64,000 bases of DNA, from positions 496,001 through 560,000 of the forward strand of contig WBVU01000011.1 in NCBI GenBank assembly GCA_009192285.1, read 5' to 3'. This DNA is from Morchella semilibera (taxonomy: Eukaryota; Ascomycota; Pezizomycetes; Pezizales; Morchellaceae). The notes below the pieces were generated by a model that was given only the letters and a program-made list of their open reading frames with translations, made no database searches and was not told where the DNA came from. Positions 1 to 64,000 of the stretch are shown here, piece by piece; position 1 is the first letter of the stretch; each line of letters opens with the position of its first letter. The translations under genes were made by a program, and so were the position numbers.

Positions 1-69
1 TTGTCAGGAACCTATGGATGAGTTGATGGGATGGGCAGGCACAATACTTACTGGGAGGTTTACTGGCAT
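1..69 (-). CDS. Possible first exon(s) of a gene leaving the left edge (partial)
   Basis: On the minus strand an ATG at 69 opens a six-codon exon (MPVNLP) that ends at a perfect GTAAGT donor at 51. A possible TAG acceptor at 12-14 is followed by the open sequence VPD up to the edge. If real, the gene is divergent from OPY2 and shares its CT-rich upstream region. The implied intron of 40 nt is shorter than any other in the window, and too little protein is visible to recognise a family, so this is only a candidate. Confidence 0.18.
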
Positions 70-1158
70 CTCTTCCTCCGTCTCATCTCACAAACCAGCG
101 TATTGAAAAAGAGAAGGAACAGTGCCGCTCCGAAGAGAGTGCATGCCACAGTGCATAGAATGTAGAGATGCAGCGATTGTTTGGAATAATGGGGGGGAAG
201 AGGAACCACACACACCCCACGTAACGATGCACTTAATCTTTACGGATAACTTCACATCCCTCCCTCCCTCCCTCTCTCCCTAGGCACTGCCAAAATATAT
301 ACATGCTATGTAAGAATGACCGCGTATGTAGATTACATCCGAAAAAAGAGAGGGCTTCCCTTTTTTTCTTCCCAGTTCACCCGTCAATCAGGCACGTCTG
401 CTTGAGTACATATTACCGCTGGATATCTCTCTCGCGGCGCCTCTCTCTTGCACCTCCCGATCCCTACCCATCACAGCCAGTGCTGCTCATCCCCAAGAGA
501 AACACCGACTATCGCTCTTGCTTATTTACGATCAAGTAAAATAGTAGCCACATCCCAACCCCCATCACTATCAGTTGTCGTCACCAACATTTATTCTCTA
601 AGTAACTTGGGGTCTTGGGTTTCTCTCGACAGCAACAAACTTCATCGTTTCTCTTGTCTTGACGTAAGAGAAGGGTTTATTTTCATGGTGGCTGATCTTC
701 ACTGCTCTACGTCGCATTGGCCTTCTCGGTTGCGCTTGTAAAAGTTGCGAAACACTGTTGTACCCGGCTTTCCGCTCATTTTCATTGTTTGTTTCCCCCA
801 ATCTCCTTCCTCCCTCTTTTCTCACCACTCCCTTACCACACTCGCTTCCATTGTTTCGAATCTTTCCTTTCTCTCCCTCTCTCCCCACCCCCCCCTCTAC
901 CTCCACCTTCGAGATCTCTCTCTCTCTTTTTATTTCTTTCTTTATCCACACTCATTGACCTCTTTTACCGCCGGTCGGGCTAATTATCTTTCTCAGTTTG
1001 TCCCTTGGTAGACCTCGTATCTACATCCACTCCTTTTTAAAAAAAAAAGAATTAGCACACTTGTGTTTTTTGTACCTCACCTTTCGGTCGCAAAATTTAA
1101 CTTCCAGTGACATCACCGTAACCTCTTCATTCACCAACTATCACTATCATCACTAAAA
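70..1158. other. CT-rich 5' flank of OPY2
   Basis: No gene recognised. The sequence is strongly pyrimidine-biased on the + strand (CCCTCCCTCC runs near 260-285, long CT stretches at 780-960), which is typical of fungal promoters and 5' UTRs. Short overlapping ORFs at 300-1010 on both strands are low-complexity translations of CT tracts. Confidence 0.5.
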
Positions 1159-2632
1159 ATGGTTTCCTCACGATCACTTCTCAGGGCTTCCTGCCTGCTC
1201 CTGGTACTTGCATTGCATTGTGGTTCAACACTAGCCGCTGCATCTCCTGGTAAGTTGCTTGCACCAATCACCACCAATGCTCAATAGTACCAACGCTAAG
1301 AAAATACAGCTCCTGGTACTCTCATCTTTGCTAGACAAAACCCCGGATGTGTACAGGATTGCGCTGTCCCGGTTTGCAACTGTAGTGAGGACGAGGATTG
1401 CCAAATGATAGCTCAAACGTGTGACAGCTGCTCAAAAGTGCAATGTAACAAATCTACGTCATCAACTTCGTCCAAGTCGTCAAGTGGTGTTGGAGCTATA
1501 GTTGGAGGGTTGTTCGGTGGACTGGCCGTTGCGGGATTGATTGGGTTCGTGGTTTACACTCGTTGCATCAAGAAGAAGAAGGCGAGAATGTCGATGGCGG
1601 CGTCTGCTGCTGAGAAAGAAAACGATTTTGGGATGCTGAAGAGCGCTAGGGTGCGTACCACTAGCCTTGGAGTTCTGGGTGGACAGCATACTGATAATGA
1701 CATAGGCTTCTACACACACCGTCGCCTCAATCGCATCCACCGTTCGCACCCGTGCATCAAACGTTATACAGATCGCATACATTCCTGGAGTTACGAACCG
1801 CTCTGGCCCCTCAACTCCATCCCACCTAGTTCCACCTGTCCCACCTCTTCCAGGTATGGCGCAAAGCCCAGTAACATCACAGTATCCCCGATCACCTTTG
1901 GCTGGCGACTTCCAATTCTCTGCGGACGACATATTACGCGGCTCCATGTACACTGTCAATGATAACCGTTCATCCGTCGCAACAACTATCTATGGTCAAA
2001 ATGCAGTAGTCTCTCAACCCAACATCATCCGTGCCGGTAAAGCTGCTGTAGTCACGGTCAAATCAGGGAGCAGCTCGGGTAACTCGCCATTATCAGAATC
2101 GATGGTCCCCCCTGTGCCCACTCTTGTTAAGATAAAGAGCAAAAAGGGTAGGGCCAAGGTCAAGGAAACTGAGGATCAGCCAACAGTACTGAATGTTCCG
2201 CCAAGTCCCGCTTTCTCTGTTGGAGAAACTTTCCTGAGCCGTATGAACAGCGCCAAGACTGTGGATGTAGCTAAACCTGTGGCTGGCCCTAGCACTATAA
2301 GGGCTGTACATGAGAACCACAGCGCAGAATCGTTCGTTTACGAATCGGATGACTCGGATGATGATATTCAACCAGGCTCACGACTCAAACGCTCACAGTC
2401 TGCGTGCAGCAGTTGCATCACGGACATGGACACAGGATCACCATTTTCAGACTCAAAGTCGCCCTTTTCTGATGTCAACACGGTAGTGGGCGGTGGTTTG
2501 TTAGCGCCGAAGAATTCTGGTCTACCATCAGATAACCGCTCTCGGGGACAACCTGCAGTTGCGACCCATGTGCCTGAGAGGACTGTTAGTCCGTTTGACG
2601 ACTCGAACACGATAGAGAAGGCAACCCGGTAG
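1159..2632 (+). CDS. OPY2: Opy2-type membrane anchor of the HOG osmosensing pathway
   Basis: Exons 1159-1249, 1310-1650 and 1706-2632 encode 452 aa. Residues 1-30 form a signal peptide. Residues 44-76 are a compact extracellular domain with eight cysteines, the Opy2 signature. Residues 91-113 are a Gly-rich transmembrane helix followed by KKKK. The cytoplasmic part carries the strongly conserved block ASNVIQIAYIPGVTNRSGP and the block QFSADDILRGSMYTVN, known from filamentous Opy2 proteins. In yeast, Opy2 recruits Ste50/Ste11 to the membrane, and casein kinase sites in its tail regulate signalling. The many SP and acidic-Ser motifs in the C-terminal 200 residues fit that role. The first intron splits codon 31. 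The second (1651-1705) restores the reading frame into the conserved block, which supports the model. The identification is firm and the pathway role is inferred from the family. Confidence 0.9.
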
Positions 2633-3480
2633 AGAACCGAAAACCGATATTCTCCTAGTTTGCCGCGAGAGAGCTTTAAGGGCTTTGTATTTTTTGATGT
2701 ATCACGGTTTTTCTTTTTTATTATTCTTTTTCAGCGTGTATGCGTGTGTTCGTTTTGATGACATGTATTGTGTCCTCTTTACCTACATCATCCCCTCCTT
2801 CAACTTTTATGTCAAGCCTTTACTTCTGGTACATTACTTGGTGTGTGTGGTGTTTTTCTTTTTCTTTCTTGTGTTTTAAATTATACCTTCGTGATGTGGA
2901 GATCTATCTTCACATCTCTTTTGAACATTTTCATTAGTTTTTATTTTCTATTTACTTCATGGGTTGGGCTTTTATTCGGTCTGGTTTGCGCAGGGTCGGT
3001 GGGGTGGGCATCATCGGAATGGATAAGGGTGGGGGAAGAAAGCTCATGAGTCATATTGGAGGGGAGGAGGAAAAGGGGTTGATGAACTTTTTTTTCTCCA
3101 AACCTTTTTTTCTCCTTTTTTTTTTTTTACTTTTTTCTGGACGCTTTGGACGGTCTTTGCGTTCTGCATATGTATCTTCTTCTTCTTCCTCATACTCCAC
3201 CTTTTTGTATTTTCTCCGGCTACATAGACTTTCCACGGTCACGGGGTGGTTTGTCTTCTTTGGTGAGAGTGATAAATAAACCATCAAGCTGTGGTTTTTC
3301 TCTACATATTCTTCTGGCGTGAAATCTTTTTGTTGGGAGCGGGATTACAGGTTTGATGCGCATTGCAACCGCGGGGCTTAGAGGTACGCATACCTAAATT
3401 ACGTGTATGTGTTTTTGGGAGTTTTTTTTTTTTTAATTACGGGGAGTCCTTGGGATCTGGGGGAGGGAGGCTATTTGACA

Positions 3481-3625
3481 TTTTTTTTTTTTTTTTTTTT
3501 TTTCCTTGTCGTATTTTTCTTTTTTACATGTTTTTTTCCGTTTTTTTTTCCCTGTAAGGCGTTTTATCAGTCATAAAATGTCACTCGAGGCCATTCCACT
3601 ATCTTTCTTTAGACTCGGGCCAACC

Positions 3626-3657
<32 letters not shown>
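3481..3657. repeat. T23 and A30 homopolymer pair
   Basis: A run of 23 T (3481-3503) and a run of 30 A (3628-3657) flank about 120 nt. They are complementary and could form a hairpin. Either could be the scar of a poly(A)-tailed retro-insertion, but no element body is visible. Confidence 0.6.
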
Positions 3658-3659
<2 letters not shown>

Positions 3660-4074
3660 CTCTTATGGTGTTGGAGCCACACAGGATGTTTTTGAACCAA
3701 TGATAAAAGATTAAGTTGGCAAATTTCAGCTGGAAACTGCAACTTAAAATTCCACCACACCAAATCTTGGCGCTTTTTACATACAAAAATACGGACTCTG
3801 TCTTGATATCTTGCAGACTTTCGCCTGGCAGTGGCTGTGCCAACGCTGCAAGATTCTGGTCAATAATTTCCATTTTCCGTTTAGCGCCTCCAAAAGTTGG
3901 CCGGAAGGTTGCAAAAGCAACGCGGTAGTAATTTTGATTAGGCTGTGGTGAAAGTGCAAGTGCAGGTGGGGGGGGGGGGGGCTGCAAGGGGCTGCAAGGG
4001 GCTGGTTGTCTTGTTTATGACGTTGAGCAACTGAAAGGAAGAATCTTTGTGCTTGCGTGAATCTTTGAGACTAG

Positions 4075-4092
4075 ATCACTCCAGATCACTCG
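4075..4092 (+). promoter_or_regulatory. Split motif site 1
   Basis: Reads ATCAC TCCAG ATCACTCG. Gene-free DNA, about 1.4 kb downstream of OPY2. Confidence 0.5.
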
Positions 4093-4632
4093 CCTAGCTA
4101 TGTACTAAACCATAACCATTACTACATAAAGGTTTACCCCTGAAGTATAACTACATACATATATCCATAAGCTTCTGTCACGTTTCCCAAACGCAGTTTC
4201 TTTGTTCGCCACCTATGCACCGTCGGCCAGGCCAAATCGAATCGTCGGTTCTGGTTAGCCTCGCAAGCTGCGGATCTAGCCGCTTGTCATGTGGGGAATC
4301 GACCACGCTGCTTTTATAAGGGCTAAGGGATACATGTGCTTGCTGATGCTACGGAGAACCCTAACCCTGCGGGGTGTAATGTAGCCTAGTGTCAGGAAAG
4401 CGGAAAGCCCCACCTCACTAGATATCGCCCAGAAGGCGGGGCGGAGATTGGTGGTGCTGGTGGTAGAGGTCTAGGGAGGCGACGGAAGAGGTAGGGTGGC
4501 GAGTTGGTTAGATGCGAATGAGAGTGAGGTTAGCGAGTTGCACCTGTAGTCGTTCTGCACGGGGAAACAGTGTCATGTCCTCATATCCAGTAGATCCTTC
4601 TTCGCACTATATTAGTTGGTATCCGCTCGTTG

Positions 4633-4650
4633 ATCACAGGAAATCACTCG
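4633..4650 (+). promoter_or_regulatory. Split motif site 2
   Basis: Reads ATCAC AGGAA ATCACTCG, followed by G. Confidence 0.5.
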
Positions 4651-5166
4651 GTCTTGGCTGGTGCTAGCATATGATCTACAAGATCTCCTCCACGATTAGG
4701 AGGGGATCGGATCTTCCTCTCCTTCTCCAGAAAAATCAATTTTTCTAGTAATAAACAACACAAGGACATAGTCGTAGGGCTTATGGAGCTGAAACTCTGA
4801 TTAGTGGGGACATCAGAATTCCTGCTGATGACTAGACCCCCCTGTTGCGTTGCCAGTACTGCCATGAGCCCATATTCTAAGCCATCAGTGTCATAACTGT
4901 GTTGGGCTCTGACTCGGCTCACTATTCTGGCCGTTTGCTCCTCGAGCCTCTATGGGGCATGGAGGAGGCGGCTTGAGTTGTGGAGTAGATTTTGCCCTTC
5001 CGTATATGGCCGCTAGCTTGAAGATCTCTGGCCAGATAGGGGATATATCTGCACTATCTTCTTGATCTTATAAGAGGCGCGAGATAGAGGGCCGTCGCCA
5101 CCTACAATAGCTCTTCACAGCTTACTCGACATTGGGTATGGGTGATGCGATGGCCAGAGGAGGCGT

Positions 5167-5282
5167 ATCCCTTAAGCTGGCGAAAAATGCTGCCCACCCT
5201 AAAGTTGGTGGAGCTTTGTCGATTTCACACCAAAATTTTAACCCCCTATTATAGGGTGGGCAGCATCGCCAGACTAAGGGAT
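5167..5282. repeat. Foldback element with ~31-35 bp imperfect inverted arms
   Basis: The left arm starts ATCCCTTAAGCTGGCGA and ends TGCTGCCCACCCTA. The right arm is its reverse complement (TAGGGTGGGCAGCA ... TAAGGGAT), with one extra AAAA and two or three mismatches. The arms enclose about 50 nt of unrelated AT-rich sequence. This could be a tiny MITE, a hairpin RNA precursor or a fossil inverted duplication. No target-site duplication is obvious. Confidence 0.7.
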
Positions 5283-5566
5283 AATTATATAAGGAAAGAA
5301 GCAGGGGGATATATGGCCGTAATACCAATAGTCTTGATACCGATAGATGTGGTGTGCCAATATTGACGGGAGCGTGGATTTGAAGAAAAAAAAAAAGGTA
5401 TGTACAGGCCATTGACTTAGCCAGCCATAAACCGACGGGTTGCCTAGTTTGCCGAGACTCAAAGAAAGTAGGGGATGAAACAAATGAGATCTTCTAGCTC
5501 ACTGGTGGGTTGGACTACCCAGGAAGTCAACACAAAGTGTGTGTGCATTTATATATAAATTGTTAG

Positions 5567-5584
5567 GTCATATATTATCACTCG
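5567..5584 (+). promoter_or_regulatory. Split motif site 3
   Basis: Reads GTCAT ATATT ATCACTCG. Confidence 0.5.
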
Positions 5585-5997
5585 TGCCCTCCCCTCTTTT
5601 TTTGGGGGATGGGTAAGATTAGCTGCTATAAAAGGAGGGGCTTTCATGAAGGGGGCGAATCAGACCACCAGTCGTGCGTACCACCAGGAGCCAACAAGTG
5701 GGTGGAAGCCAGGGTGTAGTTATATAATTATTGCAATGAATCCTGACTGGACCAAAGAAGGTTAAAAAAAGCCAGGGGCTAGGGGCTCTAGAATTTTCTA
5801 CCTTGTGCAGAGTTCAAACGCTCGATGTTGTGCCAGCAGTCGGAGTGTTACACCCATTCGACCACTGGCCAGGTAGTTGGATATTCTCCGGAACTACATG
5901 TAATATATGACCCATACAACCAAAACAAACTTTCCCCATCCCGTAGATTCAATTAATTACCCCATCCACATAGCTGGGCTGCAGCTATAATACACAC

Positions 5998-6015
5998 CGA
6001 GTGATTGCCTGTGCC
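5998..6015 (-). promoter_or_regulatory. Split motif site 4 (variant)
   Basis: Reads GGCAC AGGCA ATCACTCG. The left half has G instead of T at its second base. Confidence 0.35.
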
Positions 6016-7960
6016 CCAAAATTCTCTCGAACCCTACCTACATGTACTTCCTCGAGCCTGATAATCGCCCAGCAGCCCACATGATAAAGGTTGTTCTTCC
6101 TTTGCACCCATGGTACTATTACCCAAGGCGCGATAGGGACAAAGGAAAAACAGCTTGGCTTCCCCCTCCCTCTCTTCGGGATAGGGGAGGAAGTTCATGG
6201 ATCTAGCTAATTGCTCTTGTTATACAGTTCACGAATCGTTGGTGCCTAGCGTTAATCGTGCTCGTGTAATCATATACAAAGTGGGTCCCAGACGCCCAAC
6301 ACGAAGACAGGAGCACCACATGCACGGCATGTAGTTTTGCTATTTGGGCGTGGGGGGGAATATGTGCCTAACAAACCGGATGGTAGAGGTGTAGCCTTTG
6401 AGGCTAGCAGGACTGGGTCCAGACACGTTATACCGATGCCCTCCCTCCGTATAGACAGTAACTCTGTCTTCTGTGTCGGGCTTTTGGCCGACTATGTTTT
6501 TGCAACTTATCGATGTTGTCTCTTTCAGCAGGCAGGGTGTGCCACTTGTGGGGGCGGTGGCTTGATTTCTAGTTGGGTATAGGACATTGTCCCAACCAAT
6601 ATTGGATATCGAGTATCGCTCATACACTGCTACAGTACCGACACTGTAGTGACGTATGTATTCTGCTCCTGGAAGCCATATTTCGGAAGGTGAAGGAGCA
6701 TACCATGCGAGTGAGGGTTCATGAAAGAGGGATTGGCGAATGTCTGTATAATTGTATGATCGTCTATGCTACGAAGAATCATTCATGGCTAACAACACCG
6801 CCAGCATTTAGAACGGCTGCTACGCGGTATCCCATTTATTCTAGGCGCAAATGTCTATCTGAAAAGTCACTTTAATGGATCTCGCCTGATTTCTCGGATC
6901 AGATAAGTAGGCATCGAAGAATAGCGAGCGACCGGTCGCATGACAAGTCTCAGCATTTGATCGTTTCTGCTGAACAAGCTTAAATCAGATGTTAATTGCT
7001 TACTGTTCTAAGTTTAGAGGAGGCGTAGGTACCAGGTGCATGCCCTGAGTGCATACATGCAAACAGGCGAGTTCTGAATAGTAATCAATGATCAACCAGC
7101 ATTTAAAAATAGGGTCGTATTTTACTACTCTACTCTACACTAGTACTTGTGACTTCTTTGCCGTGTTTACAAATTTGGAAATGACAACCGTCAACTCTTT
7201 GTGTAACTACCGCAGGATGTTATGAAATATCGCTGGCGATGTTCTACGGTGCCTGCATTCGTACCGGGTATATTGATATTTTCCGACTGGATTTCAACCT
7301 TCTCAACCAGGTATATGGGCTCTAATACTATCCTTTCCTTTCCTTTAGATATATACATGTATGTTCTCTAAACGTTGTGCTAACTAAGCAAAGGTATCGA
7401 TCTACAAAAGAGTACCTACAGTGTATATACACAACTTTCAACAACCAACCATAAATAAGGTATTCAGGGTATGCCGACTCGCTAGGGATTATTATAGTGA
7501 TATGAGCAGTGTTTATCATCATTATGATATAATCCTGGTCCCAAGTTTGGGCATCCGAGAAGCCGAGAAGAGACAGACAAGGGGCCACCCTCTCGCATTC
7601 GTGGGGAGCATATCAGGGGAATGAAGAGGAAGGGATACACTAGCCAATTCAGCAATTGGAAACTCTAAAATATCACGCTTTTCAGTGACTAAATCGTTCG
7701 CACATGCAAGGGCAAGTCTTCCGATCACATCCGTTGCCCAACCAAGCTCCAACTTCCAATCGCAAGGTTAATACGGCAATATTACATGATATTCAAGTAA
7801 ACACGAGAACTTTACACCTCAATGGCCCTAGCTCCTCCCAGGGTAGTTGTATAAAGATCTCAGGTCTCCCCGCTTGAGAGCACCATTCAGCATCAGCATC
7901 GTCTATCACGATCATTCACTCGCTCAATTTCGCCCATCCACTCGCTCAATTCCTCTCACA

Positions 7961-8622
7961 ATGCGTTTCTCTATCACTGCAGCAACTCTCGCGGCGCTCA
8001 GCTTCGCCGCTGGCGCCCTCGCCGACGACCCCACCTACGTCCGTACCTTCGGGGTCCAAGGTGGCGGCCGTGGGAGCTGGAGAGGCGCCCCCCCAATTCT
8101 CCTCGATATGGAAACCAAGGAGGTACATTAACCCCCCCCTAGAACAAACCCCCCCCCCCCACAAACAACGACCATGCCCTCCTCTAACACAAGCACACGC
8201 AGATCTATCTTCCCGCCTCCCCTAACAACCTCGTCGACCCCGAGCTCCGTTTCCAGCTCGTCGGCACCTCCGTCCTCGGCGGTCTTACCTCCCTCGCGAG
8301 ACTCGTTGAGTACCCCGGATTCGACACCGCAGACCAAGGATACTACATGTCGAAGCCCACCGGCGGCAGCTTGATCTACAGCGTGTTCGACGTGAGCACA
8401 GACGGGATCGGACCCTGGTGGCTAGAGAGTGGCCCCGTGAACGACCCGCAGTATAGGCTGACATTCAATGGAAGCTCGGTGGCGAAGGCGTGGTGGGATG
8501 CGGGTAAGAATAGGTATAAGGTGTATATGGGCACGGATATCCCGGCGAATCTGACGGGTTTGATCGATTTCGATATGAAGGTGACCCAGTATTGTGGGCC
8601 TGGATATACTTATTGCACGTAG
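7961..8622 (+). CDS. Small secreted protein of unknown function
   Basis: Exons 7961-8122 and 8203-8622 encode 193 aa. The N-terminus (MRFSITAATLAALSFAAGALA) is a clear signal peptide, with probable cleavage after ALA at about residue 21. The mature protein is Trp-, Tyr- and Gly-rich, has two potential N-glycosylation sites (NGSS, NLTG) and only two cysteines, both near the end (CGPGYTYCT), which could form one disulfide. The intron (8123-8202) has a GTACAT donor and a C-rich body, and splicing joins the frame exactly. The start is the first ATG after a CT-rich leader that contains a direct repeat of CACTCGCTCAATT (about 7917 and 7940). The gene stands alone between two gene-poor stretches. 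I do not recognise a family. Effector, surface or matrix roles are open. Confidence 0.72.
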
Positions 8623-10168
8623 ATTATGTATAACTTTTAATGTTTGGGAATAGTTGTGGGGGGGGGGGGGCGGATACGTGTAGTTGGGGTGGCTATAAGT
8701 TGGTTTATGTATCCTCAGTGTGGTTCAATTAAACTCTCTACATAAACTTTCATCTACTACATATATCCGTATTCATGCCTTGCAATATCCTCACAGCTAT
8801 TGCTAGTAGAGTGATATAGACGATAGAGTCCAGTGCACCGTCGTGATACCTGCATCTACAACAACCCTAACCCTTGGATCATGATAAATTAAACACCAGG
8901 TAGACATCACCCTCACCACCTTGTCTGACATACCAGCACATCCCCACCCTAAATTCGCCTCTATACCCCCCGCAAAATGAACCACACACCGACACCCATA
9001 TACCCTCTACCTAGAGGGTCAGAGCAGGGCGAGTGAGTGCTCATGAAGGAGTGGACAGGAGGACCTATATCTGCGTGCGATAGCGAGCTATGTAGTGGAT
9101 TGCCCCCCCGTATCGTGATTGTTGATACCCATTGATGGCCAAACAGGCACCGTTAAAGTTCCAGCCAACACTAGACCCCCAGGGAGGAGAGGGGCAATCA
9201 ACAAGCACATCTGTAAACGCGCCTGAGCCCCTGGCTGAAGTGTGCATAGTACACCAAGCCTGGATTAGCAGCTAGAGATGAAGCGGACGCCGGTAATGTC
9301 GGGATAGGTTTACTTACTGGTTGGGGGCGTCTGGCTGGAACGGACCTTGTACGAACCAGCTCCGGGTACATGTAGCTTACTGGTCAGTGGGACTGATCCG
9401 ATCCCGGTTTGGCGGCACGCGCCCCACAGATGTAAGTATCGTTTCGTTGCTTCTTGTCCGGACATACACATCTTGACACCCTTGATTCCCCTCCCCCGCA
9501 AAGGGCCAAATCCTTGAATTGTAGTGGCTAGCAGGCGGGGGAGTGTGCGTTGCAGGCCTTCATCAGTTTGGGGACCGGAATTTCTACCGATATAGCATTC
9601 CTTAGAAATCCAGGGTAGTTATACGCAGATAAAACCCAGGTCCCTCTATAGCACAACGCATACAACACTACAATGGGAGTCGACTGTACTTCTGCGTGTC
9701 CGTAGTGCGCTGCCCCACCAAAAAAAAAAAAGGAAAAAAAAAAGCCTCGAATTAAGCAGGGGAGTATTACCACCTGTGCTATTCCCTCATTCTGTCCAAA
9801 GGGCGCACACATGCATGTAGCATTGAGTGTTTGGAGGGTTACTTCGTAATGTCCTCTACAAAACCGACATTTCAGTTCCTGTACCAGTATGTCGTTCTTG
9901 GCTCGTTCATTGGTCACATTTAATGTATCTATTCTATTCAATGGTAGGGTTAAGGGTTTTCGACATTTTTATTCAATGTATTCTTTTATATATAGATATT
10001 GTAAAAGTCTAGAAGGAAAAAAAAAGCGGACCCGTGTTTGATCCGAGTGATATTTGGTGATCCATGTAATCCGCGAGAGAGACGGTATCCAAGAAATAAA
10101 AAACCGCACCCCGCCTCGTCCACACATAAAGGCTCCTATAGGTACATATACACAGTCATATTTCCGCC
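8623..10168. other. Gene-free region between the secreted protein and GUF1
   Basis: No gene recognised. It contains a G12 tract at about 8658, a telomere-like AACCCTAACCCT (8863-8874), a TACATGTA palindrome (9367-9374), A-rich runs near 9720-9745, and one split motif site just past the GUF1 stop. Confidence 0.5.
10044..10061 (-). promoter_or_regulatory. Split motif site 5
   Basis: Reads ATCAC CAAAT ATCACTCG. About 110 bp downstream of the GUF1 stop codon. Confidence 0.5.
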
Positions 10169-12528
10169 CTAGTTCTTCTGCAAGAAACCCTGGAACGCCT
10201 TCTGGTCGATCGAGACCTGTCCCACGGCCTGCAGCCGCTTCCTACCCTCCTTCTGGTTCTCCAACAGCTTCATCCTTCTCGTCCTATCACCACCATACAA
10301 CTTTGCCGTAACATCCTTCCGCACCGCCTTCACCGTCTCTCTCGCCACAATCTGCCGCCCCACCGCCGCCTGGATTACAACCTCAAAGAGCTGTCGGTCG
10401 ACGTACTCCTTGAACTTTGTGACCCATTTCCTGCCGGTTCTTGCGACCTGGGAGCGGTGGAGGACCTGGGAGATGGCGTCGACGGGAACTTTGTTTACGA
10501 GGAGCTGGAGCTTGACGATATCGCTCTTCTGGTAGCCGGCCTCCTCGTAGTCGAGGGATGCGTACCCCTTTGTGAGACCTTTGAGCTTGCCGAAGAAGTT
10601 GTCGACTAGCTGGGCGAGAGGGAGACGGTATTTGAGAATTACTTGGGTGGCGGTCCAGAAGGTGAGTTCGACTTGTGTTCCACGGTTTGCCTGTGGAGTG
10701 GTTTTTAGCTAATCAGAGATATAAAAAAAGGGCACGAGGAGGTAGATATGTACCTCACACAGCTCAATGACACTTCCTAGGTACTCCTCCGGTACCGTAA
10801 TGGTCGTAATCACAAGCGGCTCGTAGAGCCCCTCCATCTTATTAAAATCACTATCTGCGCTCGGGAACTCGTGCGGATTCCTAATGATCGACTCTTTCCC
10901 ATCCCTATACACAATCTTGAACGGCACCGTAGGCGCCGTGATAATAATGCTTGCGCCGTGTTCTTGCCTCAGTCTATCTTCAAACACACTACAATGGAGC
11001 GTTCCCAAGAACCCCAACCTCCACCCCTGTCCCAGGGCCTCGGAATGTTCACGGTTTAACGTGACGCTCCTGTCGTTGATGACAAGCTGCTGGATGCTGT
11101 CGTCCAGATGGTTGAACTCGTCTTGATTCGCCGGGAATGCTCCAACAAACACCATGGGCTTTGGTTCTTCGAAGCCGGGATAGGGCTTCACGGTGTTCTC
11201 CATGCCTACGTGGGTGAAGGTATCTCCGATCTTGGCTTCTTTGGAAACTTTCATCCCGGGGTTGAAATAGACGTATCCTACCTGCCCAGCCCGCAGAGAC
11301 GAGGTAGAGGTTTCCAGGGGATACATTATTCCTACTTCACCGACGATGTATGTCTTACGGGTTGCAAACGAGATGATCCTTTCCCCAGGGCGTAGGGTTC
11401 CGTCAAAGACACGGATGAGCAGAATGACGCCCTTGTAGTTGTCATACCAAGAATCGACGAGGAGCATGCGAAGAGGAGCTTCATGTGAGCCTTCAGGTCT
11501 ACTTCCGGATCAGCAACCACCCCCCCTTCTCCCAACATATGCCACATGAAAGAGAGGTGATGAATTACGGAGGAACTTTCTCAACCACAGCCGGCAATAT
11601 GGACTCTACGTTCTTGCCTGACTTTGCCGACACCATCACAGCCATACTCGGGTCCAGCTCGAAGCTGGTCTTCATTTGATCCAGTGCTCGTTCCGGGTCT
11701 GCAGAGGGGAGGTCGATTTTGTTGATGACGGGTATTAGCTCGAGGCCTTGGGAGAAGGCAAGGTAGAAGTTTGCGACGGTTTGTGCTGTAATGCGGCATC
11801 AGTATAGCTGGTTATTTGGAGATGAATGGGGCACCTGTTGACCTTGGACACCTTGTGAGGCATCAACGAGGAGTAGGGCTCCACCGCATGAAGCATAAGA
11901 GCGGGTTACTTCTTCTCTAAAATCGACGTGTCCGGGGGTATCTACAAGATGCAGAAGGTAATCATCTCCCTAAAGCAAGAAGAGGTCAATAAGATCCATA
12001 AAGCTAGCCATTGGGGAATCTTGGCAACCTTATAGTTGTAGATCATACTACAAGTCTGCGCCTTCACCGTGATCCCGCGCTCTCGCTCTACATCTAGCTT
12101 ATCGAGAATCTGCTTATTTCCACCAGGCGCAATTGTCCCGGTAAATTCAAGTAATCGATCACTAACTACGCCACCGCTTTATCAGAAACTCAACAGAACA
12201 CCACAATGAGATTGGTAGGTGTGGCGGTTCATACGAGTGCTCTTCCCATGATCCTACTCGCCCAAACCAACCCAATCAGCCAGAGACCTCCAACGACCGT
12301 AGCATGAACCGGAACACTTACTACATGCGCAACAATACAAAAGTTTCGAAACCTCTCCAGAGGGATCGCATCGATCCTCTTCTCAAGCTCCTTCGTCGCC
12401 TTCGCGGATCCCAAGCGGTTGGTGGTCGCAAAAGCTCTCCTGCTATAGCTGCTGGTAGGCCATTGTACCGGGATCCGAGTGCGCTCGAAGGGTAGGAGAA
12501 GCCTACGGAGTAAGGTGCATTGCCGCAT
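10169..12528 (-). CDS. GUF1: Mitochondrial translation factor GUF1 (LepA/EF4 GTPase)
   Basis: Seven exons on the minus strand (12528-12322, 12253-12235, 12165-12029, 11969-11843, 11785-11569, 11498-10754, 10690-10169) encode 657 aa, the usual length for fungal Guf1. An Arg-rich, acid-poor N-terminus (to about residue 40) is a mitochondrial presequence. G motifs are visible: AHVDHGKST (67-75), RGITVK (105-110), DTPGH (131-135) and NKID (185-188). The EF-G-like domains and the LepA C-terminal domain ending near [16 protein letters not shown] follow. LepA/Guf1 binds mitochondrial ribosomes and supports translation under stress (family knowledge). The 19-nt second exon encodes only the P-loop residues DHGKST plus one base. 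Two donors (GTTGCC, GTCAAC) are weak, but the frame and conservation demand them. Confidence 0.93.
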
Positions 12529-15500
12529 CGGGCGACAGGGAATATTTTTGTGGTGGAGGTGGGCGGAGGTGAGGGGGGGGGTGGGTTCGGGTCGTTGTCG
12601 TTGAGGGTCGTAACCTTTTCAAAAATTCCCGAATGAGGCTCTAGTTGGTTAGTGTGAGGTGCAACGCTACATAGGGCTTAAATCATGAGTGATCACTCGA
12701 CATGTTTTATCAGATGGGAGGATGAGCGATATCGATAGTGATTGGATGGGAAATTACTGGAGTTTGATTCCCACGAAAATCTAGACCGCCTGAGTTGCCC
12801 CCCCCCCCCCCCACATGCCACAACCAAGCAATTCCTTCTAGTCCCTGAACTTCTACCACCAGCCCATTTCCATAAACCGCTCAACAACTTCCCTATCCTG
12901 TGCTTTTCCACAAAAGGGCCATTCCGTACGTACCTAGCAATTGTGAATATACGCCATAGTAAGTTAAATCGGCCAAGTTGACGAATCCATTATGTTGTAG
13001 ATGAATTGGGCAACAAACGTACTTGGCGCAATGAATCTAAACCAGACGCACCAAGACAAACACTGATCGAGAACGGGGGGCACTGAGCACGCGCAAAACA
13101 TTGACAGGCTTATTATTGCGCTTCAACTCCCACCCGTCTCTAGGACAGGCTCTTGCGAGCGAGATCCTAAACATTTTAGTACTCACTTGGCCATCTCACT
13201 CCCCCCCACCCCCCATACCCCACAAAAAACACATCACCATCCCAAACCTCGCTCCAAAAAGGAAAAAGAAAAGAAAAATAAAAAAAAGATAATCCGAAAC
13301 AGAATCACAAAAACAACTTGACCCCCATCCGGCCGGAAATCATTCCAAGCTTTCACCCGCGCCACAGCGAGGGCCGGGGTGGGGAAGGGGGTAAAAGTAG
13401 TCGAAGTGGGGAGGGGTCTGAGATCTGAGACAAGAGAGCCCGAGCACCTGGTTTCCCCTCTCCCCTTCCCTCCCGTAAATCGGATCCAGAGCCGATCACC
13501 GGCTAGCTTCTCAGGCTACATAGGAGTTAACTACATACAAACTCTGCTTGTCAAATCTCCGACGGCGTGAACGTGACCGTCGTGATACTAAAAAAAGATG
13601 TACACTGTTATCGAAGTTTTCTGTCAAGGTGCTTTAAAATTTGAGAGAAATATCAAATTACCGAAGATGGCTTATTTAGTAAAGCTAGTTTTTCTAGACA
13701 TTCTCAACCCTCTCTACATGTAGTCTGGTTGAGAGTTACTAGCCGCGTTCTAATGCTGGAATACGGAGTCTACCGGAATTGAATACAGCTACAATATTGG
13801 TATTTCTTGGAAGATATTTCCCCGTGCTTGTCAGGTAAGCTAAGCCTGCAGCATAATACATTTCTGTATCCTTTGTGTTAGTTTCCAGCAGAGTAAATCA
13901 GTTCTTCTGCAGCTGATAGTGCAGTCCTCCTGTGCAACATCCCTGGATGTTTGAGTGGACAGCGGGAGAATCCGCAGAGCCTCAGGCAGTAAGCGAGGAA
14001 TGCCAAGAAAAAGAGCCGCACTTTAACTTAATATCTGAATGCCTACTTCAACATCTAAGCTAGAAAAAGCTGGGTCCAGCACTTCAGAAAACTGCTCGGC
14101 AATTGCGAGATATAGATAGAAGGAAAGCGCAGCCTCAACTCTTCACCACTTGAAATGTTGAATAATCCATTAAAGGGTATAGGTTGCAAGTGCAATAATG
14201 CAACTAGGTAGGCATAAGCTTCCACAAAAAACCTATTATCAGCGCACTTTAAACGCCAGAGTCGCCTGAGGCCCCGCTAGTGAGCTAAGAGTGGTGAGAT
14301 AGGTAGATTATATTCATTGATAGGTAAATTTGCAGGAACAGGAAATGGTTTAGGGGAAAGGAGGGGGGGGGGAGGGGCTACCTACCCAGTACTATGCTTC
14401 AGCCTTAAAAAGGCCTAACATCGAGTATTCTTTCCCACATTACCGCTTCCCTCAAATAAACCGACTGATCAAGTCAGACTCACCGCAAACGCACTTCCAT
14501 AGAACTCCCAACCCTAGAACCCCTTGATCTTCCAGATCCTCCAGAACGGCAGAGGGAAGTTCTACGCAAGGCCAATACAAACCCTCCGGGAACTTTGATT
14601 CGCCCTCATGCTCATTTAAGATTCATTACCGATGAGGATGATATCCCTGATATTTCAGCCTCGCCATCCAATACCCCCCTGTGTAACGCTTTTTTGCCTT
14701 ACTGCACGTCAAAACCCCGTGACCAACCAAACAAAGCTCCATCTCGTGACATGAAACACCCGTCGTTGGAGAACCCCGGCTGTAAGCGCAACCAGTTCCA
14801 TAAAAAAAAAGCTGTGTTACCTCAACCATAATTGTGTAGATCTACAATATCATCATGCAGGTATAGGGGTTTTGCTTGCGAGAGCTACTTATCTGTCCCT
14901 GCTCTCGCCCACTATCACTTCTCTATTCCCGTGCCATAGCTTGCATCTGCAGGCAGTTGTGTATGAGGGGGAAAAGGAGGGGGATCCAGACCGCTATCAT
15001 TCTAATGAAAACCAAAGACATCGTGAAGAGTATCCCCTGACGATTTGATCGGAAGCGGGGAATCGGTATGTATGAGGGAGGCTCTTTTCAACATTTTTTA
15101 TTTGGTGGTTCGATGGGGGAGAATAAATGAGCGTGTCTGATGGTGAATGGTGAATGGATGTGAAGTGCATTGCTAGCTGGCAAATCATAAACCCCACATT
15201 ATATTGATATCGATCGAGGGACGGAAAAAAAAATAATAATGAATCTGTCCTCTACCCCGCTTGGCCGCAAGCGTTTCGTCAAAGCTTCCTTTACGGCATT
15301 CGCGCGCATCTAAACCTACCCCTCTCCGCACGATTCCCTCCCCCGTCACGATATTTTTTTCTGGTGTTTTTTTTTTTTCCCACATGCAGCAAGATCGCGG
15401 ACTGGACAGTTGGACTTTTGATATCGAATCGGAGGGGCGTCATTTTTCGACGATGCATCCAGTAAACCCAAAGAACTCTTCTGGTATGCAGCGGTAAAAT

Positions 15501-15881
15501 CTATGAGTAAAACAACAAAGGGAAACAAATCGAGGGAGCGTAAATCCCCAAGGATATAGCAGGAGATTAAACTGAACAAAAAAGTTGAACGAACTGATCC
15601 ATGAAATTTTTGAGCGCAAAAAAAATAGGTAACCTTTATAATAGAGTGAAAAAAAAAAAAAAAAAAAAAGAACAAGAAAATATAGGAAAACATTCCCTAG
15701 TCATGAAAATAAGATGGTAACCTCCAAAGTAACTGGTTAAGATCACCACCGCTCGTATACACAGACAAAGACACACCGACCGTCTCCTTCAAGCACACAC
15801 TTATAATCCCCCCATATACCAAGTACACTAATGATAAATTGCTCGAAAAAACCCAGCCCCACAACGTACCCCTGAAGACTT
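12529..15881. other. Gene-free region upstream of GUF1 and downstream of chitin synthase
   Basis: No gene recognised. The GUF1-proximal part is probably its promoter and includes a split motif site at 12682. It also holds C14 and G-rich tracts (about 12800, 14365), an A-rich stretch (13255-13290) and one TACATGTA (13715-13722). The right end (15340-15670) is the T-rich 3' flank of the chitin synthase gene. Short ORFs do not extend through plausible splice sites. Confidence 0.5.
12682..12699 (+). promoter_or_regulatory. Split motif site 6
   Basis: Reads ATCAT GAGTG ATCACTCG. The right part is embedded in the palindrome GAGTGATCACTC. About 155 bp upstream of the GUF1 start codon, the clearest promoter-proximal copy. 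Confidence 0.55.
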
Positions 15882-18848
15882 TTAACGTCTCGCGAAACAG
15901 CAAAGAATGGAAGCTCTTCCAAGGAAGTAACAGCATCCCAAGAAACGAACCAAAGACAAAGCGGCAGTAGCCCAGAGCAAAGCCTGGAAATACTTGGCAG
16001 TTCTCTTGGAGGCAACGTTTGCTTGCTAAATCATGAAGTTAGCAACTATAAAATCCACAAATATTTGAAGAATAGACTTACTGAGAAACCAAACTGATCG
16101 AAAGTATCTGAAGTGATGACAGCAGCAAGACCAGCGTTCATGAAGATCCACGCGGTAACAAGTCTAGTACGGAAAGACTTATAGGAATCGTCAAGGGTCT
16201 TCTTCTCGTCCTCAACAACAGGAACAAAGGGCGACAGAGCACGCTTGACAGTGACTTCGAATGCTTGATCGATATCTGCCTGTGGCTTGTCGGGCTCTTC
16301 AATAACCTTGGCTTTACCGTCTTCTGCTACTTTAGTGACAACGGATGGCAACACTTCAGCCTTGTCAGAACCCTTGGTACCCCAGGTAACATCGTGCCAA
16401 TTGCTGAAAGCATAGACGTTGAGAATGTTGATGTATGAGGAAACTGTCAGGAGGTACTGAGGGAAACTGTGAATCATGTGCCATGGATCAAGGTACATGA
16501 TCGACGCAACGAAGTACAGACCGAAAGTGGCAGCAAGAGCGATAATGATAAGACCAGTGTTGGAGCTAAAGAACTTGCTGATAAATTCGCTGACGCTGTC
16601 CGCCTGGAGTTCCGTAAAACCAGCTTTTCCGGTAAACGCTTTTACTACAAGGTAGAACGACAAGATGATGATGTAGAACTGAATGAGACCGAAGACGACG
16701 AATGAGACGATGTAAGTAAATTTCGAACCCTTAGGTCTGTTACCCAAGGCAAGAATGAACTGCAGCAGAAGGAAGGCAAGGTAGGTATATTTGATGATCG
16801 TGTTGAAAATCGGAGTGGCTTCACCGAAAGGCCATGGCGATCTTCCGTTTGCTGCTCTTTCCGATTCACTTGGGTCACCGACAAGGTCCATGATAACAGT
16901 TGTTGTAAGCCAGAAGTTCGCCAAACCAAACCAAGACATGATGACCGAGAAGATGTTGTAGAGAAGCTGTACGTGGAAGAAGATCATACGGATGATGTTG
17001 TGACTACTGGCGTACATTCTCCCGAAGTGCATCAGGGAGTACACACTGGCAGCGAACGAACCGTTAAGCCAACGACGACGTTGCGAGATAAACTCAGGCG
17101 CACTTTCTGGCACATCGGTTTCGGCCTTTGAAGTCTTGACATAGGTAAGATGCCACTTCGATCCAGCCTTGGCCACCAACTCGAAACACAAAATACGATC
17201 CTCGGCCAAGAACATGTTCTTCTTGAAAATGTTCATTCCCTCAATACCCTTCTTTCCGAGACGAGCTGATAGGGTGTGGTCTCCGTGGAAGTACTGCTCC
17301 AGCGGGCGACCCATAATAGCACGGAATCTGTACGCAGAGAAAGCACCAGGCTGTTTTATGTCAATTTCTACGCTTTAAGCTAAATTCTGGAAACGAGAAA
17401 ACTTACCAACACGGAGACATATCCAAAAGCAGCCTCCAAAGGTTTATCCAGAATATTTGAGATCTTGTACTCAAAGTTCTGGGTAGCAACCAACGGGTTC
17501 AACAAGTTCTTTCCTCCCTTACCCAACATAGCGTGGATCTCACCACAAGCACCACCCAAGTCCTTGTCGTTATAGAAAGCTTCCCAAAGAGCAAGGATAG
17601 ACTTTGCTCCGGGCTTGGTACCAGCATCCAACAACACACACACCTCGGGATTCAAAAGACGGCCGAAGGCGTTGAATAGCCATCTGTGGGAGTTAATCTT
17701 CTTGGAGTTCTTCTGTTTAAGACAGAACATCATCTGCACTGGCGGGAAACAGGATGGATCATCATCACGAGGCCGGATGAGCTGCTGGGAAGCAGTTACA
17801 GAAAGCTGTGTGGTGTACTCGAACTGTTACTTGGTCAGCAGACGACTCACATGCAACCAATCGGAATACGGGGGGGGGGATCGTACAATGTGAGCGGTAG
17901 TCTCCTTTCCGTCGACATCCTTCTTCATGACACCGTCCTGGAAGATACCGATTGTCGCAAGGACGTCAAGAGTGTCTTTGTCGCAAGGGTCAATACCGTC
18001 GAAGACGAGACAGACAACAATCTTCTGCCAAGCCGGACCGCCCTTGTTCCAGAACTCTGACTTCTTGAGGTTCACAATATCACGAATGTTTTGCATAACA
18101 CCGTGAAGGGTACGCGCTGTCAGAACCTTGTCTTCGTTATAGTAGGTGATGGCAATGAGCAATTCAGTGTGCCTGTTGTACATAGCAGGTCGTAGATTGT
18201 ACCCATTTCTCAGAGTGAAATCATCGGGATCACAGGTTGCAGCGGTATCTAGATAATGTTTTAGCCACGTTTTCGCTCCTTTTCTCATCGCAGCTAGTTT
18301 GGCCAAAACTTACATCGCATGTGAGTGAATTCCTCACTGCCACCCTCAACATCCGGCTGCCTGTATTTGGCCTGAACTGCGTTCTGAATAGCAGATGGCA
18401 CTGGGTAGTCGATGGCCAAGACCTGACCTTGTTGAAGCTTAATTTTCCTGGTAGCATAACGTCTCATACCCGTAGGAGCCTGTCTCTGGCGCCAGGCTTC
18501 CGTAGATGAAGTATCAGACCTAGCATATGGACTAGGCGCACGATTGTTGAAGTTAACATTGGGATCGGAACCCTCGGCACCCGCTGCTGGAGGACCAGCA
18601 TAGCTCTCAGATAGTGAGTATCCAGTGTTTGGTCGCTGTGAACCGCCTGGTGTTGTCGAGCGGCTCATCGGGTCGTCAAAAGGGGCTTGGAAAGGACCCC
18701 CAGCTTGTCCGGTGTTAAGGGGAACTCTTTCTTGATCATCATCCGAGTCGTAGTCTCGGGGAGGAGGCATATGATATGTGGATGGGGGATATTGTTGAAG
18801 ATTGTGGCCATCATCATGACCACCGGGATTACCACCTTGATAAGACAT
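15882..18848 (-). CDS. chsB: Class III chitin synthase
   Basis: Five exons on the minus strand (18848-18314, 18248-17887, 17823-17407, 17350-16082, 16025-15882) encode 908 aa, the normal size for class III. Residues 1-130 are a Gly/Pro/Ser-rich disordered cytoplasmic tail. The catalytic domain carries [20 protein letters not shown] and the class III-specific [10 protein letters not shown], then the donor-site DAGTKPG, the EDR motif (488-490) and QRRRW (528-532), the family signature for processive glycosyl transfer. Several transmembrane helices follow. The last 48-codon exon adds a final helix and ends CCFARR, matching other class III C-termini. Class III enzymes are specific to filamentous fungi and act in polarised hyphal growth at the plasma membrane. 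All four introns are 56-65 nt. The key catalytic residues I can see are intact. Confidence 0.94.
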
Positions 18849-21800
18849 TTTGTGGGATTGTTACCTCTACAAAAGAGATGTAAGGAGTAGTTGATGCTTT
18901 TTTATCTTCTCACTTGTATTCCGTTTAGATGGAATCAATGGCGGGTTGATGAAGGGGATAAAGAAGAAGAAAGTTTAGAAGGGGGTAGAAATCAGATAAA
19001 GGGGGTTGGTTTAAGAGGAAGTTGAACGTGTATCTTTCAAAGAGTAATGAATGCTAGAATGCAGGCAAAATTCAGCCCTTATGGACTGTATGTTTGCTAC
19101 TTGGGAGGAGTAAACCACAAGAAAGAGAGATTGGGGGGGAGGAGGGGGGGGGTGTGGTTGATGAAACTGAAGTGAGAAGAAGTGGGTTGAAGCAAAGGAA
19201 AGAAGGGAAGAGGCGGAGAAGGGGACGAGGGCGAGCAGTTGTTAAAAAGAAATGAATGAGAGGGTCTGTAGGCACCTCTCGTAACGTGAAGGGGTGAAAC
19301 AGACTGCGGGCCTGCACACTGCTGCACTTGCCTCGAGCTGGCTCGCCGCAATACCTTACATACATGCTGCACATACAAACTACGGACACCACCCTGACCC
19401 TTTTTTCTGAATTTTTTTTATTTTATTTTTTTTTTCTCCTCCCTCCCACCTCTGGACGATAATATGGGGCCGCCCTGTGTTCTGGTTGGCTTGTCCCCGC
19501 CAGCAATTGAGTGGTAGCTGACGCCCGCTACCCATTTGGGTTTAGTACACTGCTCCCTCTTCTACGCGCGTGCAGTAGCCTTCCAGAACAGTGCTCCCAG
19601 CGTTGTGGCTGCAAATGATCCCTGAAAGTCTTATTCAGGGGGGGAGGGGGAGGTTTAGTGGGGTGTGCTTGGGCTGCTTTCACCACTCCCCACCCCCCCT
19701 TCCCTTCCCTTGTGGCACGGTGGCAGTGAGGGAGGCAGAGAATGTGGGAGTGTTCAACAGTGCACTCTTGTAATAGCTTGTAGGAAAAGTGAAATGTGGG
19801 TTATGGGCAGGGTCTAGTATATTGCGCGCACCCCACGCGAGACAGCTTCTTTTTAGTGAGTAGAGAGAGACCTCTCCATCTTACGGTGAAGAACGAACCA
19901 AATGATTCTATTAATAGAACCCTACAACTTACATTTCGCGCCACAGCTCGGCCATCGACTCTGCTGCTGCTGCAGGCAGAGCGTTAATGAATCGGTTTCC
20001 GACTGGTTGCCAAGAAAAAAAACCCGCTTTTTTGATGTTGAATCCCTCTCGTCTCAGCCGCACTTCGCCTGTCTACGCCAGTGGACGCTAGTAAGTAACA
20101 CAGTAACCCGGAGAATCTCGACCCCTAGCCCCATCGGTGGATGTCAGATAGGTATTTCTACCCCGAAATATGTTTGTACTACTACTCTATGTCCCCATGC
20201 TCAAGGCAAAAGAGCTTAAAAAAACCTCTACCGAAAGGCACAAAAAACATCATCAAAAAGCGTAAAGGATCGAGTGAAGCTTTAAAGCTTTGTGGCGTGA
20301 AGTTTCCTGTGGGGAAGTACATGTAGTGATACCCGCCCATGATGACCACGGCAGCCCCCACCTAAGAATGTACTACATATAACTAAAAGTATGAGATACA
20401 AGTTCTAAAGGCACAGTAACTACATGTACATACACATATATTTACCTGCTACATACATACATGAATTCCTGTTCCTGTAGCTCAGCCTTACCCTCACCTG
20501 CTCTCGATAAGATCGGATATAGTTCGGGGGGGTTGCCAGATCACCTCAGCTTCTCGTGCCACGGTCTCCTACATACATATATCTACGGCTCATCCTCAGC
20601 CTCCCCCCACCGTATGGATATTTTGGAACTGTTTCTCTTCAAAATGGCTAGCAAGGCCCCAGTCGATATCCATTCTTGGTATGGGGTATGGAAGGGAGCA
20701 ACAGACCTCATGGATTCATGGCATGCACTTCTCGGTTCATTGACTGAGGTCAGTCACTTCTGGGAGAGCATACATACCGAATTCCCGTTACACCCCCCCC
20801 CCCCACTCATACTTATCATCCGTGGATAATGCCCTTTGACAAAGAAAACTCTCCCCCTCCTCCTCCTCCGCATTAACTCTAACTTTATTTCCCCCTTCTC
20901 TTTTCGGTATTGTAATACAGTTCTTGGCTCATTTGCGATTATTCGCTGGATACGCGGAACTGTCCTGTTCCAACTGCATGTTGTCAAGACCCCCGCAGCT
21001 CGCGCAGGCAGCTTAGAGTTCACCCCGCAGGCGACAGCTGCTCGTCTGACGCTACAAGTTTATCCCACCAATTAATCAAAATCTCACTATATAGCTTTTA
21101 TCTCGATTTACGGATTACCTTGGTGGGCGCGATCAAAAAGCAGTTACTCCCTTGCAAAATAGAGTAATGGCTTTGATACATAAAACAGCCTCTTAGCTAA
21201 ACGCCCTCCCTATCCGAAGTGCTTGTTTCTTTGTTTGTTCAGCTATTGAATCTGACTGTCCAGCCCTAGCTTTAAACAACCCTCAGCTGAAGATCCTACC
21301 AAGCAGAACTCGGTTAGAGCTAAGCGAGAAACAGTCAGCCTTATCATCACACCATCACCATCTCTATAAAGGTACATCTACCGCAGCATCGTGAACTGGG
21401 TATTTCAGGTGAGATAAAATGCTAAGCTTTCCAAGCAAACTATGGTCATGGCACAAAAGAAATCCCTCTTACTCTAACCCAGTAAGTAGACTTGCATCGA
21501 TAAGGCTGAAATCGAAACTTACTTTCCGACACCATGGTGCAGAGAGAGGAGAGAAAAAACAATCCCACCTATCGTTTGCCCGTATGTATGTAACCTAACT
21601 TTGTTTCGCGCTGCTCTGCGCCATTTTGGTCCGCACTATCTGCCGTTAGTAATCCGATCCATAATCGCGCCAGCCAGGTTAGTTGCAGCAGCAGGCAGCA
21701 AGCAAGCAAGCAAGCAAACAAGCAAGTCCTCACGCACGTTCCTTAAAGAGTAGCCCTAACCCATGCGTTGGCAGTAACGCTGTAGGTAAGCGCAGCCTAC

Positions 21801-21869
21801 ATGCCGACTACATTCCAGCACCTGGTAACTACATGTACGCTACATGGGTACATGTAGAGTACAATACCT

Positions 21870-21887
21870 CGAGTGACACTCTATGAA
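21870..21887 (-). promoter_or_regulatory. Split motif site 7 (variant)
   Basis: Reads TTCAT AGAGT GTCACTCG. The right half begins with G instead of A. It lies beside two TACATGTA palindromes. Confidence 0.35.
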
Positions 21888-22757
21888 CCTCTCCATCGCA
21901 GCAACTCAAGAGCGACTGACGTTAAATTTGAGCCTCACGGATCCCCTCCGCTGCGTACCGAGACATTTGAAGTCTTATTTCATTTTAAGCCTCACTTTGA
22001 CTCAGATCTCGACCCCCCTCACCCTCACCCACTGCTAACTAAAAGTCCAGCTACGGGAGTAAGCGGGCCGTACCAAGGGGCTCAGATTACATAACCCAAT
22101 ATATAGAATTTGGAGGTTCACCTCCTTTATTTTCCCCCTTGCGGCCCGAGAGCAGCAAAGGCGACTCCAACGCCGATATTAACTCTTACACGGACCCCCC
22201 CGGCACCGACTCGGTAATCCCCGTTCAGGAGTTAGCCCCGGCAGTCAACCGTTGGCAGAGGGGTACAGATGTAAGTAAATTGATCTCGATGGATTCGGTT
22301 ATGTCTGTGGGTTCGTTTAATGGCGTAAGTGGCAAGTGAGAAGCGTGAGGGTGATTCAGGGGAACTCGTTGTTTTGGGCAGAGGCTGTGGGAAGAAACAA
22401 AAAGGAGCAGCTGCCTGCTAGTAAAGTGAATCGCGAAGGGGTTTGCATCTGGGACCTCGATTCAATGAGATTACATGTAGTATTGGATGTTTGGGGAGGT
22501 GGGTGCCCCAATCTAAAGTGGGTTTCGATGATTGGATTCTTGGTTCCTGGCGGCTGTTAGGCCGTTATCAGATAAGGTGCTGGACCCCTGGGAGGCGTTA
22601 CAGATAAATCCCTGTCGGTGATGTGCAACGGTATTTTTGAAAGCTTACTGGATGGTGCCTGACATTACCAAACAAACTATTGCAAAATCTTCATTGCCGA
22701 TTACTTAGTAAGTGTTTGAATATATGTGAAAGCCTCAACCACATGTGTTGATCTCTA

Positions 22758-22775
22758 CGAGTGATACCTGGTGAT
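22758..22775 (-). promoter_or_regulatory. Split motif site 8
   Basis: Reads ATCAC CAGGT ATCACTCG. Confidence 0.5.
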
Positions 22776-24546
22776 TGATACCCGAAGCTTGGTCTCTAGG
22801 GGATTTTTTTCTATCTTGGTATACGACCAGGCGGAATAAATGCATGAGGTAAAGCGGCTCGGGGATGAGATTTAATTCTCGTCTAAGGATGGGGCGTTTT
22901 TTGGAGTATTGTGAGTCGTCGTGGAGTACGTTGAGTGAGAACAGGTTTTCTCCGCATTAATCGATGTAATGTACTCGCAGAAAATTCACCCCCTATCAAT
23001 TGTGCTAAGATTTAATTCTATAAGGCGTCCTTATATCGTGGATGAATTGCTATATAATCATTCTCGAAGGGAAGAACTTCCCAAATCCGAACCTTTTTCT
23101 ATACTGTTATCTCCAAATATAGTGACTATAGGTCCTGGTTAATTAAGTTACATTGTATTTATTAAAAGTCCTCCCCCTGCCCCCGAAAGAAAATGAAGAA
23201 ATACATGTTGCCTGTGATTGTATTCATAGAATACCACTCGTTTATATTAGTCACTAGCACTCCACCTCAGATTGTTTTAGCACTACACCTCAGATGTGGC
23301 ATATTCGACCAATATAAGTTTTTAGAATTAATAATTTATCTAATATAACGCAGCCTAAAAACTGTATTTCAGTATTTATACTAGCACAAGGACTTATATC
23401 CAGTGCTTATACTACAGCTGGCAACACCACTTTCGACACATTTACCACCATAAAAGAACGCGTATAATGAAAGCCCTTGACGTTAGTAATAAGTTGGGTC
23501 CGATACCTCGTTTATACATGTAGTCAACGTGATTGGATCTAGCCGTTTGCGTGTTCGTGCCATTTGTGGCCATTGAGCTAGACGACTATGTAGCTTCACG
23601 GGGGAATGGCGAAGTGATGTGGGGGTTGGTCGACTACCTCTTTTGGTTCTCATAAAAAAAATCTTGGGACTGACCATACCTCGGCCACGGCAAGAGATTC
23701 ATCATTTGATATACAACAGTGACGTATAAATACATTGCGAGATGCATTTATAGATGAGTTATACAAAGCTCGGATTTTTGGTGTCTATATATGATACTAC
23801 TTACATGTATGTAATGCATTTCTCGCCGTACTGGTAGAGTAACAGAGCTACATGTAGTAGTACATACAGTACAAAAAAGGGGATGTAATAGATACCATAG
23901 CGATACGGTATCGTGGAGAGCTTCCGGATTAAATCGGAATTTCGGCCATTATACCATAGCAATGCTGTAGCAATACCAGAGTGTCATGGTATTCTGACAG
24001 ATAAGGCACTAGATTGGTACTGTATACTACGGGCTCTCAGTTAGGCCGAGCGCTGTTAATCCTTTAGACAGCTCTGTTGGATTACATGTACTTATAAAAT
24101 CTAAGGCTAGCCTTACATCTCTTCTTCTAATTTATGCTGGTGGAAAGTTGTTTCTAGCTTTGACCCAACTGAAAACCGCTTTCGTTTAATAAATGGCTTA
24201 ATAACAACAAGTTTAAACCGTTCGTCTTGGTATTCGACTCACCAGCTTTATAAGATTTCCTTCCTCCTACGCCTTTCTTTCCTTGAGTAACAGGCAGCTT
24301 CTGGCAGGAGTGTCAGAATCTGCCTAGAGTTCCAGAAGGGTCCTTTTTTGCGTCAAGCCATCTTGACTATACATATTATCATCACTCTTCACTTCTTACG
24401 GAGGAGTCAAAACCTAGTGACCAAGTGAGACATTTTTTTAAGTCTCTGTCGCCCTTGCTTTTGGAGGAGGATTGGTCAGTCACAGGCTGGATACAATTAA
24501 TGGTGTAAACAAAAAAAAAGGGATCGGTCAGTCACTGTGCGCAGTC

Positions 24547-24564
24547 CGAGTGATCGTGGGTGAT
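24547..24564 (-). promoter_or_regulatory. Split motif site 9
   Basis: Reads ATCAC CCACG ATCACTCG. About 600 bp downstream of the F-box-like gene. Confidence 0.5.
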
Positions 24565-25141
24565 TCCATCCCCTCCTACTCACCCTTTCCTACCAAGTCC
24601 TCTCGTATATACTGATGTCATGGCATTATCCAGGTGACCAGAGGGCTGGGTAGAACTAAGATCATGCAGTAACTAAGTAGATATTGACCTGGGGATGGCT
24701 ACGAGCGGCTACCTTCGAGAACCAAGGGCCTAGGGGTTGTTTTGCACGATAAAAGTATGAGGTAAGTGGACATGAGTTAGACAGCTTAGCGAATATATTT
24801 CAAGAGGCACGTTGGCCTAAACTCTCCTAGCCAGCACAACATTGTAAAAACATTATACGCTCAGATTACTCCATTTCATCGCATATCGTTGCATCAAGCA
24901 AACATTGACAGACAAAGAAAACAAACATCCGACCCATGAAGCACACACAGCTACATTATGCATAATAATGTTGGTAAAGGAAAGCACATTACTATAACTG
25001 GAAGTCAAAGAAAATAGGATTTCCCGCCTATTTGCTCATCACAACGTCCAGGAATTAGATCAGAAGGGAAAAGAAATATAGAAAAGAAAATCGAAAATGT
25101 ATGCGGTGGAAAATGCACTAGGAAATTACCCTCCAAAGGGT

Positions 25142-27604
25142 TTAGTCGAACCTGACAATTACTATTTTGTCGCCCACCCTCGTTTGTGATGGCAGTCCCT
25201 TGTCGATGATTTCTGCTTCCTTCCCATAGACCCAATATCTCTTATTTCCGTGGTCCATCTTCGTCAGGATCTTGTCCCGATGTTCCTCCATTCCTGGGAA
25301 TGGTAGATCCGCCTCAGTAAAGGCTGAGGTAGTGTTGTTGGCCACAGTCTCGCTTGAACTGGAACTCGAACCGGCACCGTCGATAGTATCCGTGGCCACG
25401 GCAGCAGTGGTAACAATGCGATTAATTGAGCGGTTAGTACGATGCTGATAGATATAGTCGGTCCATATTCTTCCGAAAAACCTGGACTTTCTTTTAGGTG
25501 ATGGCGGAGGTGTGGGTGTGAGGGCGATTGGGAGTACAGGTTGAAGTTTGGCAGTATTACGGATAGTCACCTTCCTCCCGACATCTAAAATAACCTTATA
25601 CTTTGCTATCATATGAATTCCTGCAGGCACAAAGTCCTTATCATTCCGACCGGGATCCAGCGGGAACTCAACCGCTTCACCATGTGGTGTAAGTATAACA
25701 CCGCCATTGTCAGGCTGTTCCGGTTTCGGGTCCCGCACGATGATTCCTGGTTCAATTGAGCCATATACCGCACACGCGGATTTGTTCTTATTATTGTTGT
25801 CCTTCATCCAGAATAGTGACGGCATAACTCCAATCTCATTGTTTGCCATCATGCAATCGAAATCTAGAGTACGTGGGATGGTCCTTAATTCTATCATGCA
25901 GACTTCACGTTTCCGGTTCCTTGTGTAATAAGTGGGGCTTGGATATAGCTCTTCAAAGTCGACTTTTCCCTCTGCATTTTTGTAGAGGGAAATACTATCA
26001 AAGTCAATATCTGGGTCAACTTCCCATTCCTTGCCTGCACGCCATTCAGTGATTGAGGAAGGTTTGTGCGGAGACGGGCGAGAAGTGATGTCCCAAGTTA
26101 CCATGCTCACTTGCTGTTCATCTGTATCCGTGACGCCAGGGATGTATAAGTCGCCCGTCATCCTAATTCTTACGATGTCTTCATCAGGGTCTCTTGCAAA
26201 AGGTCCCGATGGTTCGATCTTTGGCCCTTTAAGTTCTTTGACTGTGGTTCCTTGATCAAAATTGATCCAGAATGACGAATTAAGTATGCTTCCATTCAAT
26301 TCACCTGCATGACGGCCAAGACTACGCAAAGTAATGCGTTTTATGACAGTGCACGCTGACCATGATTTGCTAGAAGGATCATATTGGGGAACTGAATGCA
26401 CTTCTACCACGGGTCGTCGCTCGGCGCTTGGTGGGAGGAACCCGAGGTAGAAAACCTTGCCACGAGTATCAGCGGCCACTGAAAAGGTGCTTAGAGGTGG
26501 ATAAAGCGACTTCTTCTTAATCGTGAAATGGTGGCCGTCGTGTTTTCCATCCGATTTGTTTCCATGTCCTCTTAAACTACCTCTCACACTTTTTTGAGGG
26601 TCCGCAGTTGGGTAGATATACCCCTCCAACCTCTGTTCTACCAAGTCGAACTCTGCGATCGCGTAAAACTCATTTACCGCAACCATCCAGATGAACGAAT
26701 CGCGTTCAAACCAAGATGCAATCAATCTTCCCCGGTCTTCTTTTTTTGTTGAAAACACAGCACAAGCTGAGTGAGGATGCTCAAAGAACTGTCTTGGTGG
26801 CACGCCCGCCCGGGGAGGTGGGTTACTGCCAAAGAGCCAGTATATCAGCAAGGGTTCTAATAATAAGAGGGTTGTAGGATTAAATGCAAACACATACCCC
26901 CAATTCCAGATTGAGGAAAGTATTGATAGACCTCTCCCGGGCGGGTCCTGGGGTGGTTCGTTTGTCGACGGATGTATGTGCGCCTCACCCACACATAACA
27001 ATATCCCCCGATTCATCGCTAGTCGCACGCTCTCGCCGTCTTTTAAAAAGATTCCTTCGTTTCGGGTGCCCATACATGGGCTAGCCGCCCTTTCAAGATC
27101 TATAACGACATCGGCGCTGTCGTCAGTGCATTGTAGATCTTTAAGGACGACAATTGCTCGAGCCCTTGGAAACAATAAACGTCAGAAACAGAATCTATCC
27201 GAAACCCGATAAGAAAAGAGAGTAAGAGAATACCGTTGATAGGCTAGCAAACTAGCCTCTGTATCAACCAGAAAGCCATTTGACAAGCTCGCAGACCCGT
27301 CTGCGACCTCGCTGATAATCTTCACGTTTGAGGGCTTCCCTTCCTTCCACCTTTGGGATCTCTCATATGTGCAATCAAGGTCAAATCTGGTGCGCCGTAC
27401 TTTTTTTGACTCTGTTGATAAAGGGAAGTATAACTTCTGGGCAAAATGGGAGATCTCATCTGATGCGAAGTATTCGTAAAAATCTTTCGACGTATGGCGA
27501 AGGGCCATAAAATCATGCGATGACAACAGCTCTAGGATCAGTCTATTGATTTCAGGCGGAATCGTTATTAACGAATGTCTTTCAGCCATTTCAATTTTCA
27601 TCAC
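25142..27604 (-). CDS. Large F-box-like protein, function unknown
   Basis: Two exons on the minus strand (27604-27234 and 27164-25142) encode 797 aa. Residues ~14-50 (ITIPPEINRLILELLSSHDF then ALRHTSKDFYEYF) have the pattern of a fungal F-box, so the protein may be a substrate adaptor of an SCF ubiquitin ligase (inference). The remaining 700 residues show no catalytic motif I recognise. They hold a basic K/H/G-rich patch, a PTPPPSPKRK segment and a Ser-rich patch near the end. Many short hydrophobic strands suggest a beta-rich substrate-binding fold, but no repeat is obvious. The 69-nt intron has a GTATTC donor and restores the frame across codon 124. The start could be either of two adjacent ATGs or the sixth codon. 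Such F-box proteins are often lineage-expanded in ascomycetes. Confidence 0.68.
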
Positions 27605-30203
27605 AAGTTGCGATGAAACCTTGGTAACAAGATGGATGTTAGAGAAACCTGTGTTTTATCGATGGAGCTCGCCGTATGGAAGAGAAGGGGAAGAAAGAAA
27701 TAGGCGGATGGATAGGTAGAGGAGGGGAGAAGATGGGAGGTAGAAGATGAAGAGGGCGGGGTTCTGCACTAGAAAGTGACTGAATCTCTTACAGTGAAAA
27801 AGTCAGGAGCTGTATGGACTCACGAGCTCAGGTACAGTTACACACCGCCTCGTTTCTGCAGCTTAGTTGTCTGTGCGGCTGAGCTTCTCGAGCAAAAGCC
27901 AAGCCTCAAGCAACCTATCTGGATGGGGCGAGAAGGCGCAAATTATCAAATGCGGATGATCTTCACAAGGATAGGGCAGATGTAAGGGACCGTGACTTGA
28001 GATTCTGAGTCTCCAGTTTGTGTCACAATTTTGGCTGCCAGGCGATCCTAGGTTTACTAGGTCTACTATGATGACTACTGGGGAGTTATATCTGCCCATA
28101 AAGGTCAGAAGCACTATACAGGCAGCCCGGGGAGGTTTGCGGTATCAGAATTGGGGCCAAGCCGAGCACATGCGAGAGACTTTTATCATAGGACGTGGAC
28201 ATATAGGTACAGTCTTATTTCGAAGATATAATGGATTATTAGATCAGACTAGTATATCTAAGTATGTGGATCTAGGGGGAGGTGCCCTGGGGTTTTCGTT
28301 TCGTTTCCTTTCTTTTTTGAAAGTCGGGATCATTGACAGGAAGTTGGGATTAACATAAGTTAATTTGACTATATCTCGCCTAGAGAGTTGCTGCTCCACA
28401 GTCGTTACAAATGAGGGCCCCAAAAGAAGTAGAGAAGTAGTAACCTAAGTATCCAAAAAGGCGATTGAAATCTATAGCTACAACACGAATGATACAATAC
28501 ATAATCGACAATATTTCTATTCTGGGCGATGATACATCAAGCAACTAGTACGACCTTCCCCTGAAATCTCCACAACAGTCATGCGCGCTATTATTCAAGC
28601 CCTCATTCAAGGCCGCACATTTCTGCAGGACCCCAAGTTATAAGTATTTTTATATTGCAACAGGCCAATGACCTGACTTACCAGTTATCAGTTCAGTAAC
28701 TAGCGACTCTTGGCACTGCTTCGAAATAAGCTTTTTTGGCCTGATTCAGGCACGTGGCCTTTTAGACTAAACCCAAAGATTGGCAATTAATAGTCCCATC
28801 TTATTCCTCGTGCTTTAGGTGGGTCTAGGTACATGTAGATACTACATGCAGGTATAAAGAAGAGGCTCTTGGAGTTTGTGGTGTTCATTGTATTATATCT
28901 TTCTTCGCACATGTATGCCGCGTTCACATACCTGTATGTACAGATGACTCAAGCGCCCATTAAGGGTCAATGTTTCATCAATTGAAACCGTAAGACGTCA
29001 TTGCTGGTAAAGAAAGTGCGCTAGTAACATGGCTGATTGTCTATAAGAGTACTCCTTAATGCAAACCAGAATTTTTTAACGAGTATACTTCCCTACTCTA
29101 AAAGCAAACCCCTTAATATCGGCCTTAGAACCTTTGGCTGCGCTAGCTGGTTTACATTGTCCTACAACAGTCCCTGGCTCACCACCTCAGGGCTGGATGT
29201 AAATTAAGCGCCAAGCTCTTAAGGCTGAGGTATTAGGGGGGGCAGTTCCTGGCACGGTGAGACTGAGGCATTGTATGTGCTCTTCGCCGGTTAGCAGGCT
29301 GATATCATAGGTCTTACCAGGTCAGGCCATGATCAACAGTTTAAAAGGTTTGGGAATACAAACCGAAATACACTTATATTGAGCATATGTGCATCGTATA
29401 TCATACCAATTGAGGACGCGCCACAGCTGAATCGCGCCGCCGAGAGATGTGGGATTTCACAATCAACGGCTCGGAGTCCATGTATGGGTGCAAGGTAAGG
29501 CAACAGGCCCGAATCTCAAAGTTACCCAGCAGTCATTCGATTTATCAAATTGGGACGATCGTGGATGAAGTTGAATCACGTCTAAGGAATTCCAATTAGA
29601 AGCTCCGTAGAAACGTCTGCACTCTAGTTCCCATGTTTCAGCCCCAAATTCTTAGAGACTTTAGACTACATACATGCATGTAGGTACTGTACCTACTCTA
29701 CATGTAGTACATACATGTACTTACATATAGAAGTATTTGTGACTCGGAAGTTACATGTACATAGGCATAATAAGCCTTTGAGAATCTAGCGAAGGTATCA
29801 GTGCCTATAGCTGGTTTACGGAGTCGACCCTCGCGGGGATGGTGATAGTTTAGGTGTAGCTGCCTGGAGGTCTGATAAGCTGGCCGGTGTAGGAGATGAC
29901 ATATAAGTACATGTAGCTTTCTGAGGAGGTATCTTACGTTTTGTATGGACTCGCTTATCAGTACGTTGACAATCGTCCATTCGGGTTCATGCGGATGACG
30001 AATGCAAGGGACCATGCAGGGTTTAAGAGGTACCACGGGACACTTCCTCCACTTTCACATTATGTGAGCTGTCTTGTATTTTTTTTTTTTATTATCTTAC
30101 TTGATATGAATCTCAAAACCCTCTCTTTCTCCTTTGTATTCCCCTCCGTGCTCTCCCAATCCATCTCCCCGCCCTCCCTGAACTTATTGCGTGTCTTATC
30201 GTG
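27605..30203. other. Gene-free region between the F-box-like gene and the transporter
   Basis: No gene recognised. It contains five TACATGTA palindromes between 28.8 and 29.9 kb, three of them within 65 bp (29699-29759), and one CACGTG at 28751. The last 150 nt before the transporter are a T/C-rich leader. Small ORFs at 27.8-28.4 and 29.7-30.0 kb have no family signature. Confidence 0.5.
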
Positions 30204-31745
30204 ATGTCTTCTGTAATTCAGTCTATGAGATACAACTGGAGAACTATCCGGAGTGACCCCTTCGGAGAGATTGCTGGGTCACTAGGTGACTTGGGTAGCC
30301 TCATTCCTATTATGACAGCTCTTACAGCCTCTGGAACTATCTCTTTGACATCTACGTTGTTATTCTCTGGAATTTCAAACATCGTCAGCGGTGCCCTTTT
30401 TGGCATACCGTTAGTGGTCTGAAACCTATCCCCGGAAACCCTTAGTTTGTGAAACCTATAATTAACTGGGAATTCGACCGTAACAGGTTCAACCAATGAG
30501 TGCGATAGCATCAATCTCGCTTTCTCGCGGATTAAAACTCGAAGAGACTATGGCTGCTGGGCTCGGTGTGGCTACCGTTGTCCTCTTGCTTTCCATCACA
30601 GGTGGACTCAGCAGAGTGTCTAGAGCAATTCCTATACCCATAATTAAAGGAATTCAAGTTGGTGCAGGTTTTTCTCTTTGCTTGAATGCAGGAACTCTGT
30701 TGTCAGGGCTGGATTATGATTCCAACCAGTGGGATGATAATCTTTTGTGGTCCATTGGTGCTTTTGCGCTTTTATATGGAACCTCACGGATACCTCGGTT
30801 CCCTGTAGCTCTGGCACTCTTCTTTGTGGGTATTATACTAGCTTTCATTAAGCTCACCTCAGACCAGGGAAAGCTACCTCAGTTTGGGATGTGGTGGCCT
30901 TTCATACCAATTGTTCCATCGCCGCAAGACTTTACGAATGGGTTTGGAGCTGCTGGGCTTGGGCAAATTCCATTGACAATTTTGAACTCTATCATTGCAG
31001 TCAAGTATTTGAGTGAAGACTTACTGCCGGACCGACCGGCCCCTTCGGTTACGGGCTTGGGAATTTCTGTTGGCTTAATGAACCTTAGTGGGTGTTGGTT
31101 TGGGGCCATGCCTGTCTGCCATGGTGATTATTCTACAAGTGTTCAATGTTTTTCAGCCCACTAACTTTCTCTTATTGCAAACCAGGGTCTGGTGGCTTAG
31201 CGGCCCAGCATAGATTTGGGGCCCGTTCTGGAGCAAGCGTGATGGTTTTTGGCATGTTTAAGATAGGCTTTGGTCTTATGTTCGGGAACTCATTGACGGA
31301 ATTGCTCCAAAAGTTTCCAAAATGCATTCTAGGAGTGATGGTATTTACCTAATCCGATTTCTATTTTGAATAACTAGATCAACTAAATAATTTCTAGGTA
31401 TTTGCTGCGGGAATGGAACTTATTTCGGTCGCTGAGAACCTGAATGTCTCCGCCAGAGATTTGGTAACTCACGCTCCAAGTATGTCTATAACGCCATCAG
31501 CAACAACCGCACCATCCTCCACAATGTCATCCTGGAGTGGGTTGACGGAACGAGACAAGAAGGAGAGGTTTTTGATCATGACAGCTACTGCCGCTGCAAT
31601 GATTGCACTCCAAAATGCATTTGTGGGTTTTTTGGCAGGCTACCTCGTCTGGGCCTTGATCAGGCTACAAGATAGAGTTGAAGACCTAAGACCAAGTCGA
31701 ATTGGAAGCATGGTGGGTGAAAACACACCTCTTTTGAGGAGTTGA
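30204..31745 (+). CDS. Mot1-type molybdate transporter
   Basis: Exons 30204-30416, 30487-31123, 31186-31340 and 31398-31745 encode 450 aa with about 10-12 hydrophobic segments. The motif GEIAGSLGDLGSLIPIMTAL and the block GIPLVVQPMSAIASI correspond to the Mot1 molybdate transporter signature (SulP-related; often annotated as sulfate transporter). A second related half follows, with NLSGCWFGAMPVCHGSGGLA and AQHRFGARSG. The C-terminus ends ENTPLLRS, resembling a dileucine sorting signal and compatible with a vacuolar or endomembrane location (inference). The first donor (GTCTGA) is atypical but is required by the conserved VVQPM junction. High-affinity molybdate uptake or vacuolar export supplies molybdenum cofactor enzymes such as nitrate reductase. 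Confidence 0.85.
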
Positions 31746-32317
31746 CTGGCCGGCATTCTTGATTATTCATGGAGGACAATTGGGACATGGATAGAGTATG
31801 TTAAGCCACTAGGTTGAGAGGCGTCCTGGCCCCTCCGCCGGGACTAAAATTCCGCACCCCAACCCGGAATTTCTTTGATTCATGCATGTTACTATTAGCA
31901 AGTCTGATGTTGGTAATGATTGCCTCGCAGGCGATTATTATCCTAATAAATTATATATTGAGTTCGAGGACATTTCAGAGCATTAGGTCAAAAGTGTAGA
32001 GAACGCCCGTGATGTCTAATTTCATGTTTCTTCGAAGGTAATCAGATTACCTACATGCCTAATGCCGTATCAGCTCGTGCTTATGTTCCTATCAAGGTTC
32101 TTATCACGTGGGTGGCGAAGGGCGGGGTGTTGCCAGAGCAACAGACAGGGTCTTTGTAAACATTCACCTCATTTTCTGCAGCTGAATCACCACATCTTTC
32201 TAGGTGACTTGGACTTGGGAGATCTCACTTGACTACTCTGCACCTACCTATATCAACACTCGATAAAAACACCTGATTGACAAATAAAGTCTCCAATACT
32301 ACGTGTCTTCCAAAGCA
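31746..32317 (+). other. Intergenic: transporter 3' flank and MAD2 promoter
   Basis: No gene. A CACGTG E-box lies at 32105-32110, about 210 bp upstream of the MAD2 start. The rest is AT-rich. Confidence 0.4.
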
Positions 32318-33305
32318 ATGTCAGCGGAGAAGTCAACCAAGAAGTCTGGCGGCAAACCGAAGGATAAGGATGCAGATAAGACGCATAAGCTTTCGCTGAA
32401 AGGTAACCATCTCCGCCTTGATTATTTTTATGTCTGAGGGGGTATTAATTGGTGTTTATGGCTGTAGGTTCAGCAAAGATGGTTGCGGAATTCGTAAGTA
32501 CTTATTTTTGAGCTGCTAAAAGCTTTAAATGCTGACAGACTAATAGTTTGAAGCCTCGATTCACTCAATCCTATACCAGCGCGGCGTGTATCCTACTGAG
32601 GACTTTACGATGTACGTTCTTAATTCCCTACCCTGATGGTACAATACTTATAAATGGCCGTGCAGAGTCAAGAAATATGGACTAAACATGCTCTGTAAGA
32701 GCCCACTCAGCTCCACAACTACTTGCCACAACTAACAAATTAAAAGTCTCTTCGGATGATCAGGTTAAAGCATACATCAAGAAGATGATGAGCCAACTCA
32801 ACAAGTGGACACTTGCCGGGAAGGTCTCGAAGCTAGTGGTTGTTATCACATCAAAAGACACTGGTGAAAACCTCGAGAGGTGGCAGTTTGATGTGCAGCT
32901 TCTGGGAAAGGCGGCGAAAGCCAAAGGCGTAGTTTCGGTGGTTGATCAAGAGAACTTAGGGCCTAGGTATGTTAGAATTGCACTTTGCTGACGTGTTTGA
33001 TTGGCTGATCTGGTTGGAAAAGTAATCCCCCGCCACCGCCGAAAGAGAAAACGGAGAAGGAAATCCAAGAAGAGATTAGGTCGCTATTCCGCCAAATCAC
33101 GGCATCGGTTACTTTTCTGCCCATGTTGGACGGAAGGTGCACCTTCAACGTGTTGGTATATGCAGACGGGGACGCAGAGGTTCCCATGGATTGGGGTGAC
33201 TCGGATGCGAAAGAGATTGAGGGTGGTGAGAAGGTTACGCTGAGGAGTTGGGGTACGGCGAACCATAGGGTGGATACGCTTGTTAGTTACAAGCTGCAGG
33301 ACTAA
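32318..33305 (+). CDS. MAD2: Spindle assembly checkpoint protein MAD2 (HORMA domain)
   Basis: Six exons (32318-32402, 32468-32493, 32547-32611, 32666-32694, 32747-32966, 33023-33305) encode 235 aa. A Lys-rich N-terminal extension of ~28 residues (MSAEKSTKKSGGKPKDKDADK) precedes the HORMA fold. Diagnostic segments are FEASIHSILYQRGVYPTEDF, VKKYGLNML, then WQFDV, TASVTFLP, CTFNVLVYAD and a C-terminal tail with HRVDTLVSYKLQD, the mobile seatbelt. Mad2 binds Mad1 and Cdc20 at unattached kinetochores and inhibits the APC/C. Exons of 26 and 29 nt are needed to keep the frame. A Pro-rich loop (NPPPPPKEK) between the two halves is longer than in yeast. The identification is firm. Confidence 0.93.
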
Positions 33306-34201
33306 CTGCAGCGATCTTAATTTGTTTTTCTTTATCGGTACACGGACTTATTACTATTACTATTATTATTATTATTTACTGTTTTTGTTGGGGGATATCG
33401 GACGGGGGTTCATTGGCGAAATTTATTCCGGTAGGGAGGCACGCGTTCTAAAAGGGAGATGGTGATGGTACCTATAGTACCGGTACTGTATTTACTGGGG
33501 CTGACTCGGGATGAAATAAAATAAGGTTGCAGGTTTACGGTACTTTATTTTTCCTCCTTTTTTTCTTTTTTTTTGCACTTGGATATATAACTATATATAT
33601 TGCGCTCTTTAGAAGTCAATTGCATATATCTCACTTGCTAACTTTGTATCACACTATTGTAATTCCCGCATCTCGCGAGTGATTACCGATGACCCCACAA
33701 TTCCTCATTGCCCTTAAATCAGGCACTGTATTTTCGGGATGAATGTAAACCGGAGGAGAAGTGCCTTCCTATATAAGCCACCCTCGCTTGTTACAAATTA
33801 TTGCGTTTGATTTAGTTACCTCCCGATGATTAGGGCGTGATGGGATTCAAAGAGCTGATTTGTTAAGATTACCACGTGCAACGGGTCATGTATTTACCCA
33901 CCCCCGCACACACGTTGCAGGCTTGAGCTCTTCCTAGCTACCATTCTATCGATAACAACTTTAACGGAAATCGGGAGACCGAGAATCCATACCAATCTCC
34001 ACTATCACATACCGTTCCTGAACCGAAGCGAGAGTTGAGCCTAGGTAATTTGCTAATTCAGTCCAATTGCCTAGCCTAGCTAGCTGGGTGGTCTTTTTTT
34101 TTTTTTCTCGGAGGAAGAAGGAAAAGGAAAATTGGGATTTCCTATTGCAGAATCTACTCTAATTAAAATATTTATTTATTTAATACAGTAGCTCGCCCAT
34201 C
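33306..34201 (+). other. Intergenic: MAD2 3' flank and histidine phosphatase promoter
   Basis: No gene. It holds a (TTA)n run at about 33352-33376, a split motif site at 33676, and a CACGTG (33873-33878) about 325 bp upstream of the phosphatase start. CACGTG is the recognition core of bHLH factors, including the Pho4/NUC-1 family. Confidence 0.4.
33676..33693 (-). promoter_or_regulatory. Split motif site 10
   Basis: Reads GTCAT CGGTA ATCACTCG. It lies between MAD2 and the phosphatase gene, about 510 bp upstream of the latter. Confidence 0.55.
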
Positions 34202-34635
34202 ATGTTCGTGCCCTTCCTCTCTTCCATACGGCACCGAAGGATCGTGGCAATAATGGTTCTGTTTAGCTTCTTTGTGTTTGGTCTCTTTGCCCTCATTGAA
34301 AATGCTGCTACTAGTGCGGGTGTAGTAGTTAGTGGAAGGGAGGCGGGCACTAAGGGAGTGAAGGAGGTGAAAGAGGTGAAAGCCCCGGAAACGAAGGAGA
34401 CAGGAGTGGTGAAGGCCGTGGTGAAGGTCAATGTTCCAGGATTTTTTATGCAGGATTTGGAGAGCACGAACAGTGCTACTTTTGATTATGTATATGTTTC
34501 CCCCTCCTGCTGTTTCTTTGTCAATTGATGAGGTCAAGGCTAATTTGGCTGAAGATTGCGAGCAACTTTGGACTACTTGATACCTTCGATGTTTCTTCTA
34601 TTGCTCCCAGGGGGCTGGAAAGAAGGGATGATGAT

Positions 34636-34666
<31 letters not shown>

Positions 34667-35924
34667 ATGATGATGATAAGGACGACGACGAGGACAAGGA
34701 TGACGATGATGAGGGTAAGAATGGGGGCGGTGACAATGGCGAGACAGAGAAAGATACAAAGAAAGCGCCATGGAAGGAATTTAAGAAGGCCATCAAAAAG
34801 CTAAATAAGAATGCTCCAAAGGGCACCTCATACAAGGTTCTGTATCTGGCGAGACATGGCCAAGGTTATCATGTAAGTTCTTTTATCATTTCCCTTATCA
34901 ATTGGTTAATGAGGGCGCTAACAGTTGCTTGCAGAATGTTGCAGGTGCGTATAAACTACAATTTTCAATATAACAGTCAATACTAACATTAATTCAACTA
35001 AAGAATCGTATTACGGGACTGAACTATGGGACGCAAGTCTATCTCTTCCTCATTGATTGTGTTTCCAACCATCCGCTGACACGGCCTCCAGTGCTACTGG
35101 TCACTCCAGGACGGAAACGGGACTAGCAGGTGGGACGACGCAGAGCTCACAAATATTGGAATCGCAGAGGCCCAGAAGGCAAACATTGCGTTCAAAGACC
35201 AGATCAAAGCCGGGCTTCCTATTCCCGAAGTTTTCTATGCTTCCCCTATGAGGTAGAGACGAATGCTTTCATGAGGGGTGTATGCTGCTGATGATATGAT
35301 TTTAGTCGCGCGGCTAGCACCCTCGAGATCACTTGGAGTGATATTACACTCAACAAAGGCAGAATTCCTGCTCCCATCTTCAAAGAGGTCCCCTACTCCC
35401 TCGTTGCTCCTGTCAAATCCCCCTGGTGGCTAATGTCTGTATAGAAATGCCGTGAAACGCTTGGGATCCACACCTGTGACCGGCGCAACACAAAGACCTA
35501 TCTCCACAACAAATACCCCAAGTTCGTCTTTGAGGACGGGTTCGCCGAAACCGATGAACTCTGGGACCCAGTATATAGAGAACCCAATGATGTCCGTAAC
35601 ATCCGTTTGGGAAAGGCACTAGACGAGATCTTCGCAGAGAGGAGGGAGGAGACGTTTATCAGCGTTACCGCCCACAGTGGCGCCATTACTAGGTGAGCTC
35701 TCCTTCTTCTGCTTGCTGAGGACCTTGGGGTTGACATGAAATGGTATAGTATTCTGGAGGTCATCGGACATAGAAAATTCGGATTGCAGACTGGAGGTGT
35801 TATTCCGGTCGTTGTGAAGGTCGAGTACGATGCTACCCCAACACCTATCACGAGTGTGAGCCCTTCAGGGACTGCACCGGCTTGTACCGTGGACCCTACC
35901 GCAACGTCATCGTCTTCGACGTAG
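34202..35924 (+). CDS. Membrane-anchored histidine phosphatase (phosphoglycerate-mutase-like, Pmu1-like)
   Basis: Eight exons (34202-34489, 34555-34872, 34935-34944, 35004-35032, 35092-35252, 35306-35387, 35445-35692, 35750-35924) encode 436 aa. A hydrophobic helix (about residues 14-33) after a basic start makes a signal anchor. A linker contains an almost pure Asp/Glu stretch of about 30 residues. The catalytic domain has LYLARHGQGYHN (RHG motif with the phospho-acceptor His), YYGTELWDCYWS, SPMSRAASTLEI (phosphate-pocket Arg) and TAHSGAIT (second catalytic His), as in yeast Pmu1-type proteins. The 10-nt third exon encodes NVA plus one base, and the fourth intron is GC-AG (GCAAGT donor at 35033). 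Orientation of the domain (lumenal or cell-surface) is inferred. The substrate is unknown. Confidence 0.85.
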
Positions 35925-36427
35925 ATTGTGTTTTGGAGCTGAAAGGATGGGAATTTTTTTTTGGCTATTTCATTTGTAATGTTGCATATGTGGGAATAAA
36001 AACCCGAATGCCGTCATCCGTTTAAATGGTTTACAAATTTCATGTGTAAAATAAAAAAAATTAAAAAAAAATGTTTTATGAGTCTTCTCTCCCTTTTAAT
36101 TGGGACTGGGCTGGGCTGGACAGTACTAACTGGGCTGTGGCACTTCGGTTGTTCATGGAAGGCTGTGGAATGCGTTAGCTCCGCCCCCCAGATCCATACA
36201 AAAGCTTGCCAAGACGTCCTCGCCTCTTACCACCTGGCTGACTGTACGTGACTCCTCCGCAGACTCTTTACCTGGCTCATTCACCCAGTTTAAATTCCTC
36301 TTTCCGATCCTCTCATCTTCATCTCACAATCCATATCTCACTATACTCAGTCGCTACTACGAACTTGAAAGAACCCTCGTTTTTCAATACTATACAACTA
36401 AATACACCAGAAGCTCTTATATAAATC
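35925..36427 (+). other. Intergenic: phosphatase 3' flank and MBF1 promoter
   Basis: No gene. It is AT-rich just after the phosphatase stop, then becomes a pyrimidine-rich leader before MBF1. Confidence 0.4.
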
Positions 36428-37006
36428 ATGTCTGACGATTGGGATTCTGCCACTGTCATCGGTTCTAAGGCTCGTGGCAACTCCTCCAAGACCACCGTTG
36501 CGAAAACCAACGCTGAGATCAACGCTGCGAGACGAGCTGGTACTGTTGTCGCTACCGAGAAGAAGGTATGTACATACTCCTATCTACTCGCTCTGTAGCA
36601 AATAGCGCTAACGTAGTTGCTCCAGTACGCTGGTGGTTCCAACAAGGTTCAGTCTACAGAAGGCCAAAGGCTCACAAAGATCGACCGTGAGAACGAGGTC
36701 GCTCCCCCGCCAAAAGTCGATTTGAGCGTCGGAAAGGCTATGGCTCAGGCTCGTCAGGCCAAGGAGCCCGCTATGTCACAAAAGGTATGTGGCGACAGTT
36801 GTGTGGTTACTTCTCCCGATAAGGCGTTAACGTATGAATAGGATCTTGCCACCAAGGTCAACGAGAAGCCTTCAGTAATCAACGATTACGAGTCTGGTCG
36901 TGCTGTCCCTAATCAGCTGCTTCTAGGCAAGCTGGAACGTGCGCTGGGTGTCAAGCTAAGAGGGAAGGATATTGGTTCCCCTATCGGGGGTCCTAAGAAG
37001 AAGTGA
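36428..37006 (+). CDS. MBF1: Multiprotein bridging factor 1 (transcription coactivator)
   Basis: Exons 36428-36565, 36626-36784 and 36842-37006 encode 153 aa, the standard length. The N-terminal MBF1 domain begins [18 protein letters not shown] and runs to about residue 75. The C-terminal Cro/C1-type helix-turn-helix follows ([20 protein letters not shown], then [19 protein letters not shown] and [12 protein letters not shown]). Mbf1 bridges TBP and bZIP activators such as Gcn4 and also limits frameshifting on stalled ribosomes (family knowledge). Both introns (60 and 57 nt) have GTATGT donors, the strongest splice sites in the window, which fits a highly expressed gene. Confidence 0.96.
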
Positions 37007-38028
37007 TCTACCTTATCGCTTCTTCTTATCTATTTCTTTCTATGTTTCCTTTAGCGGGTCGGGGGTAAATGGTTTGTACTGGTACGCATAGATTCTGTCA
37101 GTAGGGGAAATTGAAACCTGGTAGGGAGTGCTGGCATGCTCTTGTTTGTCGCTTTTTTTGTGGGTTTGATGTCTTCAAACGATCGCACCAAATTTTCAGG
37201 AGAAATCGAGTATCTAGTAATACGCCGAGGTTGTTTCGTCCTTTGATATGATTTCATTAGTCTCTTCGGGTGCTGTCTTCGTCTTTAAAGGGTATTTACA
37301 TTGATAGACCATTTGCCAAATTTCATTATTTGCCTTGAAGTTTTTGTAACTACTCGCGCATTAATTAAGCCCTGAGAAATTTTGCGAGCCCGTTGCTACC
37401 AAGAATTCTCAGGACTTAGTTAATACGTGAGTACATGTACTCAAAAAGAAGCTTTAATCAAAAGACCTTAACCGTGAATATGGTTTCCCCGGGTTTTCGC
37501 CTACGTCTACTTTTGGGGTTCTAGAAGGACAAGTGTTTCAATTAGAACTATTCATGCGAGCCCAACTCTGAAAACCCCGGTTTAATGCCTAGTTTTCTAT
37601 ATTCCCGGGGTTTTGTATCTCGAAAAGTGGTAGGTACACATAACCTCCAGTGCCAGAGCTGTGGGTTGGGTAGATGACAGTTGACAACAGCTAACTGGAC
37701 CAACTTGAGGTTAGAGTGGATCCTACTTTACTTGACGGCTGTGTCGAGCGCACATCCGTAATGTTAGTCCGAAAGCCCGCCTAATGCCAAGACTCGAGGT
37801 ACCTGGAGGTAATGAATGAAGTCGAGCATCTCCCAAGTCGTTAAGCACAATTGTTTGGTATCACCGCCTGTTTTAGTAGAGAGTACGTACGGGAGACTTG
37901 AAGTCCCTTCCGAAGGGTTTTTCCGAAGAACCCGGTTCCCCATTAAAGGATAAGTGACTTGACTGCAATTGAACAAGCGGTCATTTGTCCGTGGGGGTTT
38001 TTTTCATCTTTGTCAAACTTTTCTGGGT
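37007..38028 (+). other. Intergenic between MBF1 and C1-THF synthase
   Basis: No gene. It contains TACATGTA at 37432-37439 and three CCCCGGG-type blocks, two of which form a hairpin (37571-37614). The 3' end of MBF1 and the promoter of the ADE3-type gene must lie here. Confidence 0.45.
37571..37614. repeat. Hairpin with AAAACCCCGG arms
   Basis: AAAACCCCGG (37571-37580) is a perfect inverted repeat of CCGGGGTTTT (37605-37614) with a 24-nt loop. A third related block, CCCCGGGTTTT, lies at 37487-37497. Confidence 0.6.
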
Positions 38029-38498
38029 ATGCGTCGGTACTGTTAACTTAGTCCCCGTCGAGGCTAGGGTGGCCTTTTACTGCAGTCGTTTAAAATTTGC
38101 GTTCCCGCGTCTCTTTTTTTTTTTTTTTTCGGTCTACAAAAAGGTCGTTATCAGATTCTACTTCCCTACACCAAAGATCTCTTTATCAGATTCAACATCG
38201 AAGGAGAAAGGGAAGGAAAAAGGCATAACGCAGATCCACACGCAACACCCGCGCACCCCATAAGCAGGCATCCGCTGATCCGCCGACCCCACGCACCCCA
38301 TTCGCCAGTGCCCCACGTCCGCATTTGACCCCTCTTTTTTTTTTCCCGAAAAAAAAAAGAACTACCGCCAACTTGGCTTCCTCTACATTCTTCAGAGCAG
38401 CGGCCTTTCGTTGCGGAAACGGAAGGTTAAAATTGCTCTGTGCTTCGGCTAGACTACCGCAAACAAATTCAAGGCTGTTCTCTACAACAAGATACGAT
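38029..38498 (+). promoter_or_regulatory. Probable hidden 5' coding part (mitochondrial presequence) of the C1-THF synthase
   Basis: Upstream of the first in-frame ATG (38499) the same frame stays open back to a TAA at 38226. It encodes an Arg/Ala/Ser-rich, acid-poor stretch ending SRLFSTTRYD, a textbook matrix-targeting sequence. No in-frame ATG exists there. One solution is an 8-nt exon ATGCGTCG (38029-38036) spliced by a 359-nt GTACTG...TTCTTCAG intron to 38396, which reads MRRAAAFRCGNGRLK and would give a 976-aa mitochondrial form. Near-cognate initiation (for example TTG at 38325) is an alternative. Both are inference. Confidence 0.5.
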
Positions 38499-41400
38499 AT
38501 GGTTGCTGAGAAGATTGATGGAACGGCGGTTGCGAAGGGGATTAGGGAGCGGATTAACCAAGAGATTAAGAAGAAGCAGGAAACTTCAAGCAGGTTCAAG
38601 CCTAGTTTGACAATTGTTCAAGGTGAGTGATTGATTGGTGGATAGGTGGTGGGATGTCTATTGGAAGAATGGTCACTGACTCTTTGTTTATAGTGGGCGA
38701 TAGATCTGACTCTAGTAATAAACCCCTTAAGATATTCGATTTTCATAAATGAAACAAAACCTCTAATAACAGTTTTTTGAGACTTCCAGGCACCTATGTT
38801 CGCATGAAGCTGAAGGCCGCTGAAGAGGTTTGTACTTCATTGTTCACGTAGGAAAATGGCTTAAATCTGACTCATAATTCTAGGCCAATATCACCTGTGA
38901 CCTCGTCAAGCTTGATGCCGATATTACTGAGGCTCAATTGCTTGAGAAAATCGAACAACTCAACAACGACCCTTCAATTCACGGTATCCTCGTTCAGTTG
39001 CCCGTCCCTAAGCATATATCAGAGCCAGCTGTGACTGCTGCAGTTTCACCAGCAAAGGATGTAGACGGTTTCGGAGCTATTAACATCGGTGAACTTGCAA
39101 AGCGTGGCGGAAAGCCACCTTTTATCCCATGTACCCCTCAGGGTGTTATGGTTCTTCTCAAAGAGTACGGTGTTGACATTTCCGGAAAGCACGCGGTTGT
39201 TCTTGGACGTAGTGACATTGTTGGGTCTCCAGTTTCGTACCTCTTGAAGAACGCTGATGCTACCGTCACCGTTTGTCACTCGCGTACCAAGAATCTTCAA
39301 GATTTTGTCAAGCAGGCTGATATCCTTATTGCTGCCATTGGCCAGCCTCAATTCGTCAAGGGCGACTGGCTCAAGCCCGGCGCTGTTGTTATCGATGTTG
39401 GTACCAACTACATAAAGGATGCGACCCGCAAGTCTGGTGAGCGTCTCGTCGGAGATGTCGACTACGAGTCTGCAAAGGAAGTTGCTTCGAAGATCACCCC
39501 TGTCCCCGGTGGTGTTGGGCCAATGACCGTTGCGATGCTTTTGCAGAACGTCATCACTTCCGCGAACCGTTTCTATGCGGAGAACTCTGACAGGAAGACT
39601 ACACCATTGCCATTGAAGCTTCTCACTCCCGTTCCCAGTGATATTGCTGTATCCAGGGCCCAGGTGCCAAAGAACATTAAAATCATTGCACACGAGCTCG
39701 GGATCTCCGATCAGGAACTTGAACTATTTGGTGCTTACAAGGCCAAGGTCAACTTGGGCCTTCTTCAGCGGTTGGGTCACCGCAGGAATGGAAGGTACAT
39801 TCTTGTTGCCGGTATCACTCCTACCCCTCTTGGAGAGGGCAAGTCTACTACCACTATGGGATTGACTCAGGCCCTCGGTGCTCACTTGGGAAAGATTGCT
39901 TTCGCCAACGTCAGGCAGCCTAGTCAAGGACCTACTTTTGGTATCAAGGGTGGTGCTGCTGGTGGTGGATACTCCCAGGTCATTCCTATGGACGAGTTCA
40001 ACATGCACTTGACTGGTGACATTCACGCCATCACGGCTGCAAATAACTTGCTTGGTATGATAAATATAGAACCCCATTCTTATATTCAATGCTGATAACT
40101 CCTAGCTGCTGCTATCGAGACAAGGATGTTCCATGAGAACACCCAGAAGGATAAGGCCTTGTTCAACCGCCTTGTCCCCAAGAAGAACGGTGTTCGCACT
40201 TTTGCCCCAGTCATGTTCCGTCGCCTTAAGAAGCTCGGAATTGACAAGACGAACCCTGACGACCTGACCCCTGAGGAAATTACTAAGTTCGCAAGACTCG
40301 ATATCGACCCAGAGACCATCACCTGGCGCAGAGTTTTGGATGTCAATGATCGTCACTTGCGACAGGTTACCATTGGTCAGGCACCATCGGAAAAGGGACA
40401 CTCCCGTGTGACTGGATTCGATATCTCGGTTGCTTCCGAGTGTATGGCTGTTTTGGCTCTGTCGAACGACTTGCCGGACATGCGTGAACGGTAACGATTA
40501 CAACACCTATCTAAACATTGAAACTCAAACTAATTTCTGTTTGTGAATAGTCTTGGACGCATGGTCATTGGAACAAGCAGGTCTGGAGACCCAGTCACTT
40601 GTGACGACATTGGTGCTGGTGGGGCTTTGACTGCGCTCATGAAGGATGCCATCAAGCCCAACCTTATGCAAACTCTTGAGGGAACTCCCGTTTTTGTCCA
40701 CGCTGGTCCTTTTGCCAACATCTCTATTGGAGCTTCCTCCGTCATCGCTGACAGGCTTGCTCTCAAACTTGCCGGTACTGAAGAGGATGAGGTCCATGAG
40801 GATAAGGTTGGTTACGTTGTCACAGAGGCTGGCTTCGATTTCACTATGGGTGGAGAACGTTTCTTCAACATCAAGTGTAGATCCAGCGGCCTCACCCCAG
40901 ACGTCGTTGTCATTGTTGCTACTGTCCGTGCCCTCAAGGTTCACGGTGGAGGGCCTGAAGTCACCGCTGGCGCACCTCTTCCGGAGGAATACCGCACTGA
41001 GAATGTCGAGTTGCTCCGTAAGGGTTGTGTCAACTTAGCCAAGCACATCGCCAACGCTAAATACTACGGCATTCCCGTCGTCGTTGCCATTAACAAGTTC
41101 CATACGGATACTGATGCAGAGATCCAGTGCATTCGTGAGGAGGCTATCAAGGCTGGCGCTGAAGATGCTGTCCCAGCTAACCACTGGGCCGAGGGTGGAA
41201 AGGGAGCTATTGACCTAGCTAAGGCGGTTATTGAATCCTCCTCCAAGCCCAAGGACTTCAGGCTCTTGTATAAAACTGAGATGTCCATCGTTGAGAAGAT
41301 GGAGGCTATTGCCAAAGAGATGTATGGTGGGGACGGTGTCGAGCTTAGCGAGCTTGCGAAGAAGCAGTGCGAGACCTACACCAGACAGGGCTTTGGAAAC

Positions 41401-41728
41401 TTGCCCGTTTGCATTGCTAAGGTTAGTGTCCCTTCCCTTCCCTTCCCTTCCCTTCCCTTCCCTTCCCTTCCCTTCCCTTCCCGTAGATCTATTATTAACT
41501 AAGCTCGGTAAACATTAGACCCAGTACTCGCTTTCTCACGACCCGCTCCTGAAGGGTGCGCCCACTGGTTTTACCGTGCCAATTCGCGATGTGCGCTTGT
41601 CACCGGGTGCGGGTTATCTGTATGCGAAGGCAGCAGATATCCAGACTATTCCCGGCCTGCCAACCGCTCCGGGATACCTCAATGTCGACGTTAATGCGGA
41701 GACTGGTGAGATTGAGGGATTGTTTTAG
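38499..41728 (+). CDS. ADE3: Trifunctional C1-tetrahydrofolate synthase
   Basis: Exons 38499-38622, 38694-38714, 38790-38827, 38884-40054, 40106-40490, 40551-41421 and 41519-41728 encode 939 aa from the ATG at 38499. Residues ~1-300 are the NADP-dependent methylene-THF dehydrogenase/cyclohydrolase ([16 protein letters not shown] with the substrate-site Yxxx[26 protein letters not shown] and [14 protein letters not shown]). The rest is 10-formyl-THF synthetase ([11 protein letters not shown]-loop, [39 protein letters not shown]). It interconverts one-carbon units for purine, thymidylate and formyl-Met-tRNA synthesis. A 21-nt exon is required at 38694. The last intron carries a TTCCC microsatellite. 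The upstream open frame suggests an additional mitochondrial form. The identification is firm; only the true start is uncertain. Confidence 0.95.
41430..41482 (+). repeat. (CCCTT)n microsatellite inside the last ADE3 intron
   Basis: About 10.6 perfect copies of CCCTT begin a few bases after the GTTAGT donor of the 97-nt intron 41422-41518, the longest intron among those inside this gene's coding exons. Confidence 0.9.
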
Positions 41729-42536
41729 GGGGGTTGTTGTGGGGCAGGAGTAAAGATTAGCCGCGGGCCGGGTGGGAACGAGGTTGTTCCGATTTCTTTT
41801 GTCGTAATTTTTTTTATTGTGGAGGAACGGGGGTTGCAATTTCAACAATTGGTACAGGCGCATTGGGGGGAAAATTTCAACACAGTACAAAAAAACTCAA
41901 ATCTTAGTAAATAAAATTCTGTATGGGCAGCAGTAGTAGATCACGATGAATGCCATAGGTTTAAAAAGTTGGGGATAAAATTGCTATTATCAAAGGGAAG
42001 AGCGATCGGGAAACGCTTACACTTCGATATGACGTTAGACCCGTTGACCCGAAGGAAAACCCCACCATCCGAGTGAGAAAACTTCAGTTGGGAGGCAACC
42101 CCCACCATTTTGCTCCGTCGTCCCTTTGCTGTAAAGTAAAGTAGGAGAGGCTCGCGGGGTCCCTTTTCTATGCCAATCCTCTTTGGTAAATCCCGCTGCC
42201 CAGGGCAAGCGGGAAACAGCAGAAAGGGAGAGCGAAGGATGTAAAAAAAAAAAAAAAAAAAAAAAAAAGTAGAGGGAAAAAAAAAATTCTTCGCACTGTG
42301 TGTGGTGTGACTCTAATATCCATCAAATATTTGACATTTGCCCACCTATTCTACCCTCTTGTTACCCCCCCCCCCCCCCACTGTAACGCATCTGAAGTGC
42401 TGAGATCGAGAGAACCTAGCACACGGAACGATTGTTCATAATTCCTGTTTTTTGCTTAATTCCCTCTTCCCATCCCCTCTACGGCCGTCTCTCTTTTTTT
42501 TTTATCTCCGATATAAACCGACCTTATTCCTCGGCA
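41729..42536 (+). other. Intergenic between C1-THF synthase and NADP-IDH
   Basis: No gene. It holds an A-rich run (about 42243-42268), a C14 tract (about 42366-42379) and a CT-rich leader before the IDP start. Confidence 0.45.
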
Positions 42537-44773
42537 ATGAGTTTCGTTCGCCCCTCCTCCTCCCGGTTGTTGTCATTGCGGGGCCCGTCATCATCAGCTG
42601 CTGCTAGACCATTTACATCAGCATCGTTGTCGTTGAGGTCGCGGATTTATTCCCCTTCTACTACTCGCACTCCTGTCGTTGCAACTACACCTTCTTCGTC
42701 AAGCTTCAACTACTCAAACAAAAGATATTTTTCCGTCAGTATGGTTCGTGAATGTGAGTACAAGTTGTTTTGCTCTCTCTTCTCTTTGATATATATCATC
42801 CTTGGTCCCCTTTGCTTGTTTGTTGGGTGTGGCCTTTTTTTTTTTTTAGAGGCATGTATGGAAGGGGTGGACGGAGGAGCGGATGTGATGAGATATGAGA
42901 TGAGGATGCATGGGATGCACGGGTGCTAAGTGTGGTGGTGATGTAGTCCAGAAGATCAAGGTTAAGAACCCAATTGTTGGTATGTATCCTATCCGCCTAG
43001 GAGCAGAGGAGTGGAGGAGAATGGGAGAAAAGAGAAAAAAGAAGAAAGAGAGTGGTTGTATGCAGTTCGAGGGGGGGATCTGACGTTATGTAGAATTGGA
43101 CGGAGATGAAATGACTCGGATCATATGGGACATGATCAAGCAGAAGGTATGTCTGGTCCATCATTTGCTGCAACTGCACAACTGCAGCTCACCGCTTATT
43201 TCAACGTCCCCCATCCAATTTCAACTCCCTCGGCATGTGAAAGGAAAACAAGACTGACTCACATCTGTGCGATCCAATAGTTCATCCATCCGTGCGTAAA
43301 CCCTTGATCGTGATATATCAATGCCTCGGCAGGGTTTCGGTTGTTGACAATAATATAGATACCTTGACATTGATCTCAAATACTACGATCTTGTAAGTAT
43401 ATGATCTCCTGGGATCTGGGATTGTTTGTGTGTGTATGACAACGGTCTAACGGAGGTTTTGCGATAGGGACTTGAGTACCGTGACCAGACCGATGACAAG
43501 GTCACCACTGATGCTGCTGAGGCCATCTTGAAGTACCAAGTGGGTGTCAAGTGTGCCACTATCACTCCCGATGAGGCCCGTGTTGAGGAGTTCAAATTGA
43601 AGAAGGTAATGATCAGTCAATCCATCCCATTTTCCATGGTGTATCCAACTATTTACTAACAACATGGGTAACAGATGTGGCTCAGCCCTAACGGAAGTCA
43701 GTAATATCAATCATTTCCACCTTGCGAGATAGCAAAACTAACCCTAACCCCAGCTATCCGTAACATTCTCGGTGGTACCGTCTTCCGTGAACCCATTGTC
43801 ATTCCCCGTATCCCCCGTCTCGTACAGGGATGGAAGGAGCCCATCATCATCGGTCGTCACGCCCACGGTGACCAGTACCGTGCCAAGGACCTCGTCGTCC
43901 CCGGCCCTGGAACTCTCGAGCTCGTATACACCCCGGTCGGTGGTGAGCCCGAGCGCATCAAGGTCTTTGACTACAAGTCTGGCGGTGTCGGCCTCGCCAT
44001 GTACAACACCGACGAGTCCATTGAGGGCTTCGCTCATGCCTCTTTCAAGCTCGCCATCCAGAAGAAGCTCCCACTATACATGAGCACCAAGAATACCATC
44101 CTCAAGAAGTACGACGGAAGGTTCAAGGACATTTTCCAGCAGATCTACGACACCACCTACAAGGCCGAGTTCGAGGCCCTTAAGATCTGGTACGAGCACC
44201 GTCTCATCGACGACATGGTCGCCCAGATGATCAAGTCCGAGGGTGGCTACATCATTGCCATGAAGAACTACGACGGTGATGTCCAGTCCGACATCGTCGC
44301 CCAGGGCTTCGGATCCCTTGGACTCATGACCTCGGTCCTCATCACCCCCGACGGTAAGACATTCGAGTCTGAGGCCGCACACGGAACCGTCACCCGCCAT
44401 TACAGGGAGTACCAGAAGGGCAAGGAGACCTCCACCAACCCCATCGCCTCGATCTTCGCCTGGACCCGTGGTTTGATCCAGAGAGGACAGCTCGACGGAA
44501 CTCCTGAGGTCGTTGCCTACGCTGAAGCCGTTGAGAAGGCAGTAATTGACACTGTTGACATTGATGGTATCATGACCAAAGATTTGGCCTTGGCCTGTGG
44601 CCGCAAGGACCGTGAGGCGTGGGTTACTACTAATGTAAGACTCCCCCCCACCCTTTCCACTTAGTTATATATCCCCCAAGGTGAATGTAATATTGACGGT
44701 TTTGCGAAAATTATAGGAGTACATGGACGCTGTTGAGAGGAGGCTGAAGAACTCTTTGAAGGAGAAGTTGTAA
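42537..44773 (+). CDS. IDP1: NADP-dependent isocitrate dehydrogenase, mitochondrial precursor
   Basis: Nine exons (42537-42753, 42947-42979, 43094-43146, 43281-43291, 43359-43392, 43468-43605, 43675-43696, 43754-44634, 44717-44773) encode 481 aa. A Ser/Arg-rich presequence of ~65 residues ends [11 protein letters not shown]. The enzyme begins [18 protein letters not shown] and shows the NADP-IDH hallmarks: [32 protein letters not shown] with the metal-binding aspartates, and [11 protein letters not shown]. It converts isocitrate to 2-oxoglutarate, making NADPH. A second Met (42741) right after the presequence could give a cytosolic or peroxisomal form. Dual starts are known for Aspergillus nidulans idpA. 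An 11-nt exon (43281-43291) and a 22-nt exon (43675-43696) are needed for the conserved frame. Early introns are unusually long (193, 114, 134 nt). Confidence 0.94.
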
Positions 44774-45112
44774 AATGTCTTCCTTACTTTTAAATTGACT
44801 TGTATTTGGGCCGTGTATGTTTTTTTCCTTTCTTTTTTTTTTTTTTTTCGCTTGAGGAATTTTGTACAGACTGCATTGGATATCCGGGATTTAAAAATAA
44901 AAATAAGAGATTTTTTCCTCCGATTATGTGAGTGAGAGATAGAGTTAATTCAAGCAGTGACTCCAAGTAAAGAAGTGTCGTCCTGTGTTATAGGGTACGT
45001 GGTCATAAGGTATCACTCGCATGAAAATAGAGTTAGCCTGACTGAACCTTAGCACACTTACCTACCCGCTCCTAGCTTTCTTTTAGATAGCGAGGCCCAC
45101 AGATGCAGTCAT
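44774..45112 (+). other. IDP 3' flank and tRNA upstream region
   Basis: A T-rich probable polyadenylation region (44820-44850), then a split motif site at 45002-45019, which lies 94 bp upstream of the tRNA. Confidence 0.45.
45002..45019 (+). promoter_or_regulatory. Split motif site 11
   Basis: Reads GTCAT AAGGT ATCACTCG. Between IDP and the initiator tRNA gene. Confidence 0.55.
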
Positions 45113-45184
45113 AGCAACATGGCGCAGCGGAAGCGCGCCGGGCTCATAACCCGGAGGTCCCACGATCGAAACGTGGTGTTGCTA
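45113..45184 (+). tRNA. Initiator tRNA-Met (CAT)
   Basis: 72 nt without intron. The acceptor stem is AGCAACA pairing with TGTTGCT, with A73. A1:U72, three G-C pairs at the base of the CTCATAA anticodon loop, and ATCGAAA in the T-loop (A54 instead of T54) are the eukaryotic initiator features and separate it from elongator Met. The A box (TGGCGCAGCGG) and B box (GATCGAAAC) are internal. The Pol III terminator follows directly. It delivers Met to the P site in eIF2-dependent initiation. Confidence 0.95.
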
Positions 45185-45187
45185 ATA

Positions 45188-45195
45188 TTTTTTTT
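45188..45195 (+). terminator. Pol III terminator of tRNA-iMet
   Basis: T8 starts three bases after the mature 3' end, backed up by a T10 run from 45197. Confidence 0.9.
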
Positions 45196-45850
45196 ATTTT
45201 TTTTTTGTTCTGATCTTTTTTTAAGAGAGCGAGAGAGTGGGGAGAAAAAGTAAGCCTCTGAGACAGTGGTTTCTGAGGGGGCTTTTTTTTTCGGGGGGAG
45301 CCTTGATGTTTGTTGGTTTAGCTGCTTATGGGGGGTCAACCCTTGCCCTGTCGGGCTTGAAGTGAAGAAGTTCTGTAACCTACGCACTTACTCCTAGTCC
45401 AAAGCACATCGTGCAAGCAAGGGCTCCAAATCAGCACCATTATGTCAAGCCCCATAATCGAGCTATGTACGTACGATAGCTGCCCAAGTCCCAGGAAATC
45501 CCAGTACGAGCTCAAACCACGCACAATTGCGCTCGGGACAAAGGTGAGATACACCGCAGCGCAACCGGGGAACCTCACACATGAAGTATCGATGATCAGC
45601 CAGATACAGCAGATGCCCGCAACAGTAAGGGCAGGAGATGGCTAAGGGTTAGGGTTTCCACCAATAGAAGTCGAGATACATCAGTAGGAACACCAAAAAG
45701 GGACATGCAGTTGAACAATTAATTCATAGACCCTTATGAAAGAAACTACGAGAGATAAAGGAGTTAGGAATAATAAATAAAATATCATTGCAAATCACAT
45801 CATCGGAGATTTCCGCTTGCTTATAAACCACCCCGCCACCCCGCCATCAT
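45196..45850. other. Intergenic between tRNA-iMet and NBP35
   Basis: No gene recognised. A telomere-like AAGGGTTAGGGTT lies at 45645-45657, about 200 bp upstream of the proposed NBP35 start. Open frames of 67-80 codons exist on both strands at 45336-45645 but show no family signature. Confidence 0.45.
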
Positions 45851-47116
45851 ATGGAGACATCATATATCTCACACCGAAACCCCGAATACACTGCAGCCTC
45901 ACAGCATCTACAGATACAGACATCCAAATACTTAGAAAAACATCATGGCAGCCGTTGCTCTCCCTCCTCAATCAAACATCATGGGCCCACCCCCCGCCGA
46001 CCTCCACTCGTCGCCCCGAGCCTGGTAAAACTCTCCCCCCCTCCCCTCCCCCCTCCCCCCTCCCCCCCCTCCCCTGTATCCTCCTCTCTAACAGCTCCTT
46101 CCAGAACATTGTCCTGGGCCCTCCTCTGCCCTCGCCGGCCAAGGTGATGCCTGCGCCGGCTGCCCTAACCAACAGATCTGCGCCACAGCGCCCAAAGGCC
46201 CCGATCCCGACCTCCCCCTCATCCACGCACGCATGTCTACAATCTCCCACAAGCTACTCATCATCTCCGGCAAAGGCGGCGTTGGCAAGTCCACCTTCAC
46301 CTCCATGCTTGCCTACGCGTTCGCGCAATCCCCACGCACGCAGGTTGGCGTCTGCGACATCGACATCTGCGGCCCCAGCATCCCACGCATGATGGGGGCG
46401 CTCGGCGAGAGCGTGCACACCAGCAGCTCCGGGTGGAGCCCCGTCTACGTCGCTGACAACCTCGGCGTCATGAGCATACAGTTCATGCTCCCCGGCAAGG
46501 ACGACGCCATCATCTGGAGGGGGCCCAAGAAGAATGGGCTGATCAAGCAGTTTCTGAAGGACGTGGAGTGGGGGAAGCTGGATTGGCTGCTGGTGGATAC
46601 GCCGCCGGGGACGAGCGATGAGCATCTGAGCGTGTGCGGCTATCTGAAGAGTAGTGGAGTTGATGGAGCGGTCGTGGTCACGACGCCCCAGGAGGTCGCG
46701 CTGCTGGATGTGAGGAAGGAGATCGATTTCTGTAGGAAGGCGGGGGTGAAGGTGTTGGGGGTGGTCGAGAATATGAGTGGCTTTGTGTGCCCGAATTGTG
46801 AGGTATGTTACCCCCCCCCCACCTAGTTACTGCCATTGCGCCATATTTAATATGTCCTGACTTTGAGCAGGGGGAATCGCAGATATTCCACGCCACCACC
46901 GGCGGCGCTCGTGCGCTTTGCAAGGAGATGGATATCCCCTTCCTGGGCGCTGTGCCCCTCGATCCACGGATCGGAGTGGCCTGCGACTATGGGGAGAGCT
47001 TCTTTGATGCGTACCCGGAGAGCCCGGCTTGCGAGGGCCTGATGGGCATAATTGGGAAGTTGAGAGAGGGTATGGGGTTGCCGCCGTTGGAGGATGAGGT
47101 TGAGGATGAGGAGTAG
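45851..47116 (+). CDS. NBP35: Cytosolic Fe-S cluster assembly scaffold NBP35 (P-loop ATPase)
   Basis: Proposed exons 45851-46024, 46095-46802 and 46871-47116 (375 aa). The N-terminal ferredoxin-like motif CX13CX2CX5C is complete (Cys 64, 78, 81, 87; [13 protein letters not shown]), which distinguishes NBP35 from CFD1. The Mrp-type deviant P-loop [10 protein letters not shown] (about 116-125), [10 protein letters not shown] and the C-terminal CPNC cluster-bridging motif follow. NBP35 with CFD1 assembles 4Fe-4S clusters for cytosolic and nuclear proteins. The start is uncertain. The frame that joins to exon 2 (PPLVAPSL then LPEHCPG) has its ATG at 45851, giving an unusual leader. Two nearer ATGs (45945, 45981) are out of frame with any GT-AG junction I could find. 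The first intron is almost pure pyrimidine. Confidence 0.9.
46027..46076 (-). repeat. C-rich intron tract with G-quadruplex potential on the minus strand
   Basis: Intron 1 of NBP35 contains many C-runs of 4-7 separated by single T. The complementary strand has more than four G-runs of four or longer with one-base loops, a strong G4 pattern. Confidence 0.8.
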
Positions 47117-47431
47117 CTTTTTTTTTTTTTTTTTTTGCTGCCTTGTAGGGGATACCAAGTTCTGCTTGTTTGTTTCGTTTTTTTCGTTTTTTTTTTCGCC
47201 TTTGGGTCATGGAGTTTGGAGTGAAAAATAAATTTTGTAGCTACCGGTGGGGTTGGGACTAGAAAACGTGAATAAATATTGATCATCGGTCCCTCTAGTG
47301 ATCATTAGTACAACCGTGACAAACGCGCTGATCCAACCTCCTCCAAAAGAAGAAAAATACAGGACCCGCTATAATTTAAAGTAAATTAATATTACCGGAG
47401 GCTCTAATATCATCGATCCACTCCCCGCTAG

Positions 47432-47449
47432 GTCATGAAATATCACTCG
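47432..47449 (+). promoter_or_regulatory. Split motif site 12
   Basis: Reads GTCAT GAAAT ATCACTCG. About 320 bp past the NBP35 stop. Confidence 0.5.
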
Positions 47450-48613
47450 GTTGAAACAAAAGGCAGGGACCTCCCGAATTATGGATTTGTAATTTTTTTT
47501 TTGAGGAGATTATGGATTTATCCACCAAGCACTTCAATGGGAGACCTTATCTCCTCTAGAAGACGCCCCGACTCTCTTACGATGAGAGAAGGGGTGAATA
47601 AAAAATGTGCTGTTGTAGAGTTAGTGATGGGGGGGTGTTTACTCGCCTTACTTGTTGTAAGCACCAACATGATCTCTCTCGGGTATGAGAGACTCTCTCA
47701 GTACTAAGACCGTTGACCATACGGTGTCGGGTGCCCCTCAAGGAGAATAGGGTAGGGCTATCTGGGTGCAGAGACCTTCCTTGATACGGTTTACTAAAAG
47801 AGCTGGGCCCTCGCCTCCCTATCCATGGTCTAGACGGGCTAGAGACTTGACCCCTAGTTCCTAATTCCTAGGGGTCTGTGTTCGTCCGAGAGTAGGTTAT
47901 TGGCCTTGGGGTGTTTGTTATATCAAACCCTAAGGCATTTGTCACTTTTCCCAAAGTCCTGGAACTATCCTTCTCCGGTAGGGAGTGTGGGGAGCTCTAG
48001 TTTACAGCAAAAAAGTAAAGAGTAGCCTCTGTCTCTTATGGACTGTCTTCTGGTTGGGAGCTACAGGAAGAGTATGGAATAGGGTGAGATGGTGGCTTGG
48101 GCGTCATCCAGGTGGGTAGTTGATGCCGATGGGGGTGTCATTGATGTACTATATGAGGGTGGAAGGGCTAGAAAATGGACCCAAGGTTCTCCGGTGGTAG
48201 GCACACCTATCCTTCTCTATCATTCTTACTTTCTGCAGCTGCCGTCGGGGCAGGACAAGATGGTTGTATGAAGCCGTCCGTGTCTTTGAGTCAAACCCCT
48301 AGATAGGGTCCACCGGGTTGCCTGGCGGGTCGGCCACAGGAAGCATAGTCAGATAATTGTGGTATTAACACCAGCAAAGAGGACTTGTGTTGACTCCTCT
48401 CTCTCGCCATTGTTTTATGGCGGCGTAAGAGTACTTATACCGTCCCCTCCTCTGGACAGGGGATCCTTGGTCTCTGGGTGCTTGGTGTCCGTTATTTGAG
48501 GACCGGCTGTTTATAGAGCCTGAGCCAGAAACAACAGACTGGCGGGTTGTACCTCCGTTCTTTGATCCTCGGGTGTCTCTTCCGTTGTGGTGGGGTAGGG
48601 GTGTGGCTAGGCA

Positions 48614-48631
48614 TTCACGGGTCATCACTCG
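48614..48631 (+). promoter_or_regulatory. Split motif site 13
   Basis: Reads TTCAC GGGTC ATCACTCG. The first base is T rather than a purine. Confidence 0.4.
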
Positions 48632-50392
48632 CTCTGTAGGTCAATGAGGGTCACAGAAAGGTTACCCAGCCTGCCCACACCACAACCACATCTGGGGACC
48701 CAGGCTTTCTGTTAATACCAACCTGCTTATATATAGGGGACTGACTGGCTTTACAAGACCCCACCATTGCTAATAGCTGGTCAGGGACACACTAATCTTA
48801 CGCTGGAATCAGACCCCCCAGAACCACACGCAGACAAGAGACCAAGTGCCCGAGTGATGTGTGTGAGGTATGGATCTGTTTTTCGAAATGATTTTAGGCT
48901 CTTGGTCTTGCAAGAAATCATGGAGAAGAACAAATCCATACTTGATAGCAAGGCACTCGGGTGGAGTCTATATGGGGATATCGTTACCAAAAGCGCTGGC
49001 AGCTAGCTGGGGTGTTCTTTAAATGGGTTAAGATGGTACTAGCACTTCGCCAATTACTCTAGGGTCTTGGGGTCTAGCTAGCTACGTAGGAAAAGCAACA
49101 GTCTTGTCCCTCAGTTGTAGAAGGGTATTGGATTCTCCAGGCTGTCTGGCTTGCAATATGCAGTAACTACATTGAGATCTCTCCTCGTGTGTAATCGATA
49201 TACGTATACTGCTCAAGGAGATGGGCTTTAACCCCCACTTTGCACTAACCATCTCGTATATACAAGTACTTACTACACACGCGCACACTTTATCCTGTCT
49301 GTACATGCCTGTTAGTATCCGTGACGGAAGAAGCATCTGGAAGGCTACGAAACTTATAGAAAGGACCAGTCCCTAAAACGACCGCTGTGAAGCCCACCAA
49401 CCGAAGGGAGGAATCAAACCCCCAAGTGTGCAGAATGTCAAAGGCCACCAAACCTGCTACAAAACACTACTGTTAGGCCTGTTGTCAAGAAAGCAGCCAA
49501 AACACACCCGTTGAACCTGATGTTGTCGAGCCCTGCTATAGAGTTTAAAACGTTGTATGGGCTAGGAAAGCACCAGTGACTTCCTTACAGAATTGCGCCG
49601 ACCAGCTACAGAGGGAAAACTACAGTAGTAGAGCTTCTAGAAAAAGGTGAGATGAAAGAAGAAATCCAAGAGAACACACAAACTACAGTACCTAAGCCCT
49701 GAACTAACACACACACACGCTTTATAGACCGTGCCCGACATCAAAACAATGCCAAATACGGAGGACAGCCTACAGAGCAGCAACACCTCCGTGCCCAACC
49801 ACAACCAGCCACTCAAGCTGGTTGAGCGAGCAGGAACGTTTGGTGGCTGCAAAGTCGCTCGTCGTTACTATAGGCACAATTCCCCTTGCGGGAAACCCCG
49901 GCTTAGCTCGTGGACATATACGCTCAAGCAAATAGCAAGCTAAAAGAGCTCCAAGAACAAACACTAGCACCGTCGAATTCACTACTATTTATACTTAAAT
50001 CCAAATTTAAAAGGTTATATAGCGTCCGCAACCGCCAACCTCTACGGAATATGTAGCTCATCATATAGCGGCACGACATCCAAGCCCTTCAGGTGATATA
50101 GCTGGCTGGCTGGCTGTACCTACATCACTCCCGGACTATCCAAATATATCAACCCCCCCCCCCCGAGAGATACGGGGCTCCTGTCGAGGCTTGTACATGT
50201 AGGTGTGAGTGGCTCCATCCACCAACCGTACAACATTTTCCACTTCTCAACCTCGAACGGAGGGGACGATAGGGTTTTTTTTATTTGAGAAATAATACCT
50301 TCGGATATGTGTGTATGTGCATCGGTATAACATTTCTTCCCTCTCTACCCTCCTCTACGCGTCTATACTCCCAGAGCAAGGTCGATGGGTCG

Positions 50393-50410
50393 GTCATGGG
50401 TAATCACTCG
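50393..50410 (+). promoter_or_regulatory. Split motif site 14
   Basis: Reads GTCAT GGGTA ATCACTCG, followed by CACTCG again. Confidence 0.5.
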
Positions 50411-50548
50411 CACTCGCACACACACACATGCGCTGAAACTACTCTCAGACAGCTAGACAACAAGAAGAGAAATATGCAAACACCCTGCTGATCTATTTTT
50501 TCTCTCGGTATCTGGCTGGCAAAAGAGGTCGTTCTGGTATTTTCTTGG

Positions 50549-50566
50549 GTCACACAATATCACTCG
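50549..50566 (+). promoter_or_regulatory. Split motif site 15
   Basis: Reads GTCAC ACAAT ATCACTCG. About 200 bp beyond the stop codon of the minus-strand gene ending at 50765. Confidence 0.5.
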
Positions 50567-50764
50567 GTCCCCATATCACAATATCAGAATATCACAAAAA
50601 ACTCACTCTCACGGACGGACGGATATTCGCAGTCATCCCCAAATCCCAATATCCCAATCTTTAAATTCTAAAAAAAAAAAAAAAACTCGGTGGCCTTACC
50701 GGCCAAAACGTTCATTACCCCTTCCTCCTCCCTTACCCCCCAAAGAAGCCAGCAGCAGCAGCTC

Positions 50765-52839
50765 CTACACGCCAGCCGGCCCAACAAAAGCCGCACTCTT
50801 CGCCGGCGCCGGTGCTTTCCTTCTCCTCTGCGGCGCGACTGCCACTGCCACTGCCGTCCCATCACCGGCTCTAGCCTTCTCCCTCCTCGCCGCATCCTTC
50901 ACCCACCTGGCCAGCCACCCAGCCCTCTCCGTCACCACCGGATACTCCTTCCCGCCCTCCTCCTGTGCCCACCTCTTCGGTCCCTGTGGACCTGCACCCG
51001 TGCTGCCGCCCAACGGCGCCGGCGAACAGAGCGCCTCCCAGCTCCCCTCGATACCCACAAAGTTGCCCGTCTTGCGCAGCACCTCTATCCAGTCTGCGCG
51101 CGCGGGCGACCGCGCGGCCAGAAAGATGGGGTATCCGTCGCAGACGCGCGCAAGCCGCGCGACCATGTGTGCATGGCGGAGGAGCTCCTTTGGCGGCGTG
51201 TTGAGTAGGACGTGGCAGAGGAGGAGGCTGTGGAGGGCGTCGGTGAGCAGCGGGTGGTAGGTTATTGACTCGGTGGAGTCGGAGAGGAGGGCGGTGAGCG
51301 CGGCGGAGGTCGGCGTCGGCGCTGGCGCGGTGGGAGAGGTTTTGGTGAGTGCGGTGCAGGGGTACGGGGGGAGAGAGGCTGGCGGGGATGTGAAGAGCGT
51401 TGAGAGGGCGTAGACGGGGGGCGGAGGGAGGGATGTGAAGGGGCGGGAGTTTGCGCTGCTGGCTCCGCCGCCGCCTCCACCACCGCCGGTCCGGGTGAGA
51501 GCGCTGCTGGTGCTGCTGCTGTTAGTGCTGCTCTCGGAGGTGTTGCTGCTACCGCTGCTGCTGCTCTGGCGGTAAAACATCTCGAGGAGCCTTTTGGCGT
51601 CCTTCTCCGTGTCCCCGGATCCGCGGCCACGCCCCAGCTCCTCATTCACCTTCCTGATGAACTCGTCTCGAGTCTCCGCCGGAAGTCCAGGCGTATACTC
51701 AAAGTTCCCCAGGAAGCGAACAAAGTCCCTCAGCGCCCTCTTTGCGTTTGCCCTGACGACCTTCCGGGCTGCCTCCTTCTCCGTTTCTTCCACCGGCGCC
51801 GCGCCCGCCTTTGGCCTGTCCAGCGCCGTCTCGACCGCCCCGGCCGCAATCGTCAGATATGTCGACGCCCTATGGAACAGCAGCTGCGCCTCCAGACTCG
51901 ATGGCGCCTGCTGCTGCTCCTCCCCCATCACCAACGCTCCCCCGCGCGCAGTAGCAACAACGGAGTCATGCCTCGTCGGCCTACACACGTTGAGCCCCGC
52001 CGTCAGGTCCGCCGCGGCGCTGACATGGTCGTCCTTGAACGCCTTCGTGACGGCCCTTGTGCGCAGGGGCGCGGCCTCGCCGGGGCGCTCCCCAATCACG
52101 TCGTCGAGCGGCGCAAGGCTGGTGCACTTTGCGAGCATGCGCGACGGGATCTTCTCGTGGAAGAAGTGGACGTACTTTGCGTCCGGGTCGTTTGGGTTTC
52201 GTTGGAGCACCAGCGACGCAACGTCCTCGAGCGAGCTGGCGCTCTGCATTGTCGCGACGGAGGCGGCGATCTCGTCGAGGTGGTAGGCGCGCGAGAGCTT
52301 CTGCGTGGCGAGCTCGCGCATGCGGTGCTTGCGTTCGCGGGAGAGGCGCGGGGCGGAGGGGGAGGCGGAGGGGGAGGCGGCGCGCACGGCGAGAGTCGTG
52401 GCGTCGTCGACCAGGTGCCGGATCTGGACGAGGTCCGAGAGGACGGAGGGGTCGATGGGGCGTGGGCGGGGGGCATGGTGGTTACTGTGGAGGAGGGAGG
52501 TGAGGACCTCGGGGGGGAGCTGGAGCCAGGGGCCGTGGAAGGAGGAGATGTAGCGCCAGTGTCTGTTGGGTGGGGGAGGTTAGTAGATTGTTCAATTGAG
52601 AGAGGTAAGTCCAGATCAATCCAATTCTTAGATTTTTGGGATAGACAGCGTCGCCGGCGCTCGAATGATATTGGGAGGGAGGGGGGGAGAGGGGAGGGGA
52701 AGGGAAGGGGATGAATATACTTATTCCTACAGATGATTAACGCCGAAGACGACGGCGCTTCATTCTTCTCCCCCGGGGTATCTCCCATGGCCGCGGTCTT
52801 GTTCTTCTTTCCGGCAGTCTTCTTTGGAGGATTCGACAT
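50765..52839 (-). CDS. Conserved fungal protein of unknown function
   Basis: Two exons (52839-52721 and 52562-50765) encode 638 aa. The N-terminal ~40 residues are Lys-rich and low complexity. Then come segments that look highly constrained: HWRYISSFHGPWLQLPPEVL, RERKHRMRELATQKLSRAYH with LDEIAASVATMQSASSLEDV, YVHFFHEKIPSRMLA, and late in the protein TYHPLLTDALHSLLLCHVLL and ARLARVCDGYPIFLAARSPA. The helical pattern with repeated A/L positions suggests a TPR-like scaffold. Ser- and Gly-rich linkers (SSSSGSS, a G9 run) separate the blocks. I believe similar proteins occur widely in Pezizomycotina, but I know no function. The region is GC-rich, so long ORFs on the opposite strand are shadows. 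The intron (158 nt) is long for this genome and contains a GGGAA-type repeat. Confidence 0.8.
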
Positions 52840-54115
52840 GGTGGGTGGAGTTCGAATTTCCCTAGCTGCTCGGAGGGGAAGGGAGAGGGAGAGGATTATG
52901 GACGAAAGAGGAGGAGGAGGAGGAGAGGAAGATTGAAGGTGATGGCGGGAAAAAAAATAGATCCGATCCTCTGGTGCTGCTAATCCCCACACACACACAC
53001 ACACAGTGCGGTCAATTTTAGGGAATCCGATATACAAACACCCACACCAAAGACGATCGAGGTGAGTGCGCGCGTGTTTGGAGTGGGGGAGAAGAGATGG
53101 ATTTCTTGTATTGATTTGATTGTATTAATTGATTGTAGCTGAGTAGGGATAAGAACAAGAAAAAACCAGAGGGCTTGGAGATATCCAACAAAGAAGAAGA
53201 AGCGCTGCGTCCATCCTCTCTCCTTCTCTCTCTCTGAGACGGTCTGTATATGCCATGCACCCCTCCTCCTCCTCCTCTCCCACCCCCTATGTATGTACTC
53301 TACTCTATTGTATTGTATGCATGCAGATCCTCTCCCACCGCAGGAAAATAAAAAAATAAAAAATAAGAAAAAGAAAGTTTACCCCTGGCGCATACACACG
53401 CACACACATGAGCGGGGCCGCCGACGGCGACAGTGATCTGACCCCAGACGTCGTCGTGTGGCCGGCCGGAGCGCGGTGGGCGAGAGCACTTACTGTATAT
53501 GATCTATCTACTCTACTCTAGAGTAGTACTGCAGAGTAGCACCAGGGACAACCAGAAAAAGCAAAAAGGGAAAAAAAAGAGAGAGACGGATCCATGTGCA
53601 GCGTGCGGTGCGTGAGAGCGGCAGACTGCGTTTCTTGCCCCTCATTTGGGTCTGGACCCTGAGGAGGAGAGGAGGGAGGTTAGATATCATGTAGTAGTAG
53701 TAGTAATAGCAAAATAGTGCATGCTTAATTCTCCCACTGAGGCAGGAGCCCTTGAGGCCCGGGCAGGTATTGGGCGTATTGGGAGTGGAGGTGGTGTAAT
53801 AGTAGGTTGCATATATATATGTAGTTATATGTGTGGTGGATTCATATCATCCGTCCGGTAGTAAGGCAATAGTAGGAATAGTAATAGTGAGAATAGTAAG
53901 GGTCAAAGTACATACTCAACTTTTTTTTTTGCACGACTTTACTTTTTGTTTAAATACATATCGAGAAAGAGTAAAAGAAAGAAGGAAAAAAAAGAGGAAA
54001 AAATAACCGCCGCCGTCTTTAACGTACAGGGAGTTCTAACAACTATGAGACTTTTTTTTTTTCATTACTAGCTAGCTAGCTACTTGGTACCTACTATATA
54101 TCCTTTACCCCGATT
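52840..54115. other. Intergenic: promoter of the 638-aa gene and UTP5 3' flank
   Basis: No gene. It contains GGA-rich promoter sequence, a (CA)n run (about 52989-53006), several CACACA/CGCACA patches near 53390 and (AGT)n near 53694. The T/A-rich part at 53930-54070 is the likely UTP5 terminator. Confidence 0.45.
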
Positions 54116-56655
54116 TCACCGTCTGCTCTTGCTCTTGCTCTTGGCCGACTTCCGCTGCTGCTGCTGCTGCTCTTCCTCCTCTTCCTCAGAGTCGAGGACC
54201 TGGACGTCGACGTCGTCGTAGTCCACTTCGTCCTCGTCCTCGTCCTGGCTGGCCTCGCTGGCCTCGATGTCGAAGAAGCCTTTATCCTCCTCTTCATCGT
54301 CTTCGTCCTCATCATCTTCATCGTCCTCTTCGTCGTCGTCCTCCTCCTCGTCCTCCTCCTCCATGTCCTCCTCCTCCTCATCTTCCTCGTCCCCAACCTT
54401 CCCGCCAATGAAGCTCGCGTCTTCAATTAGCAGTCCCTGCATCCCCACCTCCTCCGGCTCCTCGTCGCTCTCGTCATCGTCCTGCCCTTCCACATAGAGC
54501 ACGCCCCTCTCCTCGTCGTCCTCCTCCTCCTCGACGCCGCTCCTCAGCGCCTTCCGCAGGTCCACCTGCGCCTTCAGCATATCCAGGCGTCCCTGGAGGG
54601 CCAGCAGTCTCGGCAGCGCCCCCGCGCGGCTGTGCAGCGTCGTGTACAGCCCCGACAGCGTGCCCATGAGGTCGGGCAGGGAGACGAGGTATCCGCCGTG
54701 GGCGACGAGCGTCCAGCGGACCCAGATGCCGAGGGAGCCGGCGCGGCCGGGGCGGCGCGCGATGCGCTCGGCGAGGCGCTCGAGGAGCTGCACGGCGAGC
54801 GGCGACGTCAGCCGTCGGATGGTGCTGAGGATCGTGGCCGAGTCGGTGACGTGGAGGCAGGACTCGAGCATCTGTGTGTCGTTGGTCTTGAGCGCCTGTG
54901 TGAGGACCGTGGTGAGGGAGCCGGCGGCGGGCGGCGCAATGGCCTTCTTGGTGATTGCGGTGGAGGCGGTGGTGGTAGCGGGGCGGACGGTTAGGGCGGT
55001 GGAGGCGCGGGTCACTTCGAGCGCTTGGAACTTTTCGAAGAAGGAGGGTTCGTCGGCGGGGGTGGCGGCGTTGGGGTCGGCGTCCTCGTCGTCGTCGTCG
55101 TCGGAGAGGTCGGAGGGCGCGCTGTCGCCTGCGTCGCTGACTGCGTCTTCCATGCCGATGTCTTGGGCGTCGGTACCGCCGAGAACGACGGACTTGCTCT
55201 GGTCGACAGAGGCCTTTCCCATGTCCTTGACGCCGTTCATTGTTGTGGTCGCGCCACCGCCGCCGATACGGACGGTGCTGGAGCGCTCGATCTCGACTGT
55301 GCCGGTGAGGACCAATGCGCCGGTCTCGGGGCTGGCCCAGCGGAGCTTCTCAAACTCCATGTTGACGCCGCTCTCAACCCATGCGACGACAATGTCCTCA
55401 TCCTGGAATGAGGCGTCCGCGATTGAGACACGCTCCTTGCCGTTGCCGGGACGCACGATGGCCACTTTGGCGCTGGCCTTCTTGGTGATTGCCTTCCGCT
55501 TTCTCGCGGCGCCCGGGGACGCTGTCGGCGGTGCGGCATCTGCGGGGTGGAAGGGGGCGGTGAAGATCTCTACGGCGCCGTCGGTGGTGACCGCGGCGAG
55601 GAGGTCGGAGGTGGGCGTGACGTCGACGGAGGTGACGTCGGATTCGGCGACGAGGGCGCCAACGCTCTTTGTGCTCCCCGAGAGGGCAAACACGTTGATG
55701 AAGCGGTCCGAGTCGGCGGCGGAGAGGAAATGAGTGTTGTCGGTCGAGGTGACGAGGGTGTGGATCGGGGTTGTGTTGGCGGTGAACTTTGCGGGGGCGG
55801 ACATGCCGGGGTTTTGGTGGCTGATGGCGTAGACGGTGTGGGATGCGCAGAGGACGTGGGTGGGCGGGGAGTAGGCGAGGCGGCGGATTGCGGCGTCGGG
55901 GAGATTAATTGCTCTGTTTGACTGTGAGCTGTGGGGGGTTTTTTTTTATAGAGTGCGGGCTTGGGGTAATGATTGAAATGCAGGTTGGGTTAAATAGGTA
56001 TTTCTGGGGATATTTCTAAACAGAACCCCAATAGAACCATCCATAAATTGCAATTGGCCCTCCAAACATACAAACAAAGATATGAAAGAAAAAGAGAAAG
56101 AAAGAAAGGGAAAAAAAAATCTTCATACCTCATCATAAACCTCCTCCTCAAATCCCATTCAACCAACTTTCCATCGGCCCCACAACTCCACCCCCTCCCC
56201 TCCCCCTCCTTTCCAGGCGAAAACACAAACTGCCTGACCTCACTAAGATGGCCGCCCTCGAGCACGCCGACCACCGCGCCCTCGCTCGGCGAGAACAGCA
56301 CAACCTCCCCTCTACTCGTCGCGGCCGCAACCACCACCGTCGCATCCCCACCGGGGGCGTCGACCCTCTTCCTCTTCTTCTTGGCGGCGGTGCTGGAGGA
56401 GGAGGAGGCGGGGGGAACGGTGCCCCAGGCGAGGGAGGTGATGGAGACGCCCTTGTCGAGCGAGTGCTCGCAGCGGAGACGGCCCGTGGTGGTGTCGTGG
56501 ATTCGCAGGCGGACGCTGTCGAGGCCGAGGATGGCGGAGGCGAAGAGGGAGAGGCGTAGGTGCGCGGGGGAGAAGGAGGAGGCGAGTAGAGGCGTGCCTG
56601 TTCCTGTGGCCGTGAGAGAGGGTTTTGAGGTTGTTGGGGGCTTTTTTTGGACCAT
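54116..56655 (-). CDS. UTP5: U3 snoRNP / t-UTP subunit UTP5 (WD40 plus Utp12 domain)
   Basis: Two exons (56655-56129 and 55928-54116) encode 779 aa. The N-terminal half has WD40-type strands (LLASSFSPAHLRLSLFASAI, LRIHDTTTGRLRCEH, GEVVLFSPSEGAVVGVLEGG, then DGKLVEWDL). A helical Utp12 domain (about residues 500-640: SLTTVLTQALKTNDTQMLES, RRLTSPLAVQLLERLAERIA, GYLVSLPDLMGTLSGLY) follows. The last ~130 residues are an extreme Asp/Glu tract with poly-Q and a KSKSKSRR basic end, typical of nucleolar proteins. UTP5 belongs to the t-UTP/UTP-A complex that couples rDNA transcription to 18S pre-rRNA processing. The 200-nt intron is long; its acceptor at 55929 restores the frame (AG+C). Divergent from ALG8. 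Confidence 0.86.
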
Positions 56656-57132
56656 TGTGCGTCGAGGATTATATGTATGTATGTAGGAGGAGGGAGACGG
56701 TATTATATTAGGTCGTAGATTTAATTGGGAGAAGAGAGAGAGATTGTGGGGATTGTCGTGGTGGTGAGGATTTGTTTGGTTTTGATTTTTGGTTCCTTTC
56801 CGTTCCTCTGCTTTTTCCTCCTGTTCTCTTCTTCTTCTTCTTGAAGGTTGCGTTCGAAACTTTTTTTTGGACGACTTTTTTTTTTTTTTTGGAGTGAGAA
56901 GGATGGACATTCCTGTTGTTATGCGTATATTGGGGCACTGTGGGGGTTTGACATTCACGTGATCGCTGATGCGTCCAGGGCAGAGGCCGGGTAACAAACA
57001 ATCAACGCTCATTCGCCGGTTTCTCACTCAACAACACGTTACAGAATATACAAATACAAATACAAATACAAATACAATTGCAATTGCAGTTCCAGTCCTC
57101 CCCTCTCGCTCTCTTGGGATGAATGTGTGAAT
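56656..57132. promoter_or_regulatory. Shared divergent promoter of UTP5 and ALG8
   Basis: 477 bp between the two start codons. It has a CACGTG E-box at 56956-56961 and, on the ALG8 side, five copies of ACAAAT (about 57048-57078) followed by CAATTGCAATTGCAG. The UTP5 side is CT-rich when read toward UTP5. Confidence 0.6.
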
Positions 57133-58894
57133 ATGGAGAAATTCCACCCTTCACTGCGCGAGTGCGCCATTGTTGCTACGGCCTTTAAGCTCCTGCTCAT
57201 CCCCACATAGTCAGTATCACTAGCTATTATCACTACTGCCGGAACTCGAGCTGATCTGCGCAGTAAATCTACAGACTTTGAGGTCCACCGCAACTGGCTG
57301 GCCATCACCCACTCGCTCCCTGTCAAGGAGTGGTATTACGAGGTAATTATAATTATATATACTGTTCTGCTTTCCCGGCTAGTAGTAGAGAGTTATGATA
57401 CTAAGGCACAGCTCTCGAGCTGATCTAGAATACTTCGGAATGGACACTCGACTATCCCCCGTTCTTTGCGGCCTTCGAATGGTGCCTGAGCCAGGTCGCA
57501 AAGTACTTTGATCCGGCCATGCTCGATGTCAACAACCTCAATTACTCGAGCACGCAGACGGTCTACTTCCAGCGCCTGTCCGTCATCGTCACGGAGCTGC
57601 TGCTCGTCTATGCCCTCCAAAAGTCAGTGTTGCCCTCCCCAGCTATGAGGGAGAGGAGCTTGGGTTCTAACTAGTAGTGGGTGCAGATACGTCAACACCG
57701 CCCCCGAGGCCTCCAAACGTACCGCCCACGCCGCCGCGCTCTCGATCCTCCTCTCCCCCGGCCTCCTGATCATCGACCACATCCACTTCCAGTACAACGG
57801 ATTCCTGTACGGGATCCTCCTGCTGTCTCTGGTCCTTGCGCGCTCCCCGTCCACCCGCCTGCTCTCGGGGCTGCTGTTTGCCGCCCTCTTGTGCTTCAAG
57901 CACATCTACCTCTACCTGGCGCCCGCGTACTTTGTGTTCCTGCTGCGCGCCTACTGTCTCGGCCCAAAGTCAATCCTCGACATCCGCTTCGCCAACTGCG
58001 TCAAGCTGGGCCTGGGCCTGGTCGTCGTGTTTGGCGCCGCCTTTGGCCCGTTCGTGTATTGGGGGCAGATGGAGCAGCTGGCGAAGCGCCTCTTCCCGTT
58101 CAGTAGGGGGTTGTGTCATGCGTACTGGGCGCCGAACGTGTGGGCAATGTACTCGTTCACCGACCGCGTGCTGATCTACGGTAAGTCCCCCGGTTATCTG
58201 TCAAGGGCCCAAAGAAAAACTGACATTCCCAGTTGCCCCCCGCCTCGGCCTCACCGTTGACACCTCCGCCATCAACAGCGTCACTCGCGGCCTCGTCGGC
58301 GACACCTCCTTCGCCGTCCTCCCCGAGATCACCCCGCGCACCACCTTCCTCCTAACGCTCTTCTTCCAGCTCCTCTCCCTCTTCAAGCTCTGGCTCTCGC
58401 CCACCCCCGACACCTTCCTGGGCGCCGTGACGCTGTGCGGCTTCGCCTCCTTCCTCTTCGGCTGGCACGTGCACGAGAAGGCCGTCCTCCTCATCATCAT
58501 CCCCTTCTCCCTCCTAGCCCTCAAGGACCGCCGCTACCTAGGCGCCTTCCGCCCGCTCGCCGTCGCCGGCCACGTCTCCCTCTTCCCACTCCTCTTCACG
58601 GCCCCCGAGTTCCCGCTAAAGACCGTCTACACCGTGCTGTGGCTCGTGGTGTTCCTATCGGCCTTTGACCGCCTGGCCCCCGTCAGCAACGGCCAGAGAA
58701 GGTTCCTCCTGGACCGCCCCGCAACGCTGTTTATTGTCGTCAGCGTCCCCCTGGTGGCGTACACGAGTGTGGCGCATGGGCTGGTGTTTGGCGGACGATA
58801 TGAGTTTCTGCCGTTGATGTTTACGAGTAGTTATGCTGCGGTTGGGGTCGTGGGGAGTTGGGTCGGGTTTAGTTGGTTGTATTTTACGGCGTAG
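57133..58894 (+). CDS. ALG8: Dolichyl-P-Glc:Glc1Man9GlcNAc2-PP-dolichol glucosyltransferase ALG8
   Basis: Exons 57133-57209, 57264-57342, 57429-57622, 57687-58180 and 58233-58894 encode 501 aa with about 10-12 hydrophobic helices. ALG6/ALG8 signatures are [20 protein letters not shown] (first lumenal loop with the catalytic Asp region), [55 protein letters not shown] and [13 protein letters not shown]. The sequence fits ALG8 better than ALG6 (HVHEKA, VAPRLGL). It adds the second glucose to the lipid-linked oligosaccharide in the ER lumen, priming efficient N-glycosylation. Four short introns, all phase-consistent. The first 26 codons lie in a separate small exon. Confidence 0.93.
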
Positions 58895-59082
58895 GTTTGG
58901 GAGGTAGATAGATAGATAGGATATCAATTTGATTTATTTTTATTTCGCCTTGAGTGTTTTGTAGTGCAGATTGTGAATTGACAGAAAGTGTGTGTACCTA
59001 CCGGGTGAGTGACGTCCTACTTGATGTGCAGAGCCTGGCAGGATGGTCCCGGACCAAGAAACTCATAGATAGGTATACGAAA

Positions 59083-59129
59083 GATAAAATAAAAGATAAA
59101 ATAAAAGATAAAATAAAAGATAAAATAAA
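59083..59129 (+). repeat. 12-bp tandem repeat GATAAAATAAAA (about four copies)
   Basis: Four near-perfect copies followed by an A9 run. On the minus strand this is a T-rich tail directly 3' of the tRNA-like element. Confidence 0.9.
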
Positions 59130-59147
59130 GGATAAAAAAAAAGTTAG

Positions 59148-59216
59148 TCCACCAGGGGTGGGGATCGAACCCGCCCCCATGCGCGGCTGGGGCACCCTCT
59201 CCTCCACGACCACCCC
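59148..59216 (-). repeat. tRNA-like element, possible SINE head or tRNA pseudogene
   Basis: The minus strand reads GGGTTCGATCCCC, a good Pol III B box, about 45 nt after TGGTCGTGGAGG, a loose A box, and ends at a T9 run. The acceptor and T arms cannot both pair, so it is not a functional tRNA. With the adjacent simple-repeat tail it resembles a tRNA-derived SINE. Only one copy is evident here. Confidence 0.3.
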
Positions 59217-59430
59217 ATTTCCATCCCTCAATCACAACCACCAGCCCACAGCCTCTCAACGCATGCTGGTTGTGGCCCCCTTGGCTCTCTTAAACCCCGT
59301 GCATACTGGGTGGTTAGCCCTTTTTGGTCCAGGAAGTTTTTACCCTAAGCTGCTCTCTTGCGGACTGTTACCCGCAGCACGACGCTCCCCCGTCAACTCC
59401 CATCGACCACTGCTGGTGGGGACATACTCG

Positions 59431-59500
59431 CGCTGCCGGATTGAAGCCGCTCAGACAGATCGCTCGCCACAGTTCATTGAGCGGCTTCAAACCAGCAGCG
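59431..59500. repeat. 70-nt hairpin with 13 + 6 bp stem
   Basis: TTGAAGCCGCTCA (59441-59453) is the exact reverse complement of TGAGCGGCTTCAA (59478-59490). Outside a 4x4 internal loop, CGCTGC and GCAGCG also pair. The loop is 24 nt. No T-run follows. Confidence 0.75.
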
Positions 59501-59533
59501 TGAGTATACTTCACATACTTCACACACACACAC

Positions 59534-59557
59534 GTTCTGTTCTGTTCTGTTCTGTTC
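59534..59557 (+). repeat. (GTTCT)n microsatellite
   Basis: Nearly five copies of GTTCT next to a short (CA)n run. Confidence 0.9.
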
Positions 59558-59571
59558 GTGCGAAGGCGCGC

Positions 59572-59589
59572 CGAGTGATCGTCTGTGAC
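59572..59589 (-). promoter_or_regulatory. Split motif site 16
   Basis: Reads GTCAC AGACG ATCACTCG. About 680 bp past ALG8. Confidence 0.5.
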
Positions 59590-60815
59590 TGGGCCTTGGT
59601 TGGGGCGATACGGTACATGTAGTTGGAGGTTTACTTCCTGCGTGTATGTATGTGTGAATATGGCCCCTACTGTTTCCTGGAGGAGGCCAGCTGCGGTGCG
59701 TATCTCTTGTTCCGTGGTTCTAGTACTAGTGCTCGGGGCATGTAAGTAGTTCCCCCCCCCCTCCCTTCGATTTCTGGACCGTCCGTTGCCTACATACTTG
59801 TACCGCCGCCGAACCCGGGGCCAGCTGGCCCCTAGGATACCAATGCCGGCGCCACAGTCCGTGTATTATTTCTTTTCCCGTCCCGACTCTGCACCCCTGC
59901 GCTCTGACTTCGTCACGGCATCGCATCGCAGAAAACGTTTGGCCCGCTCCGTTTACTCGGCTCTCTGCAGCTACCAGCGGGTGTCGCTGCTATATATATC
60001 CCACAGCGGCCGATCGCAGTGGGCTGGGTGGGTCAAGATCCTATTGGATCGTGCCGGCCCCCAATGTGCTGAAACGGGGGCAGAAATCTTTGGGGGTGGT
60101 TGGTGTCATAGAGTAGATGCTGGCCCCCTTTGAGGTCATTCGAGGGGGATGATGGTTGGAGATGTAGTTCTGCGGGCCGGTTTCGGCCCGTGGGAGCCAG
60201 TGAGGGGCTTTTCCACACCCGAGCGGGAGATCGATCAGCAACAGCCAATCCCTTCACGCACGCAGAGGGTTATCAACCTATAATCGAAATGGACCAATTT
60301 CCTTACGGGTTGTCGCAGAGAAAGAATATGCCGAGAACCTGCCGGTTTCGTCGTAAAATAAACGGAAGAGAATGGGAATGTCCAGTCAGCCGGACGCAAC
60401 CTCCCCCCCCCTCCCCCCGGGGCGCCGGGCATATTTTTAGACTCTTGAGTAAATGCACCCATGGTTGTCTAGCCTGATCTTTCATGGCTTGGAGGGATAC
60501 AACCTAGGAATTGGATGAAGGTGCTACTCTCTGGAGTAGTATAAACAACATCACAGCTGAATTGAGCGCAATTCGATATCTACAGCGCAGGCACAGAAAC
60601 AGGATTGTTGGGAAAGCACCCTAGCTTCAGTAATAAGGCAATGTGCTTACTCCGCCCTGGTATTTTTAACGGTCTTGTGACATAGCACATATATCTGGCC
60701 CCGTTATTATGATGGAAGGCAGGGTTTTTCTGACTGTTCCCTTACCTGACTCCGTTCGACGCTGATACTGGACCGAGGCAACCTTATTATCACAACCTTC
60801 ACATGCCAAGAAAGG

Positions 60816-60833
60816 CGAGTGATATCTTGTGAG
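60816..60833 (-). promoter_or_regulatory. Split motif site 17
   Basis: Reads CTCAC AAGAT ATCACTCG. Confidence 0.45.
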
Positions 60834-61238
60834 TAGCTGGGTCTCATTTACAATTCTCAATCGATGAGCAGAGAATCTAGATACACAGAGATCTCTTCCC
60901 TCTAGGGCAATGTAATACAAAGGATTATGCCCGCCACAATTCTCTCCCGTTCGATCGTACCGCGGACATCGAAAGCCAACGAATAAAGCCAATCCGAGAA
61001 AACTATACCCCATCATTCGAACGGGAGCCACCGCCCCCACGCGCCGGCTTGGTCCGATAGAAGCTTAATGTGCCATTGGCCAGTCTCAGGCCGGTTGCCT
61101 CTTATTACTTACCCCTGGGGTCCCTTCCTTCCTTTCCATCCCTCGTAGTCTGGGGGAATTATGGCAAGGATTTCTCCCAATTTTTTTTTTTTACAAACAA
61201 TATCTTCAACTAGAAGTTTGTTTGATACCGGTCATAGC

Positions 61239-61256
61239 GTCATAAAACATCACTCG
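61239..61256 (+). promoter_or_regulatory. Split motif site 18
   Basis: Reads GTCAT AAAAC ATCACTCG, with an extra GTCAT eight bases upstream. Confidence 0.5.
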
Positions 61257-62241
61257 CTGGCGGTGCGGTTGCAAAGACTGCTCCGTAGAGGGCTGCCGAA
61301 TACATGCACCTTTGACGTCTTATACCAGAAAGGATGGGATTTTTTATAAAGCCCCGACCCCTGGGCCTGGCGAACGAGAGTCATACATGTGCCTTCAAGG
61401 CCTGTAGTTACTATTTTTCCCTTCCCCTCCTTAGGATAGACTAAAAACAGATACTGAAGGTGCCGGTGACGGGGATGGGGATAAACTGATGTCGCCCCTC
61501 TTGAGAATGCAGTAAGACTGCTGTATGCTTTGTACGTTGAGATAATACGGTAAATCCTTACCACGCTGCGCCAGGCAGGCAGTACCGACCCCCATGATGC
61601 TCCCCGGTACTGTATGTAATAGATCAGTATACCGTGGTAGCCCATGACGCACACATTTTGAAGCCGATGAAGCGTCACTTGTACAATAGTACCCCTCCCC
61701 ACGGCCGTAGCTAGGCAGGGTAAAGTATTCCTCGTCGAAACATAACCAGGTTCTTGCTTCAGTAAGCGGCTGTCGATACCCCGAACACTCTGTCGTAATC
61801 AAAAAACATAGACAACTCGAAATCAGGAAGGGCAGTGATCAAGGGAAAGAAAAGCCAACTATAACAGCACCACTTCCAGCGTTTTCAAAACTGTAACTAC
61901 CGAGAGGGGGGGGGGGGGTTAAGCTGTACGGAGTTGGCCAGACACGGTGCAGACTCCCTTGAGTAAATAAGACTTTTTTGTGGCCCTGAAAGTGGTTATC
62001 CTTTTTCTCTTCGTTCGACCTGACTACGGTACATCCATACGGCCTATTACGCGCTCTAGAGGCTCCCCAGTGCTAAATGATCCATAGAATAGTACAAGTA
62101 AGGCGCAAAACTACATGTAATATCCCGAGGATGCGCGTACCCGAAACAAAACCCTATACGTCCATCCAGACGCCCAGGTGTTATTTTTGGCTGCGCATAG
62201 TCCACCAACTAGAGACAGAACATGGAAGCCAAACACACAAA

Positions 62242-62259
62242 CGAGTGATATCGCGTGAT
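62242..62259 (-). promoter_or_regulatory. Split motif site 19
   Basis: Reads ATCAC GCGAT ATCACTCG. Confidence 0.5.
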
Positions 62260-62855
62260 TAGATGCTGCAACCAATACGGGTTTCTCTAGCAATTGATAG
62301 GAGTAGGTGTAGCTTCTGCAATTATCCCTTAATTGGACGGATGGAAGTGGTTAGATTCACGACCTGGACCGTGCACCCTTTAGTAAAGGATTTATATGGT
62401 AAGTAACAACAACAACAGAACCAAACAAGGGTTTCCAACAGTTGCCACACGGGGGTTAATATTAAATTTGACAACTTTCATCTCTAAGGGATAGAATATC
62501 TCAGTGGCTAATAGCTCAGTAGCTCGAACCGCAAGCGTACACTACAGTGTGCTACTACTCTACGTTTGGACCATGGACAGAGCGCTAGGTTATGTTGCAA
62601 CTGTGATACGAAAGATTGTCGTAATATGAGGAAAACCAACCTGGGGGGAGACGGCACCGGAGCTTTCCACTGATATCTAACAATGATTGTCATCTTTAAC
62701 GAGAGCTGAGCTATGTTCACCACGTTACAGAACTTGAACTCACTAACCCCCTTTCCGAAAAACAGCTACCGTACCCCTCTAGAGTCCAAGCCTCAATGAT
62801 GTCTTTAGATCAAAACAAGGGAGGCATCCTTCTAATATATAAATCATCCTAGGTA

Positions 62856-62887
62856 GGGGGGTTTGGGGGGTTTGGGGGGTTTGGGGG
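62856..62887 (+). repeat. Perfect G-quadruplex run, four G5-6 tracts separated by TTT
   Basis: Tracts of 6, 6, 6 and 5 G with identical TTT loops. It resembles a ciliate-type telomere repeat but stands alone. Confidence 0.9.
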
Positions 62888-64000
62888 TTATGTCAGTGGT
62901 CAGGCGAGTGTTAACTATTTATGTTCCTCTATCAACGCAGCGATATGTTTGATTTCCCCCTAATAGGCTTTGGTTACTGCTGGTCGTTATTAGGTGAAAC
63001 ATGACCCTAACCCTATGACTCCATGATCCACCTTAATTTCAAAATACACCCGGAACTTAGCGAATATAGATACGAGCTGCGCACATCCGGTCAGAGTATA
63101 CTCAAAAGAATAACCTTAATAATATTTACCGCGGACGCCGCCGGGTGTAAGCTTACAAGTAGAGTAGGAGTGGTTGTGGCGTGGCCCAAGCGCCAACCAT
63201 TTCACTCGGTTCCCATTGAGGGACTGAGTTACGGACTGAGCAGCCCAGGGTTGAATATTGATGGGATAACTGTTTATAAACAAGATGAAGTGAACTTAAA
63301 TCTAGGTCAATAGAATTCCATCTGGTCGAGAGTGAATTTGCTTCTATTCTTGCTGTGGATATTACCAGGCTGTGGCAGAATACATATATTGATCCCGGAT
63401 CCCCCGATATTGGAACATTGCGCCAGCAATTCTCTTTATCCTCCTAGTCAGGCTTCAGTAAACGATGAGCTGGGTTGACGATATTTTAAGCTCGAGCATC
63501 CCATTGAGATCCTGGCTATTTGGACCTGGACACGATAGTGGTGTTGATCGGTTTGAGGGCTGGGTTTTGGTTTTGAAAGCGATGAAGATACTGGGGCAGG
63601 AAGCTTGGGAACAGACCCCGTGAGATGTACATCTGATATGTAAGTGTTGACTTCACGGAGAAATATCTCAGTATTTGCTAACTTTCCGATACCATAGATT
63701 GTACTTCTTACTACCCACCCTTATGTCCGAGTCTGAGCATTGAAGAGGTGCTTACAGCTGCGCGCGCTGCAGGACAACGCTATAGATCTGAAATGGTTAG
63801 GAACATAGATGAGCAAATTGCGGCCCAGGATTTTCCCAAAATATAGACATAGAGTTTTACTACAAACTTCGATATAACGACCGGATTTCAAGTGGGTGTT
63901 GGTATGCATGTATGAATTATCAAGTGGGTGTTGGTCTGTACTCTGGATACTGTGTAATGTACGAATTTCATGTACTTTATGCCTTTGGTGTAACCGTGAT

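Follow-up and report, generated by a model that had tools for sequence, protein, structure and literature searches.

The intergenic DNA of Morchella semilibera carries a rigid split motif, RTCAY-N5-RTCACTCG, that is located at the 3' ends of genes and in convergent gaps and is scarce at divergent promoters. The best explanation for so rigid a site, unchanged at thousands of positions outside genes, is a very specific DNA-binding protein under selection at many sites, and the combination of placement at gene ends and in convergent gaps with scarcity at divergent promoters argues for a boundary. The motif may thus be the site of a very specific DNA-binding protein that acts as gene-end boundary, be it as polymerase roadblock, insulator or cohesin stop, a reading that we hold with about even confidence. 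Binding by a protein is well supported by the sequence of the motif, and the boundary function with its roadblock, insulator or cohesin action is suggested by its position.

Abundance and anatomy of the motif

The assembly comprises 56.76 Mb in 23 contigs, and the window, the whole 64-kb stretch analysed, corresponds to bases 496001-560000 of contig C10 (WBVU01000011.1). The excess over control sequence that the original prediction had implied for the whole genome is evident, as the exact pattern occurs 6,041 times in the assembly (3,044 forward, 2,997 reverse) and the pattern read backwards seven times (6 + 1). Sites with C or G before TCACTCG (STCACTCG type) number 2,389 genome-wide (control 29) and matches with up to one mismatch 11,482 (control 394), and a separate 200-kb block of contig C2 holds 30 exact sites, with 0 in the reversed sequence. 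Some chromosomes are represented twice in the assembly as near-duplicate contigs: C9 contains a 100% identical copy of 3,701 bases of the window, and the pairs C12/C13 and C21/C22 give matches at nearly the same coordinates. Distinct sites thus number fewer than 6,041, with little effect on densities or on the ratio to the control.

The gap between the two halves is rigid. In 264 kb, consisting of the window and the C2 block, TCAY-N5-RTCACTCG is found 56 times and any other gap from 0 to 24 bases gives 0-2 matches. Genome-wide, gaps of 6-16 bases sum to 833 exact matches (control 89), and many of the places listed for these gaps hold a normal N5 site together with a second TCAY, arising by chance or belonging to a neighbouring site. 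Compared with 47 exact sites in the 264 kb, the A after the gap is replaced by C in 7, G in 9 and T in 1 case, the first T is substituted in 5 and the last G in 6, and the remaining positions show nearly no substitutions. Within TCAY, Y is preferred over R by 104 to 1 genome-wide (6,041 as compared to 58 matches with TCAR, for which the control gave 10). Alignment of 80 sites revealed a purine directly before TCAY in 70% and one base further out in 81%, a preference for purines at the first and third base of the spacer, and outer flanks of near background composition; the variation of the middle five bases and the flanks between copies, claimed at the outset, was also seen in these sites. The two halves, (R)TCAY and (A/g/c)TCAC, repeat each other in direct orientation at a distance of ten bases, with TCG following the second. 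The fixed five-base gap, together with the variable spacer and flanks, supports the proposal that a protein makes two contacts one turn apart, and we infer that the motif could be read by a single protein that places two similar domains on the same helix face. When four-base dyads in noncoding DNA were scanned without bias, only the palindrome TACATGTA formed a stronger family than the motif.

Sites in the window

The window contains 17 exact sites of TCAY-N5-ATCACTCG, and 100 dinucleotide shuffles yielded 0 matches, consistent with the claim that far less than one chance copy is expected in 64 kb. All 17 sites of the original prediction were recovered on the strands given there, and all fit the pattern TCAYNNNNNATCACTCG; its plus-strand starts are one base lower because the leading R was counted in. 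This R is present in 15/17 exact sites but is a T at 48614 and a C at 60816 (minus strand). Six exact sites lie between tandem genes: TCACTCCAGATCACTCG (4076..4092, plus strand, intergenic in + + arrangement), TCACAGGAAATCACTCG (4634..4650, plus, intergenic), TCATATATTATCACTCG (5568..5584, plus, intergenic), two minus-strand sites in - - arrangement at 22758..22774 and 24547..24563, the latter 587 bases from the 3' end of the gene at 25142-27589, and a minus-strand site in + + arrangement at 33676..33692, 378 bases beyond the gene ending at 33305. Convergent genes flank the minus-strand site at 10044..10060, where the stop-codon end of a GUF1-like gene on the minus strand is 117 bases away, and four plus-strand sites within the region 47116-50765 (47433..47449, 48615..48631, 50394..50410 and 50550..50566). 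The plus-strand site at 45003..45019 follows the gene ending at 44773 by 237 bases and precedes the tRNA-Met at 45112 by 92 bases. To the right of the last modelled gene the minus-strand site at 59572..59588 is unclassified, as is the context of the sites at 60816..60832 (minus), 61240..61256 (plus) and 62242..62258 (minus).

Both near variants noted originally are present, GGCACAGGCAATCACTCG (5998..6015, minus strand) with the first T changed to G and TCATAGAGTGTCACTCG (21870..21886, minus strand) with the first A of the right half changed to G and a T at the R position. Further one-mismatch sites are at 3570, 7905 and 39265. The first of these, TCATAAAATGTCACTCG (3571..3587, plus strand), has an A to G change at the tolerant position, and the last, TCACCGTTTGTCACTCG (39266..39282, plus strand), is a GTCACTCG-type match in the coding sequence of a C1-THF synthase gene according to home-made gene models and probably a chance match. 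If the leading R is included in the pattern and as many as two mismatches are allowed, the window gives 25 matches as compared to 3.8 expected. The claim that all sites lie outside predicted genes is nearly correct, the exceptions being this coding-sequence variant and the exact plus-strand site at 12683..12699, which falls into the predicted first intron of the GUF1-like gene in the same home-made models, the first exon of that model being uncertain.

Placement relative to genes

Genes were modelled in the 264 kb with a home-made HMM gene finder that used no RNA data. The window received 16 models and the C2 block 51; chitin synthase and MBF1 genes are among the genes identified, in keeping with a fungal genome. 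Six of ten window proteins tried matched the expected Pfam families; the GUF1-, IDH- and ALG8-like labels were assigned by eye from the translations. The 56 sites are distributed over tandem regions (24 observed, 16.0 expected for random positions), convergent regions (19; 6.4), divergent regions (3; 7.9), coding sequence (2; 18.4), introns (1; 5.0) and block edges (7; 2.3), the latter seven not being classifiable. When regions are counted, excluding genes with fewer than 300 coding bases, at least one site, C/G variants included, occurs in 11/12 convergent, 15/31 tandem and 2/12 divergent regions, and an exact site in 11/12, 14/31 and 1/12, respectively. The density of exact sites is 0.477 per kb in convergent, 0.292 in tandem and 0.024 in divergent regions; divergent regions are the longest class with a median of 4.1 kb (convergent 2.7 kb).

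The contrast between convergent and divergent regions is significant (label permutation p 0.00075, Fisher p 0.00064) and persists over seven settings of the gene finder (Fisher p 0.00007-0.0075), in which 11/12, 10/11, 10/10, 10/11, 13/14, 11/12 and 12/17 convergent regions but only 2/12, 3/11, 2/10, 2/11, 2/14, 2/12 and 2/17 divergent regions carry a site. Placement between transcription units, a trait of insulator and boundary elements, applies to 52 of 63 sites, as compared to 34.0 (sd 3.8) upon rotation of the positions, and only 2/63 lie in coding sequence. Rotation gave 7.2 (2.6) convergent and 9.4 (2.8) divergent sites versus 21 and 4 observed, and 0/400 rotations match the intergenic count, the convergent count or the convergent-minus-divergent difference. 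A convergent-over-divergent bias of like size was absent for nine comparison words in the 264 kb. TACATGTA, TATAAA and CCAAT, which are common enough to judge, show no such contrast, and CGCCACA, GGCGCGCC and GCGGGTTA, three of the words that co-occur near the sites in flanks partly overlapping each other, lack matching placement.

Within tandem regions the sites tend to be located towards the upstream gene's 3' end (19:8; 7:6 in the weakest of the seven settings), and all tandem regions shorter than 650 bases are devoid of sites. The distance beyond the stop codon is often 0.6-2 kb, with a median of about 0.85-0.9 kb (852 bases for tandem regions). In a separate set of 30 site-centred loci of contig C1, the site is faced by a gene 3' end 18 times and by a gene 5' end 5 times, as compared to 168 and 138, respectively, in 600 random windows of the training blocks; the C1 loci lie outside the training set, 12/30 are without a coding call, one is genic and some overlap each other. 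The original statement that the sites lie near gene ends is thus borne out for gene 3' ends and convergent gaps. Its extension to promoters is contradicted by the 2/12 divergent as compared to 11/12 convergent regions with a site, and a promoter element is rejected on this placement.

A putative gene boundary

How could such a site act? RTCAY-N5-RTCACTCG would be recognised by one very specific protein through two direct copies of roughly TCAY, set ten bases or one turn apart, and the TCG extension. Sitting downstream of genes and between convergent genes, the bound protein would mark the boundary of transcription units, and it could be imagined that it halts read-through polymerase coming from neighbouring genes and/or holds a nucleosome or cohesin boundary; the action may be that of a roadblock, a torsion or nucleosome barrier, or a cohesin stop. 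Of the regulatory, boundary and replication functions offered originally, boundary fits best, but placement at promoters is unsupported. The position of many sites 0.6-2 kb past the stop codon is far for a terminator and speaks against a simple one. Also to be set against the boundary reading are the nearly half of tandem regions that carry no site, among them every one below 650 bases, the weak tandem lean of 7:6 in one gene-finder setting, and flanks that are neither AT-rich nor otherwise nucleosome-excluding in composition.

Elements of this proposal have counterparts in yeasts. Yeast Abf1, Reb1 and Rap1 are able to block polymerase II, as stated in an excerpt of PMC7586999. The proposed action, a bound protein halting read-through polymerase, is shared with the Reb1/Rap1 roadblock sites, but the sequences are unrelated and the roadblock is here proposed from the placement of the motif. 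In fission yeast convergent genes delineate loop boundaries (excerpt of PMC10246852), and convergent genes would serve as boundaries in both cases, whereas no sequence motif is named for the fission yeast cohesin boundaries in that excerpt (PMC10246852) and a motif marks the places here. The excerpt of the same review, from 2023, also describes boundary or insulator elements of fungi as still to be characterised (PMC10246852). A more far-reaching version, which we regard as doubtful, holds that nearly all convergent and many tandem boundaries are marked by an architectural protein particular to this lineage, whose split site has 13 bases and which sets the borders of transcription units and cohesin loops as a fungal counterpart of animal insulators. 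If true, filamentous fungi would have a sequence-coded boundary system, and a mark at 11/12 sampled convergent regions would make the question of fungal boundaries testable. The motif is in addition a strong handle for annotating gene boundaries in this lineage; no published description of the motif string or its setting was found among the literature matches listed.

Alternative functions

Alternatively, the motif could be a general regulatory or enhancer site of a transcription factor that acts on promoters at a distance, similar to an Abf1/Reb1-like promoter organiser, which seems unlikely. A rigid bipartite site in thousands of copies does resemble the sites of general regulatory factors, and tandem regions carry sites too, but divergent promoter regions are the least dense in sites, and a search of the genome for PF04684 (Abf1) gave 0 matches, although 14/14 control genomes likewise gave none. 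The Abf1 site of Saccharomyces is RTCRY-N5-ACG. The motif shares with it the left half RTCAY, the five-base gap, the A after the gap, the bipartite form and the thousands of bound or potential places, but its right half is ATCACTCG, with ATCAC kept, instead of ACG, and it is enriched in convergent gaps and rare at divergent promoters; the likeness to Abf1 pointed out originally is limited to the left half and the gap. Reb1 and Abf1 were described as insulators that decouple divergent promoters in yeast (excerpt of PMC11482950). Since the placement found here is the reverse, the motif does not belong to a promoter-type general regulatory factor of the yeast kind, whose promoter location it lacks; the protein may nevertheless work like one. 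Other candidate binders in the genome are a single TRF-family gene and 44 HTH_Tnp_Tc5 matches, neither of which is linked to the motif.

Less probable still is a replication element that recruits ORC or an origin helper. Convergent gaps are a frequent location of origins as well, some replication origins of yeast have ABF1 sites, and the convergent placement and exclusion from genes would suit origins. However, the AT-rich unwinding region that adjoins yeast-like origins is missing, the AT content being 0.49-0.56 in 20-base bins over 800 bases (intergenic mean 0.55), and the flanks show no other nucleosome-excluding composition either. This flat profile argues against a yeast-like origin and also against intrinsic nucleosome exclusion. 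Moreover, the first 1.67 Mb of C1 contains 192 exact sites with a mean gap of 8.6 kb, clustered with a coefficient of variation of 1.57, and replication origins are usually spaced wider than that.

The closeness to gene 3' ends could also indicate an RNA element in 3' UTRs or a cleavage/polyadenylation signal, which is very improbable as both strands are used and the median site lies 0.85-0.9 kb beyond the stop codon. With the gene whose 3' end is closest as reference, 35 sites are on the same and 24 on the opposite strand, convergent-region sites have no strand lean (9:12), and the lean of tandem-region sites to the sense strand (19:8) reaches only p = 0.052 with clustered sites. A strand-specific RNA element is accordingly disfavoured. 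Along C1 no overall strand pattern is found (95 strand runs, 96.8 expected), and neighbouring sites form ++, +-, -+ and -- pairs 52, 47, 47 and 45 times. The strand counts of the 192 C1 sites and of the tandem and convergent regions suggest a DNA-level, mostly orientation-free element. The near-equal pair counts on C1 show no convergent orientation pairing as for CTCF, which is restricted to animals and absent from fungi according to the excerpt of PMC10246852. The motif shares with CTCF and other animal insulator sites the long rigid site, the thousands of copies, the intergenic location and the boundary role proposed here, but follows no orientation rule.

Finally, a mobile-element remnant or target, or a functionless short repeat that has spread recently, has as little to recommend it as the RNA element: the scarcity of one-mismatch copies at most positions could mean a young repeat, close neighbours on C1 (<1.5 kb) share their strand in 31/44 pairs and small tandem arrays exist, but spacer and flanks are variable, as had been argued against transposon ends, and a decaying repeat would not hold Y over R at 104 to 1. 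After masking of the core, BLAST comparison of 400-base flanks from 105 site entries aligned no single repeat family, a point on which the original prediction could have failed, and non-overlapping windows gave four matches of 29-63 bases among the 40 of 44 pairs listed, on which a repeat family is rejected. The small tandem arrays are exemplified by four sites with a 23-base period at C1:5477751-5477838.

Within 1.67 Mb of contig C1, the longest stretch lacking the exact split motif (TCAY-N5-RTCACTCG) spans 151 kb (C1:635606-786552) and is perhaps a centromere or heterochromatin. Two STCACTCG variants, with C or G preceding TCACTCG, occur in its final 13 kb. Elsewhere on this contig the sites form small tandem arrays, one with an 18-base period (C1:25795-25847) and another with a 23-base period (C1:5477751-5477838).

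In the window and the 200-kb block of contig C2, which together comprise 264 kb, a site lies within about 200 bases of two of the tRNA calls, a small sample of only four (window 45003-45185; C2 block 151500-151775). The top-ranking noncoding word in the same DNA is the palindrome TACATGTA, frequently seen as CTACATGTAG; the palindrome is found 128 times in the 264 kb and never in coding sequence as modeled by our gene finder. Its placement showed no bias toward gene ends over these 264 kb.

Contigs C9 and C10, C12 and C13, and C21 and C22 look like pairs of near-identical copies, possibly two haplotypes both retained by the assembly. Family and motif matches repeat at nearly the same coordinates in C12 and C13 and in C21 and C22. 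Between C9 and the window, which belongs to C10, 3,701 bases match at 100% identity.
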